A stretch of 64,000 bases of DNA, from NCBI GenBank assembly GCA_030407315.1, contig JALQPE010001948.1:1-64000 (forward strand). Direction: 5' to 3'. The notes beneath the pieces are model-generated. The model was not told the DNA's origin, searched no databases, and saw only the letters and a program-made list of their open reading frames with translations. This DNA comes from Asparagopsis taxiformis. Lineage: Eukaryota > Rhodophyta > Florideophyceae > Bonnemaisoniales > Bonnemaisoniaceae. This document shows, piece after piece, positions 1-64,000 of this stretch. The translations under genes and the position numbers were made by a program. Positions within the stretch are counted from its first letter, which is position 1; every line of letters begins with the position of its first letter.

Positions 1-880
1 GTATGATTTTGATGGTTTTAGATTTACGCCCGTCCATTCGCTGACGGCCAGCGGGGGTGGGATAAAACCATTGAAATTACTAAATTTCGGCTATGGAATG
101 ACGGGAATGGCAAACCAGCTACGGATACAGTACGTAGGGTGGTTGAAAACCAGTGCATGGACTAGTTTGGGAGGCTGGTTTCGCTGGTTCTGGTGGTTCC
201 ATTACAGTAGGTGTAGTGTGGGACATGGTGTAAATGAACTTACGCATGAGCAATGTCTTGGGGGAGCTGCTTGTAGGCTAGGTGCATGTATGAAATCGTT
301 TCTTGGAATATATTCTGGTGTTGCCGTGAAGGAGGGAAATTTCCTATGTTGAGGTAGGTGAGAAGGTAGAAAGCTAGGAAATAATTGATAGGTAGTATAG
401 TATGGTAGTACTGGAAGGGAGGTGAATTGGGCGGGGGTCGGAGTGAACACAGAATTGGAAGGAAGAGTGGAGGGATTGACGTTGACAGTAGGTCAGGAAA
501 TGGTTTGGCATCGCGGTCATAATCTGCATATCTGCATATTGGCATTCCACTACTTCCACCGCGTATGCATACGGATCCGTACAAACGCAATTTTCCAGTA
601 CCAAGATAGATTTTGAACGACCCATATGCCCGCTCGCATGCACCAGATCTCTTATAGGAGGATGTAGAAAGGTACTAGTAGAAGGAAGGAGGTGACAGCA
701 GTAAAATGGGCACTTACTAAGTATGAAGGTGACAACAAACACAAAATTTTACGGCAGGGTTTGAAGTAGCTAGCTCTAGGTATGGGGCAAGACTCACTTT
801 GCGAGGGATATTACAAGCTTTTCATCTTCGTACAGAAGTTGAAAATCTTCTGTGGCGTCACTACGGTGTTGAAAAGGGGG
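1..880. other. Non-coding left edge
   Basis: No reading frame here looks like a protein; the short frames are overlapping and of low complexity. The sequence is G-rich on the given strand with scattered short repeats and no recognisable RNA gene. It probably belongs to the decayed mobile DNA that fills the first 5 kb. Confidence 0.5.
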
Positions 881-901
881 CCTCAGACAGTACTGCGAGA
901 C

Positions 902-936
902 AGTGATTTTTACTGTCTGAGACAGTAAAAATCACT
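902..936. repeat. Perfect 35-bp hairpin with 16-bp arms
   Basis: The arm AGTGATTTTTACTGTC is followed by TGA and then by its exact reverse complement. It opens a stretch rich in ACTGTC and GACAGT words. The right arm contains CAGTAAAAA, also found in the arms of the large palindromes at 49-60 kb, but the similarity is too short to claim common descent. Confidence 0.8.
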
Positions 937-949
937 ATGCGGCAAATGA

Positions 950-1345
950 AAATTAATGCCACACTTGGAGACAGTGATTTGCACTGTCTGGCAGACAGTA
1001 CGGAACACTGTCTGCAGACAGTAAAAACACTGTCTCACAGTACTGTCTGAGGCAGTGAATGGAGACAGTAAAAATTAATGATTTATTCAATAGTTGGATA
1101 TGATGTAATTTACTGTACTGGGCAGTGTTGGCGGATAGTGTTTTGTATTGGCCAAGGCAACATGGCCGGATAGTGAAATACGCTGCCTGGGACAATAGAT
1201 GGAACCAACACGGTGCACTGTCCTGGGCAGTACCTGGAGACAGTGATTTTCACTGTCCTGGGCAGCACCTGGAGACAGTGTTTCGTGCTGCCCTGGGCAG
1301 CACCTGGAGACAGTAAAAGTAGTGTCCTGATATAGTAAATTCAGT
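950..1345. repeat. ACTGTC/GACAGT interspersed repeat block
   Basis: The words GACAGT and ACTGTC recur every 15-40 bases, often as facing pairs such as CTGTCTGCAGACAG near 1,009, and often followed by TTTTCACTG or AAAAAT. The spacing is irregular, so this is a degenerate field of short inverted motifs, not a clean tandem array. No coding frame is supported. Confidence 0.6.
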
Positions 1346-2560
1346 GTCTGGGAGTGGTGGATGAGATGGAGCGCCCTGCTGTCGTGGCCATCTTTTTGGG
1401 GTAGAGGGAGGCAGTTCTAGTGCTATGAGGATGGGGCATGGACAGTATCTACGTGGGAATGGACACAATTGTACGTCTGGGAATTTTATTTCTTAGTGAC
1501 TATGAGCTAGAGAGAGGTACAAGCGGTAGGATAGGTAGAAATCTAAGAGGGTGCAATATGGGAAGCCTCACTCTGGATTTGTTTATTTGCGCAGGCTATA
1601 TTGAGAGTGAACTATCCCTATGTTAAAAATGCTACTACAACTAACACTATTCTGAAGAGTAAAACTAAAACTACTAGAAAAGTCTACAAATCTATCAACT
1701 GATTGAGCTGCATGAATAAGCTAGGAAATGAAGAGAAGAACAAAAAAATGATGCAGGAAAGGAAACAAGGTAGTGACGTTGAAAGGAGAGGGAAACTGAT
1801 GGTTACCAGGAGACTAACGTACCTTAACGAATACCATTGCATCCAAAATCGAAATATGTACTCACAGGCCGAGCAGAAAAGAATTGGAGAGGGCGTAAGA
1901 GAGAAAGATAAATGAAAGGAGAAGTGGAAAACTCACCGACTGGAAACCTGAGAAAAGGAATAGAATACTGGGTTAGTGGCGTGAAATGTGGTGACGTACC
2001 ATCTATACCGCTTCCAGATCGAAATTATTGATGCATTGTTTTCCGACGGATATGGAGAGAAACAGGGATTTCCAGAATCTTTCGTTTAAGTAGTACTCTA
2101 CGGGCGGAAAAATTCGTGTAGGAGAACAATAGAGGGATAATTTTGGAACAGAGCGGTGCGATGGGAGGCCCAGTAAAACGATGCCTAGGAGCGAATTATG
2201 CTTGGAAGCACATGATCTGGCAGAAGAGGCGCACATGATCGTATCTTCTACCGCCTTTTAGTGTCTAGAATGACGTAATCACTACAGAAATATAGGAAAA
2301 ACACTAGCATATGGGGCCTACAGGAAAGGGGAGGTGAAGAGTAAGAAAAATGGCGCGCTTTCCTGGACGAGGAGTCCGCACTTCCAGTGATGATGTGGAT
2401 GGTATATACGATGACGTCATTGCATGCTCCGAGCACACTTGGCAGGCGGTCAAAGCGGCCACGTGGATGTGGGCGGCTAGGAAACAGCAGTGTCGAAGAA
2501 TTTTATAATTTTCATGTTGCAAGCGAGCAGTGAGTCTGCATTGCAATATACACTACTGTG
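1346..2560. other. Gene-free stretch between repeat blocks
   Basis: Only short overlapping frames of low complexity are present. I see no domain, RNA gene or clear repeat. Confidence 0.45.
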
Positions 2561-3720
2561 TCTGAAATCGGGCCTGGGGCAGTACTGTACGGCAGTAAAA
2601 TTTAGTACTGTAAAAATATAAATTAATGCCCTACTTGCCGGCAGTACAGTACACTGCCCGGAGGCAGTGGCCATGTGCTGCCGACGGCAGTAGAAAGTAC
2701 TGCCCGGATGTATTACATGAGGCAGTGGTGGGAGGCAGTGATTTGTGCTGCATTGGACTGTAAAATAGAGTAGTATATTGTGCTGACTTGGGCAGCACGG
2801 GGAGGGAGTGAAAGTTGCTGTCCAGGAATGTGGTCAAGGGCAGAGAATTATTTGGTGGGGTGCGATGCACCGTGTGGCAGTAGAATGTAGCGTTTCCGGC
2901 AGCGTGCTGTGCTGGTTGCGGGCCCGAATGACGGCAGCACATTTTGCTATATTTAGGTAGTGCCCCGATGTACTGTATGATACTGCCTGCAAGTCATGGC
3001 AGAGGCAGAGAAATGTACTGTATTCTATTATTCGACAAAGCAGTAATTTCTGCTGCTGTGTGGTGCTGCTTTTTTTGTACTTACAGGTAGTGACAAGTCT
3101 ATGTTCTGACAGTAGAGTAATGCAGTGGAATATGATGACAGCAGACATGCTTCGAGGCTGTGTATTCTACTGCCTGTGGAAGCGAGTGGGGACAGTAAAT
3201 TATGATGTCTGACGAAATGCGTGAAAGCAATGAAATGAGGTGCTGATAGTCTCTGGGAAAAGCTGCCTGATAGTACTGCTTTATGATACGAAAAGTGCTA
3301 CCGTACCGTGCTACTTGCCGTGGTGGAAAGTGCTGCCGTGCTCTACTACTTACGTATGTGTAAATCACTGCCACGCTGTACTGCTCCAGGATATGTGAAT
3401 TGCTGCCCCACAACACTACAAAAAGTAGTAGATTTTGATGTATTATAGAGCTGTCCAGATCAGCGTAAAGTACTGTCTGATAGTGATGTCCTCGGCTGGG
3501 GCATAGGACAGTACCACTTACTGCCTGTGCCAGTGCAGTGTACTACCTGGAAGTGCTACCTGTGGCAGTACATTTCACTACCTGGAACTAGTGCTTGAGA
3601 CAGTGCAATTTACTGCCGGGAAGTCTATACTGAACCAGTAAATTGTAGTGCCTGGCGGTACTGACTCGGACAGAACGGGAAAGTAGTAGAATATGATGCC
3701 TAGGGTAATACTTTCTAGTG
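2561..3720. repeat. GGCAGT/ACTGCC interspersed repeat block
   Basis: This is a second block of facing short motifs: GGCAGT, ACTGCC, TACTGT and ACAGTA recur at short irregular intervals. It is related in style to the block at 0.9-1.35 kb but uses GGCAGT more than GACAGT. The frames of about 100 residues on the minus strand here follow the repeats and are not considered genes. Confidence 0.55.
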
Positions 3721-4227
3721 CCTACAATTGATGTTCAGGACGATAGAATCAGGTGGAAATGCCATTCCAGCCGCATGTTCAGGCATCTGGCTACGAAATG
3801 TCGGGCAGAATGGAGTATCTCTCTCGGTGGTCTTCATAGAAGTGTATAGGGATAACCAAGTGTGATCTAAAAGGATGTCAGAATTTTTATGTAGCAAGGA
3901 CAACGATGCCTGAAGGATTGTTTCAGTTCTATCATTAGACTAGACTACTCATAAAATCGAACTATCGTATCTAAAATCTTACTATCTCTACAACCAGGAC
4001 TGTTGTGCAAGCAAATCGAGTTCCCTGCTGTTTCAAAACTACATGTGATGTTCAGACAGGAGGGAAATAAACACCATTACAGATGATTTGCAACAGGTTA
4101 GCAATCGGATATAGAAAAGTATTGTAAAGGATGAGAAGAACATGAGTATGAATGGAATGAACAAACTTACCATCATTGAACTATTTTTGCGTGCAACGGT
4201 ATTGGTTGTAGGTTGGAATGACGAAAA

Positions 4228-4334
4228 ACTGATCCTATTCTAGTCTATTGATTGGAAAGCTTCTGGCATATGTATTGCTTAAGCAATACATATGCCATAA
4301 GGAATTCAAATCAATAGACTAGAATAGGATCAGT
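4228..4334. repeat. Fold-back (MITE-like) element, 107 bp
   Basis: The outer arms are 26 bp and exact reverse complements (4,228-4,253 and 4,309-4,334, beginning ACTGATCCTATTCTAG). A second, 34-bp perfect palindrome made of TGGCATATGTATTGCTT and its complement sits in the centre (4,264-4,297). Short poorly matched segments separate the two levels. The size and full fold-back structure fit a miniature inverted-repeat element. No target-site duplication was established. Confidence 0.8.
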
Positions 4335-4339
4335 GAAGA

Positions 4340-5130
4340 ACGATACTCATGGTTAGTGCACTATCTTTCATGGAAAGCATGTGGAAAGAAATGAGAGAGG
4401 GGAAAGATACCTACTCGACAACGTACCAGCCTTACCTGTCATCTTCATGATACCGGATGATGAAATGCCTATACGTCGCGCATCAACAGCCTTAAATAGA
4501 CAGCTCATCCACTCATAATGACCTCGTCGTAACCAGAAGGCAGATGATTTGGCAGACGATGATGTGGCAGATGATTTGGCAGCGGATGATCTGTCAAATT
4601 TTCTGGACGTGATAAATGAGCAGAAATAGAAATCATGCCCCTACGCAATGTCAAACCAACCTAAAAGTCTTGGTAATGATGTTTAGCTGCATACTGAAGG
4701 AGAAACATCGAATAAATGCTGTAAATTAGAGTAGTAGACAATCCGAAAGAGAATTGCAACCGTGTTCTCATCTATATATAGTTTATTACCATAACAAGAT
4801 TACTATTGAGGCCTATTATACCATGTACTGAAGCTAAATTGTAAATGATTCGTGTATTTCATTCAGAAAAGGAAGCAGGAATCGATGGAGGCATGAAGCT
4901 CGCTGGCATGAAAGCTCGCTGAAGAACCCAACATGGGAAATCAAGTCACCTGTCCTTGAGTTAGGTAGGACACTAGTCAGTGTGAAGTTTTCGATAAGAT
5001 GTAACGGTAAGAAAATATAGGTACCATAAACTATTACAGTGGCCTGGTTAAAAAGAGACGGATACCATCTTATTAGTTGCCTACTAGTTGACACTAATCC
5101 ACAATTTGTGCAAGGTTCTCTCGAATCCAA
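4340..5130. other. Gene-free stretch upstream of the first transposase
   Basis: No supported coding frame. A short local repeat of GGCAGATGATTTGGCAGA type lies near 4,545-4,600. The minus-strand frame of 131 residues at 4,834-5,229 has no recognisable features and overlaps the start of the transposase region on the other strand. Confidence 0.4.
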
Positions 5131-5139
5131 AGAGAAGAG

Positions 5140-8100
5140 ATGAAACGAACAGCTGTTCGGAAGAAGGTACACCTCGAAGAACCCGGAGAAGGTTTGAATC
5201 ATTGTCAATCCCATACGAAAGTGGGACAAGGCACGAAAATGGGAAACCCCGCTAGTTTCGAACGAAACATTCGAGGTTCACGCCGATATACCGGACGAAA
5301 ACGTCGGAAAAGCATCTGCTGAAGACGAGAATATTTCTAGTGGCAATGGAGAAGAGCACATTGCATTTTTTGAGGCTAGAAAAGTTACCAGAGAAGAAGA
5401 AACGATAGGCTCTGAGGAAAGCTCGGCCGAGAGCTGTGATGACCACGACGGAGAAGAGGCAGCGGAAGAAGATGACCGCGGACTTGTGGATCAACTGCTG
5501 ACCTGGCCAGTATTCTCTGCAATAACATTGCTTAGTGGAACGCTACGGATGAAACGCAAGGACTATGAAGGTATGCGTGCGATGTCTAATTTCAAGCGGG
5601 GCATTTCGGATCAAGCACCTAGCGACTCGTACATGAGGAAAGTCATTTTACCGTTCATTCTGAAAACATGTTTCCCACAAAGCATGGATACAACGTGTGA
5701 AATAGATGTACCAAGAAGCGCGGCTCTAGGCTTCGAAAGATGTCTCCAGGACTGTCTGATAGCCGTAGAGCTCATTGTACTACATCGGTACGAGTCGTGC
5801 TACCGAGCACATGGGCGGAAAGGGATATACAGACCGGACCCATTCTGGACTGCATAAAGTCTAGTAAAAGGGATAATAGTGATGAAAGAGAAGATGAAGC
5901 ATATCAAATTGCTTCAGAAAGTATTGAAAACTCTTTCATTGTCAAATGCCGTTCAGCTGTTCTGAATGACCCATTCCATCGCATTTCGGTAAGTGCATCA
6001 GATCATGACGGTCACAAGATGCACAGAAAGGTATACGCCCGACATGGAGACGATTTGAGGATCATATGTATGCCGACGACAAATCAAGAGGCCCTGGTGG
6101 CTAAGCTGGGAGGAGCCAGAACGAAACAGGGAAACAACATCGAAACTGGAAAGAATTCTAGGAGCAGAAGAAGTTTTGCAGCAAGGAGTGACTGGAGAGT
6201 TGAAGCTATCATCATTGCAAGTTATCTTGCAACCGGAGAAGAACAACAAGAATCAAATATGGAAGATGTGATAGGCCCGCAAATCGATGCAATGGAAGAA
6301 ACTGAGAAAAGAAATGCGAGGCGTGTCGTCTCCACCACAACGCTCTACAGAGAACATTGCAACAATGATATTCGGGCAGGTGACGCTATCACTCTGTTTC
6401 GGCCAAAAGTAAGTCTGATGGGAGCACATTTGAAGAGTTACTACTCGTGAACAGACATCTGAAAAAGGGACGCTCTGAACATGCGACTTTTCTCATTTGC
6501 TCCACAAGGGGTGCAACTGGGCAGCTACATCGCGAACAAATTCGGGTGAAAGACGTCCAGCTCATAGGAGCTCCAGACAAGAGGTCTAGATGGCACCCCG
6601 GCTCTAAACGTATGGATGCCTGCAGTGAGGGGAATCTTTCAGATGGCAGGAAATATATCGTATACCGATTTCTGCTATATGCTGATGACTTCCAGCCGTT
6701 CACAAGCCGGAAAGGAAGTTCTGGTGCTGCTATATGCTTCCATTAGGCATACAGCCAAGCAAGAGAGCAAGCTTCCACGCAGTCCGCGTTCTTGGATTCG
6801 TTCCCCCCGAGTTTCAACAAATATTGTAATTGAGAGAGTTGTACCCGACATTGTGAAGGGAAGTACAGACGGTTTTCCAGCGAAAGATGCAAATGGAGAA
6901 GACGTGGTCATATTCCTGGATCCTGTTGGATTTATCGGAGATTACCCAGCTGTTTCGCATACTCTGGATGTCCGTGGACACACCAGTAATACACCATGCC
7001 ATAGCTGCATTTTCGAAAAGCAAGATATGAGCAGCAGTGGAGGTTCACGAAATGCATACACAGCATTGCTAAACAGTCAGATGAGTACGCATGACCGAGG
7101 AATGCACCGAAACAAGCTTGTGAGGGAAGTCGCATCGCAAGATCAGCTCAAAGTTCTTGGACTAAGCCTAGATCCGATTGAGAATAAGGCACTCCATAAT
7201 TTGAGTGAATCCCTTAATCGTGTGCGGAGAGGAGTTCCTACTAACGAAGAAGGAGTTCCAGTTGTTCCTTGTCGATTCGATCCATATCGCTCTGCTGTAG
7301 TTGCCCCAGACCATCTGCTCTCCGGACTGGTTCAAGATGTGATGAATGCGACAATCACCGCAGCAACACCTGTACTTCGAAATGTTGCGGAAACAGTTCT
7401 ACTGAATACCCTCCGAATGTTCTGTTTGAGTAGTCAGAGTCAGGTATTCGGGCAGAACTACCTATTATCGATGAACATGAGCGATATATTCGCTGTTCTC
7501 GTTGTAGCTCCCCAAGCATTTTATTCGGCATTTCGTATCGTCATCGGGAACTCTTGGGACGGGTATGAAAAACTTGAACGTATTCTTCGTTTGCTGAAAA
7601 AGTTTCAAATGGTTGTTGCCAGCATTCGATTCATCCCAACATGGTGGATAGATGGACTTGAGTCAACCAGGAGGTTCGAGGCCGAGAATGGCGGACGTCA
7701 TGACCACATTCTAGCTCTTGTTTCAGACTATATGAAAGAACTGCATGAGGTATGCAAGAAGGATCCTATTGCAATGAAACATCTGGACAAACCGAACTTG
7801 CATCGGTTGATAGAATTTTGCGTACATACATTACCAGCTTTTGGAGCTGCGAAACATGTGGAAGAGCTTTTATTCGAGAGAATGCACCAGCCTCTTAAAA
7901 GAAGGGTTCGAAACTCGAACCATAAGAATGAACATCTGTCATCAATGGAGCTCATCATGGCCGATGACTGGCTCGCACGAATAGCCATCACGCTGGGTGC
8001 GGTAGGTCACAATACAAAACAATGGACGTCTGCCGATTGCAGACGCGTGTATTTTGCACTAGGAAAAGGAATTTCGGAGAGTCCACATGCGACAGAAGAG

Positions 8101-8840
8101 GCAGCAAAAAGATGCTTCTTAAGTCCTGTATTCCATCTCATATCAGAGAGGAGCAGTACTATGGTGAGCACCCACTGTCCAATCACGCGGTGGCGAGGGG
8201 AATCTGTTGAAGACGCGAAACATGTTCCGGCAAAAGAAACCGTCATGATGGCAAGGATACGTAAAGCTTCTGAAACTTTTCTCAGAACCAGACAGGTAAA
8301 CGGGTCTCAACATGGTGAACGACTATGGTGGCTCACTGCTGCACAAAGAGTGCGCACTAGTCATGAGGGATCTGAGAGCGAATCGAGGTTAGGGCGTGCT
8401 GAACCTGGAAGCATCATTCAAGCAGTGTGCAAAGATGGATGGTATGATGCTCGTATAGTAGTACCCGCCCATAGCAGGACGAGCATGGAGGAATTCATAT
8501 GTTCTAGACTTGTCCTTTTCGTCACATTGTCCTTTTTTATTGTGGTAGGGCAAGGAGAGGAGAAGAAGGCAAAGAAATGGAAGCAGAAAACTCCATATGC
8601 TGTCTGCATTCCCTTGACATGCACTGGAGACGGTATGTACCGGAAGGTGGGAATGATACTATAGTTCACGTTGAAATGAACGACGGGGTCCGAGAAGTTT
8701 TGCACGTACATAACTGCGAGTCAGGAGTTTGTTCATACGATAGACAAAGTGGCATTGTAGAGCACAATAGTGATATTCTTTCTGGTGGTGAAGTGAGCGT
8801 CTTAACTAGAGAAGATGGATACCCACCACGTTCAGCATAG
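5140..8840 (+). pseudogene. Plavaka/KDZ-like (Tnp2-related) DDE transposase, frameshifted
   Basis: Coding similarity runs across five frames in order: about 5,140-5,320; 5,486-5,740 (the YEGMRAMSNF...YMRKVILPF segment typical of the N-terminal part); 5,740-6,450; 6,447-6,715 (FLLYADDFQPF, first acidic catalytic segment); 6,700-8,664 (FLDPVGFIGDYPA second acidic segment, then paired cysteines, then KPNLHRLIEF and EELLFERMHQPLKRR with the last acidic residue); and 8,640-8,840 ending DGYPPRSA. The parts match the copy at 31.5-35.2 kb, including the same ending. A DGWYDARIVV stretch near 8,430 resembles a Tudor/Agenet-type chromatin-binding fold. Frame changes near 5,740, 6,450, 6,700 and 8,640 imply that it no longer makes the whole protein; small unrecognised introns could explain one or two of them, not all. 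Known role of the family: cut-and-paste transposition of large DNA elements. Confidence 0.8.
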
Positions 8841-11750
8841 AGTGTTCCAGCACAGTGTTTAATACATCAGTAAACTTTCGTAATTCATTTAGCAGCAGTC
8901 CTGATCAAGTCTTCCAACAAATGCTATACAAAATTTGTACATGTCGTTTGAAGAATAGAGTGGGCTTTTGTTCCATGCGCACAAATAAAGTGTGTTTTGC
9001 GAAGAGCGTACGCACTTACGTACGTATGACGCCATTGGTACTAGAGATGGAGCCGCGAGTTGCAGGACTCCTAGTTCCACAAAGTTGAGTTCGCATAATC
9101 CAATGGGGAGCCGGCACCTGGCCAATGAAGTGGAAAATAATACCCGGTATAGTTTTTTGACTCCAGTGACAAGTGGAGTCCTATGATTCATGGCAATGGG
9201 ATGGTTCAGGAAATGAAGGAATTGTGTGTGGGAAGTCCTTCGTCGAGGAATGACAGATGGCAGAATACAATTGGAGCGCGTGGAAGGTGAATCAATAACT
9301 GATATTTCACGTTTAGACGTGTAGGGAGATCGTTTCCCGCCAAATACCACCTTGAAAGAGGAATATCTTTGATCGTGTAGTCAGAGAGAAAAGGTACCTT
9401 TGTTATCCTGAACGACTTCTCTACACGTCCAAAACTTTGCAATGGCCGGAAGCGACACGGAGCGCGCTGCGGAACCAAAAGATACTGTCGAAAAACACGG
9501 ATTTCGGAAATTTCAGAATGAATTATATTAATCAGAATATAAATGAAATGGATTGGAATGGCGTATAAGGAATATTTCATACGTTCCACGCTACTCCTGG
9601 TGCAAATTTCTCCGTCTGATTTCATCTTTAGCGATTTTACGAGGATTGTATGTTTCCGGGAGTAAGACAGCTGTCCTCAGTGCTCAAGTCAGGAATAGCT
9701 CACGAGGACCCAGCAATCTCCTGCAGTTTCTCTGTTCTGTCGTGAGATAGGTGTTGTAAGACATAGTTTCTGCGAAGGACAGCTGTTCTATAATGGGTTT
9801 CGTAAAACACAGCTGTTGGATCGAAGAAATGGCTCCGGAAAGCAGTTTTGTATGATTATATCAGAGATCCATTAAAATGGGCCGGCCCATCCGGCCGGAC
9901 GATTAATCTATAATTTGCAATTGCAAATTATAGCAGCGCGCTGCATGTTGAGGTGAGCTCGTCTCCGAAGGACGTGCCTGCTTTTGGACTGTCACTCAGT
10001 GTCATTGTTCAATAGTCGCTGCGATCATCTGACATCCACGGTTTAGTTGGCAGAAGCTGCCATCGTGCCTCAAAATTGAATGCCGCATCCATCCTAGCGA
10101 TCATGATACATTATCCGCACCCAGCACAAAACGCCGCTCCCGCTAATGTATATACCTATTTCAGTCGACTGAAATTGAGCATATTTTACTTGGTGAGTTC
10201 TGGGTTGAGTTAATCCATCAAGATGCGATACTTTTTCATTGACACTCGAGTGCTAGCGCTGCGAGCGGTGCACTGCGATGTAGACCTTCTATTCCATGGA
10301 GGGAAGCCTTTCTACAAGTGTGATATTGGGTACGATTATCTGCCTTCCAAAAATTTTTGAACAACGTACGGGCTGCACAGAACCAACCACAATGATCTGA
10401 GCACATTTCACTGGAATGAATCTATATTCTGAGTTCTGTCATGTTTTCTGTGTACAAAGGATGGGCTTCTCGCTTCGAACGGAATGATCTTGAACCCTTT
10501 CTGCAGACCAAATCTGCTACTTAAATGACAATATTGGTTCTTACCGTGTCATCTTGGTTGCTGAATTTGTGCGGTATATATAGCGTATTGAGTATTCAAA
10601 TTCAGTCACTATCATGATCAATGGTTTGGTTGTGATAAATATTGAATGTATCTCTACGACGCTTAGCGTGTTTCCTACTAAGAGCAAGGGACATTCCATG
10701 GGCAGGTTGTAGATGTATTTTGAGGAACAGACAGATGCATGAATATATTTATTGTCCAAGGCATTAAGTTACATGAGAAGACTATTCTATAAGCACCGGT
10801 CTGGAATTTTGTATCATGGAGTATGTTTCAAGCATACTAAATTGTAGTCAAGTTGTACGATTTGCAGAATCAACATTCTCAACGCAGCACAAATGCATGT
10901 ATCTGGAAGTTCTTGAGGTGTTTTCGCTTCTCACCTTACGGCAGCCTATCATACTCTTCAATACCGTATGTGACACGCAGGAGAGATTGAGCGGACAAGA
11001 ACTTTGTTCAATCGCGGTTTCCAGGACAGAAAAAAACGCGCAAGCTGTACAAGATGTGCATGGTGCGCTCAGGTCAGGAAATATACGCTCAGATCACGAC
11101 TCTTGTTTTCATGTCCGACCTACTCCGAACTGGAGCTGGTGCAGAAGATGAAAGGTAAAAATTGCACTCAAGTGGGGACTACAATCATTTCGGATGGGAA
11201 GGAGTTATAGATTGACTGGTCCACCAATATGATCAATTGTTTCTGAATCCAATGCCATTGATGGCAGTTTGTGCTTCTATGAATAGGGTAATCTTGTATT
11301 GGAACTCTTGCGGAGGAGTAAGAACGCTTTTCATGCACAGACATGAATCATGTTCTGGTTGGTGAAAGGACATGTGAAACTTCAACAGTTAAGTAAATAA
11401 TATAAGTGGGACCCACGAAAATAGAGTATTGTTTCGTCTCTTTCCGTCATCTAGTCGAGAAGAACACTACGAAATCGTTTATATCACGATAGGAACGAAA
11501 ACAGCCGAAACCATTCATTTGTTGGGGGGATGTAATTTATGGAGAAGTCTAGAGAATTTTCTTTTGTTCGATGATACTGTTTTTGTTGAAGAATGTTCAG
11601 GAGCTCTACATAATCACAAATAGCTGAGGTCTCTCAAAGTATTCCAATTTGGACAAGATACTAGCCATCCTGACATCTGAGACAGCAATTTCTTGGCTGG
11701 AAAATAAGCACAAGAACTCATTGCTAGAGTGACTCAAGGGGAGCCCGCAA
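8841..11750. other. Gene-free interval between two decayed transposase genes
   Basis: Several short frames exist, none with a recognisable domain. A cysteine-containing frame at 11,004-11,210 (ASCTRCAWCAQ) recalls transposase zinc motifs but is too short to assign. The stretch holds the palindrome at 9,908-9,933 and, beside it, overlapping GC palindromes (GGGCCGGCCC and CCGGCCGG, 9,880-9,898). It may be the interior of one decayed element joining the genes on either side. Confidence 0.4.
9908..9933. repeat. Perfect 26-bp AT-rich palindrome
   Basis: The half CTATAATTTGCAA is followed directly by its exact reverse complement with no loop. Two GC-rich palindromes lie 10-28 bases to its left. 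The combination could form a cruciform; function unknown. Confidence 0.75.
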
Positions 11751-11754
11751 TATT

Positions 11755-14136
11755 TCATCCCAAGCACTGTCGAATTTTGTTTGTTGTTCTGGTTGGTATC
11801 TTGTTTGTAGTGGTCAAACTTGGAAACGTGACATAAACGCTCTGAACCGGAACGTCGTCAACCCATGCAGTTCGGGAGTCTCCATTTTGAAGGAAAGAAG
11901 GTCCTAGTGAGCCAGAATAAATCGAGGTTCCAGTTCTCACCTCCCACCAATGTACACGGAGCTGGGTTATGACCTGTGTATGATCTCTTATAATGGATTG
12001 AATTTTGCCTACCCAGAAGGGCAGCTCTTCGCTGTGCTCCTCTCCCTTCACGGCAACGAATGAATTTAAGTCATATTCCAAGTCTTGCTCATGGTTAGTT
12101 CTGGTTTCAAGAGGGGTAGAAATTTCGATTGATCTATCAGTGTGGAATTTGCTTTGGTGCATTTGGTATCGCGTCTCGACGCAATCTGAAAGATCCCAAT
12201 GGAAGGGTATCTCGCGAGTACGAAAAATCCTTACCATAAGGTCCTTAAAGATCTCATCTTGATTCTGTCATTAATTCTTCCTTCTTCAGATGCAAGACGC
12301 TTTCCAACTTCAATAGAGTTTTTTGGACATACTGCTATGGTTGGCGGTGTTTCGAAGAGATTAGGTACAGTCTTAAAAATCCAACATTGTCAAACCTTTC
12401 TAGCAATGGCACCCAGTCTTGTTCGGAGCTGAATTTCACACTGCATTTTGTTCGAAAGTGATAATCAGCGGTGAAACCCCGACAATACTCTCCATCATCA
12501 TTCCGAGGCTGTAGAATAGAGGAGGAACTTATGTTCGGTGTTCCTGTAGTAGCCCGGTTAAACTTGAAGTATCGGAACTTTGTGAAGCCCTGGATGCTCC
12601 TCAAACACTTACTCTGTTGCATAATCCAGAGAAATTAATTATGTTACTCATATTCGTAACGGTTGGACGAGGTGTGAATGAAAGACGAAGCTCTGTCATT
12701 AGATCTTCCAACGTTACAGCATCTGTGCTTCGCAGTCTTCGAGAAGTGCAACTGAACGCTTGGTCTATATCTGCATGCGTGTGCCCCACCGGCAGAAATG
12801 AAACTTGGGCCTCTACAAAGACACCCTAGCCGACCAGACTTTCTACATACGCAAGCAGATACTTATTTTTGTTCTCCCTGCTGCAGTTATCGAGTTGCAG
12901 AAATAAAGTTGGCGGCAGGGTCCCGCAAGATAGATATTTCACATTCACTGTGCGGTGTATCGCTTCTATAATGTGATTCGCTCCTGTTTCGAACTCCTCG
13001 GTCATGGTGAGTAGAGAAAGGTTTTTGACGTTACCATGTTCCAGAACCCCAACGAGTTTGATTTTGATTGTGTGCCCCACAGTGTTCTTAGTATTGAAAG
13101 TAAATGAGGTAGCCCAAAGGCGGTTTGGTCGGCACCATCTACAATTATTGACATGTACTTGTTCGGAAAAGCCTCGAAAGCTCGCACTTCTGAGTATACT
13201 CTTGTCTTTCCCGAGCTACCATGTTAGTATGCTCCCTTTTCCTCTCTAGTATAATTTTGTTTTCGTACTGTCAGTTCCGGCCATTTGTAAAGCTGATCTC
13301 ATTGTTTCACACTCATGGCAGACAGTGAACCGGTGCAGTTTCCTGACCTTGACATGTGGGAGATTTTTCTTCCACGTAGCAATAAAGTAGCTCTTCGAAG
13401 GTGGACGACATCGATACATTACCGAAAATTCCTCTAGGAATCTTTCATACACCTGCCGTTTCTGAAGGAAAGGAAGGTGAAACTCTCCTGTGTCGGGCAT
13501 CTTGTCTGCTGTCCGTTCGGAAAGTCTATTGAGGTATGATATGATTCTGTCGCGTGCGTCTGCCCTTGATACTCTCGAGGAAACTGTGGATATACAATTT
13601 GAATTGTACCCTTGCTTCACAATTTTGGATTGTAGATATCTGGAGAACCCAAAGGCGACTTCCAGGAAACGTGTGCAGACTTGATTCCCATCAAAAAGAT
13701 AAACACCCAACCGTCTGTCAAGCATGCGGAAGAGATACTCACGCCTACTTTTTTGATTCATGACCAAAACACAACTGCGCTGTTTGTTCAAGAAATTGAC
13801 GAGTATATGATGGAAGCATTCTCTTTCACAGCACTTCTCAGACTGTAGAGCAATCATCTGGATCCTTGGCGAGATGAGCTGCTGATTTTTTCCTTTTCTT
13901 TCGGAGCTGGGAATACTCTGTGACTTTCCTCGATCTCGATTTATACTCGTACTTCCTCTTGGTTCCACTTGAGGATGAACTCGCTCCTTCAAGAGAAGCA
14001 GTCTTACTGTCAGGCTCGTTTTTTTCTTCTGACCACAGTTCGAACTCACGATCATATTCGGAGGATGAGTGAGAGATCCATGGCTTTGGTCATCTTCGGA
14101 TGTATTTTGGGAACCGGAATCGAAAGATTCCTCCAT
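11755..14136 (-). pseudogene. DUF7869-type transposase-like gene, decayed copy
   Basis: Read on the minus strand from an ATG at 14,136, the N-terminal 290 residues are open (to 13,246). The conserved core then continues in changing frames: SIIVDGADQTAFGLPH (about 13,150), LVGVLEHG with FETGANHIIEAIHRT (13,050-12,950), LFLQLDNCSRENKNKYLL (about 12,880), GHTHADIDQAFSCTSRR (12,780) and IINFSGLC. The C-terminal domain SFVAVKGEEHSEELPFWVGK lies at 12,070-11,990. Each part aligns in order with the intact gene at 45,424-48,048. The aspartates in VDGADQ, LDNC and HADID are the likely RNase-H-like catalytic set. At least three frame breaks and internal stops make it a pseudogene. Confidence 0.85.
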
Positions 14137-14139
14137 TTT

Positions 14140-14828
14140 GGACGGGAAAAGAAAAGTTGGACAGCACCAGAAGAATCCTGTTCTATGGATTCAAGAAAGT
14201 TCTTAACAGTACCAATAGTATTTGTTTCCAGTTCACACGCTACGGCCGAATGGTATTGCCTATGAAGATTAGAAGTGCAGGCATACTCATTTCAAAACCT
14301 ATGCTTCAATATTGATACTCATCGAAAAGGAACACTCTTCTGTTTTCGTGACGAACGCCTACAAAGGTGTTTCTTTCGACTGTTCGTATATATATAAATA
14401 GATGCCAGATAACCTCAGTACAAACATCTCCCCAGAACGATGAGGTTGGGCCGTGGGAGAGACACCTGAGTACGTTTTTTCTCGGAGAAATATTTACACC
14501 TCTTATATCGGAGAACAGAAACGCTGGAAAATTTTATCTAAATTGCGAAAGTCATATTGGCCAATGGATCCAGACACATATCAGTACAAATTTTCTATTA
14601 TGTCCCTTGTGTCTGGCCTGGAGTGGCTTTGTTCAGATCTGGAAGTCTGCACAGCGAGCGGAACTGTAGCTGCACAGAGCGGGAAAGACCAAAACCAGAA
14701 GAATCTATGTCATCTTCAACACATGAATGTATGTAGTGGATTGGAAGTCATGACATTTCAGCACACCACCTTCTAGTATTCTATTAGGACGTTTCTTCAC
14801 CTATAGCTGGAGGTGTGAAATTACGGCA
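14140..14828. other. Gene-free interval
   Basis: Frames of 70-107 residues overlap here on the plus strand (for example 14,453-14,776) but show no motif I recognise. This may be flank of the element to the left. A TATATATA stretch lies near 14,388. Confidence 0.4.
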
Positions 14829-15270
14829 TGCGTCTGTGTTTTCGGAAGTGGACGCGGACGTCCAGTCTCTCTAGTACGGGTCCTAGTCGGCCCCGAGATT
14901 TACTAGAACAAATGAACGTCCGCGTCCGAAAAAAAATAAAAATTTTTTGGATGCGGACGTCCACTTTCTCTAGTACGTTCGGCGGAATACTAGGACCCGA
15001 CATCCACTTTCTCTAGTACGTTCGGCGGAATACTAGGACCCGACATCCAATTTCTCTAGTACATTCAGCGGAATACTAGGACCCGACATCCAATTTCTCT
15101 AGTACATTCAGCGGGATCCTAGGACCCGACATCCACTTTCTCTAGTACGTTCGGCGGAATACTAGGACCCGACATCCACTTTCTCTAGTACGTTTGGCGG
15201 AGTACTAGGACCCGACATCCAGTTTTTCTAGTACGTTTGGCCGGATACTAGGACCCGACATCCAGTATAC
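14829..15270. repeat. GGACGTCC end repeat with 43-bp minisatellite (left end of nested structure)
   Basis: It begins with a segment (14,829-14,876; CGTCTGTGTTTTCGG then GTGGACGCGGACGTCC) that is the inverted counterpart of 27,236-27,283. From about 14,957 a 43-bp unit repeats about seven times; its core is CTCTAGTACGTTCGGCGG followed by AATACTAGGACCC. The units differ at a few positions. No protein is encoded. Confidence 0.8.
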
Positions 15271-15388
15271 AATATATCAGCAAAAACCCGGAGGGAAGAA
15301 ATTACAGCGGATGGTAAATTGAGGGCCCATATCGGACCGTATTTTATTCTCTCATTTACGAAACTGCTCGTATACAATACGTCTCTCT

Positions 15389-15531
15389 AGAATAGGAAAT
15401 ACATATCTGGTCAGAATAGGAAATAAATACCCGGTTAGAATAGGAAATACGTATCAAGCCAGGATACGGAATATGTATCCAGCTAGAATATGGAATACGT
15501 ATCCAGCCAGAATACAAAATACCTGTCAGCA
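15389..15531. repeat. 24-bp tandem repeat, six units
   Basis: The unit is close to AGAATAGGAAATACGTATCC plus four variable bases and is repeated six times with substitutions but constant length. Because 24 is a multiple of three it leaves an open frame on the minus strand with an eight-residue repeat; this is a by-product, not a gene. Confidence 0.75.
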
Positions 15532-15559
15532 TACCGTCGATCACCCATCTCCCTCACTA

Positions 15560-17340
15560 TCGCGTTCTCCCTACCATCCGAACGCCATGCACCACCATCC
15601 GCACATACTTCAAGAACCCTCACGACCTAGATTACAAAAAATCTGCTCCTTCCCAATACCATCCCCGCTTTCCTCGACACCACCCCAGCCCATTAAATCA
15701 TCAAGACATGAAACACGAACATGGTCAGCAAAATCTTACACGACTTGAAACCCACTCTTACTTCTATCGTATGCCTGAAAATATACACATACCAGAAACA
15801 CCTCACAGCTTCATTCCCCATCTTCCTAGATCCCTTCTTCACTCTCCCTGAGTCCTGCCATTCCTGCTTCACCACTCCTGCATCACATACACAACATCAA
15901 CCCCAACAGTCAGATTCAAAAGCAACGCTTACCACGCCAGATATCTTAGAAAATCCCTTACTTACCTCTCATCCATCCTACACACAATACAAACCATGAT
16001 CCAAAAACCTTGCAATGAATAATCAAAGTCAGCAGTCCATATCTTCGCAAAACAAGTCTTGGCGCTCAATGAAACTTACCTTCTGTCATCACCATTCCAG
16101 CATCACCTGCATAAAATCGAAATCAACCACAACAGTCGGACTCAAAACCCACATGTCCCTCTCAGCATACTCTCAAAACTTCCGCACTTTCCTTCGCTCG
16201 ACACAATACGCACCATGACTGGATAAGCTTCCAATGAATAAATATCGCATTAACTGCAATAGTCAGATTCGAAACAAACACTTCTCTCGATGCATACCCT
16301 CAGAACTCACTTACTCTCGTTTCATTCTACACACAATACATACCAAAAGTCGAAAATCTCACAACCAACAAATGAAGTCAACATTCCGCATCTTCGCACC
16401 ACCGGACTGCGCGCTAAATGCAACTTACCTTCCGTCATCACCATTCCTGCATCACCTACAAAAAATCGAAATCAACAACAACAGTCGGACTGAAAACCCA
16501 TGCTTCCCTCGCTGCATACCCTCAGAACTCACTTACCCTCGTTGTATCCTGCACACAATAGAAACCATAAGTCAAAAATTGTACAAAAAAATGTAGTCAG
16601 CATTCCATATCTTCGCGCAACTTAACTAGGCGCTCAATGTAACTTACCTTCCGTCATCACCATTCCAGAATCACCTACACAAAATCAACATCAACCACAG
16701 CAGTCAGACTCAAAACCCACATTCCACTCACTGCACCCCTCAAATGCTCACCTACCTCCTTTCCACCCTTCAGCAAATATGCACCATGACTCACTAAGCT
16801 CCCAATAAATAAATATTGCATAAAAGACGACAGTCACATTTAAAACAAACACTTCCCTCGCTTCATACCCTCAGGACGCACTTAACCTCTTCATCTCGTT
16901 GCATCATACAAACAATACAACCAATAATTCACAAATCGTGCAACGAAAAAATGTAGTCAGCATTCCATTTCATCGCGAAACCCGTCTTTCAGCTCAATGA
17001 AACTTACCTTACTTCATCACTATTCCTGCACCACCTATACAACATCAAAATGAACCAGAACAGTCAGACTAAAAACCCATGCATCCCTTATTGCACACCC
17101 GCGAGACTCACTTACTTACCTGCCTCCCATGGTTCACAACATGCAAACCATGACTCACGAAGCTTCTAATGAATCAATATCGCATCAACGACAACAGTAC
17201 GACTCAAAACACACGCTTCCCTCGCTGCATACTCTCCAAACTGGCATACTCACCGTCGTTCTATCCTCTACACCAAACAAAGGAAACACGACCAAAGAAC
17301 CTCAGCCAGTGACGGCGGAGAAGTGGAATTCCACAGGTTA
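15560..17340. repeat. C/A-rich degenerate tandem repeat block
   Basis: A phrase containing CTTACCTTCCGTCATCACCA recurs at about 16,075, 16,428, 16,645 and 17,005, giving a higher-order spacing of about 355 bases with an intermediate copy. Other recurring phrases include CAACAGTCAGACTCAAAA and CCATGACT followed by AAGCTTC. The plus strand is strongly depleted of G. The open frames here (such as 16,234-16,596) are repeat-driven and not taken as genes. Confidence 0.7.
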
Positions 17341-17341
17341 A

Positions 17342-17814
17342 CCTGCGGCGTCGACTGGACAGCTTTCAACGTCAGCTTAAGTCCTGCTGTGCATACTCCA
17401 TATCATCGCCGGTATTGAGATTAATAATGGCCCAAGCCATGGTCTCTGAACTCCCGAATGATGAGATCCGGATCGAGAACATCGGAATGGTATAATCATA
17501 TATATCACAATCCATTTGCTTCCCTTAAATGATCCCTGTAATATCCACTGTAAAGCACAAACTTATTCCATGAAGTTCGCAATTAATATAATTTTATTAT
17601 TTCAAATGAATTAATTGAAAATCCATCTCCCACGGCGGTCATTCATCCTTCCAAGCGCACGTTGCCAGCAAAATGTGTGACCTAGCGGTGATGATTGATC
17701 GCTCAGGCACATTCCACCATTGGGCTGCCAGAAGTGAGCACAAAACTGATACCCACAAAACCACGAGAACATTACAAACGAGGTCTCGAACGCACATTTG
17801 GAGTACAATATAAA
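17342..17814. other. Gene-free interval before the long inverted repeat
   Basis: No gene is supported. It contains an AT-rich patch at 17,560-17,625. Overlapping 62-65 residue frames on the minus strand have no features. Confidence 0.4.
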
Positions 17815-19983
17815 TACTATACAACAAACTCTACTCGCTATCTCAGACGACGCGGCTCACAAGTGGCGTAGTCCCAATTTTCCGTAACGCCTTTCCTGAT
17901 GCTTAAAAGTAAAAAACACGTCAAAACGTATATCAGAAATGAGTGCGAGAGTTTTCTGCACAGGAGATGCTGAGCCACCAAATTGATTTTTCGGAAATTT
18001 TAGAATTTCTGGGCTGGCCAGCAATGCAATCGAGCTGGACATCCACCGGACGTCCATTTCAGGTTGATCGTGAGAGAGTAGGGCGGGACCATGATGAAAC
18101 AAGGACCAAGACCTGTCCCTGACGTGTTGAGCCTGAAATCGACCCTTCGTAAGACGCGATTTTGGCTTACAGTTAGTGCTTACAGAAGCCAGTGATGACC
18201 CCGGTCGGGGCAGCAGCCGGTTCCTGGGGCCGTTGTGGCCAAATTAGACACCTTGATTTGAATTGAAATTTGGGCTATTCTCAAAAACATGCACATGTGA
18301 ACATGTTTTTGAGATGGGGGTCTGCCGTACGGCACAATCGACCCGCCCAAATCGATGATTTTTCACAATTTTTTTCTGCCCGAAATTTTAGAATTTCTGG
18401 GCTGGCCAGCAGTGCAATCGAGCTGGACATCCACAGGACGTCCATTTCAGGTTGGTCGTGTGCTGCCCACATCCATGCATTGCAGCAACTAAGCAGGCGG
18501 GCTCACTACTCATACAAAGTGCACGGAATATGAGTAACGTGATGTGTGAGTGTTGTTTGTCGTGAGGATGTAAGGTGGGACCATGATGAAACAGGGAAAA
18601 AGATGTCTCCCTAGCATAACTTGGGCTTGAAGCCTGGAATCGACCCTTCGTGAGATGTGGCTTTGCTTACAGTTGGTGCTTACAGAAGCCAGTGACGGCC
18701 CCGGCCGGGGCAGCAGCCGGTTCCTGGGGCCGTTGTGGCCAAATTAGACACCTTGATTTGAATTGAAATTTGGGCTATTCTCAAAAACATGCACATGTGA
18801 ACATGTTTTTGAGATGGGGGTGTGCCGTACGGCACTTTCGACCGCCCAAATCGATATAATTTTGCAATTTTTTTCTGACTGAAATTTTAGAATTTCTGGG
18901 CTCGCCAGCAATGCAATTGAGCTGGACATTCACCGGACGTCCATTTCAGGTTGGTCGAGTATTGCACATGGATACAGTTTTGCAGCTATTTCTCAGCCCA
19001 ACATTTTAGAATTTCAGGGCTGACCAGCAATGTAACCGAGCCGGACTTCCACTGGACGTCCATTTCAAGTTAGGCTAGTGCTGCACATTTGCTCGCATCG
19101 CAGCAACTAAGCAAGTGTTGACAGCACCGAGATGCCATGCAGACAAGGGAGAATCGGCTGCAAACGGCTTCCCTGGTCGGCGGCTGGATGTCTGGATGTG
19201 AATGGCTGCAAGCATGGAAATCTTGCTACCGCACAGCGCATACACACTGCAGCAGCACATCACTGACGCATGCGAAAGTTGGGTGCTGCAGTGCGTGGTT
19301 GTTTGTGTGTTTGTGTGTTTGTGTGTGTATGACGAACCTTGTGGTATCCCTAGGCGTGCACTGGTTCAAAAAGTTTGGACTGCCCCATCGGTCGTACTTT
19401 GGCGCATTTACATGCATCGGAGAACGACCAAGGAGGTAGAGCAGCAATCGCTGTTGGCTGAGCGTCCAAACTGGAGGGCTTGGGGCAATGGTTCTATAGC
19501 AGTCATTTATAGGACGCCCACCGTTGATGACTGAGATCCACGGTGGGTTTAGTATTCATGGTGTTGTCCTGCATTGGCGGACGTCGAAGACGAGTACTTC
19601 CAGTGAGCGTCCAAGGTGAACAGCTCAGCAGAGGATTATGATGTGGATGTGAAGGCATGGATGAGGCCAGCAGGAACGTTTCTGCAAGATGGGCGTGAGT
19701 GGGTAAGTGAGCGGGGAGGGGCCGCTCGGGGCGCTTGGTAGCTTCTGGGGCCGTTGTGGCCAAATTAGAATCAAGCCTATGTCCGGCGGACGTCCTGAAT
19801 TGCTTTATTTTTTGGGCTATTCTCAAAAACATGCACATGTGAACATGTTTTTGAGATGGGGGTGTGCCGTACGGCACTTTCGACCGCCCAAATCGATGTA
19901 TTTTTGCATTTTTTTTCTGACTGAAATTTTAGAATTTCTGGGCTCGCCAGCAATGCAATTGCGCTGGTCATTCACCGGACGTC
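17815..19983 (+). repeat. Left arm of a long inverted repeat
   Basis: The arm starts near ACTATACAACAAAC and ends at ATTCACCGGACGTCC. Read in reverse complement it matches 22,608-25,838 over its full length, with near identity in the inner 1.2 kb. It contains four sub-repeats, each with AGAATTTCTGGGCTGGCCAG (or CTCGCCAG) followed by GGACGTCC. Three of them also carry a conserved hairpin and a GCCGTACGGC palindrome. Compared with the right arm it lacks about 1 kb of tandemly amplified units and has a shorter GTTTGTGT tract (19,300-19,330). Confidence 0.9.
18279..18318. repeat. Conserved hairpin of the long inverted repeat
   Basis: The arm TCTCAAAAACATG is separated by ten bases from its exact complement CATGTTTTTGAGA. 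The same hairpin recurs unchanged near 18,779 and 19,821 in the left arm and, in reverse orientation, near 22,733, 23,840, 24,339, 24,839 and 25,340 in the right arm. It is followed within about 20 bases by GTGCCGTACGGCAC or TGCCGTACGGCA, itself a palindrome. Confidence 0.85.
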
Positions 19984-22607
19984 CATTTCCATTTCAGATC
20001 TACTGGTTGCACTAGGCCTGAAAGTGTTTCTGGATAGGGCCGAATAACGACCTGGGCAGCACGCACTGCGTAAGATGATCTGTGTGATGCAGACTGCAAG
20101 GATTTCTATGGTGATTCTGGCTGGGGAATGTGGTAAGCTTGATTGTTGCGTGGCTTTGTATCTCCTTGCCTGCCATTTTGCTTGGATATTTACACGAGCG
20201 ATCAAACCGAAGACGCCGACTCGGCACAACTACCAACTCTCCTAGCTTCGAGTCAGCGCCATCTAATTGCAACTTGTGACACTCAAGACGAATACGTTGT
20301 GCTGATCTCTGCAATGAAAATTGAGTTAGTGCTGCAGTTCTTTTGGTCGATGCCAATATGCAGGGATACTGTTTACACCTTTTGGGAGTCAAGAAGTTCT
20401 CAGATTGCAAATCAAATCAGATCATGGTAGAATATCTGACTTTTCTCTCTTCCCTTCACCACATCTGCATCCGGAGCTGAGCCAAGCTGAGCTGGAGGGA
20501 ACCCGGCCGCTGACCCCTGTCATTCTCATAAAAATCTTTAATGCAATACTATTCGTGTATGGTAATGTAAGTGCTAATGAAAATGTATACAAGTCTAGAA
20601 TAAACGTTGCAGTGGTTCTTTGTAGCTATCGATACTTGCTAAAAATCTGTAGCTTTTGCTTCTCGCATGGACGAGTTGCAGTCTTTGTGTTTGTTTCATT
20701 TCTGCCACAAACGAGAGGCAATCAGGGTCTGTGTGCACATAGAGAATGATTTAATATATGCGCTCATTGCCGTCGTAGATACTTTTAACAATGGCCAGTA
20801 CGTTTCTCTCGGCCGCCGCCGGGTACGGTCGGACTGAAAGATCGGGGAGATGTGTGGAGAGTAGTGTTTGGATAGAGACGAACGTTGTGATGGATGGAAT
20901 GGTGATGATTTCATGCTGAAGCGATGGGAGATGGATGGATATGGTTGAATGAAATCTAGTATTCCGAAGGAGGCCTTTTCTCGAGGAAGAGGCATTATAT
21001 TCTCACAAAGCATGTAGATACTGGTTTCCAGTTTGGTATGCTATTGTAGCTCAATTCACATCTTATCTACACGTACGTATGGAGAGAGATCCAAGTGTGC
21101 GTGGCACAAGTCCAACGGTGAAACAACGCAGTATGAAACTACCACAGATAAGGCGGCGTACAAAATCCTCGACTCAAGGCAGCTCTCAGGCTTTCGTGAG
21201 CACCGACTTCGTTCCACCAAGATGTTGCGGAAATATGTGCTGGTCTAACTTGATACGACCATTGGACAGTTTTGCTCTCTAAGCAATGAGCGAAAAATCA
21301 ATGATTGCGCGTGTCGTCGGTACGGTCTTGTAATGTTGGCTCAACCAATAACATCTAACGTTGAGTTATCCACCCTCCGCCGTGTCGCGTCGTAAATTTG
21401 CACAGAAAATTTGTTTCAAATCTTTGCTCCAATTATCAGCTCAAATACGGCATTGATCTCCAGCTTCATCTGGACAGAAACACCGATCGCTCGATGTCTG
21501 TCTCAGATAAACCGCAGTCAAACGCCATGCGGAAAGTTTCATCGCTTCCCGTTGCGACTGAATCTGCAAACGCCACACAAAAATTTGCCCTTTCCGCGTC
21601 CGGAACGAACGCCGACTACATGTCGTCAGGTTCCTGATCGACTGGATCGATGGAGCTTGCTCTGCAGGAGAGCAGGACAGGCGGTTTGTTATGCCTGGAC
21701 AATTTCCATACCGATCTCCCTTCTTGAGTGCAAAATTACGAGTCTAGAAATTGACCTGCATCGGCTGCTGTATCACATCTGTGCTAAGGATTGATGATAC
21801 CCGTACCGCTGAGAAATTGCAGCTCTGGTAACGTGGGGATGATGTGCTGAACACGCAGAACGCTGATCCATAACGGGACTGCTTCATAGGCATAGTACGG
21901 AATGTATTGAGACAGCCCAAGCGAATTCAGGAGGGAGCACCAGGGCAGTGCGCGGTGACTCAGCAGATACCAGTGGTGAGTGGTCTAAATGGGGCTACAC
22001 ACGAGTTTGTCAATGAACAGTCTAGTTTAGTTTGGAAATGTGTCGGATGGATGGTATGTTGTAAATGTCGACAGATTTGAGGAAGCGATAGAAGCAATCA
22101 GCACCGTGTAGTTGCATCAAGGCTTTAGTGGCCATTGCTAGAGAACTTTCTCCAATGCCCTTATTGCAGGATGGGCAGAAAACCCGGCCGGTTTCGAGAT
22201 TGAAGAATTCATTGCGCAGATTGAATGAATGCAATTGACGGAGAATGCAGAAGTATACAATGGTATCGTTTTGCAGGGTGACGTAGGGGAAACATGTTGG
22301 GCTTGTTGGAAATGCTGAGAGCGATGATGAGATCCAGTCGTTTCCGTCGTAGATGGCAGTGCTTATTTTCTGCACGGCTAGCTTGTCTGCTGGGCGACTG
22401 GGCGGTATTGGCGTACGATGAAGCGGGACTGGTGGTGTTTAAATGACATTTTTTGTTTGAAGATGGATGTATGTGTGCGACTAGAATGTAGTAAGAGCAT
22501 GAAAATGTTTATGTTTGATGGGCGTCGCATGTTGGGGGACTTTATGTCGTGTGGGGCAATAATGTATCAGGTATTTGAAGCAGACAGCAATCGCTTGAGC
22601 GCATATA
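19984..22607. other. Unique centre between the inverted arms
   Basis: This 2.6 kb has no repeats of the surrounding families and no gene I can name. Frames of 60-130 residues occur on both strands. The most protein-like is 22,022-22,375 on the minus strand, described separately. Frames at 21,079-21,282 and 21,398-21,794 are shorter and lack motifs. If the whole structure is a fold-back element, this is where a cargo gene or its remnant would be expected. Confidence 0.5.
22022..22375 (-). CDS. Small cysteine-containing hypothetical protein, possible gene fragment
   Basis: A frame of 117 residues in the centre of the inverted repeat. It has a balanced composition, unlike its surroundings. The stretch NLETGRVFCPSCNKG, with CxxC, followed by an alpha-helical-looking stretch rich in Ala and Leu, loosely recalls the C-terminal part of RecO-type repair proteins (G-x-(V/L)-C-x-x-C after a hydrophobic strand). 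The rest of that family is not found nearby, so this could be a captured gene fragment, an unrelated small protein, or chance. Confidence 0.25.
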   Translation of the reverse strand: MQKISTAIYDGNDWISSSLSAFPTSPTCFPYVTLQNDTIVYFCILRQLHSFNLRNEFFNLETGRVFCPSCNKGIGESSLAMATKALMQLHGADCFYRFLKSVDIYNIPSIRHISKLN

Positions 22608-25600
22608 GACGTCCGGTGAATGACCAGCGCAATTGCATTGCTGGCGAGCCCAGAAATTCTAAAATTTCAGTCAGAAAAAAAATGCAAAAATACATCGATT
22701 TGGGCGGTCGAAAGTGCCGTACGGCACACCCCCATCTCAAAAACATGTTCACATGTGCATGTTTTTGAGAATAGCCCAAAAAATAAAGCAATTCAGGACG
22801 TCTGCCGGACATAGGCTTGATTCTAATTTGGCCACAACGGCCCCAGAAGCTACCAAGCGCCCCGAGCGGCCCCTCCCCGCTCACTTACCCACTCACGCCC
22901 ATCTTGCAGAAACGTTCCTGCTGGCCTCATCCATGCCTTCACATCCACATCATAATCCTCTGCTGAGCTGTTCACCTTGGACGCTCACTGGAAGTACTCG
23001 TCTTCGACGTCCGCCAATGCAGGACAACACCATGAATACTAAACCCACCGTGGATCTCAGTCATCAACGGTGGGCGTCCTATAAATGACTGCTATAGAAC
23101 CATTGCCCCAAGCCCTCCAGTTTGGACGCTCAGCCAACAGTGATTGCTGCTCTACCTCCTTGGTCGTTCTCCGATGCATGTAAATGCGCCAAAGTACGAC
23201 CGATGGGGCAGTCCAAACTTTTTGTACCAGTGCACGCCTAGGGATACCACAAGGTTCGTCATACACACACAAAGACACAAACACACAAAGACACAAACAC
23301 ACAAAGACACAAACACACAAACACACAAACACACAAACACACAAACACACAAACAACCACGCACTGCAGCACCCAACTTTCGCATGCGTCAGTGATGTGC
23401 TGCTGCAGTGTGTATGCGCTGTGCGGTAGCAAGATTTCCATGCTTGCAGCCATTCACATCCAGACATCCAGCCGCCGACCAGGGAAGCCGTTTGCAGCCG
23501 ATTCTCCCTTGTCTGCATGGCATCTCGGTGCTGTCAACACTTGCTTAGTTGCTGCGATGCGAGCAAATGTGCAGCACTAGCCTAACTTGAAATGGACGTC
23601 CAGTAGAAGTCCGGCTCGGTTACATTGCTGGTCAGCCCTGAAATTCTAAAATGTTGGGCTGAGAAATAGCTGCAAAACTGTATCCATGTGCAATACTCGA
23701 CCAACCTGAAATGGACGTCCGGTGAATGTCCAGCTCAATTGCATTGCTGGCGAGCCCAGAAATTCTAAAATTTCAGTCAGAAAAAAATTGCAAAATTATA
23801 TCGATTTGGGCGGTCGAAAGTGCCGTACGGCACACCCCCATCTCAAAAACATGTTCACATGTGCATGTTTTTGAGAATAGCCCAAATTTCAATTCAAATC
23901 AAGGTGTCTAATTTGGCCACAACGGCCCCAGGAACCGGCTGCTGCCCCGGCCGGGGCCGTCACTGGCTTCTGTAAGCACCAACTGTAAGCAAAGCCACAT
24001 CTCACGAAGGGTCGATTCCAGGCTCAGGCTCAATACGCCAGGGCGAAGTTTTGGTCCTTGTTTCGACATGCTCCCACCCCACTTTCTCACGACAAACACT
24101 GCTCATCCATCATGCTGCACATGCTACGTGCACTTCGTATGAGCAGTGGGCCCGCCTGCGTGGTTGCTGTAATGCGTAGATGTGAGCAGCATACGAACAA
24201 CCCAGAATGGACGTCTGGTGGATGTCCGGCTCAATTGCATTGCTGGCGAGCCCAGAAATTCTAAAATTTCGGGCAGAAAAAAATTGTGAAAAATCATCGA
24301 TTTGGGCGGGTCGATTGTGCCGTACGGCAGACCCCCATCTCAAAAACATGTTCACATGTGCATGTTTTTGAGAATAGCCCAAATTTCAATTCAAATCAAG
24401 GTGTCTAATTTGGCCACAACGGCCCCAGGAACCGGCTGCCGCCCCGACCGGGGCCGTCACTGGCTTCGGTAAGCACTAACTGTAAGCCAAAATCGCGTCT
24501 TACGAAGGGTCGATTCCAGGCTTCAAGCCCAAGTTATGCTAGGGAGACATCTTTTTCCCTGTTTCATCATGGTCCCACCTTACATCCTCACGACAAACAA
24601 CACTCACACATCACGTTACTCATATTCCGTGCACTTTGTATGAGCAGTGGGCCCGCCTGCGTGGTTGCTGTAATGCGTAGATGTGAGCAGCATACGAACA
24701 ACCCAGAATGGACGTCTGGTGGATGTCCGGCTCAATTGCATTGCTGGCGAGCCCAGAAATTCTAAAATTTCGGGCAGAAAAAAATTGTGAAAAATCATCG
24801 ATTTGGGCGGGTCGATTGTGCCGTACGGCAGACCCCCATCTCAAAAACATGTTCACATGTGCATGTTTTTGAGAATAGCCCAAATTTCAATTCAAATCAA
24901 GGTGTCTAATTTGGCCACAACGGCCCCAGGAACCGGCTGCCGCCCCGACCGGGGCCGTCACTGGCTTCGGTAAGCACTAACTGTAAGCCAAAATCGCGTC
25001 TTACGAAGGGTCGATTCCAGGCTTCAAGCCCAAGTTATGCTAGGGAGACATCTTTTTCCCTGTTTCATCATGGTCCCACCTTACATCCTCACGACAAACA
25101 ACACTCACACATCACGTTACTCATATTCCGTGCACTTTGTATGAGTAGTGAGCCCGCCTGCTTAGTTGCTGCAATGCATGGATGCGGGCTGCACACGACC
25201 AACCTGAAATGGACGTCCGGTGGATGTCCGGCTCAATTGCATTGCTGGCGAGCCCAGAAATTCTAAAATTTCGGGCAGAAAAAAATTGTGAAAAATCATC
25301 GATTTGGGCGGGTCGATTGTGCCGTACGGCAGACCCCCATCTCAAAAACATGTTCACATGTGCATGTTTTTGAGAATAGCCCAAATTTCAATTCAAATCA
25401 AGGTGTCTAATTTGGCCACAACGGCCCCAGGAACCGGCTGCCGCCCCGACCGGGGTCATCACTGGCTTCTGTAAGCACCAACTGTAAGCCAAAATCGCGT
25501 CTTACGAAGGGTCGATTTCAGGCTCAACACGTCAGGGACAGGTCTTGGTCCTTGTTTCATCATGGTCCCGCCCTACTCTCTCACGATCAACCTGAAATGG

Positions 25601-25838
25601 ACGTCCGGTGGATGTCCAGCTCGATTGCATTGCTGGCCAGCCCAGAAATTCTAAAATTTCCGAAAAATCAATTTGGTGGCCCAGCATCTCCTGTGCCGAA
25701 AATTCCCGCGCTCACTTGTGATATACGTCTAGACGTGTTTCGCACTTGTACGCATCAGGGAAGGCGTCACGGAAGGTTGAGACTACGCTACTTGTGTACC
25801 GCGTCGTCTGAAATAGCGAGTAGTGTTTGTTGTATAGT
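22608..25838 (-). repeat. Right arm of the long inverted repeat, with tandem expansion
   Basis: In reverse complement this arm begins at the same base pairs as the left arm's inner end (22,608 pairs with 19,983) and ends near TTTGTTGTATAG at 25,838. It is about 1.06 kb longer than the left arm. Most of the excess is a unit of about 501-502 bp present three times (starts near 24,137, 24,638 and 25,140), where the left arm has one equivalent. A CACAAACA/CACAAAGA microsatellite at 23,264-23,354 is also expanded. The matching 124-residue frames in both arms show high identity, not coding. Confidence 0.9.
23264..23354. repeat. CACAAACA/CACAAAGA microsatellite
   Basis: Repeats of eight bases, CACAAACA with some CACAAAGA, run for about 90 bases. 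The equivalent place in the left arm (19,300-19,330) has only about 30 bases. The length difference between otherwise nearly identical arms points to recent slippage. Confidence 0.85.
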
Positions 25839-26975
25839 TGTGGAGTATGCGTCTGGTGGTTTGTAAAGCTTGCAGAACGGGATAGGGATGTGGGTGGCTC
25901 CATTTTATGAATACATGAATACAAATATTCAGGGTTGACGAAGCGGAAAGGCATACGCTCATACATGTATGAGTTTGCATAGTGGAGAAAATATTTACAT
26001 CGAAATTTACATGGAAGAGATGGAGGTTTTAAGGATGAGGTATGAGAGGAAGAAAATTCTTCTGTGGTATGAGGATGTGTTCTGTGGGGGGTGGATGGAA
26101 TCTTGGGATGGGATGGTACAGGGGGAAGTGGAAATGTACGGAGTGCGGGTTTAGATTGGAGTGTGATTCGGAGAGGAGTGCCGACAAGCATATTATGGGG
26201 ATTGGGGAGACGCTGCGGGGTGTTGGGGTAGTGAGGGCGGAGGAGGTGTTTAGGTGGGACCGTAGGAGGGTGCGGTTGAAGGCCCCGAGAGGAGGGGGTT
26301 TTAGGAAAGTGAGGAGAAAGAGGTGGGAAGGGGGGTGGCGTCTGTTCTGGCTGTGGTGAGTGGGGATGTGATGGGGAAGAAGAGGGTTATTGTATTTGGG
26401 GAGGGAGGGGAGTGGGAGGATGGGTGCGAAGTGGGGGGTTGATATGTGTTTCAGAGCGGGGAGGTTTCTGGGGAGACGGCGGGGGAGCGGGAGCGTGGGC
26501 CGGTGGTGGTGGTGGTGGTGTATACGGTATCGAAGATGCGGATGGCGTGGGGGCATGGAGCAGGTGAGGGAGGGAGGGGTGGAGCAGGTCGAAGAGTAAG
26601 CTGCAGGGGAAGTTTGTGGAGAGGGCGAAGGAGAGGGGTTGAAGGTAGAGGAGAGAGGGTATTGAAGAACAATACGTTGCAAAGGTGATGGGGGAGAGCA
26701 TGGTCGAGGGGATAGGGGATGTTTTTCCCTATTCTGAGGTAGTATGAGGACTGGTTATAAGAAATCTGTACGGTAGAGCAGAAAAGTAGGTATGGAATGG
26801 AGGTGTGCACCGTGGAAGCGGGGATAGGTAGCTGAAAATGCGTTCTAGAGTGGTATTGGGGGTGTTTGAGGTACAGTACGGGGGAGGTGAGCACCAAATG
26901 GAAGGGGGTGTGAGCGAGAGGATGAAAAAATTAAAGACGAAATTGGAGTCGACCGACAAGGAAAAATAGAGTGGT
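25839..26975. repeat. G/A-rich block (mirror of the C/A-rich block)
   Basis: After about 190 bases with no feature, the plus strand becomes very rich in G and A (GGGGAGG, GGTGGTGGTGG) to about 26,910. On the minus strand this reads as a Pro/His/Ser-rich frame of up to 217 residues (26,029-26,682), which I take to be non-coding low complexity. Its position and strand bias mirror the C/A-rich block at 15.6-17.3 kb around the centre of the inverted structure, although I could not align the two base by base. Confidence 0.5.
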
Positions 26976-26979
26976 CGCC

Positions 26980-27283
26980 GTGATGGATGCGGACATCCAT
27001 GTCGAGCAAGGCGGCAGAAATTTCTGGGGTCGAAATTTTTGAATTTCTGAACCGGCGCCCGTCCTAGGTTGACATAGACATGGCGGAAGTCCATCCCGAG
27101 GGGGACATCCGTGGTACTAGAAACAATGAATGTCGTCCTAGTAATACTAGACGTACTAGACCGCATGGACGTCCGGATCTAGGCGGACATCCAAAAATAC
27201 TGGAGAACATGGACGTCCGCCTAGTAATACTAGGTGTACTAGAGGTTGTGGACGTCCGCGTCCATTTCCGAGAACACAGACGT
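26980..27283. repeat. GGACGTCC end repeat (right end of nested structure)
   Basis: It contains several copies of GGACGTCCG and CTAGTAATACTAG, and ends with GTGGACGTCCGCGTCC then TTTCCGAGAACACAGACG, the inverted counterpart of the segment at 14,829. It also shares GAAATTTTTGAATTTCTG with the sub-repeats of the long inverted arms. It is the best candidate for the right terminus of a structure about 12.5 kb long. Confidence 0.7.
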
Positions 27284-28017
27284 GGCAGGCTCGGTGAGAT
27301 GAGATGAGAGTACTTCGTCTCTTCTTCACGAGGATAATTTAAAATATTGGATTCAATGGCCTAGAGCCAAAAGTAAACGGTGGGCCTCTTCAAACTTCCA
27401 GCAGGACGTTCATGATCTGCTTTAAGCCACATAATTTCAACTTGATCGCTTTCGCTCAGCTTCTTTGGCCCTAAAAGAATAGTAAATATCAAGAACGATG
27501 TATGATAAGCGGAAGGCGTCTATAGAAAAAGGTCAGAAAGATTTCTTGTTAGAACTATGATCCGAACAGTTCATTGCAGAGTTGAACACGTGGTCGAAAT
27601 ATCCAGTCAAGCACAGCCTTAATTATGTCTAAACGATTGTATGCGGGCCGCCAGTATGATTGCATTTTGTGTAATGGCTAGAGATATTATGGTGACCTCA
27701 TCTTTATGTGATTACTCCAACGTGTCCGCGTACTTTTCGGATGACACAAACTAATTTTTTCATTACTGTGAGAGCAGTCATCCTTCAGTAAGTGGATATG
27801 CCTCAGAAATAAAAACACTTGTCAAATCATCAATCAAGGCAACAAAATGACATCTAATGCACGCATAATCTCTTTATGTGAACATGAGATCTGAAGGAAA
27901 TGATTCCTCGTGCTTTCTGTCTGTACATAGATAGATATTTCTTTGAGCTCTGCAAATTGGTACCAAGAGGCTTTCTAGAAGAAATCATCTCTTGTATCTG
28001 GTTCGAATTGTTTTGAA
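27284..28017. other. Gene-free interval upstream of the ParB-like gene
   Basis: No coding frame is supported. It would contain the promoter and leader of the gene starting at 28,018, but I see no clear motif. Confidence 0.4.
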
Positions 28018-29061
28018 ATGAGAAGGAAGAAGAGGGCAGGAAAACAGCACGATAGTCAAAGCAGCGGAGAAGTGAAAATGGCGAAGGCGAGATTCAACGA
28101 TGTCATTAACGGGTCCCTGAACACGTCAGTAGATCCACTATGCTGTATTCCTATTACGCATATTCGCGGGATATCTACTTCCGGCGTTGCACGACTAAAG
28201 GAGTCATTCTATGGATCCACTGAAAATTCCAACATCAATTACATCTCTGGCTCTGATACTCTACTTGTTATTGCATTGGAGGGGATGTTCATGCATTTAG
28301 GCCCCGAATACTTCCGGTACCACTGTGGAATGTCTGAAGATGAAGCTGAACAGAAATTCAAGAGCAGGAAGACATGGTACGGAGTAATAGATGGTATGCA
28401 TCGCCTAACAGCCGTGAAAGAGCTCATTTCAGACTACCCAGACGTCTGGGAGGGGTTTTTATGGCCAGTGACTCTTCTTAAGGGAAATTGCGACCTACAA
28501 GTTCTAAGACAAATAGCTAGGCACCAGAATCGAAAACATTGTGACTCTTTCTACGTGGAGGGTACATTCTACGACATGTTAAAGGGACTCAGAGATGAAT
28601 ATGATCGTCTTGTAAGAATGCGAAACGGAAAGAAACCGACTGCTGGGGATGTAGCGGCGGCGTATGATGGGGATGGTAACCACAAGGAGAGTACAATTAA
28701 ACAGACAGCTTCAACAGCGATTCGACTTCCACTGATTGTCATTGAAACTATCGGGGAAATCATAAATGCAGAGCATGAAGATCTTGCCGGGGAGGGAAGA
28801 TTTACAGACTCCAAGCAGGTGATGAAGACAGTCGACTGCCGTGTTTTTAGACGATTTGTTCACGTAACCTCATTGAAGTCAGCCACTGCTTTCATGAATG
28901 CCGTGGGAACAAATGACGAGAGGGAAGGTCTGGAATGTCAAGTGAATGCGCTCCATCGAGTTGCCGAAATTGCATTACTTAACCGGAAAAAATCTGAAAG
29001 CTCTTTTGTCAAACCCGCACATCATTCAACCGTTGCGGATCCACAGGATAAGCAAAAATAG
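28018..29061 (+). CDS. ParB-like domain protein without a methyltransferase
   Basis: An intact frame of 347 residues from an ATG. It aligns over nearly its whole length with the N-terminal third of the ParB/methyltransferase fusion at 42,342: VDPLCCIPITHIRGISTSGVARLK, WYGVIDGMHRLTAVKELI (the G-x-H-R box that marks ParB/Srx-type domains, residues about 121-138), LWPVTLLKGN, RQIARHQNRKH, EGTFYDMLKGLRDE, then VDCRVFRRFVHVTSLKSATAFM. Known role of the fold: DNA binding with CTP or nucleotide hydrolysis in ParB, nuclease activity in relatives. The stop at 29,061 follows KPAHHSTVADPQDKQK, and no methyltransferase motif follows, so it is either a natural short paralogue or a truncated fusion. No neighbour shares its strand closely. 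Function in this organism is unknown. Confidence 0.8.
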   Translation: MRRKKRAGKQHDSQSSGEVKMAKARFNDVINGSLNTSVDPLCCIPITHIRGISTSGVARLKESFYGSTENSNINYISGSDTLLVIALEGMFMHLGPEYFRYHCGMSEDEAEQKFKSRKTWYGVIDGMHRLTAVKELISDYPDVWEGFLWPVTLLKGNCDLQVLRQIARHQNRKHCDSFYVEGTFYDMLKGLRDEYDRLVRMRNGKKPTAGDVAAAYDGDGNHKESTIKQTASTAIRLPLIVIETIGEIINAEHEDLAGEGRFTDSKQVMKTVDCRVFRRFVHVTSLKSATAFMNAVGTNDEREGLECQVNALHRVAEIALLNRKKSESSFVKPAHHSTVADPQDKQK

Positions 29062-30720
29062 AGAATATTCCATGGAAAATGCCGTATCGTACAGTAGAAC
29101 TAGTCACCATATTTTAGCGGAACGCCCATCCCCAACGTTTGGATAAGGCCCATCGAAAAAAATGTAAAAAATCATGGGCTGAGACCAGCACGGCGATTTT
29201 GTTTTACAGTAGGCAGGAACCAGGCAGAACTATGGTGTGGCCGTGAGGTGATGGCTGAACCATGTACGGAAGGACACGTAGGGATGGAAATGAACCACGT
29301 CCATATATGAGCAGGACGGCGGGTTGACTAGAACGGGCCAAGTCACGCAGGCACGGACTGTTGGAATGGAACCAGTACTGTATATGGGTATAGTTAGATA
29401 TGGGGTGCACCGTGACTGCGATATGTGGTGGAAGGTGCAGAGCGATTCGTAGAAATAAACTATAAATTATAATGGGCACACCGTGACGGTCCGGTGTCTG
29501 AAACCAGGCGTAAGCAGCACTCGCTGAATGGACGGTGACCAAACTATAATTATTGTATTCATTGGAACAATTCCAGAGTAGGTGACTTTTTGATTATGGG
29601 ACGTGACCAAGCTGACTTGTGGAACTGGCCAAACGATAATCTGGAAAGGGACCATTGACTGGGCATGTACGGCCCAAGGCAAAGCGCGGTTAGTTTCCAA
29701 ACTACAGTACTGTGTAAAGCCCGGATATATTCTATTATAACACCTGCTCGTGACACTGGTATTATTCCACCGTGGAGCACTGTAATGGGTACGGTTCACT
29801 TCCACTGGATGTAGTGGTTGTACCGTCGGGTTGGCGTGGACCATGTTCACTGGGTAGAGTAGTTGTACCGTCGGGTGGGCGTGGTCCATGTCCACTGGGT
29901 AGAGTGGTTGTACCGTCGAGTGGGCGTGGACCATGTCCACTGGGTAGATTGGTTGCACCGGTGGGCGCTCTGGGTAGAAACTGAAAGGTCGAATGGGCGG
30001 CACATCGCACTTTTGCGGAGAAACTGCAGGACGGATAGGTCTGACTGAAACGATATCTAGGTAGAATGGAAATCGGCATAGGGACGATGAATTAGACTAG
30101 GTTGCAGCCAGTGCCGGGTACGCAAGATTTATGATATGGTGTAGTGGATATGGAATAGGTAAATGGGCAGCTAACGCCAAAAGTTTAACGACATGAAGAT
30201 CATCTGTACACTGCACTACGGAACTATGAACTATGCCACCATGGCAGATACTAAACGGCAAAACACCAGCTCTACATAAAGTAACTACAAATACATATAG
30301 GCATGAAAAGAGAGGTGAGGGGAAGCCAGAAATTTCTGTGGGCACCTGGAAGGAAAAGAATAGATGAATCAATGGTTAGTGCTAGGAATGTAATTTCATC
30401 AACGCTAGAAGCATGACTAGAAGCGAGAGAACATACCGTTGATAGTGGAGCCAGAGCTTGAGTAAGCGGATTGTAGAGAACCCAGAAACTTCTGCTGGCA
30501 CAGAGATGGAAAGAAGTGGATGACACAGTGGTTAGTGCTGGAAACGGTATGCCAAAAGCTCGATTAGAAGTGAGAAAACGTAGTAATGACAGTAGCCCTG
30601 GAGAAAGACGAAACAGAAAGTAGGAAAGGCAGAAAAGTATGTTAGCAGAAGAACAACGAAGAACCGCAGAAAAAGACAATGGGAGGAATGGCTAAAAGAC
30701 TAAATGAGCTGGAAAACCTT
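29062..30720. repeat. Non-coding stretch with 45-bp and about 168-bp repeats
   Basis: At 29,800-29,960 a 45-bp unit (core CACTGGGTAGAGTGGTTG then TACCGTCGGGTGGGCGTGG) is repeated three times and more weakly outside. At 30,320-30,560 two copies of a unit about 168 bases apart share CCAGAAACTTCTG-type and GTGGTTAGTGCTGGAAA-type phrases. The minus-strand frame of 178 residues at 29,467-30,003 has a 15-residue repeat caused by the 45-bp unit and is not considered a gene. Confidence 0.6.
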
Positions 30721-30726
30721 ATCGTA

Positions 30727-30790
30727 GGATGGAGGCGGCGGGGCACAATCACATCCGCAGGGATGTGGTTGCACTCCGCCGCCCCATCCT
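30727..30790. repeat. Imperfect GC-rich hairpin
   Basis: The left arm AGGATGGAGGCGGCGGGGC... pairs with a right arm ending GCCGCCCCATCCT, about 30 bases each, with a few mismatches and a loop of about four bases. It may be a small fold-back element. Confidence 0.65.
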
Positions 30791-31009
30791 GCGTAGGTGG
30801 TGTGCTCCATGCGACAGGCGATGACGATGGCGCTTAGCGTGACGCAAGCCTTAAATACTGCTGCAGAGTGAGCCCAGAGGTCGCGTATTTCACTTGCGTA
30901 GTGAGAAAGCGCGCGCTTTTCGTACTGACAAATCAGAAACAAATCATCGATGATCTATGAACACGTCATGGACACGTCATGGACTCGAGATGGACTCGTC
31001 ATGAAAACG

Positions 31010-31047
31010 TAATGAAATAGAACACTAGGTAGTGTTCTATTTCATTA
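31010..31047. repeat. Perfect 38-bp hairpin with 18-bp arms
   Basis: The arm TAATGAAATAGAACACTA is followed by GG and its exact complement. It lies just left of the short relative of the large intergenic palindromes. Confidence 0.8.
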
Positions 31048-31135
31048 CAGCTGGCGTGGAGCTGCACGCGTGTGAGCGGAAACGTGTATTGCAGGCTGAG
31101 GAGCCAATGATGAAAAATTAGAAAAAAATGACTAG

Positions 31136-31196
31136 TTACTGCAGTAAAAAGTGATCTAGGAAGATGCATTTGGTAGATCAGTTTTTACTGCAGTAA
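31136..31196. repeat. Short, decayed relative of the intergenic palindrome family
   Basis: The arm TTACTGCAGTAAAAAGTGAT followed by CTA is met by its complement with one mismatch, and the loop keeps the size seen in the seven copies at 49-60 kb. The outer parts of the arms (AAATTTGGTAATTTTT type) are lost. It lies left of the transposase at 31.5-35.2 kb, so the family is not confined to the 49-60 kb region. Confidence 0.8.
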
Positions 31197-31199
31197 AAG

Positions 31200-31490
31200 A
31201 AACCTAATTTTACTTTAATTTTATTGTGGTACGTTCCGCCCTGAGGATGCTGGTTCATGCTTGAGGCAGTTCAAGGAAAGGATAAGCTCTGGAAGAAGCA
31301 TGAAAGGTATAGACGAGGAATTAGAGATGGTTACATAGAATAGAACATAGTGTCTCACAGGTTTTGGGACAAGGGACATAAGTATGGCCAATGTCAAGGT
31401 GGATGTATGTGACGGAAACGCTACAATATGAGGAAGTTTGTTTACGGGAAGTAATATGGTAGAAAAGCTTATGTACTAGACCCTAGAGTA
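31200..31490. other. Gene-free 3' flank of the second transposase
   Basis: About 290 bases without a coding frame or repeat I can identify. Confidence 0.4.
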
Positions 31491-34400
31491 TCATGCAGTC
31501 CTTGGCGGATATCCATCTGCTCTTGCAAAAATAGAGAAGGAACCACCATCCATAAACGAAGGACCTCCATGCGTAATTCCTCCATTCGAAGTGCCTTGCT
31601 CCACAGAACATAATGAAGGGCTACAATTGTGGAGGAGACCAACCTTACGAACCCCTGAAGTGAGAGGGAGAAACCAGGAGCCGGAATCGGTGTTCGGAGC
31701 AAACGTAGTGGGGGAGGACTTCTGCTTGATAACTGGAAGAACAGTAGCGTGTGGTGGAGACAGGTTTTCCTGGTGAGATTCGTCTATGCAAACGTTTCCA
31801 GGTGAAGCAATGTTTCCATCAATAGTCAGGTCAAATACAGTGGTAACATCCCAAAAAGAAGGTGAACAGGTCTTCTGTAGAATTCTAGAAGACGGGGAAG
31901 CTGAGTAGCAAGCTTGTACTACACAGCCAGAAGCTATTTCTTGTGGCTTTGAAAAGTCCCGAGACGCAGCAGAGGGCGAAGCTGCAAAGGCAGGGTGGGC
32001 AGAACTGAGACGTGCTCCCTTGCAAGGTTTTCCACGAAGCATGACTGCATCCGAATTCTGCCCACAGGAAAAATCCTGCTGTGGTAATGAAGAGGGAACT
32101 ACTGTCCACGAGTAATATGAATATGGAGAAGAGAAGAATGGTAAAGAAGACCTATTCAAATGTTCGAGAAGGGGTTCTTGACAGAGGTCATGCAGCGTAC
32201 TAGCCGGGAGGTTCTCCATCGATTTACAGTGCTCCCGTCCGAATAGAACACGAAGGAGAAACCGTTTAGAACGTTGTATCTTCACAGATGCTGGAGTAGA
32301 ATTGGAGAAACTTTTCAAAGCAAGATGGAGGCTTCCTTTCCAATAGTTTCCGAGTGCCGCTAACATAGCATCCAACTGTCTGTCAGCACCTCCGGAATGC
32401 TCTAGACCTCGTTTCATTTGTTGATGTGTTGCTTCGAATGATAGCTCAGCTACCTGGCGAGCGTGTCCGAGCAGAGGAACAGTGTGTTCAAATGCCTCAA
32501 TGAGACGGTGCAAGTTTGGCTTATTGTCAAGAATCTTCCTTGCCCGGAATCCAGCAGTCTTGTTTTCCATCTCAATGTGGTCATTATCATTCGTTACTAT
32601 ACCTTCTGTCTGCATCTTCCGTTTCTTCGAGACCGCTGTGCTCCGCTGTCTTGTAGGAACAGTCTTGAGCAGGTCATCCACTAGAGTAGCATATTCTTTC
32701 GATAGCTGCTGCAGACGACGGAGACTGTTGTGCGCAGAATTCCCTGTAGCTCTCTGTACTGCCTCAGAACCGTCGATATTTTTTCGTGGTAGGAAGTATG
32801 TAGCTGCAGATATAGAGGACAGGAGACGAACAAGTTCGAGAGACAGATGGCGTTGCTCTTCAGAAGCCTGGAGTGACCTTGAACCGCTACCTTCGGATGA
32901 CCTTGTAGTCTGCGATTGGAATTTCAGAGAAGACCTGAAGCAGTGTTCGGCGACGAGGAGAACTGCAAATCTGTCCGAGATTCCCATTGTATGAGTTTCA
33001 CCTGCGTTGAAGTTATATATCTTGTTCTGATTTGCGAGACCCAATACAAGGAGGGCATCCACCATGAACCTGTCAGCCAGCCTTCTCACACCATCATTAG
33101 GCAAGCTTGAAAAAGCATTGTCCAGAGCATCCTTTGCCAGTCCGTGGAGGAGATGGTCAATTCCAACAAACGTCGAACGGTATGGGTCCAGAATAGCAGG
33201 TACGACAGGGATTCGTAGACCATCGTTTCCGAGTGGTGTCCCGGTTGGAACCAGCCCTTTGGACCTAGCTTCATGAAGTAGTCTTTCAATGAGATGCAAT
33301 GGAGTGTCTGTGATATTTTGCACTGTTCTCAAACCCAGATACTTCAAGATGTTTGCAGAACTTTCCGATGACTGCACAGCAGCTGTTCGCTCGGATGTGC
33401 GAAAGTGTGTATCAGAGCTCGAATGTAAACGGGTGTCGTAGCCAAACTGCGAGTTCTTCCCACATTTCCCCCCTCTTACAAAGAAACACAAATGGCATGG
33501 GCAGTCTGCGTTGTGCCCCATGACATCCAGCACATGAGAACAGGCAGGATAATCCGATACGAAACCAATAAAGTCCAGGAAAATTAGACATTCATTGCCG
33601 TCTGGATCGACATCACGAAACCCCGACGTACATCCTTGAATAATGTCTCTAGAGATATGTCGAAGGATATGGTTTGTACTAACACCAGGACCTGTGACAC
33701 CGATAACGCGCACAGCAGAACTGTTCCGGCGACAGTCCAGCGGAAGACCCATTGGGAGCATATAGCATCCTCCAGCACTCCCTTTCTTACCAGAGGCTTC
33801 ATTGAAGTCATCGCAGTATAAAAGAAATGGATAGACGTAGTATATGGTACCGCAGCTGAGAACCCCACGGAGATGTGTAGGATGAAAGGGGCTGGGGCTC
33901 GTGCCTGGTTTCAATAACTTGACATTATTGATTGCACGAGTTCCGCCGACAACTTTTTAATGCCCTTCAGAGTTGACGAGAAAGAGCAGTTTTTGTGATG
34001 GGCCTGGCGGTCCGGGAGAGCTGACGACAAGCCCAATGAAGAACTGTATACCACAATTTTGAGTAGGGTTGCACTCAGGACTGGGTGATAAAACTGTCAG
34101 GTGATCACCCGGCCGAGCATATTCCCGGAACGACTCTTTCTGAAGGATGAAGGCGGACCCATATGAATGCGGGGAGACCGAAAGCCTGCTATGAAATGCG
34201 GCACCAGAGTTAATCCACGAAGAAGATGTGAGAGCTTTGAACGACTCATGGCTGGAAGATAGTGATTCCTGTTGGAAAAGGGAACTGAGAGTAGGATCTA
34301 GAGGAGAGGCGTGCCGCCCTGATATCACTCGAAGCTCCACAATACTACCCCCGAAAGCAGGAACCGGAGAGCCATCCTTATCCTCCTCTGCCCTCAGAGT

Positions 34401-35153
34401 ATAGTTTTGTCCTTTCAAAGAGTACTCTCTGAATTTTCCTATCCTGGATGTACACACATTACCATGGAAACTTAGTAACTCATCCGAGTCGGAAGCATCC
34501 AATTGTGCGTTATCACGCCACGCAAGGTCGAATATTTGTGGCGTAGTAATGTCTGCTCGTGCATATTCGCTTGGTGGAACGATAAGTACAGGTGCTGATT
34601 GGCCTGTTGTTGCTCGTTCGACCCGGCTTCTTCGTAGAATTGCGGAGGAAGCTACACGGGCTGCACTGCGCTCTACGTTTACAGGAAAATAAACGGTTTC
34701 TGAACGCAACCATGCATTGTAGAATAGCCACGGTCTCACCTTACGCACTATTGTCGAATAATGAGGCAGACCTTGCTGAACATGTTTATTCGTTGAGCCT
34801 TTTCTCGCGAAATCGAACAAAACACGATCTTCCTGCAAGCTAGCGGCAGTACTTTTTGTGGAGCCTGTCAGCTTTGCGACAGTAAACACTGATTTGCATA
34901 TGAACAGAATGTACTTCCGGAAACAGAATCTGAAAATTTTTCGATGTTGATTGACTAATCGTAAGTTGATTGAAGTGTGGCCAATGAGATGAACATATTG
35001 ACTGATTGGCCGGAATTGCGCTGACAGCTCCAAGTTCATCACTGCCCCAACCCAATTTGTTTGTCTTACAACCAGTCGCAGCTTGGTTCGTTTACAATCC
35101 TCTGACAGCCTGTCGACAATCTGCTCGCTTCTGCCTTGAAAGTCGCGTTTCAA
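31491..35153 (-). pseudogene. Plavaka/KDZ-like (Tnp2-related) DDE transposase with one in-frame stop
   Basis: A continuous minus-strand frame from about 35,153 (first ATG at 35,039) to 31,491, interrupted only by TAA at 33,957-33,959; the same frame carries on after it. Order of features: PHYSTIVRKVRPWLF, PPSEYARADITTPQIFD, FREYARPGDHLTVLSP, then after the stop YPFLLYCDDF and KGSAGGCYMLP (first acidic residue), IFLDFIGFVSDYPACSHVL with CPCHLCF (second acidic residue and paired cysteines), PNLHRLIEAF, and VAELSFEATHQQMKRG (last acidic residue). It ends ADGYPPRTA, like the frameshifted copy at 5.1-8.8 kb. About 1,200 codons, usual for this superfamily. A single nonsense codon suggests recent inactivation or, less likely, readthrough. 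The start is uncertain. It lies tail-on to the 3' end of the TOG gene. Confidence 0.85.
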
Positions 35154-35549
35154 CCGTATTGGTAGTTTTCAAAACAATCTGACCATACTAGAGTTCTTAT
35201 TTGATAACATTATCTGTATTTATTTTATAAAAAACTATATGTGCACCGTGGTTCTATTGTTAATATTTGCTCGCCGTGTTGGTGCAGCAGCATGAAAGCG
35301 ATCCATTTCATGTCTGCCGATGCATCGCACCCATGCGCATAGGGAGATAAATGAATAGTTTAACTGGAACATGCGAGTGCATATCCCTTGTCTAAACGCA
35401 CAGGATCCGTATGGCGCGCTTGGTGGGTTTGTCGAAATATAGTTGCCTGGTAAGACAACCTGCTAGAGTAGACGAAACATATTTGTAGTACAAAATGACT
35501 ACCGCCAATCCAAGGTCGCATTCAATACATCACGACGAGTCTGTGTTGC
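35154..35549. other. Junction between transposase and TOG gene
   Basis: About 400 bases with no gene. The TOG frame ends abruptly at 35,550, so the original 3' part of that gene may have been displaced somewhere in this stretch. An AT-rich patch lies at 35,205-35,245. Confidence 0.4.
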
Positions 35550-38500
35550 TCATACTGGCCGAGGAACTTGATCGCTTTGTATCCCAATATCTCCACGTAG
35601 CCTTGGTATGAGCCATTCTAATAAATCCTTCCTGAAACCGGAGTTCAGGTTATCGAAAGGCAGATGACAGTATGGAATAAGGGGTGCAAGACCGACTGTG
35701 TCAAACCAGCTATCCAGACATTTCATCGCAGACTCTCTCACACTCTTCTTGATGTCTACACATCCCTGCCCGAGAACAGCCGGTACTAATGCTTTCACAT
35801 GTATGATTGCACCTGGTCCCATCGCTTGAACAAAGCGACCGACAACAGAAAACGTCATTGTAGCTAAGTTACGATTGCTATCGCTCAGCCGTGCCCTCAA
35901 TGCTGAAATGATCTCACTACCGACATTCGGCTTGACGAAATCACCAGCGTTCTCCAGAATGAGAGTAATGGCTGTCAACGCATCTTGCCTTTTCTTCCAG
36001 TTGGAGTTCTTCAAGTCCAGGAAAATTCTAGAGTTGGGCGCGAATTCGTTGGCAATAGATACCCGAACAGTTGGCTTCACCTGTGGCTGTGATTCTTCTT
36101 CATGTTCTTCAGGAGGATGTTCATGGGTTTCCTCAGGAATGTGTTCTGGTGGTCCATCACGAGGTTGTTCTGGGATAATCTTTGAAGGTTTATGAATAGG
36201 AGTACCCACCTTCGGTGGCATACGTTCGGCCTTCACGGTTTCCATGGGAGGTTCGGGTTCTTCCGGAACTTCTTCGACTGCTGGTGAAGGATTCTGTGAG
36301 ACACCAAATCGCTTTTTCCTAGTGGGAGGATCTGGATCACGGGTGTACTTCTGCATTTCTGTATCAAACAGTTCTAATGATTCTTGCGGGGTTTCAGCTT
36401 CTTCCAGTAGCTTCCTGAATTTCTCAGCTCCATATCGTAAAGCTGTTTTGCAACCTAAGGCCAAGGCCGCGGTTCTCGCTGCTGGTGCGGCGAACCCTAT
36501 AGAGATTGAAGTTAGTTTTGCGCTCGTTTTTCCAGGAACAGCCGGAACGCTAAAGTCCTCGACAAGAGAAGAACCAAATTTCAGAATTCCAACGACTGCT
36601 CTACTATTCTTTGTTTCTTGAATTGCTTGGGACAAGATTTCAAAAAGGTAACGCGCACTCGTGGCTCCGCAAATGAAATCATTATTGCGCTTGCTATCTT
36701 CGCACATTTGATATCCCCAATCTTCTCAACAGCAATAAGCAACAACGGCTTGAGAGTTTTGCGGGGCAAGTGGGAAGTACATTTTGTGGCAACCATACCG
36801 AAAAGTTCAAGCTTTGGTTCTAACGCCATGAAATTACTGTCGTTGAGGCCTGGTTCACAAGCTAAGAGAGCAAGGCAAATAGCTATGTCTTCATCTGTGA
36901 ATGTCTCTTTCGGCTCTAGAACGCTGGTGACCGTAGATACTGCAGCAACTCGACCCTTGAAGCTCTTTCCACTCCATTGATCGGGCTGGAAACCCTCAAA
37001 GCGCTCTTCAGCTATACTAAGAATATCATCAGATTTGAGGGATATCTCACCCTCATCATCACTTTCCTCGATAACTGGTTTCTTAGGGGGTAGAGGTTTC
37101 GCGCGTTTTGGTGCTGAGGATAGCTTCTTTGCAGCAGCAGCCTTTGCTGCTTTTGCTTCAGCTGCCTGCTTCGCTGCTTTGGAACGGGTTGTTACGGATG
37201 ACTGCGCAGTAGGGGCTTTCGAAGACGAAACTTTCTTAGGTTCAGGTAAATCTGCAACTATTGTAGCAACTTTGTCTTTTCGTTTCTTGTCGAGCTTCTC
37301 CATGAAAGCAGCGACATTTCGGTCACCCAACAGTTTCTGTAGCGAAGCTAAACCAGCAAGCGCAGCCTCACGAACCTCTGGAGATTAATCGTCAGTTGCT
37401 TTGACAAACATGTTACCAAAACATTTCAGGGGATTACCCTTCAAGTCGACAGGAGCCATGCCAGTTCTAATACATCGTCCAACCCACTTCAAAAGTTCAC
37501 TACGAGCTTTTGGAACTTTGTGTGATGCGGCAGTGGTGATTTCATCCAAAAACTTCACGATGAGCAAGCATTTCTTTTCGTGCAGAGCGTCAAGAGCTGC
37601 AGACACAGCATCTACAAGGATTCGATTCTTCTCTTTCAGTGTACCAAATAGATCCACGCTAAGTCCCTTTGAAGCACCGCTCGGAAAAGCTTTCTTGAGT
37701 CCGTAACACATGGCTCGGATAAGCTTTGCGGCCGAAGCAACAACGTTGACGTTGGAGTCCTTTGTAAGTATCTTTCGAAGGCGAACAAAGATTTCTTGGT
37801 GGGTCCCAGGGACTAGTCTGGCATCACCAATGATACTGATCGCAGCGTCCAGTGCTTGTTTACGAGCACTCCACTTTTTCGAATCGAGCGCAAAGTACCA
37901 ATCTTTGGTGACCTCTTCTTCAATCTCAATCTTGACTTTGCTGAGTTTTTCAAGAAGGTCGATTTCCTCTGCAAGATCAATTTCCTCTTCTTCGGCGATT
38001 CCGTCGCCGAATCCATCGTCTTCATCGCTACCACCGCCCTCTTGTGCGCTGGCACGAACACGCTACTCCATAGCGCGAGTTAGTTTCTTGGGTTTAGGTT
38101 TTCGATTTTTCGCGTTGGCTTCGAAGGCGGCTTCGACCTCTTCGACAGTGACCTCTTTCGCGTTCTTCACGACGACTTTATCTTTGTCGCCTATCCAACG
38201 GTGCAATTCGATGACCAGTGCTTTAGCAGCGTTACGAACCGTTTCCTGAGAATGTCCGAAAAGTGGGGGGAGTTTTGTTGTAATCGCAAGAATAGGTACT
38301 GCGGAGCTTCCATACGTCGAAAGAGCTTGTAAGATGCTGTCCACAGAAGCGGAAACAACTTTGGGGGTTCTGTGCTTGAAACCGTTAGCAGCCATGGTTT
38401 CCACCGCCACATCACCCGCGTCTGCGCCAACAAACATTAAAAACGCATCAATTACTTTGCTCTTATTAAGAGGCCGACCAGCCAAACCTTTGTCTACGAT

Positions 38501-38791
38501 GCCCATGACAACGTCTGTGGCGACTCGCTTGACTAGCGGCGGAGGAGCGGTATCCGCAAACTTTGCAATAGCTTCGAAGCCAATGAGCTGAGCGGGGGCA
38601 TTTGCGTCGCGAGCAATTTTTGGAAGTGCAGCCACAAAGTCTGTGTAAATCTTGCTGTCCTCTGGAGCGACATTGAATTTGTCAGTGAGTTCGCGGTAGG
38701 CGGCTTCTCTAACCTTCCAGTTTTTGTGCGAGGTACGTTCAGAGAGCGGTAGCTTTGCAGCTTCTGCAACGGGATCAACGTCCGGTTTCAT
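35550..38791 (-). pseudogene. XMAP215/Stu2/ch-TOG family microtubule polymerase, disrupted
   Basis: The family adds tubulin to microtubule plus ends through arrays of TOG (HEAT-repeat) domains. From the ATG at 38,791: TOG1 (SHKNWKVREAAYRELTDKF... to about residue 230); an acidic linker; TOG2 (ALDSKKWSARKQALDAAISI...); a basic Lys/Ala/Ser linker (SKAAKQAAEAKAAKAAAAKK); TOG3 (WSGKSFKGRVAAVSTVTSVL...); a Pro/Glu/His linker; and the start of TOG4 (NSNWKKRQDALTAITLIL) running to LLEWLIPRLRGD. Three lesions are visible. TAG at 38,063-38,065 and TAA at 37,385-37,387 lie in the same frame as the flanking coding sequence. A one-base frame change lies near 36,665, between FAE and ATSARYLF. The frame also ends after about 1,080 codons, without the further TOG or C-terminal parts of longer homologues. 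No GT-AG intron explains the stops. Pseudogene or assembly error; identity is firm. Confidence 0.85.
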
Positions 38792-39302
38792 GTGTGTTTA
38801 AGAAGTTGGGTACGTCAGGTGTGAGATGAGTGATGAAGCGCACGGTATAGAAACAAGCACAGAGAGCCGCATATGAGTGCTGGGATAGATGCAGGCGAAA
38901 GCGAGTGACAGAGTTCAGCGCTGACCAAAAATTGGCGCTCGTTGCGCCGACCCATTTGAAGTTTTGAATCTGAGCATTACAGTATTGAATTAAGCAGCGA
39001 TTGCTGGAATAATGGAATTAATTTCTGGGCATTGCAGGATAGATTCAACTGTTTCTTTGCACATGTTGCGAGCACAACTTTTCAACTTGTTTCCGCCCGT
39101 CGCTACGGGGGAAAAGGTCTCTATTGTCGTTGTCGCGATTCATTCGCACACCCTTTAAAAACGACGACTGCAATGCCAATCAAATGCGCTTGGCAAGTTC
39201 TCAAACCGGCTTGCAGTGCATCTACGAGTGATACGAATCTCACATGATTTCGTTCACAATTGTGACGCACACATTTGGTTTTCGTTTAATTGGACTACTG
39301 CA
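38792..39302. promoter_or_regulatory. Intergenic region upstream of the TOG gene
   Basis: About 510 bases between the TOG start and the stop of the small membrane protein; it must hold the TOG promoter. No clear element beyond short pyrimidine-rich stretches. The short plus-strand frame at 39,032-39,247 has no features. Confidence 0.35.
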
Positions 39303-39494
39303 CTACACGCTTTTTCGCAAGCCCAGCAGATAATAAATGAGGTAGGCCACTAAGCCGAGCAGAAGAGTGACTATAAGGAACATGACGAAATGATCTGGAT
39401 CATCATGACGACTCTCGGCATGGGCTTTGGAGTGGCGCTCACTTGGCTGGCGTCTCCTTCTCGCAGTTGTAGAATCTCCGTTGGTCGTATCCAT
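39303..39494 (-). CDS. Small tail-anchored membrane protein
   Basis: A 63-residue frame from ATG at 39,494. It has a polar, arginine-rich N-terminal half (TARRRRQPSERHSKAH, then acidic DDPDH) and one strong hydrophobic span, FVMFLIVTLLLGLVAYLIYY, near the C-terminus, followed by LGLRKSV. That layout is typical of small single-span, tail-anchored proteins of the endoplasmic reticulum. RAMP4/SERP-type proteins have a similar size and layout, but I cannot align the sequence convincingly. Its start lies 36 bases from the ATG of the divergent protease gene, so the two probably share a short bidirectional promoter. The compact spacing argues that this is an original host locus. Confidence 0.6.
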   Translation of the reverse strand: MDTTNGDSTTARRRRQPSERHSKAHAESRHDDPDHFVMFLIVTLLLGLVAYLIYYLLGLRKSV

Positions 39495-39530
39495 CGCGCT
39501 CTGTTTCACAACATTCTAACCTTGCGGTGA
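39495..39530. promoter_or_regulatory. 36-bp divergent promoter interval
   Basis: The only sequence between two divergent starts (39,494 minus and 39,531 plus). It is too short for two separate promoters, so shared control is likely. It contains ACATTCTAACC; no TATA element. Confidence 0.4.
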
Positions 39531-39731
39531 ATGGCGCTCGACAACCGGCAGCGAAGCACGAGTGCCGGCATCTTCCTGCTCGGATTTATCATTTTCATTC
39601 ACGAAAGCGGTCATTATCTAGCCGCTAGACTACAGGGGAGTCGGGTGAAGAACTTTTCTATTGGGTTTGGTCCCAAGCTATTCTCATTCACGGCGGACGA
39701 TTCGGAGATGGAATTCACTGTAAGAGCTGTA
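39531..39731 (+). pseudogene. RseP/site-2-protease (M50) family, N-terminal part only
   Basis: The family cleaves membrane proteins within the bilayer; algal RseP-like members usually act in the plastid. From ATG at 39,531 the protein runs [20 protein letters not shown] (first membrane span with the HExGH zinc and catalytic motif) and then [15 protein letters not shown], diagnostic of the RseP type. It continues to EMEFTVRA, where homologues go on with a Pro-Leu-Gly-Gly-Tyr block. Here the frame runs into KTLISR and a stop at 39,752. Two GT donors are possible, GTAAGA at 39,720 and GTAAAA at 39,729, so either a first intron begins here or an insertion has cut the gene. No later exon was found in the remaining 24 kb, which are filled by element genes. 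Hence at most a broken gene or one with an enormous intron. Confidence 0.75.
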
Positions 39732-39815
39732 AAAACGCTTATCAGCAGATAACCTCCTGTCGTCGCTATTCACTAGCATGAAGGAAGAGTAAAATGGTTG
39801 CTGACATTTATGTTT

Positions 39816-41114
39816 CTACTCCCATAGATCTAGTTGACGTCGAAGTGTTTCGAAAGTAAATGTATCTAGCACTCCTCCTCGAAGATAAGGTACATCTAGA
39901 ATAGCAGAACTTACACTAACTGAATCTGTCCAAGCACGACCAGTCTTTGGTAGCACACAAGGTTGGTACTTGCAGGTTAGTGCATGACCTGCACACTTCT
40001 TGTACCAGTGCAATTTGAAGTGGGAGACGTTGCCTTCTCGATCTTTCTTCGTTGAGAGAATCTTGCCAAGCCAGAAAGGCTCCTCAGATGTACAACCGTC
40101 TCCTTTGATAATAACAAATGAATTGGTTGCATATTTTTCATCACTATCACCACGTTCGACACAATCGTCTTCATCGGAACCATTAATACCATTATCACCG
40201 CATCCATCGCCACCACCATCACCACGTTCGACACAATCGTCTTCATCGGAACCATTAATACCATTATCACCGCATCCATCGCCACCACCATCACCACGTT
40301 CGACACAATCGTCTTCATCGGAACCATTAATACCATTATCACCGCATCCATCGCCACCACCATCACCACGTTCGACACAATCGTCTTCATCGGAACCATT
40401 AATACCATTATCACCGCATCCATCGCCACCACCATCACCACGTTCGACACAATCGTCTTCATCGGAACCATTACTACCATTATCACCGCATCCATCGCCA
40501 CCACCATCTCCGAAATCAATGCACTGCTCAGATATATTGTCTTGTTCATCGCCCTGCTGTTCTTCTACGTTGTTACCTGACAATATCCTCTTAGTCTTCC
40601 ATAGAATATCTCTTGAATAAAGGAACGTAGACATTAGAAACACATAACAAACTCGTATTGTGCCATATTTGTAACACTTGAAATCCTTCACGAACAGTGA
40701 TTCCAGAAATAAACGCCGCTCCGCTTTGTTCATTTTCGCAACTCTTTTCAGGTCTTCACAGAGCTTTTTTCCATCAACATGCTTGAAGCAGAAATCCTTA
40801 CAGCAGGTTAAATTTTTTAGCTCCTTGTCATTTACCCTTTTCTCAATTTCAATGGCTTTGGTAACCCTCTTCGCCTTTAGGCCGCTAGCCTGAGCTTCTT
40901 GGATGCGTTTCCCAGAGCGGGAGGAGCCAGAGTTGGCTGAACGTGGCGCTTTCCTCCCTACCGTAGAACGGATATTGACGACCGGGGATGTGCGAGGAGA
41001 CTTTTTCGCTAGAGTCTTCCGTTTCACTGTACCTTCCATGGATCCATCCTTGACGACCGGGGATGTGCGAGGAGACTTTCTCGCTAGAGTCTTCCGTTTC
41101 ACTGTACCTTCCAT
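39816..41114 (-). CDS. Repeat-bearing acidic protein with a C-terminal domain shared with the DUF7869 proteins
   Basis: 432 residues from ATG at 41,114. The N-terminus has two copies of a 25-residue basic unit (MEGTVKRKTLARKSPRTSPVV), Ser-Pro rich like chromatin-binding tails. The middle has a cysteine-containing part (CCKDFCFKH...). Five near-identical 24-residue units built on GDGGGDGCGDN and GSDEDDC follow. The C-terminal 120 residues begin SFVIIKGDGCTSEEPFWLGK and continue KLHWYKKC; they align with the C-termini of the intact DUF7869 protein at 45.4-48.0 kb (AVNGYGCTKEMPFWLGQI, LFIRWYEV) and of the decayed copy at 11.8 kb. The pattern, a small beta-rich domain with F-W-x-G-(K/Q)-I, resembles BAH, chromo or Tudor-type readers, but I cannot name it. 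It may be a reader split from a transposase-like ancestor. Confidence 0.65.
   Translation of the reverse strand: MEGTVKRKTLARKSPRTSPVVKDGSMEGTVKRKTLAKKSPRTSPVVNIRSTVGRKAPRSANSGSSRSGKRIQEAQASGLKAKRVTKAIEIEKRVNDKELKNLTCCKDFCFKHVDGKKLCEDLKRVAKMNKAERRLFLESLFVKDFKCYKYGTIRVCYVFLMSTFLYSRDILWKTKRILSGNNVEEQQGDEQDNISEQCIDFGDGGGDGCGDNGSNGSDEDDCVERGDGGGDGCGDNGINGSDEDDCVERGDGGGDGCGDNGINGSDEDDCVERGDGGGDGCGDNGINGSDEDDCVERGDGGGDGCGDNGINGSDEDDCVERGDSDEKYATNSFVIIKGDGCTSEEPFWLGKILSTKKDREGNVSHFKLHWYKKCAGHALTCKYQPCVLPKTGRAWTDSVSVSSAILDVPYLRGGVLDTFTFETLRRQLDLWE
40148..40507. repeat. Five 72-bp coding tandem repeats
   Basis: The unit (TTCGACACAATCGTCTTCAT then CGGAACC and so on) is repeated five times with almost no differences, even at third codon positions. 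This implies very recent expansion or homogenisation. Each unit adds 24 residues to the acidic protein. Confidence 0.9.
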
Positions 41115-41116
41115 GG
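40977..41116. repeat. 75-bp coding direct repeat, two copies
   Basis: Two nearly identical copies encode the basic unit MEGTVKRKTLARKSPRTSPV, and each copy carries an in-frame ATG. Translation could therefore start at either one. Confidence 0.85.
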
Positions 41117-41181
41117 TGTTTCTGACAACCCATCACATTTCGCCAACGTAGAGTAGCAGCTACAACGCAATTAAATAAAAA

Positions 41182-41196
41182 CAGAACGATGTTCTG
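41182..41196. promoter_or_regulatory. CAGAAC-N3-GTTCTG palindrome, copy 1
   Basis: CAGAACGATGTTCTG, an exact match to the 15-bp motif, in the non-coding region upstream of the acidic-protein gene. Confidence 0.8.
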
Positions 41197-41399
41197 AAAT
41201 TTGTATCATAACGTCGCTCTGGCTGGAAGCTTCCAGCAACACAATTGATATTTGATACGAACTTAAAATTTTTAATGTTCTGTAAACTTTCCAAAAACCT
41301 TTACACTTGTACAGAAAGGTGCACAACTTCTTCCCGAGCCCAAAAACACTACGAGACTATCCAAATTCCCTTTGTAGATTGCAAGAAATTTAAGTAACA

Positions 41400-41439
41400 C
41401 TGAACTGTGTTCTGGTTCTCGCATCAGAACCTTGTTCTG
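41400..41439. promoter_or_regulatory. Paired copies: variant plus exact motif (copy 2)
   Basis: CTGAACTGTGTTCTG (41,400-41,414, one arm base changed) is followed ten bases later by the exact CAGAACCTTGTTCTG (41,425-41,439). Further variants lie at 41,543 (AAGAACTGTGTTCTG) and 41,568 (CAGAATGACTTTCTG). Confidence 0.75.
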
Positions 41440-42341
41440 TCTCGAAGCGTCCCGCCCAAAAATGACCAGAACGGTTTAGACCCAGTAACCGTTGCGAAGC
41501 TATTAAAATCCCATATGTACTCTCCATAAAGTTTAGGTGAAAAAGAACTGTGTTCTGGTTATATCATCAGAATGACTTTCTGTTCAGAAGCTTCCAGCCC
41601 AAAAGAGACGTTCGGAATTAATTGGAACTATTTTTCTGTCGACTATGCGGACCGGAAAATGTGACACGGGAGGTGAATACATCCTCCAAGTTGGACAAGA
41701 TTGATACCTATCCGCGAATATTGATATTTGATGCATAGGTTTCATGTTCTAAGATTAGCTTGAGCATTCTGACACATCATCTCGGGACGATTATTTCCAT
41801 TTGAATGTAACCTCGCGAGACTATACCCTTCAAAATTGCCACCGGAATATCAAAAAATTTTGGGCCCTAAGCCCACCAATTATGGTCACTCAATGCAGTC
41901 TATGTGAAAAACGTTTCTATTGGTTATGCGAAGGATAGGACAAAATATCTGTTGTCAAATATTGATATTTTCTAGACAGATAAACGACACCATTGGCCCG
42001 GCTTTCTATTCCATATATCACTTCCATATAGTTTCTCATCTCTCTGATGACCATGTGATTGCCAGGTGTGCCGAAAGTACTACTCCCGAAATGCAGATTG
42101 ATTGGGAGGAATGAAATCTGACTGGAATGCAACTTTACAAATTTTGAACTCGTAAAAGGTTCACTGACTTACTTATCATGGAACTCAACACTTGCGAGAA
42201 AACTCTTCATGTAGCAAAAGGAGGCTCCAATCATTCAATTATCCTGTCGTTTTCGTTCCTCGTTTCTGGACAAAGGTTCAGCCTGGTCAAGTTCACAGCG
42301 CGAAACCACAGTTTTACTCAGAGCTCGATTGTGACCAGAAG

Positions 42342-45212
42342 ATGAGTAAGCGATTCTTTCAAGCAAAACACAAAATAAGCTCGACAGAACCTAGTTCTGG
42401 TCGGGAGGATGCATCCGTTAAAGCATTGTTCGCTGATATCATGGAAGGCTCGACAAACAGCCGTGTAGATCCTCGATCTTGCATTCCGTTGACATCAATT
42501 CGTCAAATATCCCGCTCTGGTGTCTTGAGATTGAAGTCTATATTCAGTGGAGGTTCCACAGTTTCTTCGGGAAAGAGAGATGGAATGCCCATAGAGAATA
42601 TTGGAGATGGATTTGTTGCTGGATCTGATAATGCTATTGTTGTAGAGCTAACGGGAGGTTTGAAAAGACATGTGTTGGACTTCTTCCGATCTAAACTCGG
42701 CTCGGACGGGGAACCTATCTCTGAATCCCAAGCCGCAGAAAAAGCAGAAGATCGTTCTGTCTGGTACGGAGTAGTAGACGGAATGCACAGAATGACTGCT
42801 ATTCGTGAGTTAATAGACGAAGATCCAGAACACTGGGAGTCTTTCTTGTGGCCTGTGACTATTCTGAAAGGCGGACACAGCTTGCAAACTTTGAAGCAAT
42901 TAGGAAGGCATCAGAATAAGAAACATGATGCATCCTTTTACATCGAATCAACTTTCTATGATACTTTGGTCGGTTTAAGAGATGAAGCTGACCGATTGAA
43001 GACCATGTCGAATGGTAGAGCTCCATCTGCGAAACAGATCGCTTCAGCGTATGATGGTTGTACGCATCTGAAGGATAATACTATAAGACAAGCAGCAACA
43101 ACAGCAGTTAGACTTCCACTAAGTGTAATACATGAGATCGGAGTAATCATGAACGAAGAGCACCCGGATTTGGCAGAACCAAGTTCTGCTGAATATAAAC
43201 CGCTGGAAAAATCCATGAATATGCGATGCACCGATTGTCGAGTATACAGGAAATTCATCAACATAACTTCAATCAAGTCCGCGACAAAGTTCATGAGAGC
43301 CTCAGGTCCGGACGGAGAAAAGAATCAAATCAACACGCTCCACCGGCTGAGGGAAATTTCTAGAACGAACAAGTTCAAAGCAGCATCGTATAAGGTAACA
43401 GTGGAGCAGTTTGAGAGTGCTTGTAGTGCAATGAGGGAGGCTCGAAAGTTTGAAGCTCTTTTAGAAGATGATGAATGGCCGTCTGGAATGGAAGTAGTCA
43501 AGCACAACTTACTCCGTACCACAAAATTTGATTGTGAAGTTACTGCCAATTTCGGGAATGATGGAGATGTTTTAGATTCTCTTCTTAAACAATATCGGAA
43601 AGTTTGTCCTGAGGCTGCACCGCTTAAAGAAAAAAAGTTTTCCGAGAATTTCACCAGGGAGAAAGAACTTCAGGCTAAAGACAATTGTACTGCCTTAGCT
43701 TCCGCGGATGATTCTCTTCCAATCGCAGCTGAAGATATCACTAAAGGGGGTGAAGTTCCTGAAGATCAAGTTCCACATCCAGTGCCGAGCATCACTATAG
43801 AAGGAAAGGCACCAAGAACATTACCACAGGATCTAGGCGATATGCCTGAATCAGAAGTCTTGACCAAACCTAATTCGGAACCAAATTCCGTTCAACCGAA
43901 GCAGGTTAACAGGAATAATTCCGCTCCATCAAACGCTCCGAGTGCCAATTCTGTCCGACTGAATACGCGTCCAAAACGAGTTGCTTGTACTACAGAAGTG
44001 CTGGATGAGAAAATTAACTATCTTGACGAATTGGGTGTTTCATGCCACCAGATGAAATGGCAAGATTTTGATAAGACCGTTTGGACAGATGGTGATGCTC
44101 TCTTCGATCTTATACTGACAGATCCACCGTATGGGACGCCTAAATCTCGTTCTTTGCGAAACACTTCTTACGATAACTTCATAGATGACAAGGAAGTGAA
44201 AGAGATATGTCAGTTTGCCAGGCGCGTCTTGAAGCCGGGAGGGTGGTTTCTTGCATTTGTTTCATTTCGAAACTTCGAACTTTTCTACAACGAACTTCAC
44301 CGCATCGGATTTGCCGGACCAGAATACCCATTCGTAATTATGAAGGATACCAGTACGATGCAAGCTCACAGAGGTGATCAGTTTCCTCAGAACGCTTGTG
44401 AATTTTCTGTCATTGCAAGGGCACCAGGAATTTCGAAAAGTGCATTCAAGCCAGATTTGAGGAGCCCTTACAACTTCGTTCCTTCAAAGACAAGCAGACG
44501 GTTTGCTGCTATGTCAGGTATACCCGTTTCAAAAGAAAAGCTCCTTTTGCCAGGCACGAAATCTCCCGTCCTAACAGAGGAGAAAAATGTGGGTCTGCTT
44601 GCTGAACTAATCAATACATTTTGTCCAGAACGGGGTTCTGTTTTGGATATTTACGGAGGTACTTTCACTACTGGAATAGCTTCGTTGCGAACTGCACGTT
44701 CATGTGTAGTAATCGAGTCAAGCGCATCTACATTTCGTCTTGCCCATGAGAGGCTACGTGCAGTGGCAGAGATACTGTACCGAAAAAGTCCATCCTCACA
44801 CCACGCAATGAAGAAGAGAAAGACGCGAGAGAATTCAAAAGCTGAAAGCAGTGGAGAAATCACGAAGATGATCGAAAAGAGCAGTACTATTGTTCAAAGT
44901 GGAAACGATATGCTGAAAGGAGGGGACGGAGTTGAATTACTCCTTGATGGAATCACTATTGGTCATGCAAAGCTTCTGTCAGCTCCAGATAATGACAGTG
45001 ATTTACATACTTCTATTCATAATGTTCCTCTCTCTGAGTACGAGAAAGATGGCCAGAAGCTAGTTGCATGCTATTCCTTCAAAGTTAAGGAGGATGCTGG
45101 CGATAAAAAATACCCATATGGTTATGGAGGCATCGAGAAGCCTCCGGGAAACCTGAAGGGCTTAGCGGGAATATTCTCTTGGGACCTACACAGCATGAGA
45201 TGTTCCAATTGA
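42342..45212 (+). CDS. ParB-like / DNA methyltransferase fusion protein
   Basis: 956 residues. ATG at 42,342 is the first in a frame open from 42,192. Residues about 25-330 form the ParB-like region: VDPRSCIPLTSIRQISRSGV, then WYGVVDGMHRMTAIRELI (G-x-H-R box at 147-150), and further conserved blocks shared with the solo protein at 28,018. A hydrophilic linker (about 430-550) follows. Residues about 580-810 are a DNA methyltransferase: DLILTDPPYGTP (catalytic DPPY at 594-597), RRVLKPGGWFLAFV, and then LDIYGGTFTTGIA (AdoMet-binding motif I, 768-779). Catalytic motif before motif I is the beta-class N4-cytosine/N6-adenine order. DPPY permits either base but excludes a C5 enzyme. About 150 C-terminal residues are unassigned. 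Likely role: sequence-guided DNA methylation, perhaps of the element's own palindromes. The downstream gene on the same strand starts 211 bp after the stop. Confidence 0.88.
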   Translation: MSKRFFQAKHKISSTEPSSGREDASVKALFADIMEGSTNSRVDPRSCIPLTSIRQISRSGVLRLKSIFSGGSTVSSGKRDGMPIENIGDGFVAGSDNAIVVELTGGLKRHVLDFFRSKLGSDGEPISESQAAEKAEDRSVWYGVVDGMHRMTAIRELIDEDPEHWESFLWPVTILKGGHSLQTLKQLGRHQNKKHDASFYIESTFYDTLVGLRDEADRLKTMSNGRAPSAKQIASAYDGCTHLKDNTIRQAATTAVRLPLSVIHEIGVIMNEEHPDLAEPSSAEYKPLEKSMNMRCTDCRVYRKFINITSIKSATKFMRASGPDGEKNQINTLHRLREISRTNKFKAASYKVTVEQFESACSAMREARKFEALLEDDEWPSGMEVVKHNLLRTTKFDCEVTANFGNDGDVLDSLLKQYRKVCPEAAPLKEKKFSENFTREKELQAKDNCTALASADDSLPIAAEDITKGGEVPEDQVPHPVPSITIEGKAPRTLPQDLGDMPESEVLTKPNSEPNSVQPKQVNRNNSAPSNAPSANSVRLNTRPKRVACTTEVLDEKINYLDELGVSCHQMKWQDFDKTVWTDGDALFDLILTDPPYGTPKSRSLRNTSYDNFIDDKEVKEICQFARRVLKPGGWFLAFVSFRNFELFYNELHRIGFAGPEYPFVIMKDTSTMQAHRGDQFPQNACEFSVIARAPGISKSAFKPDLRSPYNFVPSKTSRRFAAMSGIPVSKEKLLLPGTKSPVLTEEKNVGLLAELINTFCPERGSVLDIYGGTFTTGIASLRTARSCVVIESSASTFRLAHERLRAVAEILYRKSPSSHHAMKKRKTRENSKAESSGEITKMIEKSSTIVQSGNDMLKGGDGVELLLDGITIGHAKLLSAPDNDSDLHTSIHNVPLSEYEKDGQKLVACYSFKVKEDAGDKKYPYGYGGIEKPPGNLKGLAGIFSWDLHSMRCSN
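42385..42399. promoter_or_regulatory. CAGAAC-N3-GTTCTG palindrome, copy 3 (in coding sequence)
   Basis: CAGAACCTAGTTCTG, exact, 43 bases inside the ParB/methyltransferase gene; it encodes TEPSSG. Confidence 0.8.
43174..43188. promoter_or_regulatory. CAGAAC-N3-GTTCTG palindrome, copy 4 (in coding sequence)
   Basis: CAGAACCAAGTTCTG, exact, in the ParB-like part; it encodes AEPSSA in the same codon phase as copy 3. Confidence 0.8.
44626..44640. promoter_or_regulatory. CAGAAC-N3-GTTCTG palindrome, copy 5 (in coding sequence)
   Basis: CAGAACGGGGTTCTG, exact, just before methyltransferase motif I; it encodes PERGSV in the same codon phase. Confidence 0.8.
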
Positions 45213-45423
45213 GATAAAGATGTTTGCGAATGAGTACTATTTTTGTACATTGCACTACTGAAGAGCGATTCCAAACATCTAGAGAAGAATGGAATAAATC
45301 TTTTCACATCGATCATTACCGTTGTACAATATTTGGCGCCAAATTTGTTCTCTGTTTTTGTAAGTTTGAATTATATGCTCTATCAGTACTTACAAATTTT
45401 GCCCGCCTTCTGTTCACCTCTCA
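45213..45423. promoter_or_regulatory. Short intergenic region between two co-oriented element genes
   Basis: 211 bases between the ParB/methyltransferase stop and the ATG of the DUF7869 gene. No motif copy or hairpin is evident. The two genes could share a transcript or have separate promoters. Confidence 0.35.
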
Positions 45424-48048
45424 ATGAAAGTGAGCGTTCGAAGTGAAAACCACTGCAAACTCATGGAGGACACATTTTGCCTCTCCGACACCAACCGCAA
45501 ACTGATTCACAAAAGTGCTGTCGGTATTCTTGCAACGCTGGGGATCGAAGCCGAAGCTGAACAATGCACCAGCGAGAACTCATTTCCGCATCATCCAAAC
45601 CGATCAAAATCATCTGCAAACCAAGGAATTCCATTGAGCAATGATATAATTCCAATTCGTTTCAACAGAAACCGCCAAGAATATGTCAGAGGTTCATTGA
45701 ATCGTTCGGAATCTGGAATTCTTTTGGAGCGTAATGACGGTTACGGAAATATTCCATTTCAATCACCGCTGGAAGTAAAACAAGCTTCTGTATCTGACTG
45801 CTTATCTCCAAGTACTGCAACAGAAAGATATTCTGATTCTTGTGCGTCATCTTGTCCAATTGGAAAACCATCCATCTATCAGTTGGATACAAGTCCACGA
45901 AAAAGCCATGATAGCGACAAGAGGAGTAATGGAAATCGTGTGAGCAAAAGGATGATCGAGAAGAGGAAGCATGTCACGTCTTTATCTAATCTAGACATCA
46001 GAAAACAGTTCTGTTGTAAGAAAAGGAGATGCTTTCGAAGTACAGACCCAACGTTTCGTAGGTCTGAAGTCAGCCGAGTACTTTTATGGGGAAGGATTGA
46101 TCGGCGAAGATACTTGGAGAAATTATTCGATCCCAGCTCTAAAGTTTACCTTTTTTGCGGGAGGAAAGTCTGCTACAAATTCCTGGAGTCTTCCTTCATG
46201 TTTTCTAGACACATGCAACGATCAGTGAAGATTTCATGGGCAAATGGAAGATCAGTCTGTTTTTCATCAGCTCAAAAAGACCCAGAGAGTCCACAGAGGG
46301 ACTCTGTTATATGTTTCCTGGACAGATTTGCGGATTCTACAGCGGAGCGAATGCCTGACACCAACGAAAGACACCTTCCACTCTTTCAAAAGAAATCTGT
46401 CTATGAAGTTTTCCGAGAACAGTACACTGTTCTGCATGGATATCATAATATACCTTCTTTGGCATACTTCTACACAACTTGGAAGAAGTATTGCGGTGAT
46501 ATCAAAGTAAGAAGAATTCAGCGATTCACAAAATGTACTGATTGTGAGTATATTCGGGACGCTCTAGCCAAGTATGGAACAGACAAGAAGAGTACAGCTC
46601 CTCTTCTTGAACGGAGACGTTTGCATATAGAGATGGTTTCTCGGGAACGTAGAGAGTATCAGAAGAGGTGTGAGCTAGCGGCGTTGTACCCTTCGCAGTA
46701 TACATCACTTATCGTGGATGGTGCAGACCAGTCTGGATATGGGCTTCCCCATTTCACTGTCAATACAAAAGCGACAGTTGGGCATAGTTTGAAGGTCAGG
46801 CTGATAGGTGTACTAGAGCATGGTGCCCGAAAACATCTCTCGTTGTACACCATGACCGCAGAATTTGAAACTGGTGCTAACCATATCGTGGAAGCGCTTC
46901 ACAGAACGCTTTCAAGCAAAGCATTAGGATCTAAACTACAGGGAAAACTTTTTTTGCAAGTTGACAATTGCACACGGGAGAACAAAAATTCATTCTTGTT
47001 CTGCTACTTGGAATGCTTAGTGGCATGGGGTGTGTACGAAGAGATATTTGTGTCTTTCCTTCCTATAGGACACACTCACTCTGATATCGACCAAGCCTTC
47101 AGTTGTACATCAAGGAGACTGAAATTCAATAACGCAGCAACTATGGAGGATCTCCACGATGAACTGCGAAAGTCTTTCACGCCTGAACCATCTGTCTCCC
47201 GCATGCTACACATTATCAATTTCTCGGGTTTATGTAAGATGGAAAACTGTATTGGGAAGGTGAAACCTTTTTCAAAGTACCGCTACTTCAGATTCTTCAG
47301 AGATCCCGAAACAGAACGGGGTTCTGCCTTCTTCAAAACTGCTTGTGATGTCAAAATTTCTTGTGATGACCAGTGGAGAAGCCTTCCAGCATTGACCAAT
47401 GGTCTCAAAGGATTTACTCGATCTCCACCAAACCTTCACGCGGCACCCTGTAACTCTGTTGTCTGTCCACCAGATAAGGAAAAAATTCTTCTAAGGCTCA
47501 GATCAGAGGAGGTAAGGGTGAACAGTGTCGCTAAAATGAGATCACTTCATGCACTGGTTGCTCAAGTGTACAGAGACAGAGACGAACCACTACATTGGAA
47601 CTTGGAAGAGTGCGTAGAGCTGAATGGAATTTACAGTAATCAGAGTTTTTCCAACCATGGGTTTGACGAGGATGAAGAAAATTTACAGGAAATGATGGCT
47701 CAAACAGACCTACCTTATTCTAGGAATCGATTTGTTGCTGTTAATGGATACGGATGTACGAAGGAAATGCCTTTCTGGCTAGGACAGATTATCGAATGTA
47801 TCCAGGATGGAAGTGGCGTGACAAGAAATCTGTTCATAAGATGGTATGAAGTGTATGACAAAGGGGATGCATGGAGTGGTAAGTATCGTCCGGCGACAGT
47901 TGGAAGAGGAAAAAATATAGACCCTTGGCAAGGGAATATTTCTGTGGATACAGTAATAGCTGAGTTTGATTCTTTGACGAACAAGAAACTCAGAGCAGGA
48001 GTAGAGAAGGAAATTAGAGCAGGTTTAGTAGCATTGGGGAAATACTGA
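45424..48048 (+). CDS. DUF7869-type transposase-like protein, intact
   Basis: 874 residues from ATG at 45,424. The N-terminal 180 residues are polar and variable. A basic cysteine-bearing part follows (KQFCCKKRRCFRSTDPTFRRSE), then MPDTNERHLPLFQKKSVYEVF and a Cys-x2-Cys (FTKCTDC). The conserved core runs SLIVDGADQSGYGLPHF, KVRLIGVLEHG, FETGANHIVEALHRTL, KLFLQVDNCTRENKNSFLF, LPIGHTHSDIDQAFSCTSRR and HIINFSGLC, residues about 425-610. The aspartates in VDGADQ, VDNC and HSDID have the spacing of an RNase-H-like fold; this widespread domain of unknown function is commonly viewed as transposon-derived. The C-terminal part (RFVAVNGYGCTKEMPFWLGQI onward) is the same domain that ends the acidic protein at 39.8 kb. 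Its intact state next to the ParB/methyltransferase fusion makes it the best candidate for the mobilising enzyme of this element. Confidence 0.85.
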   Translation: MKVSVRSENHCKLMEDTFCLSDTNRKLIHKSAVGILATLGIEAEAEQCTSENSFPHHPNRSKSSANQGIPLSNDIIPIRFNRNRQEYVRGSLNRSESGILLERNDGYGNIPFQSPLEVKQASVSDCLSPSTATERYSDSCASSCPIGKPSIYQLDTSPRKSHDSDKRSNGNRVSKRMIEKRKHVTSLSNLDIRKQFCCKKRRCFRSTDPTFRRSEVSRVLLWGRIDRRRYLEKLFDPSSKVYLFCGRKVCYKFLESSFMFSRHMQRSVKISWANGRSVCFSSAQKDPESPQRDSVICFLDRFADSTAERMPDTNERHLPLFQKKSVYEVFREQYTVLHGYHNIPSLAYFYTTWKKYCGDIKVRRIQRFTKCTDCEYIRDALAKYGTDKKSTAPLLERRRLHIEMVSRERREYQKRCELAALYPSQYTSLIVDGADQSGYGLPHFTVNTKATVGHSLKVRLIGVLEHGARKHLSLYTMTAEFETGANHIVEALHRTLSSKALGSKLQGKLFLQVDNCTRENKNSFLFCYLECLVAWGVYEEIFVSFLPIGHTHSDIDQAFSCTSRRLKFNNAATMEDLHDELRKSFTPEPSVSRMLHIINFSGLCKMENCIGKVKPFSKYRYFRFFRDPETERGSAFFKTACDVKISCDDQWRSLPALTNGLKGFTRSPPNLHAAPCNSVVCPPDKEKILLRLRSEEVRVNSVAKMRSLHALVAQVYRDRDEPLHWNLEECVELNGIYSNQSFSNHGFDEDEENLQEMMAQTDLPYSRNRFVAVNGYGCTKEMPFWLGQIIECIQDGSGVTRNLFIRWYEVYDKGDAWSGKYRPATVGRGKNIDPWQGNISVDTVIAEFDSLTNKKLRAGVEKEIRAGLVALGKY
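45999..46013. promoter_or_regulatory. Near-match to the 15-bp palindrome
   Basis: CAGAAAACAGTTCTG has one arm mismatch and a different codon phase from the exact copies. A wider palindrome, AGAACAGT-AC-ACTGTTCT, lies at 46,417-46,434 in the same gene. Confidence 0.45.
47312..47326. promoter_or_regulatory. CAGAAC-N3-GTTCTG palindrome, copy 6 (in coding sequence)
   Basis: CAGAACGGGGTTCTG, exact and identical to copy 5, inside the DUF7869 gene; it encodes TERGSA in the same codon phase as copies 3-5. Confidence 0.8.
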
Positions 48049-48152
48049 ACTGTTCTTTGTAATATTTCTGCACCACGGAAATGAAATAACCATGAGATCA
48101 ATCGATTTCGGAACATTTATGAAAAGGTCAATCAATATCAGAATATGGAAAT
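48049..48152. other. Convergent 3' interval
   Basis: 104 bases between the stop codons of two convergent genes. AT-rich, with GAACTGTTC just after the DUF7869 stop. Transcript ends probably overlap here. Confidence 0.35.
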
Positions 48153-48956
48153 TTATTCAATCATTTTCGAAACAAATTTATTCTTAACTCGAAAATATAT
48201 TCTGTTCATACAAAAATCAGTGTTAGTATACAGCGTAGTCCATTGTGTCATGTAATTGCGAGCTTTGTCTGGATTGGACGTGTTCATGATAAAGGGAGAA
48301 GAGATTAGGAGCTTCGCTTCTGCCTCCTCCTGTAGTAGCAGGTCTTTATCATTCGACACGGTATCATGTTCTGAGAATACATCATCGGGTTCGTCAGAAC
48401 TATCGTGATGGAATTCAGTAGGAACTGTCGCAACAGCAGAAGCAGGTTCACTCCTAGAAGGAAGTATCATATCACAATGGTCGGGAATGGTGGATAGGTT
48501 TTCAACTGCTGGAGGTGGCAGGGTGTTTCCCTCTTCGCTTTTGGCGTACTCCATAGAGACAGTGGTATCCATGGGTACCAGAGCAATAGAATGCAAGCTA
48601 TTGTTCCCAGTTGTAGACGTATCCAGGACAGGGGAGGAAGGGGGTGTTGCATCTGGGAGCCGGTGGTTGATAGCATTTGGATTCTGGGGAATGTTCAAAG
48701 TGCTGTCATGGTCTATTTGTGGGGGAGGAAGATGGTTTTGCATTGGTCCCCAGCCCATGTGATGGACGGAGAAAGGGTCAGAAACTGTTCTGGTAGTCGA
48801 ACGCCGAGCCCGATTACGACCAGGGTATACATTGTTGTATCGTAGTCGTAGGCCAGTCCTAGACTTTCTCGGTCTTGCCATGTCTCGATGACAGACAATA
48901 TGCAGGCTCTGATATGTGTGTGAGGGACCGCGTGTAGGCCTTGCTGTAGTGAGCAT
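48153..48956 (-). CDS. Unrecognised Pro/Ser/acidic-rich protein
   Basis: Up to 267 residues from ATG at 48,956. A second ATG at 48,881 gives 242 residues and a basic start (MARPRKSRTGLRLRYNNVY). After the basic N-terminus the protein is Pro/Ser/Thr-rich, then acidic (HHDSSDEPDDVFSEHDTVSND, with a predicted helix LLLQEEAEAKLL), ending in a basic tail (NRIYFRVKNKFVSKMIE). No domain is recognisable. Charge segregation of this kind occurs in nuclear regulatory proteins, but the reading may also be a chance frame. It is convergent with the DUF7869 gene and upstream of palindrome 1. Confidence 0.4.
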   Translation of the reverse strand: MLTTARPTRGPSHTYQSLHIVCHRDMARPRKSRTGLRLRYNNVYPGRNRARRSTTRTVSDPFSVHHMGWGPMQNHLPPPQIDHDSTLNIPQNPNAINHRLPDATPPSSPVLDTSTTGNNSLHSIALVPMDTTVSMEYAKSEEGNTLPPPAVENLSTIPDHCDMILPSRSEPASAVATVPTEFHHDSSDEPDDVFSEHDTVSNDKDLLLQEEAEAKLLISSPFIMNTSNPDKARNYMTQWTTLYTNTDFCMNRIYFRVKNKFVSKMIE

Positions 48957-49096
48957 AGAAACGAAACACACAGATGTAAAGCTGTAGAAAGGGAGAACAT
49001 GAATAAGTCGACCGTTACAGTCTAATAGTTTAACTATGACCTTGCTCAGTTGAACATACGACTATACTACCCATAAACAGAAATCATTCATGGAAC

Positions 49097-49235
49097 GGGA
49101 GATGTTGAAATTTGATAATTTTTTCGCTCCGAAATTACTGCAGTAAAAAGTGATCTAGGTTGGTGCACTTTGCTAGATCACTTTTTACTGCAGTAATTTC
49201 GGAGTGAAAAAAATTACCAAATTTCAACATCTCCC
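49097..49235. repeat. Intergenic palindrome 1
   Basis: Arms of about 60 bases are nearly perfect reverse complements. They read outward to inward: GGGAGATGTTGAAATTT, a T-rich run, CGCTCCGAAATTACTGCAGT, AAAAAGTGATCTA. The loop is about 17 bases with GTGCAC. It is preceded by ATGGAAC, as is palindrome 2. Confidence 0.9.
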
Positions 49236-49994
49236 TGAGCTTCCGGGCGCCGAACTTGGGCTTTTCCAACAACCTGCACCGGAATTAGCCCCATATGCAG
49301 CGCTTGAGTTCCCTGGGGCGCTCGGGACATCACCTCCTCGGAGGCTGTTATACACGCACGTTCACTTCCCAACCTTGGAGAGGAAGTTATGCGAGCACAT
49401 TGAACGCGTTAACATCAAGGTGTATGCTGTACTTTGTACTCAGTGGGCATCATTTATCCTTTTCTGTAATCATAGTTGTAGGTTTAGTCGTATACGACTC
49501 TAATGTGTTATATCGAGAGGGGAAGGTACGTACAGGATAATCTCAATAGGTCATTAGGAGTATTATTGTCATAGGACCCATTCCGCGGTATACTACATGT
49601 CTATATATAGATGATCTAGGAAGTGAAGTCGACGAGACAAACTACCAGGTAAAATAGACCAAACTTCTTTAAAGCTTCACTTCATGTACCCTACGTATGG
49701 GATAGCCCCTATTTGGAAAGACTTGGATAGTGCATATTGCATTCCAGCCGCAGCAGGAATTCAAAAGTCTTACACGTATGTTTAGTGGCTGCTATGTCTA
49801 GTCAGAATTCGGAATGGGTCGTTTACCTATGGGAATGTTGTACAAACTAGTGATTTCAAAATAATGTTGTGCTCTGTGAAGTGCTGCAACATGACTAACT
49901 TTGTTGAAACAGTGATAGCTCAACCGTGCTTACGTGGCCAGGTTCCCTGGTTTGAGCACCTCTGTCAACGCGGTGTCCATGGAACGGGAGATGT
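49236..49994. other. Gene-free segment between palindromes 1 and 2
   Basis: About 760 bases. Frames of 81 and 99 residues at the left end begin in the palindrome and show no features. The segment is bounded on both sides by copies of the same palindrome, each with the left flank CATGGAACGGGAGATG, so it may be an empty or decayed cassette. Confidence 0.5.
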
Positions 49995-50115
49995 AAAAAA
50001 TTGGTAATTTTTTTCGCTCCGAAATTACTGCAGTAAAAAGTGATCTAGGTTGGTGCACTTTGCTAGATCGCTTTTTACTGCAGTAATTTCGGAGCGAAAA
50101 AAATTACCAAATTTT
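49995..50115. repeat. Intergenic palindrome 2
   Basis: Arms of about 52 bases; the loop GTTGGTGCACTTTGC is the same as in palindrome 1. One arm has GTGATC and the other GATCGC, a single mismatch. It lies about 225 bases past the stop of the ParB/dioxygenase gene. Confidence 0.9.
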
Positions 50116-50340
50116 AGGACCTCAACGCCAGGGGTCCAGCGCCCTTCGCGACTTGCGAAGGCACACTGGTTGCAACTAGTATACTACCATTCTTTACCTT
50201 GCCATGCACGAGAAGGGGAGAGGGCAGAGGACTATCAACGGAAGGAGATTCTGACAAACTACAAGTAGACTATAGGAATGTGGGAGAACATGGAAACAAG
50301 AGAAATATCAGTTTAGAGCATGTTATAGTTAATATGCTAT
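50116..50340. other. 3' flank of the ParB/dioxygenase gene
   Basis: About 225 bases without coding potential; the transcript of the minus-strand gene probably ends here or in palindrome 2. Confidence 0.35.
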
Positions 50341-53300
50341 CTATTCAACTGTAATATACTCTTCGCTACTACTTTCCTCTTCCTTATCACTATCCGACAC
50401 GTAGTCGTGATCGAAATCGTAGGGCTCCGGCAGAGCATTGGGGTCGTCACCCAGCCCTGGCGCATAAACTAGGTCGTTGACGAGCTCGGAGGAGACACGC
50501 GCAGCCATTGTGTGGACCCGAATATGGTGACCATACGGCATTCCAGTGTTGGAAAGCCTGGTCTTCACGAAATCGTGGTCCTGCCATCCTGGACCTGCAT
50601 GTTCCAAGTCTCCACGAGAGACAAAAACAGAGAAGGGAGGTATCCAGACCAACTTGGGAACGAGGTGGGGCCAGACGTCCAGGAAGGCCTTGCGTGGGGA
50701 GTTGAGGAAGGTATGGCTGCGAGGTCGTACCAGAATCGGGGAACCCACTGCACCAGTTGCAATGAATGCATAGTCAGGATCTGGTGCAGGTTTACCGTAG
50801 TATCGGTTGGGTTCCCCTGGCGGTGGACCGGGGTATGTGAAGTCCAGATGAGGTATCTGACGATCACAGCCCGACCCTGTGAGCAGCATCCGAAGACCTG
50901 TTCTACCGAACCTGAGCTTGGAGCCTTCCTTGAATCCCTTCAATGACGAAACGGAATCTTCTAAGTGGAGCTTTTCTGCTATAATAGCGAGCAGAACATC
51001 CACAGAGACCTTATCGTGAGCTATTGGACCAGACGCAAGCGTGTCCAGGTCTTCGACAACGGCCTTGCAGGGGGTCATGTACCGCTGCCGAGACGGCCCC
51101 CCTTCTGCATCCTTACCTCGAGAACCGGAATTCAGAATCGAAATCCACGCACCTTCCTCGTCTTCCGAGAACTTCTTCGCAAAGGCTGCCAGAAGGTCGT
51201 GGATACTAGACCGCACTTCCTTAGCTCCTAGTATGTTCTCCAGGACAACATATCCATCAGAATCAATACTAGCCCTTGCCCGCTCGAAATACACAGCCCT
51301 CTCGATGGACGAAGAACCAGCCATGGAGTCAATATCCTCCCTCAGTTCCTCCACCTCCCCTTCCGTCAAGTAGAACCCAGAGCGGTGTTCAGGATGAAGT
51401 AGGCTCGAAACTGAACGGACGAACGATTCAGCTTCGGCCACGGAAGTATTCTCGAGGAGGTGGGGAGGTGGACTCGGCTGTTCGTCCTCGTACCGGTGGA
51501 CCAGAAACCCCTTCGAAGTCACCTTCGATTTCGTGGGGGTTTCTTCCTCCTCCTCACTCTCACCTTCATTGTCACGCTCCTTCTCACCCGAAGACGGGGG
51601 TTGACCAGGAAGCGGAAGGGAGGGAGGAGGGGAAGAAGTGCTGCCAAGAGCGATGAGCTGCTCTGCAACGGCAGCACTTCTGGTCTTCGACCGAGTAACC
51701 CGGGCCGGAAGCGGACTAAAGGTATCGTCCCTTTTCCTCTTTTCCCCTCGGCGGGTACTCTTGGAGGGCTTCTTGACCTTGCCCAGAGATATGGGAGTCT
51801 TCTCTCCTACGGTGCTCCTCTTGTCCTTGACACCCGCTTCACCCTTGTCCTGTTCCACCGACTCGGTCGTTGAGCCTCCTTTGCGAAAAGGATTGAACTC
51901 ATCCCCATCCCACGCTTCTTGTAACGTGACCCCTGCAGGAGGGGTCCAAGAAGGGGGGTCATTGGGTTGACGACCATCATAGCACCGACGGGAGCAGACG
52001 AAGACCATGTCTCGCTCACCTTGATTCAGGTACTTGATGGGGATGAGATGGTGGACGCGGGGATAGTCGCACAGGTTGTGAACTGGCTTAGAGTTGCACG
52101 CTGTGCATTTGTGCACAGCGGCAGAGCCAGGAAAGCGACAGTGCGGTCCAAGAGAGCAAGGGAAGGGGCGTGGAGTAGTTTCGTCGGCCGGAATGCGAAT
52201 GGCACGCGAAACGGGATACTCCGCACCACCCCCCAGCGGTTCAGAGACTTCCGCAGTTTCGGGGTTCTGCTGTTCCCCCATAGGAGTGGGGGGAACTGGA
52301 GCAGGGGAGGGTGGTGACACAGCCATAGGAGACTTGGGGGGAGAAGATGGAGCCCGGGCAGCGGAGGGTGTTGAGACAGCCATGGGAGACTGAGCAGGAG
52401 AGGGATGAGGAGAAGGGGTGGTGGGATTGGCAGGAGGGGTGTTGGGATTGCCTGAGGACCCGGGAGCATTCTGCTGCGTTTGTTCAGGTGGAACAGCAGC
52501 AGAAATGTCCAAGGGACCAGTTTCATCCTCTGGGAGGGACTCAGAGGGAAGGGGGACAGGGAGAGGCTCGATGATAGTTTCTCCGAACTGTGTCGGAGAA
52601 CGATCCTTGCCAGGCACTTGCGATGGTGATCCTGGCGGAGGGACAGGTGCAGGAGGAGCACTCGTTGAAGCCCTCGCACCCTCCTCCATTACCACGTCAT
52701 TGGCGGGAGTGGTATTCGCAGCAGAGTCCAACGGCTCAGTACGAGGAGGAGTCTGTTGCTTCGGTGCAACATTGAAACGATGCTGGATGACCGAACGGAA
52801 ATCTTCGATACGAAGATCTTGGTTCTCCGTTCTCTTCGGCACCGGCTCCTCCTCGTACTGAACCATACGCTTGAACACGGATTTCCAGGTCGGGATCATT
52901 TCCTTTCCATCCGGTTCAAGGTCTTCCAGGTCTGCCAATTGCTCCGTACTGAGGTCAACCATGGGTGCTAGTTCACGGATGACCTCGTAGAAATCTCTAA
53001 CGTAATTGAGATATGTACGGAGCTGGAGACCTGGGATACGTCCAAACGAATGCATCAGCAGCACAGACCGGTAGTGAAGGCATTTGACCATCAATTCACT
53101 AGCACGGTCTTCAGCCTTCGTGAATGCTGTGTCTTTTAGGACCAGAAGGCTGATGCCGACCTCGTTCTCCTTCCTCCCGGAAGCCATCTTGTAGGCTGCG
53201 TACGTGCGAGGCGAACGTCGCATATTCATAGCTACATTGACGATGGACGTCACGGTACTCTTCCGGAGGATGCCAGAAAAATGACGTTGGAAGAACCAAT

Positions 53301-53883
53301 TAGACAGCTGCGAAGCCGTCATGTTGGCCAGATTCCTATCCCCAGGTTGAGCGTACTTGAGGTTGCAATTGTATATGCTAATGATAGCATGTATACGATC
53401 CCGGATGGTGGTTGGCAAAACAGTGTGAACAAGCTCATTCAACCGCTGACTGAGGTAAAGGACATCCTCCATAGTCATTGGCGCACCATCCGGCCTCAAG
53501 GCTTCCTGGACAGGAACGTTGTCCACAACGGAAGCTAAACGCTCAACCTGTTCCTCCTTCGCCCGCACCAGAGCTCCACGACGATGAAGACCGTCCGCTA
53601 TGTAGTAGCGTGTTCCATCGGGCCCAAATGGTAGATTTACCACAGTCATGGAGCCCACAGAAGAGGTCTGAAAGCCTTCGAGAACCATCTTCTGGAACAG
53701 CACTTCAACATGAGAGACATCAACCTCGCGGGATGTTTCTTCCGTGACATGAATGTCAGCGATCGGAAGTTTCGTTTCCCTGAACAGGTAGTTCGAAAGC
53801 GAGGTGCCAGTGCGGGACATGGCAGGGATGGTGAGCTCTCGAGCTGCACTGGTGGTCGACAGAGGGATAGTACGCGGAGGCAT
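50341..53883 (-). CDS. ParB-like / zinc-cluster / 2-oxoglutarate-Fe(II) dioxygenase fusion
   Basis: 1,180 residues from the ATG at 53,883, the first in a frame open from 54,297; the upstream part is a CT-rich leader. Residues about 20-170: ParB-like region with LPIADIHVTEE and YYIADGLHRRGALVRAKEEQ (G-x-H-R box, 98-102). Residues about 370-540: Pro/Ser-rich linker. Residues 573-632: Cys/His cluster (PCSLGPHCRFPGS, HKCTACNSKPVHNLCDYP, VFVCSRRCYDG) able to hold two zinc ions. Then basic (GEKRKRDD) and acidic (SEEEEE) tracts. From about 870: a dioxygenase domain, starting with DGYVVLENILGAKEV, with H-x-D in RQIPHLDF (1010-1012), the distal His in GDLEHAGPG (1093) and a 2-oxoglutarate-binding Arg candidate in TRLSNTGMPYGHHIRVH (1107 or 1120). 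All three iron ligands are present, so activity is plausible. Substrate cannot be read from sequence; oxidation of a modified base is inferred from context (compare TET/JBP enzymes carried by KDZ transposons in fungi). It could instead act on protein. Confidence 0.8.
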   Translation of the reverse strand: MPPRTIPLSTTSAARELTIPAMSRTGTSLSNYLFRETKLPIADIHVTEETSREVDVSHVEVLFQKMVLEGFQTSSVGSMTVVNLPFGPDGTRYYIADGLHRRGALVRAKEEQVERLASVVDNVPVQEALRPDGAPMTMEDVLYLSQRLNELVHTVLPTTIRDRIHAIISIYNCNLKYAQPGDRNLANMTASQLSNWFFQRHFSGILRKSTVTSIVNVAMNMRRSPRTYAAYKMASGRKENEVGISLLVLKDTAFTKAEDRASELMVKCLHYRSVLLMHSFGRIPGLQLRTYLNYVRDFYEVIRELAPMVDLSTEQLADLEDLEPDGKEMIPTWKSVFKRMVQYEEEPVPKRTENQDLRIEDFRSVIQHRFNVAPKQQTPPRTEPLDSAANTTPANDVVMEEGARASTSAPPAPVPPPGSPSQVPGKDRSPTQFGETIIEPLPVPLPSESLPEDETGPLDISAAVPPEQTQQNAPGSSGNPNTPPANPTTPSPHPSPAQSPMAVSTPSAARAPSSPPKSPMAVSPPSPAPVPPTPMGEQQNPETAEVSEPLGGGAEYPVSRAIRIPADETTPRPFPCSLGPHCRFPGSAAVHKCTACNSKPVHNLCDYPRVHHLIPIKYLNQGERDMVFVCSRRCYDGRQPNDPPSWTPPAGVTLQEAWDGDEFNPFRKGGSTTESVEQDKGEAGVKDKRSTVGEKTPISLGKVKKPSKSTRRGEKRKRDDTFSPLPARVTRSKTRSAAVAEQLIALGSTSSPPPSLPLPGQPPSSGEKERDNEGESEEEEETPTKSKVTSKGFLVHRYEDEQPSPPPHLLENTSVAEAESFVRSVSSLLHPEHRSGFYLTEGEVEELREDIDSMAGSSSIERAVYFERARASIDSDGYVVLENILGAKEVRSSIHDLLAAFAKKFSEDEEGAWISILNSGSRGKDAEGGPSRQRYMTPCKAVVEDLDTLASGPIAHDKVSVDVLLAIIAEKLHLEDSVSSLKGFKEGSKLRFGRTGLRMLLTGSGCDRQIPHLDFTYPGPPPGEPNRYYGKPAPDPDYAFIATGAVGSPILVRPRSHTFLNSPRKAFLDVWPHLVPKLVWIPPFSVFVSRGDLEHAGPGWQDHDFVKTRLSNTGMPYGHHIRVHTMAARVSSELVNDLVYAPGLGDDPNALPEPYDFDHDYVSDSDKEEESSSEEYITVE

Positions 53884-54380
53884 GTTGTTTTTGCCGAGTG
53901 GGTAGCGCGGAAGTGTAGTGAGAAAGAGAGGGGGATAGGAGAATAGAGATGGTTGAGGAGAGATAGACTGTCGCTTTAGAGAGACAGTGGGAGGGAGAGT
54001 GTGGTGGATAGTGCCAGAGAGATTGGCAATGAAGTGGTAGAGAGGATCCCTGAAAGGTTGGCAGAGAGAGGTAGGTAGAGGTGGAGAGATTGGTGTAGGG
54101 AGTGAAAGAGAGAAAGAGAGAGAGAGAGAGAGCGGAACAGTGCGTCTCGTAGGGGGAAGTCCTCGATCGGGATTGCTTTTCAGGTGCAGAAGAAGCAGAG
54201 AGAGTAGCAGATGAGTAGGAGCCGAGAAAGAAGAAGTGGATGGTCGTGTAAGGTATGCACTTGAAGGTTGTCCAAACAGGACCGTGGGACAGCGCAATAT
54301 AACAACTAATGCGCATAATATCCGCCGGTTGCGTCCTAATCAATCAGAACTCATATTGAACGGTCATGGAGAGAATGGAG
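53884..54380 (-). promoter_or_regulatory. CT-rich leader and promoter of the ParB/dioxygenase gene
   Basis: On the gene's strand this is dominated by CTCTCTCTC (microsatellite at about 54,104-54,132) and other pyrimidine runs. The frame is open by chance with no ATG. It ends at palindrome 3, about 85 bases beyond the open frame. Confidence 0.5.
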
Positions 54381-54518
54381 GATGGGCATTAAATTTGGTA
54401 ATTTTTTTCGCTCTGAAATTACTGCAGTAAAAAGTGATCTAGCTTTGTGCACTTAGGTAGATCACTTTTTACTGCAGTAATTTCAGAGCGAAAAAAATTT
54501 CCAAATTTTAAGCGCATC
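54381..54518. repeat. Intergenic palindrome 3
   Basis: Inner arms of about 55 bases (AAATTTGGTAATTTTTTTCG then CTCTGAAATTACTGCAGT, AAAAAGTGATCTA) are exact apart from one position. A weaker match extends outward (GATGGGCATT against AAGCGCATC). Loop with GTGCAC. It lies upstream of the ParB/dioxygenase gene. Confidence 0.9.
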
Positions 54519-54894
54519 TTGAGCTGACCCGTGGCGCCTTTTCGGCGACTGCTCTAGCCTGCACTAAACGCGACCGTTGCTTCGATGATTTTATTGAGCA
54601 AAACAGAATGGCTTACGTTTACTTTCTACAATAAACGGTCTTTGACGCAGCTTGACTGTGTCTATCAAGTTGTATGCGTCACTGCCAATGTGCCCATTTC
54701 AGCTGGCTCAGAGTAATTCATCGAGTACGGACACGAAATACTGTTCTGTGTAACCAGCACCCTGTCAGGAGAAATGTTGAGAAGTAAATGTTTTCCCATC
54801 TTCCTTTACACCCTGTTCATAGAATTCAAATAAGTGTATGCGAGACAGGATGTAAATCCTTGCACAGGTCCCCTAAACGACGTAAAATACGAGC
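54519..54894. repeat. Inverted partial copy of the SET gene 3' end and flank
   Basis: 54,540-54,653 is the inverted counterpart of about 55,329-55,466. 54,655-54,894 is the inverted counterpart of 55,610-55,850, which contains the last 31 codons of the methyltransferase/SET gene and its 3' flank. Read on the plus strand it still shows QVVCVTANVPISAGSE, then a stop (TAA in place of the TTA leucine codon), then FIEYGHE. It is therefore a decayed duplicate, not a gene. Confidence 0.85.
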
Positions 54895-55017
54895 GTAAAA
54901 TTTGGTAATTTTTTTGGCTGTGAAATTACTGCAGTAAAAAGCGATCTAGCTTGTGCACTTGGGTAGATCGCTTTTTACTGCAGTAATTTCAGAGCCAAAA
55001 AAATTACCAAATTTTAC
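54895..55017. repeat. Intergenic palindrome 4
   Basis: Arms start GTAAAATTTGGTAATTTTTT and carry GGCTGTGAAATTACTGCAGT, AAAAAGCGATCTA. The stem uses GCGATC/GATCGC where palindromes 1, 3 and 6 use GTGATC/GATCAC. One mismatch (GGCTGT against GGCTCT). Confidence 0.9.
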
Positions 55018-55486
55018 AGTCTAGCTTGTGGCGCCTGTGGCACTTGCCTTGCACATCTCCCCTCATACCGCGGACCAATACCCTCTGTTTCGGGCATCTC
55101 AACCATCGGAACGGAAGCCAGCGAGCAATGCAATGTAGTTGTTCCTCTACTTTTCCATCGCTATATTCACCCGGATGTACATGAACTAATCTAAATGCAC
55201 CGTATGGTAATGCACGAAGCATGACCACGAATACATGTTCTGGTCTGTCCCTCCCTTAGTGGAGCTACTTGCGCTTGCGAGCAAACAATCGTGACACCCA
55301 CAAGGTGTGGTACAGAACCATCATACACAGTCGAGCTGCGTCAAAGACCGTTTATTGTAGAAAGTAAACGTAAGCCATACCATTTTGCTTAATGACATCA
55401 TTGAAGCAACGGTCGTGTTGAGTGCAGACTAGAGCTCAGACTAGAGCAGTCGCCGAAAAGGCACCACAGGCGCCACAAGCTATACT
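55018..55486. other. Centre of the inverted duplication
   Basis: About 470 bases between palindromes 4 and 5. The outer parts are repeats: AGCTTGTGGCGCCTGTGG follows palindrome 4 and appears inverted before palindrome 5, and 55,329-55,466 is the inverted partner of 54,540-54,653. The middle (55,050-55,320) has no supported gene. Confidence 0.55.
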
Positions 55487-55609
55487 GTAAAATTTGGTAA
55501 TTTTTTTGGCTCTGAAATTACTGCAGTAAAAAGCGATCTACCTAAGTGCACAAGCTAGATCGCTTTTTACTGCAGTAATTTCACAGCCAAAAAAATTACC
55601 AAATTTTAC
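55487..55609. repeat. Intergenic palindrome 5
   Basis: Arms match palindrome 4 (GTAAAATTTGG..., GGCTCTGAAATTACTGCAG, AAAAAGCGATCTA). Read in the opposite direction, the loop and single stem mismatch equal those of palindrome 4, so the two are inverted copies of one another. It lies 147 bases past the stop of the methyltransferase/SET gene. Confidence 0.9.
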
Positions 55610-55756
55610 GCTCGTATTTTACGTCGTTTAGGGGACCTGTGCAAGGATTTCCCTCCTGGCTCACATACACGTACTTGAACTACAATTCTATGAACAGAGT
55701 TTAAAGGAAGATGGGAAAACATTTACTTCTCAACATTTCTCCAGACAGGGTACTGG

Positions 55757-58700
55757 TTATACGGAAAAGTATTCGTGTCCGTACTCGATGAATAACTCTG
55801 AGCCAGCTGAAATGGGCACATTGGCAGTGACGCATACAACTTGATAGGTTGATACAGAGGTCTCATCAAGAACTTCTTGTATGGGGGAAGAGAAACTAAC
55901 ATTAGCAGAACGCGACGGACGCTCAGTTCCCTCCGCTGGGTCCACAAACGTTGGGTCGTTGATTTTCGATGCCGCACAATACTCGAATGGAACAATGAAG
56001 ATTGGACTTGCAGACGTGGATGGCATCAGACATTTCACATTTGCATCCTTAATTTGAACAGCGTACTTCTGGAAACGCTCAATCGAGAAGGAAGTAGGTC
56101 CAGTACCGAAAGTCTTCAACTTCGCCTTGTACAAATCCTTGTAAACCACAGACCCGAAATAGTACCCTACGATATCTCCAGGATCAATATCCACTCTTGC
56201 AAACAGACCGTCACCAGCCGAAGGAATCGTTGACGCTGCGACGTATACATTGTGTGCCATCGCGTCTATTGACAGCAGGGTTTTAATATCCACGGTAGAC
56301 AACAAACCCAGCAGCGATTGTGGCCACTTATCAATGGGTTGGTCTGTCAACTCCTTGTGCTGGTCCGGAATGCACCAGATGCCAGTAAGAAAGCTGATGA
56401 GGTGGGGCGGAAGTTTGGTTGAAATGGGCACTTTTGAGGTTGTCTTCAATGATGAACTCTCTTCCGAAGTTCCCAGACGAGCAGAAGCCAGCTGCTGTAG
56501 GGCAGTCGTGGACTGCTGGGCAAAGTTTCCAATAGAGACCTGGTGGAGAAATGCGACGTTGACTCTAGGAAGAGACAGTTCGTAGCAATCCTTGAACTTC
56601 TCACACCCGACAAACCTCCTGTACTGACCATGGTGCATTGTCAGGCATGCAACAGCAGTGGAGAAAGTTCCAGCAAACATGTCAACAACCAGGTCGCCCT
56701 GGTTTGAGAAACGCCCAATGAGCTCTTGCATGAGAGCGACGGTCTTCTGCTCGGGGCGCAACGTAACCTTCTTCTTGTCCTTGTCCATATATTTCACCGT
56801 CTCCGACGCAGTGATCCGCGGGATGTTGTCGATGACATTTGTCCAAGCCTTGAATCTAGAAGGTATGTATCCGGCATTTCGGTAATTAACCATCCCCCAG
56901 CCTTCTCTCCCCTTGCCGAGCTTGGTGGCATGTACGACCAACTCCACCATATTCAACAAACTTGTCGTGATACGATACGGGGGGGATGTGAAATGTGTCG
57001 GACTCCGAGTACACACAATAGGCTGCGAATCAACGGCAAACATAGGATAGCCGGCAGAGTACTTCACTTTGCGGAGCTCGTAAACCCAATTGTAGAACAG
57101 AGCAGCAGATGTGAATATGAGAACATGACCACCCTTGCGCGTCACCTTGGAAATTTCAGCTACCGTGTCTTCGATTTCTTCCTGACGGAGGACATCGTAA
57201 CCAGAGTTTCCTCTGCCGGACATACGCCTAGTATTGTACGGCGGGTCAGTGAGGACCAACTGAGCACCTTCCCGGATTTGCGGCTTACCAGGATTGTCAA
57301 CGGCGTCGTAGTTTTTCAGAAGGTCTCGGAAACTACAGTTGAATGTATGTAGGAAACATCCTTTCATGTCCTCCAGTTCCGCAGGAATTAACACTTCCTC
57401 TTCGACCCGCATGGAGTTCACATCAGCTTCGTTTGGACCGGTGCTGCTGCTAGCCGGGTTAGCCCCTGAGCTTGCTGCACCGATCGTACTGACCTCTAGA
57501 CGCCTACGCTTATTCGGGTTCGCGGCCACGGCTTCCGACACCTGTCGGGTTACCGAAGATTCCCGCACTGGAGAAGCTGTCGTCTCCATTTCTCTGAACA
57601 GCTCCTCATTTGGGTCGGGCGTTGATTGCGGCTCTTCTGTGAGGCTGAACGCTGTGAGCTGCCTTTCCACCATCGCCAGTGCCGGAATAGTCGTGAACCT
57701 CCCGGAAACCGGGGAACCGGGGGACGGCTGGAAGCTCTGTATGAACGGTATATCTTGCGGAGCCGAGACAGATAGGTCGAACAATTTGTCATTGCGACAT
57801 ATTGCCATTAAGTGTTCCCAGAATGACTTTGCACAGAGGCGCATCTGAGCGTCTTGCAGCAGCGTACGATGGACAGCAGCACTTGAAATGCTTGCCGAGT
57901 GTTGCACTCTTCGAACAGCTCCTCTGCCATGCAACAAGGTCTTCAGCTCTCGAAGCGGTGAAAAGCCCCTATTTTCCGAGTCCAGGACGTGGTACGTAAA
58001 CAGTCTCTGGTCGTAAAGAAGGTAAGGTTGTAGGAGCTCTTCTGCACCGCCTGACCCCAAGGATTTTGCCAACTCATCCCATGCTGCCAGAACCTGATGA
58101 ACCCCATATCCCAGACGCTGTGCCGTAAAAGGACTGTCCTTTTTGATTAGCGCTGTCAATCTAGCCGCAGACCTGGTTCTTGTCCGTTGTCGTGGGCGCG
58201 TTTCTACTCGCAACTTCCAGTCTCGATCCATCTGAATCAATCCCATGAGAAATACAACTTTCCGGAAAGACGGGGAATATCTTGGAGTTGCCCAGTTACC
58301 ATGATCTGTAGCCCTTTCCTGAACGTGTGAAACAAAGAATTGACAAGCCAGAGTTTGCCTGGAGTACGCATCTCGTCCAATAGCTGTCCTTTCCTGTGTG
58401 TTATGGTTTTGGTATTCATAGAACACTGGACCTGAGGGACGAGGACTCTGGGAGGTTTTCGTTGAAATTTCCACACCCCTTGGCTCATCACGCTCATTGA
58501 TGTACACCGGAATAAAGAACGATACCGACAAATCCTGCATCCCACAGCTGGTAAGAAACAGATCCCATACTCTAGTATCAAGCTCTGTATTGCCATCATC
58601 ACCAGTACTCGTGAAGTTCCGCACTGATTGCACAATGTTAAACGTGTGGCGGTGGTACGCATATGAAAACCACCTGTCAACGATTACGATGGCTTCTAGA

Positions 58701-59242
58701 GATGGTAGATTGAATCTGTACAGACTGCCCACAGCCCTTCGGAACGCTGAGAGTGAACGTTCTTCGAGTGGAACGTTATCTTCGTCCTTCTCTCTATTAT
58801 GCCAGCAGTCCCGCATGTAAGCTACAATTGACACACTTTCGTAGAACGGAATTGTCCTTTCGCTCTCCAGAATGTGATACAGAATCAAGGCAAGCGTATG
58901 CGGTTTCGTGGAAATAGACTCATAGCACATGCGGAGTAAATACCTTGAAGTCTTGGTTCGGGGGCGTGACAATACCTCTTCGCACACGTCCATACCTCCA
59001 ACCAGGGTAACGTCCCCGTTTTCCGCTATGGTACCGTACAGATAGAGAGCATCGAAGTTTAGGTGCGTTCCGCGGGGAATATCAGAGGCAGGAGTGGCAG
59101 CCCCTTCAATCGCTGGAATTGAAACAACGCGCGCCGGATCCACCCAGAGAATTGTTCCGTCTCCGTACAAATCATGCGGTTCTGTTGGTCCATTTTCGCT
59201 GCGTGTTACGACGAGCCCATGTCGCCGTCGTACTTCCGCCAT
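55757..59242 (-). CDS. DNA methyltransferase / SET-domain fusion protein
   Basis: 1,161 residues from the ATG at 59,242, the first in a frame open from 59,353. Residues about 25-100 (ILWVDPARVVSIP... LVGGMDVCEEVL) sit where the sister proteins have their ParB-like region and may be a diverged version lacking the G-x-H-R box. About 100-560 is unassigned. About 620-900 is a methyltransferase: QLVLTDPPYNTRRM (DPPY at 666-669), ISKVTRKGGHVLIFTSA, LRPEQKTVALMQELIGRF (motif X, from 828), and VVDMFAGTFSTAVACL (AdoMet motif I, from 852). DPPY before motif I is the beta-class N4/N6 order. About 1,000-1,161 is a SET domain: VYVAASTIPSAGDGLFA, DIVGYYFGSVV, SANVSFSS (where typical enzymes have NHSC-like residues) and SAGSELFIEYGHEYF. 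So one chain could methylate DNA and a lysine on protein. The SET region lacks obvious pre- and post-SET cysteines. Tail-to-tail palindromes and an inverted copy of its 3' end lie next to it. Confidence 0.85.
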   Translation of the reverse strand: MAEVRRRHGLVVTRSENGPTEPHDLYGDGTILWVDPARVVSIPAIEGAATPASDIPRGTHLNFDALYLYGTIAENGDVTLVGGMDVCEEVLSRPRTKTSRYLLRMCYESISTKPHTLALILYHILESERTIPFYESVSIVAYMRDCWHNREKDEDNVPLEERSLSAFRRAVGSLYRFNLPSLEAIVIVDRWFSYAYHRHTFNIVQSVRNFTSTGDDGNTELDTRVWDLFLTSCGMQDLSVSFFIPVYINERDEPRGVEISTKTSQSPRPSGPVFYEYQNHNTQERTAIGRDAYSRQTLACQFFVSHVQERATDHGNWATPRYSPSFRKVVFLMGLIQMDRDWKLRVETRPRQRTRTRSAARLTALIKKDSPFTAQRLGYGVHQVLAAWDELAKSLGSGGAEELLQPYLLYDQRLFTYHVLDSENRGFSPLRELKTLLHGRGAVRRVQHSASISSAAVHRTLLQDAQMRLCAKSFWEHLMAICRNDKLFDLSVSAPQDIPFIQSFQPSPGSPVSGRFTTIPALAMVERQLTAFSLTEEPQSTPDPNEELFREMETTASPVRESSVTRQVSEAVAANPNKRRRLEVSTIGAASSGANPASSSTGPNEADVNSMRVEEEVLIPAELEDMKGCFLHTFNCSFRDLLKNYDAVDNPGKPQIREGAQLVLTDPPYNTRRMSGRGNSGYDVLRQEEIEDTVAEISKVTRKGGHVLIFTSAALFYNWVYELRKVKYSAGYPMFAVDSQPIVCTRSPTHFTSPPYRITTSLLNMVELVVHATKLGKGREGWGMVNYRNAGYIPSRFKAWTNVIDNIPRITASETVKYMDKDKKKVTLRPEQKTVALMQELIGRFSNQGDLVVDMFAGTFSTAVACLTMHHGQYRRFVGCEKFKDCYELSLPRVNVAFLHQVSIGNFAQQSTTALQQLASARLGTSEESSSLKTTSKVPISTKLPPHLISFLTGIWCIPDQHKELTDQPIDKWPQSLLGLLSTVDIKTLLSIDAMAHNVYVAASTIPSAGDGLFARVDIDPGDIVGYYFGSVVYKDLYKAKLKTFGTGPTSFSIERFQKYAVQIKDANVKCLMPSTSASPIFIVPFEYCAASKINDPTFVDPAEGTERPSRSANVSFSSPIQEVLDETSVSTYQVVCVTANVPISAGSELFIEYGHEYFSV

Positions 59243-59600
59243 TACTTGTGAGGTGAAGAGAAAAGGGAGAGCAGGGAGAATGGAAAAAGATGAGTGGGGA
59301 AAGTTTTCGACGATCAAAGGGCGGACTGGAAGTCCACGCCCTCCAAAGTCCACGCGGCGCCAATAAATTCGAAATCGGAAATTCTGGAACCGACACGCCG
59401 CCGATATCTCGCGAGGGGACGTGAGGATGGCGACAGAAGCCAGAGTTGTATTGCAGGGATTAGAGTAGGGGTTTGTACTAGTTTGGAAGGGGTGCGTAAG
59501 TCGCTTGCACTCTGTGCCAGTAAACTAACTTCAACGAGCGCGAATGGCAAGGAGATAGTAGAGAAATAATAGTAGCAAGACTCGTTCTCGATTCACAATT
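59243..59600 (-). promoter_or_regulatory. 5' flank of the methyltransferase/SET gene
   Basis: Contains the in-frame extension without ATG (to 59,353) and about 250 further bases up to palindrome 6. No TATA-like element stands out. TCGATCGTCG-like words near 59,300 are not repeated elsewhere. Confidence 0.4.
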
Positions 59601-59718
59601 GAAATTTGGTAATTTTTTTCGCTCTGAAATTACTGCAGTAAAAAGTGATCTAGCAAAGTGCACTTGGCTAGATCACTTTTTGCTGCAGTAATTTCAGAAT
59701 GAAAAATTTCCAAATTTA
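59601..59718. repeat. Intergenic palindrome 6
   Basis: Same family (GAAATTTGGTAATTTTTTTC, GCTCTGAAATTACTGCAGT, AAAAAGTGATCTA). It is the most decayed of the seven: the right arm has TGCTGCAG, CAGAATG and a shortened A-run. Loop with GTGCAC. It lies upstream of the methyltransferase/SET gene. Confidence 0.88.
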
Positions 59719-60256
59719 AAGCACCGCTCTAATCGTTCATGCTTTATTCCAGAACTAACCAACTGAAACGTCTGACTAGTTTATGGAACGATAATCATCA
59801 GATTCTTCTTTTACGAATAAATCTTGCTGGGAATTCCTAGTTTTGGATATCGATCGTTAAACTAGTCTAGACTTTTAACTAACTTCGCGGACGTCCTACG
59901 ATACATTCCAGCGCATGATGATGGCGTCGTACTGCTGTTCAGCATGCTGACAAGTGCACTAGTGTGTAAAATTGCGCAATGTTATACATGTGTGCTGCAG
60001 AGTAAGGGGGCTATCACTTGCTCTGCTTATTGCACTCTGCGCATATTGGAATGCACAGAGCAAAAAAGTTAGCTTTGCTGTCGTTAACATTGCGGGGCAC
60101 CAATGTGCTCTGCTACGTACAAATTCCCGGTCGTGTATTACCAAAGTATACGGCCGAAAAGCTCACCGAGTTTCCCAGTGCCGCACCTTCACAGTCTCTG
60201 AGCAGAATAAGCGGTGGTAAAATACTAGATCATGTATTGTTGGCCGTCATGGTTTG
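59719..60256. other. Gene-free segment between palindromes 6 and 7
   Basis: About 540 bases with 61-85 residue frames of no recognisable content. Like 49,236-49,994 it is a short palindrome-bounded segment without a gene. Confidence 0.45.
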
Positions 60257-60388
60257 TAGAGTTGAAATTTGGTAATATTTACGGTCTGAAATTACTGCAG
60301 TAAAAAGCGATCTAGCAAAGTGCACAATGGTAGATCGCTTTTTACTGCAGCAATTTCAGACCATAAAAATTACCAAATTTCAACTCTA
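60257..60388. repeat. Intergenic palindrome 7
   Basis: Arms of about 58 bases begin TAGAGTTGAAATTTGGTAAT and carry GGTCTGAAATTACTGCAG, AAAAAGCGATCTA. The outer arm words TAGAGTTG/CAACTCTA pair exactly but differ from the other copies. Loop with GTGCAC. It lies 225 bases before the next gene. Confidence 0.9.
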
Positions 60389-60613
60389 GCCTACATTGCT
60401 GGTTTCACTGCTTCTCAGTATGCCGAGGACCGTTACAGCCCTCATATTTCGTAACGGCACTACCATTGCACTTGTCCGTTACATGATTGGTCTGCTTACG
60501 ACAGACATTTCCCTCGAGTCTTTCTATTTATCTTTCTCGTTGGATAATCAATTTGCTCGTGCACCTCAATTCTCCTCTCCCGGACGTGGAACATCCCATC
60601 ATTTTGAGCTGAA

Positions 60614-62296
60614 ATGCGAGATGAATTATCATTGTCAAGGTTTGCAAAGTTTGAGGAACAGTTTGCATCCCTCGAACAGTATATGCGCGACTCCCTTTCG
60701 TCCATTGAAATGGAGCTTGCTTGCATTCGGTACATGACCTCGGCTGCTGCAGGGACAAACACTGTACCTTCAGTAGTTCTCGAGGAGAGATCAAGAAAAT
60801 CAGGTCAAATTACCACTCTAGTGTCCTCTTTGTTCAACAATAGGCATGTGACATCTAGATTCGTCGCTTTCAGAACCGTTGCAGAGCTTACCAAAACTTC
60901 AGTGGATCCAAGTTTGCTCAGGAACTTGAATGCAAGGTCTGAAGAAACCCCGCAAGAGAAGTCCTGCACAACATTGCTACTTGCTGCATTGTCGTTTTCG
61001 CAGACTTCCAGTTCTAATGCAGAGGTAAGACAATCCAAGAAATCTCTAATTGGCACGGCGGTTGGGAAACGGCATATATTCTTAAAACGCTCTATTGTCG
61101 GAACAGCATTTATTTCGATGGCGAATGACAGAATTGTACGATGGAAGGACTCGGCCACCAGGAATGCCGGCATCCTGGACCCCGGCGAAGAAGAGGACTT
61201 GAACAGCAATACTATCTCAAGAGATTATGCACTACGCAATGCAACAATTGTGCCCATCGATAAACCATCTTGGCTGCACATTTCGCAGCGCGCTCTTTTC
61301 CATGCCATGGATATTTCGATGCCCACGGAGGCGGAACGCAACATAGAACAGTCCACGAGTTTGCAGGTTGGATCTTCAAAGCGTCGGCGACTGTCTGGTT
61401 CGAAAGGAGAAGCACGCCGTGCATCTACATCCTCCTCTTCGTCTTCCGCTATGCCCAACCTGTCACCGTCAGATATACAGTCCATTCCGATCATTACCTC
61501 TGCTCTACGGCAGCTCACCCAGTTCTTCAACAGTTCCCGTAAGCAAATGAAAATGGAATTGGTCAAGCAAGCATTCTTCCTCATCCACCGAGATATGAAG
61601 GCAACTATTGCTGTTCCACTTGACTCTGATGTGTCCACGTCGGACATGTGTCCACTTGACTCAATTCCGACAACTTTGAAAGCTTACGGAACAGGAGAAG
61701 ACGCTCTAGAAGTGTATTCAAGAAATGATTCTACCTTCTCAAATTTCATTCTCAGTCGTCCCGAGCTTCACGTTCAGGTTACTTACAAAGTTCAGGTAAG
61801 CGGCGGTATCGTTAATGGAAACATTACAACTGCGCAGAATCCAGTGGAGAAATTGGCTGTATGTTCATTCTCTTTTCTTACTTTAGCTATGATATTGTTA
61901 TGCAGTTTCTGCCAATGCACACAACTGGAGATGCTTTGTCATGAGCCCCATGCCATTCAAGCTTGTTATCGGATAGCAATATGTCTCCAAGGTTTATTCA
62001 ATGCGGCCCTCAGCAAGTTACCTACACCTCAGTTCGGGAAAGATGGATTCCCTTTGCGAGTTTCATGGGGACATCTAGAGCTGCGGGACTACCTCATGGG
62101 AGGTGATTGCCTGTTCGGAATCATCCGAAAGAAGAGAAATCTCACTGCTGAAGAATACGAGTCTGTACGTTTCGATTCAAGCATCGTACAAACCGAACCT
62201 TCCTTTGAAAACTCGGCAGACAGGCGCATTTCCAATCCTGATTGCGTCCCTCTACAGGAGGATGACGAGCTTGGTATTTCTCTAATTGATGTGTAG
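60614..62296 (+). CDS. Unrecognised 560-residue protein with N-terminal coiled coil
   Basis: A continuous frame from ATG at 60,614 to TAG at 62,296. The first 40 residues have a heptad pattern (SRFAKFEEQFASLEQYMRDS, then IEMELACI). A basic, nuclear-signal-like stretch GSSKRRRLSGSKGEARR lies near residue 255, followed by a run of serines. The second half includes LRQLTQFFNSSRKQMKMELV and, near the end, VSWGHLELRDYLMGGDCLFG. A hydrophobic stretch at about 415-430 (CSFSFLTLAMILLCSFC) coincides with plausible intron signals (GTAAGC at 61,796; TTTAG at 61,886), so part of it could be unspliced intron, although the tested splices bring stops. No domain recognised. Orientation and the upstream palindrome match the neighbouring cassettes. 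Confidence 0.55.
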   Translation: MRDELSLSRFAKFEEQFASLEQYMRDSLSSIEMELACIRYMTSAAAGTNTVPSVVLEERSRKSGQITTLVSSLFNNRHVTSRFVAFRTVAELTKTSVDPSLLRNLNARSEETPQEKSCTTLLLAALSFSQTSSSNAEVRQSKKSLIGTAVGKRHIFLKRSIVGTAFISMANDRIVRWKDSATRNAGILDPGEEEDLNSNTISRDYALRNATIVPIDKPSWLHISQRALFHAMDISMPTEAERNIEQSTSLQVGSSKRRRLSGSKGEARRASTSSSSSSAMPNLSPSDIQSIPIITSALRQLTQFFNSSRKQMKMELVKQAFFLIHRDMKATIAVPLDSDVSTSDMCPLDSIPTTLKAYGTGEDALEVYSRNDSTFSNFILSRPELHVQVTYKVQVSGGIVNGNITTAQNPVEKLAVCSFSFLTLAMILLCSFCQCTQLEMLCHEPHAIQACYRIAICLQGLFNAALSKLPTPQFGKDGFPLRVSWGHLELRDYLMGGDCLFGIIRKKRNLTAEEYESVRFDSSIVQTEPSFENSADRRISNPDCVPLQEDDELGISLIDV

Positions 62297-62428
62297 TTTG
62301 ATTAGAAACTTTATATCGGTATGGTTCATTAGTAGTTCTAGGAAAAGTTCCCAACGCTCAACTAGTTATGCTTTGCAATGCATGCATCATCTGTATTAAA
62401 GTATTTCTCATTCATCCAACTGCTGGCA
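62297..62428. other. Convergent 3' interval
   Basis: 132 bases between convergent stops. No hairpin of the palindrome family here, in contrast to the other intergenic regions from 49 to 60 kb. Confidence 0.4.
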
Positions 62429-64000
62429 TCATTTAATGTACTTCTCTGCCTTTTTCTCTGACGCACTATACCCTACTACGTCGTTCACTACATCTTCTGT
62501 TATCAACTTGTCTATACGACAAGGTTCTTCCACACCACGGAATACGACGTACGGCATATGCACTCTCAGAGATCCCCACAATACATCCCCTGCCTTTCCT
62601 CTCTTTCTTTGCATCGCAGGCTCCCATTCTATACGGAAACATTTGTTTCCTTCGCTTTTCCACCCTTCCAGACTCCCTTCACCGTCGCTCCTCCCGTGCA
62701 AATCACATGTCAAAGGACATTTCTGCAGCTCCATTCCGTGCACGTATTCACCTTGGACCACAGAACTACTTTTTCGAATTAGACACCACACGTTTGATGT
62801 TGTTTCCACAGTGCAGAATGAGCTACTGCCAATTGCAACAGATGTCGACTGTGCTTCCATGATTCCCGAGCACAATATCGTACCAAACAACCGCAAACCA
62901 CATGACCTCGCCGAACCGTTCATGTAACTACACTCTTCATTGTCCTCCTCTTCCGAGTTGCTGATATTACGCCTGTGAACCAGACACTCGGTTCGCCATC
63001 GGTGCCCCAATCCTAGCAGATCTGATAGTGTTGCAAAACTGGAACACGTAATGTTCAAAGCTTCCCCACCAGTTCCAGCCACTGCCGCGTGAAGCCCTGG
63101 GTAAACTTTGTAATACCCCCCTCCATAGATTTCTGCTGTTCCCTTTAGCATTTCCCGGAATAACTCAGTGCTCAATGAGATGGGAATCTGCACCGGTCCG
63201 CTAATAGCCGTTCCACTTGTACAGGCACCGTCAATCTCACTATGTGGGTAGCCGCCACCTGAGTTTGACAAAGTGCTTCGATTAACCTGTTCCACAACTT
63301 TCTCTACCGCACGCTGTAAGAGCATCAATAAAACCTTACCAGCTGATACTGTTGATCCACAATTTCGAACCATTCCGTTCCAACCAAGCCGACACTCGCT
63401 ACCATTTCCAGAAAGCATTATATTTTCTAGTGTTCTCAGCCTTGTCTCCATACCACCGTATGTGTTGGCGTCAAGTGCTGATTCCACTTTTTGCTTCTTC
63501 CTCTGCGGTGATATCCCTTCAGATTCTCCATCTGATTGTTCATGAAATTCTACTCCCACCGCTTCGTAGTCCACAACCTCTCTGTTGCTCCTTCGCCACT
63601 GTGTCGGTGGCTGACCCCCGGACATTAACTTACTTCCCATCAGAAATTTTACATGTTCGTAGGAAACACAAGGGTAATTCCTTTCAGGGATAGCATCATA
63701 TAACAATCTGCCTTCCGCAACCACCATTTCATCGTGCCTTGGCTTCACAGCATCCGAGTACCGCCACTTCGATACTTCCATCACTGCAATATCCTTTTCC
63801 TCTGTCGTCAACCTCACAATTGCATCACTCACATCCTGTCTATTGTGCTCCACCACACCAGGCGTGTACACGCCATCTCCTCTGTCTACATCGATGCGGT
63901 CTCCCACTGACGGCTTACCACTGCAAACAGGATACTGCTCAGGAAGTTTGATTTCCACAACAGTAGCCTTCCACCATATTGCGTCATCACCCACTTGGAA
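62429..64000 (-). CDS. Unrecognised protein with Tudor/Agenet-like N-terminal segment, partial at window edge
   Basis: The frame is open from the window edge to TAA at 62,429. Its first visible codons lack an ATG (a GTG at 63,994), so the start lies outside. The visible 521 residues begin GDDAIWWKATVVEI and continue VGDRIDVDRGDGVYTPGVVEHN. This repeats the aromatic pattern of Tudor/Agenet-type readers (entry W/Y-x-A-x-V, then G-D-x-I-D-V), similar to DGWYDARIVV in the transposase at 8.4 kb. A nuclear-signal-like PQRKKQKVE follows near residue 175, then a possible helix ETRLRTLENIML and a Gly/Ser-rich region. The last 150 residues contain several cysteines (GEYVHGMELQKCPLTCDLHG). No enzyme motif seen. 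Convergent with the 60.6 kb gene; probably another component of the element cluster. Confidence 0.55.
   Translation of the reverse strand, partial: FQVGDDAIWWKATVVEIKLPEQYPVCSGKPSVGDRIDVDRGDGVYTPGVVEHNRQDVSDAIVRLTTEEKDIAVMEVSKWRYSDAVKPRHDEMVVAEGRLLYDAIPERNYPCVSYEHVKFLMGSKLMSGGQPPTQWRRSNREVVDYEAVGVEFHEQSDGESEGISPQRKKQKVESALDANTYGGMETRLRTLENIMLSGNGSECRLGWNGMVRNCGSTVSAGKVLLMLLQRAVEKVVEQVNRSTLSNSGGGYPHSEIDGACTSGTAISGPVQIPISLSTELFREMLKGTAEIYGGGYYKVYPGLHAAVAGTGGEALNITCSSFATLSDLLGLGHRWRTECLVHRRNISNSEEEDNEECSYMNGSARSCGLRLFGTILCSGIMEAQSTSVAIGSSSFCTVETTSNVWCLIRKSSSVVQGEYVHGMELQKCPLTCDLHGRSDGEGSLEGWKSEGNKCFRIEWEPAMQRKRGKAGDVLWGSLRVHMPYVVFRGVEEPCRIDKLITEDVVNDVVGYSASEKKAEKYIK

What the first reader, a model, noticed from the sequence alone, without database searches (positions are those of the whole stretch)
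39816..64000. Element-borne kit for DNA and chromatin modification
Within about 20 kb, and beside an intact transposase-like gene, lie two DNA methyltransferases of the N4/N6 beta order, a full-triad 2-oxoglutarate dioxygenase, a SET domain, ParB-like domains on at least two of these proteins, and candidate reader domains. Seen directly: the motifs (DPPY, AdoMet motif I, H-x-D...H...R, SET ELFIEYG, G-x-H-R). Known: KDZ transposons in fungi travel with TET/JBP dioxygenases, and bacterial-type methyltransferases have been captured by some eukaryotic mobile elements. Inference: the element writes, oxidises and reads its own DNA marks, either to escape host silencing or to distinguish itself for transposition. 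A combined ParB-methyltransferase, ParB-dioxygenase and methyltransferase-SET set is, to my knowledge, not described.
Basis: partly seen in the sequence, partly recalled or inferred. Interest (0 to 1): 0.92.

Follow-up and report, generated by a model that had tools for sequence, protein, structure and literature searches.

The report
Nested transposons carrying epigenetic enzymes
The region holds two jumping DNA elements, one inserted inside the other, that each carry enzymes resembling those that mark DNA (and, in one, histones), probably so that copies can protect or recognise themselves in the host genome.

Summary
The domains are largely real, but they belong to two separately mobile transposons. 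Element B (contig 29042-65112, past the window end; 22,727 bp without its insert) has EnSpm/CMC-like ends and carries a transposase-like gene, a ParB-like/2-oxoglutarate dioxygenase and a DNA methyltransferase-SET fusion. Element A (34885-48224, 13,340 bp; 4-bp target duplication) is inserted in B; it carries a ParB-like DNA methyltransferase, a DUF7869 transposase, a coreless transposase relative and a captured STU2-like gene piece. Two other B copies show the site without A. Both families are multicopy here, with purifying selection on catalytic domains (dN/dS 0.05 methyltransferase, 0.06 SET, 0.18 dioxygenase). KDZ and TET/JBP are not supported. ParB-methyltransferases on algal transposons, and the idea that they mark their own transposon, are in print (PMC12477816); the dioxygenase plus methyltransferase-SET pair I did not see in the listings and passages examined, but one key paper could not be read. 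New here: ten dispersed palindromes, all inside A's core, and gene-bracketing palindromes in B. Self-marking against silencing is the likeliest function, not shown. Host lineage is unresolved.

The parts
29042..64000 (.). Element B: EnSpm/CMC-like giant transposon; its right end lies 1,112 bp past the window (contig 65112). 22,727 bp after removing nested element A and its TSD
   Evidence: left end: 18 of 19 other contigs start at query 1537-1543, of 20 scored candidates; right end: 14 of 15 partial copies stop at L133:1112-1118, the 15th at its contig end; TIR 14/14, TSD TC/TC
29042..29055 (+). Left TIR of B, CACAGGATAAGCAA (partner ends at contig 65112)
31491..33914 (-). Transposase-like gene of B; 33% identical to the 6616-8664 ORF; no Pfam family at E<=1; C..C and H-rich stretches by eye
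33957..34884 (-). Part of a B reading frame interrupted by A (other part 48225-48971); the frame is open across the natural empty site L131
34885..48224 (.). Element A: 13,340-bp transposon inserted in B; TIR AACACTGATTT..., TSD AGTA
   Evidence: ends read in 3 other copies; empty sites L131, L132
35550..38797 (-). Captured 5' part of a STU2/XMAP215-like gene, carried as cargo
   Evidence: TOG match; 99.86-100% identical in 3 of 3 copies looked at; probable host gene on C2212 in a 2079-aa frame, 97%
39540..39730 (+). M50/site-2-protease-like exon fragment (HESGH) inside A; naming recalled, no host copy sought
39816..41114 (-). Coreless transposase relative: shares N- and C-terminal parts with the DUF7869 transposase, DDE core replaced by repeats
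   Evidence: a like gene in the same place in L125 and L126 (likeness by eye)
41182..47326 (.). Ten palindromes CAGAA-N5-TTCTG (41182, 41425, 41568, 42385, 42745, 43174, 44626, 45821, 45999, 47312); 10 of 10 in the whole window
42342..45212 (+). ParB-like domain + beta-class N6/N4 DNA methyltransferase (956 aa from this ATG)
45424..48048 (+). DUF7869 transposase-like protein of A
48225..48971 (-). B reading frame on the right side of the A insertion (the listed ORF 48153-48971 runs into A)
49108..49233 (.). 126-nt palindrome with TTACTGCAGTAA; others at 49998, 54392, 54898, 55490, 59603, 60265 and a 61-nt core at 31136, all inside B between genes
50344..53883 (-). ParB-like domain + 2-oxoglutarate/Fe(II) dioxygenase-like domain (1180 aa from this ATG)
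55757..59242 (-). Beta-class DNA methyltransferase fused to a SET domain (1161 aa from this ATG)
60614..62296 (+). ORF of B, unknown
62429..64000 (-). ORF of B running off the window, unknown (Tudor/agenet-like stretch by eye only)

Best explanation
Shown: two cut-and-paste type DNA transposons are nested. B is a 22.7-kb EnSpm/CMC-like element with a ParB-like dioxygenase and a DNA methyltransferase-SET protein; A is a 13.3-kb DUF7869 transposon with a ParB-like DNA methyltransferase and has inserted into B. Inferred: the ParB-like or other element-coded DNA-binding domains settle on the element's own palindromes (CAGAA-N5-TTCTG in A; TTACTGCAGTAA pairs in B) and place 6mA or 4mC there. In B the SET domain modifies a histone at the same place, and the dioxygenase oxidises a host silencing mark or a methyl group. 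The element thereby keeps its own copies open or marks them for its transposase. The marking step is inferred from anatomy alone.
Against: No activity, mark or expression was seen. The A palindrome is not kept in the one 66% copy (2 sites) and the one 57% copy (0) examined, and its half-site ACAGAA also sits in the A termini, so transposase or the coreless protein may bind it instead of ParB. ParB in the methyltransferase protein rests on a motif and an order of elements; profile comparison with the dioxygenase protein's ParB part is weak (probability 3.5%). L099 (70% dioxygenase copy) showed no TTACTGCAGTAA and no long palindrome. 25 of 38 contigs with a methyltransferase-SET row list no dioxygenase.
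Confidence: 0.5

Rival explanations
1. The enzymes serve transposition itself, not anti-silencing: methylation of ends or palindromes tells donor from new copy or times the transposase, as Dam does for some bacterial transposons (recalled), and the palindromes are transposase or repressor sites.
For: Half-site ACAGAA lies at position 20 of both A ends; a coreless transposase relative that could act as a repressor is encoded in A, with like genes in L125 and L126.
Against: Does not explain SET or dioxygenase in B; palindromes lie through A's core, several in coding sequence.
Confidence: 0.25
2. The proteins act against rivals or the host, modifying host chromatin or other transposons broadly rather than their own element.
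For: Several related families share this genome, so competition is plausible.
Against: The palindromes seen are in the elements themselves; they could not be counted genome-wide.
Confidence: 0.15
3. Passenger genes: captured host or bacterial genes with no role for the element.
For: A does carry a captured STU2-like gene piece and an M50-like exon.
Against: dN/dS 0.05-0.18 on catalytic domains between subfamilies; the 3-gene core of A stands in the same order in one copy each at 66% and 57% identity.
Confidence: 0.05

Closest known systems
Sola1-1_Ec32 of Ectocarpus and the green/red algal ParB-methyltransferase transposon proteins it cites (PMC12477816; passages and part 2 of 5 of the reference list read)
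   Same: Giant DNA transposon with a protein of ParB-like plus N4/N6 methyltransferase domains (1104 aa); the authors propose binding and modifying its own sequence; nested insertions in giant transposons reported there
   Different: Sola-1, not DUF7869 or EnSpm-like; no dioxygenase or SET partner appears in the passages read
Giant EnSpm elements with accessory genes in red algae (Petroll et al. 2025, doi 10.1016/j.cub.2025.04.044; seen only as cited, not held)
   Same: Giant EnSpm-type element with several accessory genes; may be the same kind as B
   Different: Its accessory genes are unknown to me; the paper could not be read
TET/JBP-bearing fungal transposons (Kojima 2025, PMC12730594; abstract, outline and passages read)
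   Same: Oxygenase on diverse DNA transposons, EnSpm among them; anti-silencing role proposed
   Different: TET/JBP profile not matched here; ParB fusion and methyltransferase-SET partner
HarbingerS transposons with a SET gene (reference 9 of PMC12730594, seen as a citation)
   Same: SET domain on a DNA transposon
   Different: Here fused to a DNA methyltransferase
Bdelloid N4CMT (PMC8885841, passages read)
   Different: Host gene with chromodomain; none matched here in Pfam
VANC/VANDAL anti-silencing in Arabidopsis (PMC10398659, passages read)
   Same: Element-specific short motifs that differ between related families
   Different: VANC is not described there as a methyltransferase (passages); its motifs are in non-coding tandem repeats

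Membership tests
EnSpm/CMC (CMCT) transposon, element B | CA..TG termini with TIR | tested here: met
   CACAGGATAAGCAA...TTGCTTATCCTGTG, 14/14
EnSpm/CMC (CMCT) transposon, element B | 2-5 bp TSD | tested here: inconclusive
   TC/TC at this one locus; a 2-bp match is weak, and the ParB-like frame cut at the left end is not resumed in the 3 kb to the right
EnSpm/CMC (CMCT) transposon, element B | Transposase of EnSpm/Plavaka type with C(2)C and H(3-4)H | tested here: inconclusive
   CPCHLC and H-rich stretches by eye; 0 Pfam families at E<=1; EnSpm against Plavaka not resolved
KDZ transposon | KDZ transposase | tested here: not met
   45424-48048 matches only DUF7869, and 31491-33914 nothing, in Pfam at E<=1
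KDZ transposon | 8-bp TSD (given for Zisupton in PMC12730594) | tested here: not met
   4 bp for A, 2 bp for B
TET/JBP dioxygenase | H-x-D...H...R | tested here: met
   4 of 4 proteins; common to many 2OG enzymes (recalled)
TET/JBP dioxygenase | Match to TET/JBP profile | tested here: not met
   none for the window protein at E<=1 or P0016, P0017 at E<=5
Beta-class N6/N4 DNA methyltransferase | PF01555, catalytic motif before AdoMet motif, fold | tested here: met
   profile and order for both enzymes; fold for the A enzyme only
Beta-class N6/N4 DNA methyltransferase | Base methylated (6mA or 4mC) | not testable with these tools
   no methylation data
SET lysine methyltransferase | SET profile | tested here: met
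   3.3e-5 window, 7.4e-5 P0012, 3.3e-6 P0014; not listed for P0015; INDP/ANV in place of the usual NHS motif (usual motif recalled)
ParB | ParB N-terminal profile, dioxygenase protein | tested here: met
   phrog_1033 7.8e-5 in P0016, 0.071 in the window protein, none in P0017
ParB | ParB N-terminal profile or fold, methyltransferase protein | tested here: inconclusive
   motif, DndB 0.099, order of elements; fold search filled by the methyltransferase domain
VANC-like sequence-specific anti-silencing | Element-specific repeated short motifs | tested here: met
   ten palindromes in A, 2 and 0 in one copy each of two related subfamilies
VANC-like sequence-specific anti-silencing | Motifs in non-coding tandem repeats | tested here: not met
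   dispersed, several in coding sequence
VANC-like sequence-specific anti-silencing | Loss of silent marks on its own copies | not testable with these tools
   -

The most novel reading that the evidence does not exclude
Element B encodes a self-contained, sequence-addressed epigenetic system: one protein writes a bacterial-type DNA mark and a histone mark, its linked partner oxidises bases, and both are aimed at palindromes bracketing the element's genes. A carries a system of the same logic with its own palindrome, so each transposon family has a private DNA mark and address.
Probability: 0.25. Interest if true: 0.88.

Novelty: new variant of a known kind. Interest (0 to 1): 0.6.

Why it matters
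It ties bacterial-type DNA methyltransferases, a SET domain and an oxygenase to two defined, multicopy, probably recent eukaryotic transposons with known ends, and supplies concrete candidate address sites. This makes the published proposal that such elements modify themselves directly testable with long-read methylation data, and offers a natural fusion of DNA and histone methyltransferase to study.

Tried and rejected
KDZ as the vehicle, TET/JBP as the dioxygenase, and one single element: rejected (see membership test). My first assumption that the STU2-like gene is ordinary host sequence was wrong: it is cargo of A. I also noted the host as a fungus from PDB hits; this is not established: that search returned only 5 sequences (STU2/Alp14 and CLASP), and the literature on such elements points to algae.

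Phages gave 54 records for it, none covering 80%, the 15 listed all in the methyltransferase domain, and none for P0016. P0002 and P0010 are 99.5% and 99.7% identical to copies in this genome, so they are not independent relatives; P0011 is an identical fragment. The model of the dioxygenase protein (pLDDT 30) was not searched. The second look at the methyltransferase model listed no ParB chain among its 50 rows; that says nothing. Enriched words or palindromes in L125/L126: none comparable. TIR searches on the window alone failed until copies were compared. No tRNA or Rfam family was found in the window. The genome-wide count of the A palindrome and a PF01555 census could not be run.

Full report

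Two elements, not one. Comparing copies fixed the ends. Three other copies of A (C540, C895, C2105) match the window at 99.5-100% up to 34885 and 48224, apart from the number of 72-nt repeats, and differ outside. The ends are inverted repeats (AACACTGATTT...; 21 of 25 bases), and the 4 bases beside them repeat: AGTA in the window, CAAG on C540, ATGA on C895; on C2105 only 3 of 4 match (ATAT/ATAG). DNA on both sides of A belongs to another repeat, B. Of 19 other contigs matching the left part, 18 start at window 29036-29042; the right part ends at contig 65112 or within 6 bases of it in 14 of 15 partial copies, the fifteenth stopping at its contig end, while C990 matches through. B's ends are CACAGGATAAGCAA and its exact inverse, with TC on both sides. 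Two B copies, C1847 and C792, show the site without A, with a single AGTA, and in C1847 a reading frame runs open across it. So A jumped into B. B without A is 22,727 bp. B itself cuts off a ParB-like gene (28018-29061; 62% identical to P0005) at its left end; the rest of that gene was not found in the 3 kb to the right, so B's own 2-bp duplication is not firm.

Gene content. A holds, from the left, a captured 5' part of a STU2/XMAP215-like gene (a 97% identical stretch lies in a 2079-aa frame on C2212, probably the host gene), an M50-protease-like exon (named from memory), a coreless relative of its transposase, the ParB-methyltransferase and the transposase. The last three stand in the same order and orientation in one copy each of a 66% and a 57% subfamily (L125, L126; in L126 the transposase is split over two ORFs). 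B holds a transposase-like gene, a frame broken by A, the ParB-dioxygenase, the methyltransferase-SET protein and two unknown ORFs. The dioxygenase and methyltransferase-SET genes are neighbours on the same strand on 13 of the 38 contigs that list a methyltransferase-SET row: 4 in the window's order (C1824, C1956, C693, C50) and 9 in the other (C2078, C2263, C2066, C1726, C134, C2077, C635, C2235, C644). The other 25 list no dioxygenase row; the searches scored only 35 and 39 candidates, so absence there is not shown.

Activity and selection. Ten of 48 ParB-methyltransferase rows, the window's included, are identical over all 1006 residues, and their 6-kb loci are 99.88-100% identical in DNA, which speaks for recent spread; other rows carry stops. 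dN/dS for methyltransferase-SET against L118 (79% identical) is 0.156 overall, 0.048 in the methyltransferase and 0.061 in SET; L120 and L121 agree. ParB-dioxygenase against L099 gives 0.194 overall, ParB 0.077, dioxygenase 0.177, linkers 0.21-0.39. For A synonymous sites are saturated (pS about 0.8 over the whole gene), with pN 0.12-0.19 in the methyltransferase.

Candidate address sites. AGAAC-NNN-GTTCT occurs 7 times in the 64-kb window, all inside 41183-47325; of spacings 0-14 only 3 occurs more than once. A first-order Markov model of the region expects 0.0085. The looser CAGAA-N5-TTCTG occurs 10 times in the window, all there. Spacers mostly differ and flanks are unrelated, and several sites lie in coding sequence, so they are not copies of one repeat (two sites share one spacer). 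Against a simple reading: the 66% copy has 2 and the 57% copy 0, and half-sites also lie in A's ends, so the binder may be the transposase. B has palindromes of about 126 nt with TTACTGCAGTAA pairs between its genes; they recur in L090, L110, L111 and in the 79% subfamily L118, but not in L099 (five loci examined; L110 is the window's own copy).

How it probably works. Shown: transposon-borne, repeated, selected enzymes. Inferred: ParB-like domains bring a methyltransferase, a SET domain and an oxygenase to the element's own DNA. Either this keeps copies out of silencing (preferred, 0.5) or it regulates transposition (0.25).

Against what is known. PMC12477816 (passages and one part of the reference list read; [quoted passage not shown] The source for the last, Petroll et al. 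2025, is not held, so B may already be described there. PMC12730594 (abstract, outline and passages) covers TET/JBP on fungal transposons and cites SET genes on HarbingerS. In the titles and abstract openings listed by searches I saw no ParB-dioxygenase or methyltransferase-SET fusion on a transposon; these lists are cut, cover open-licence papers only, and the papers were mostly not opened. A further paper opened in passages, PMC12695648 (6mA across eukaryotes), treats the MT-A70 family. Hence new variant of a known kind. The host is not identified; a red alga would fit the literature, but no call shows it.

Noticed in passing
28018-29061 (+): ParB-like gene of the A kind, cut at B's left end (29042); 62% identical to P0005 over its first 310 residues. 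B's terminal bases supply its last codons.
   Followed up: partly
13246-14136 (-): N-terminal piece of a second DUF7869 transposase, 38% identical, with a one-mismatch AGAAC-N3-GTTCT-like site at 14172.
   Followed up: partly
17816-25838: Large inverted repeat with 500-850-nt arms, the four longest 95-100% complementary.
   Followed up: no
54392-55679: By eye, a tail-to-tail remnant of a second methyltransferase-SET 3' end, with a stop in the ELFIEYG stretch, in inverted repeat with the 3' flank of the other copy.
   Followed up: partly
6616-8664 (+): Relative (33%) of B's transposase-like protein.
   Followed up: no
P0017 N-terminus and ParB-methyltransferase C-terminus (about window 44900-45209): By eye, a shared domain (YPY...LG.L...WD pattern) joins the distant dioxygenase relative and the methyltransferase family.
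   Followed up: no
L133:1112-3000: Another high-copy repeat starts at B's right end: 21 of 23 rows start at exactly 1112, one at 1114, one at 1177, so B probably sits in or beside it.
   Followed up: no
L111:486-813: A different nested palindrome (TTACAGCAAAGTCATCG...) upstream of a methyltransferase-SET copy.
   Followed up: no
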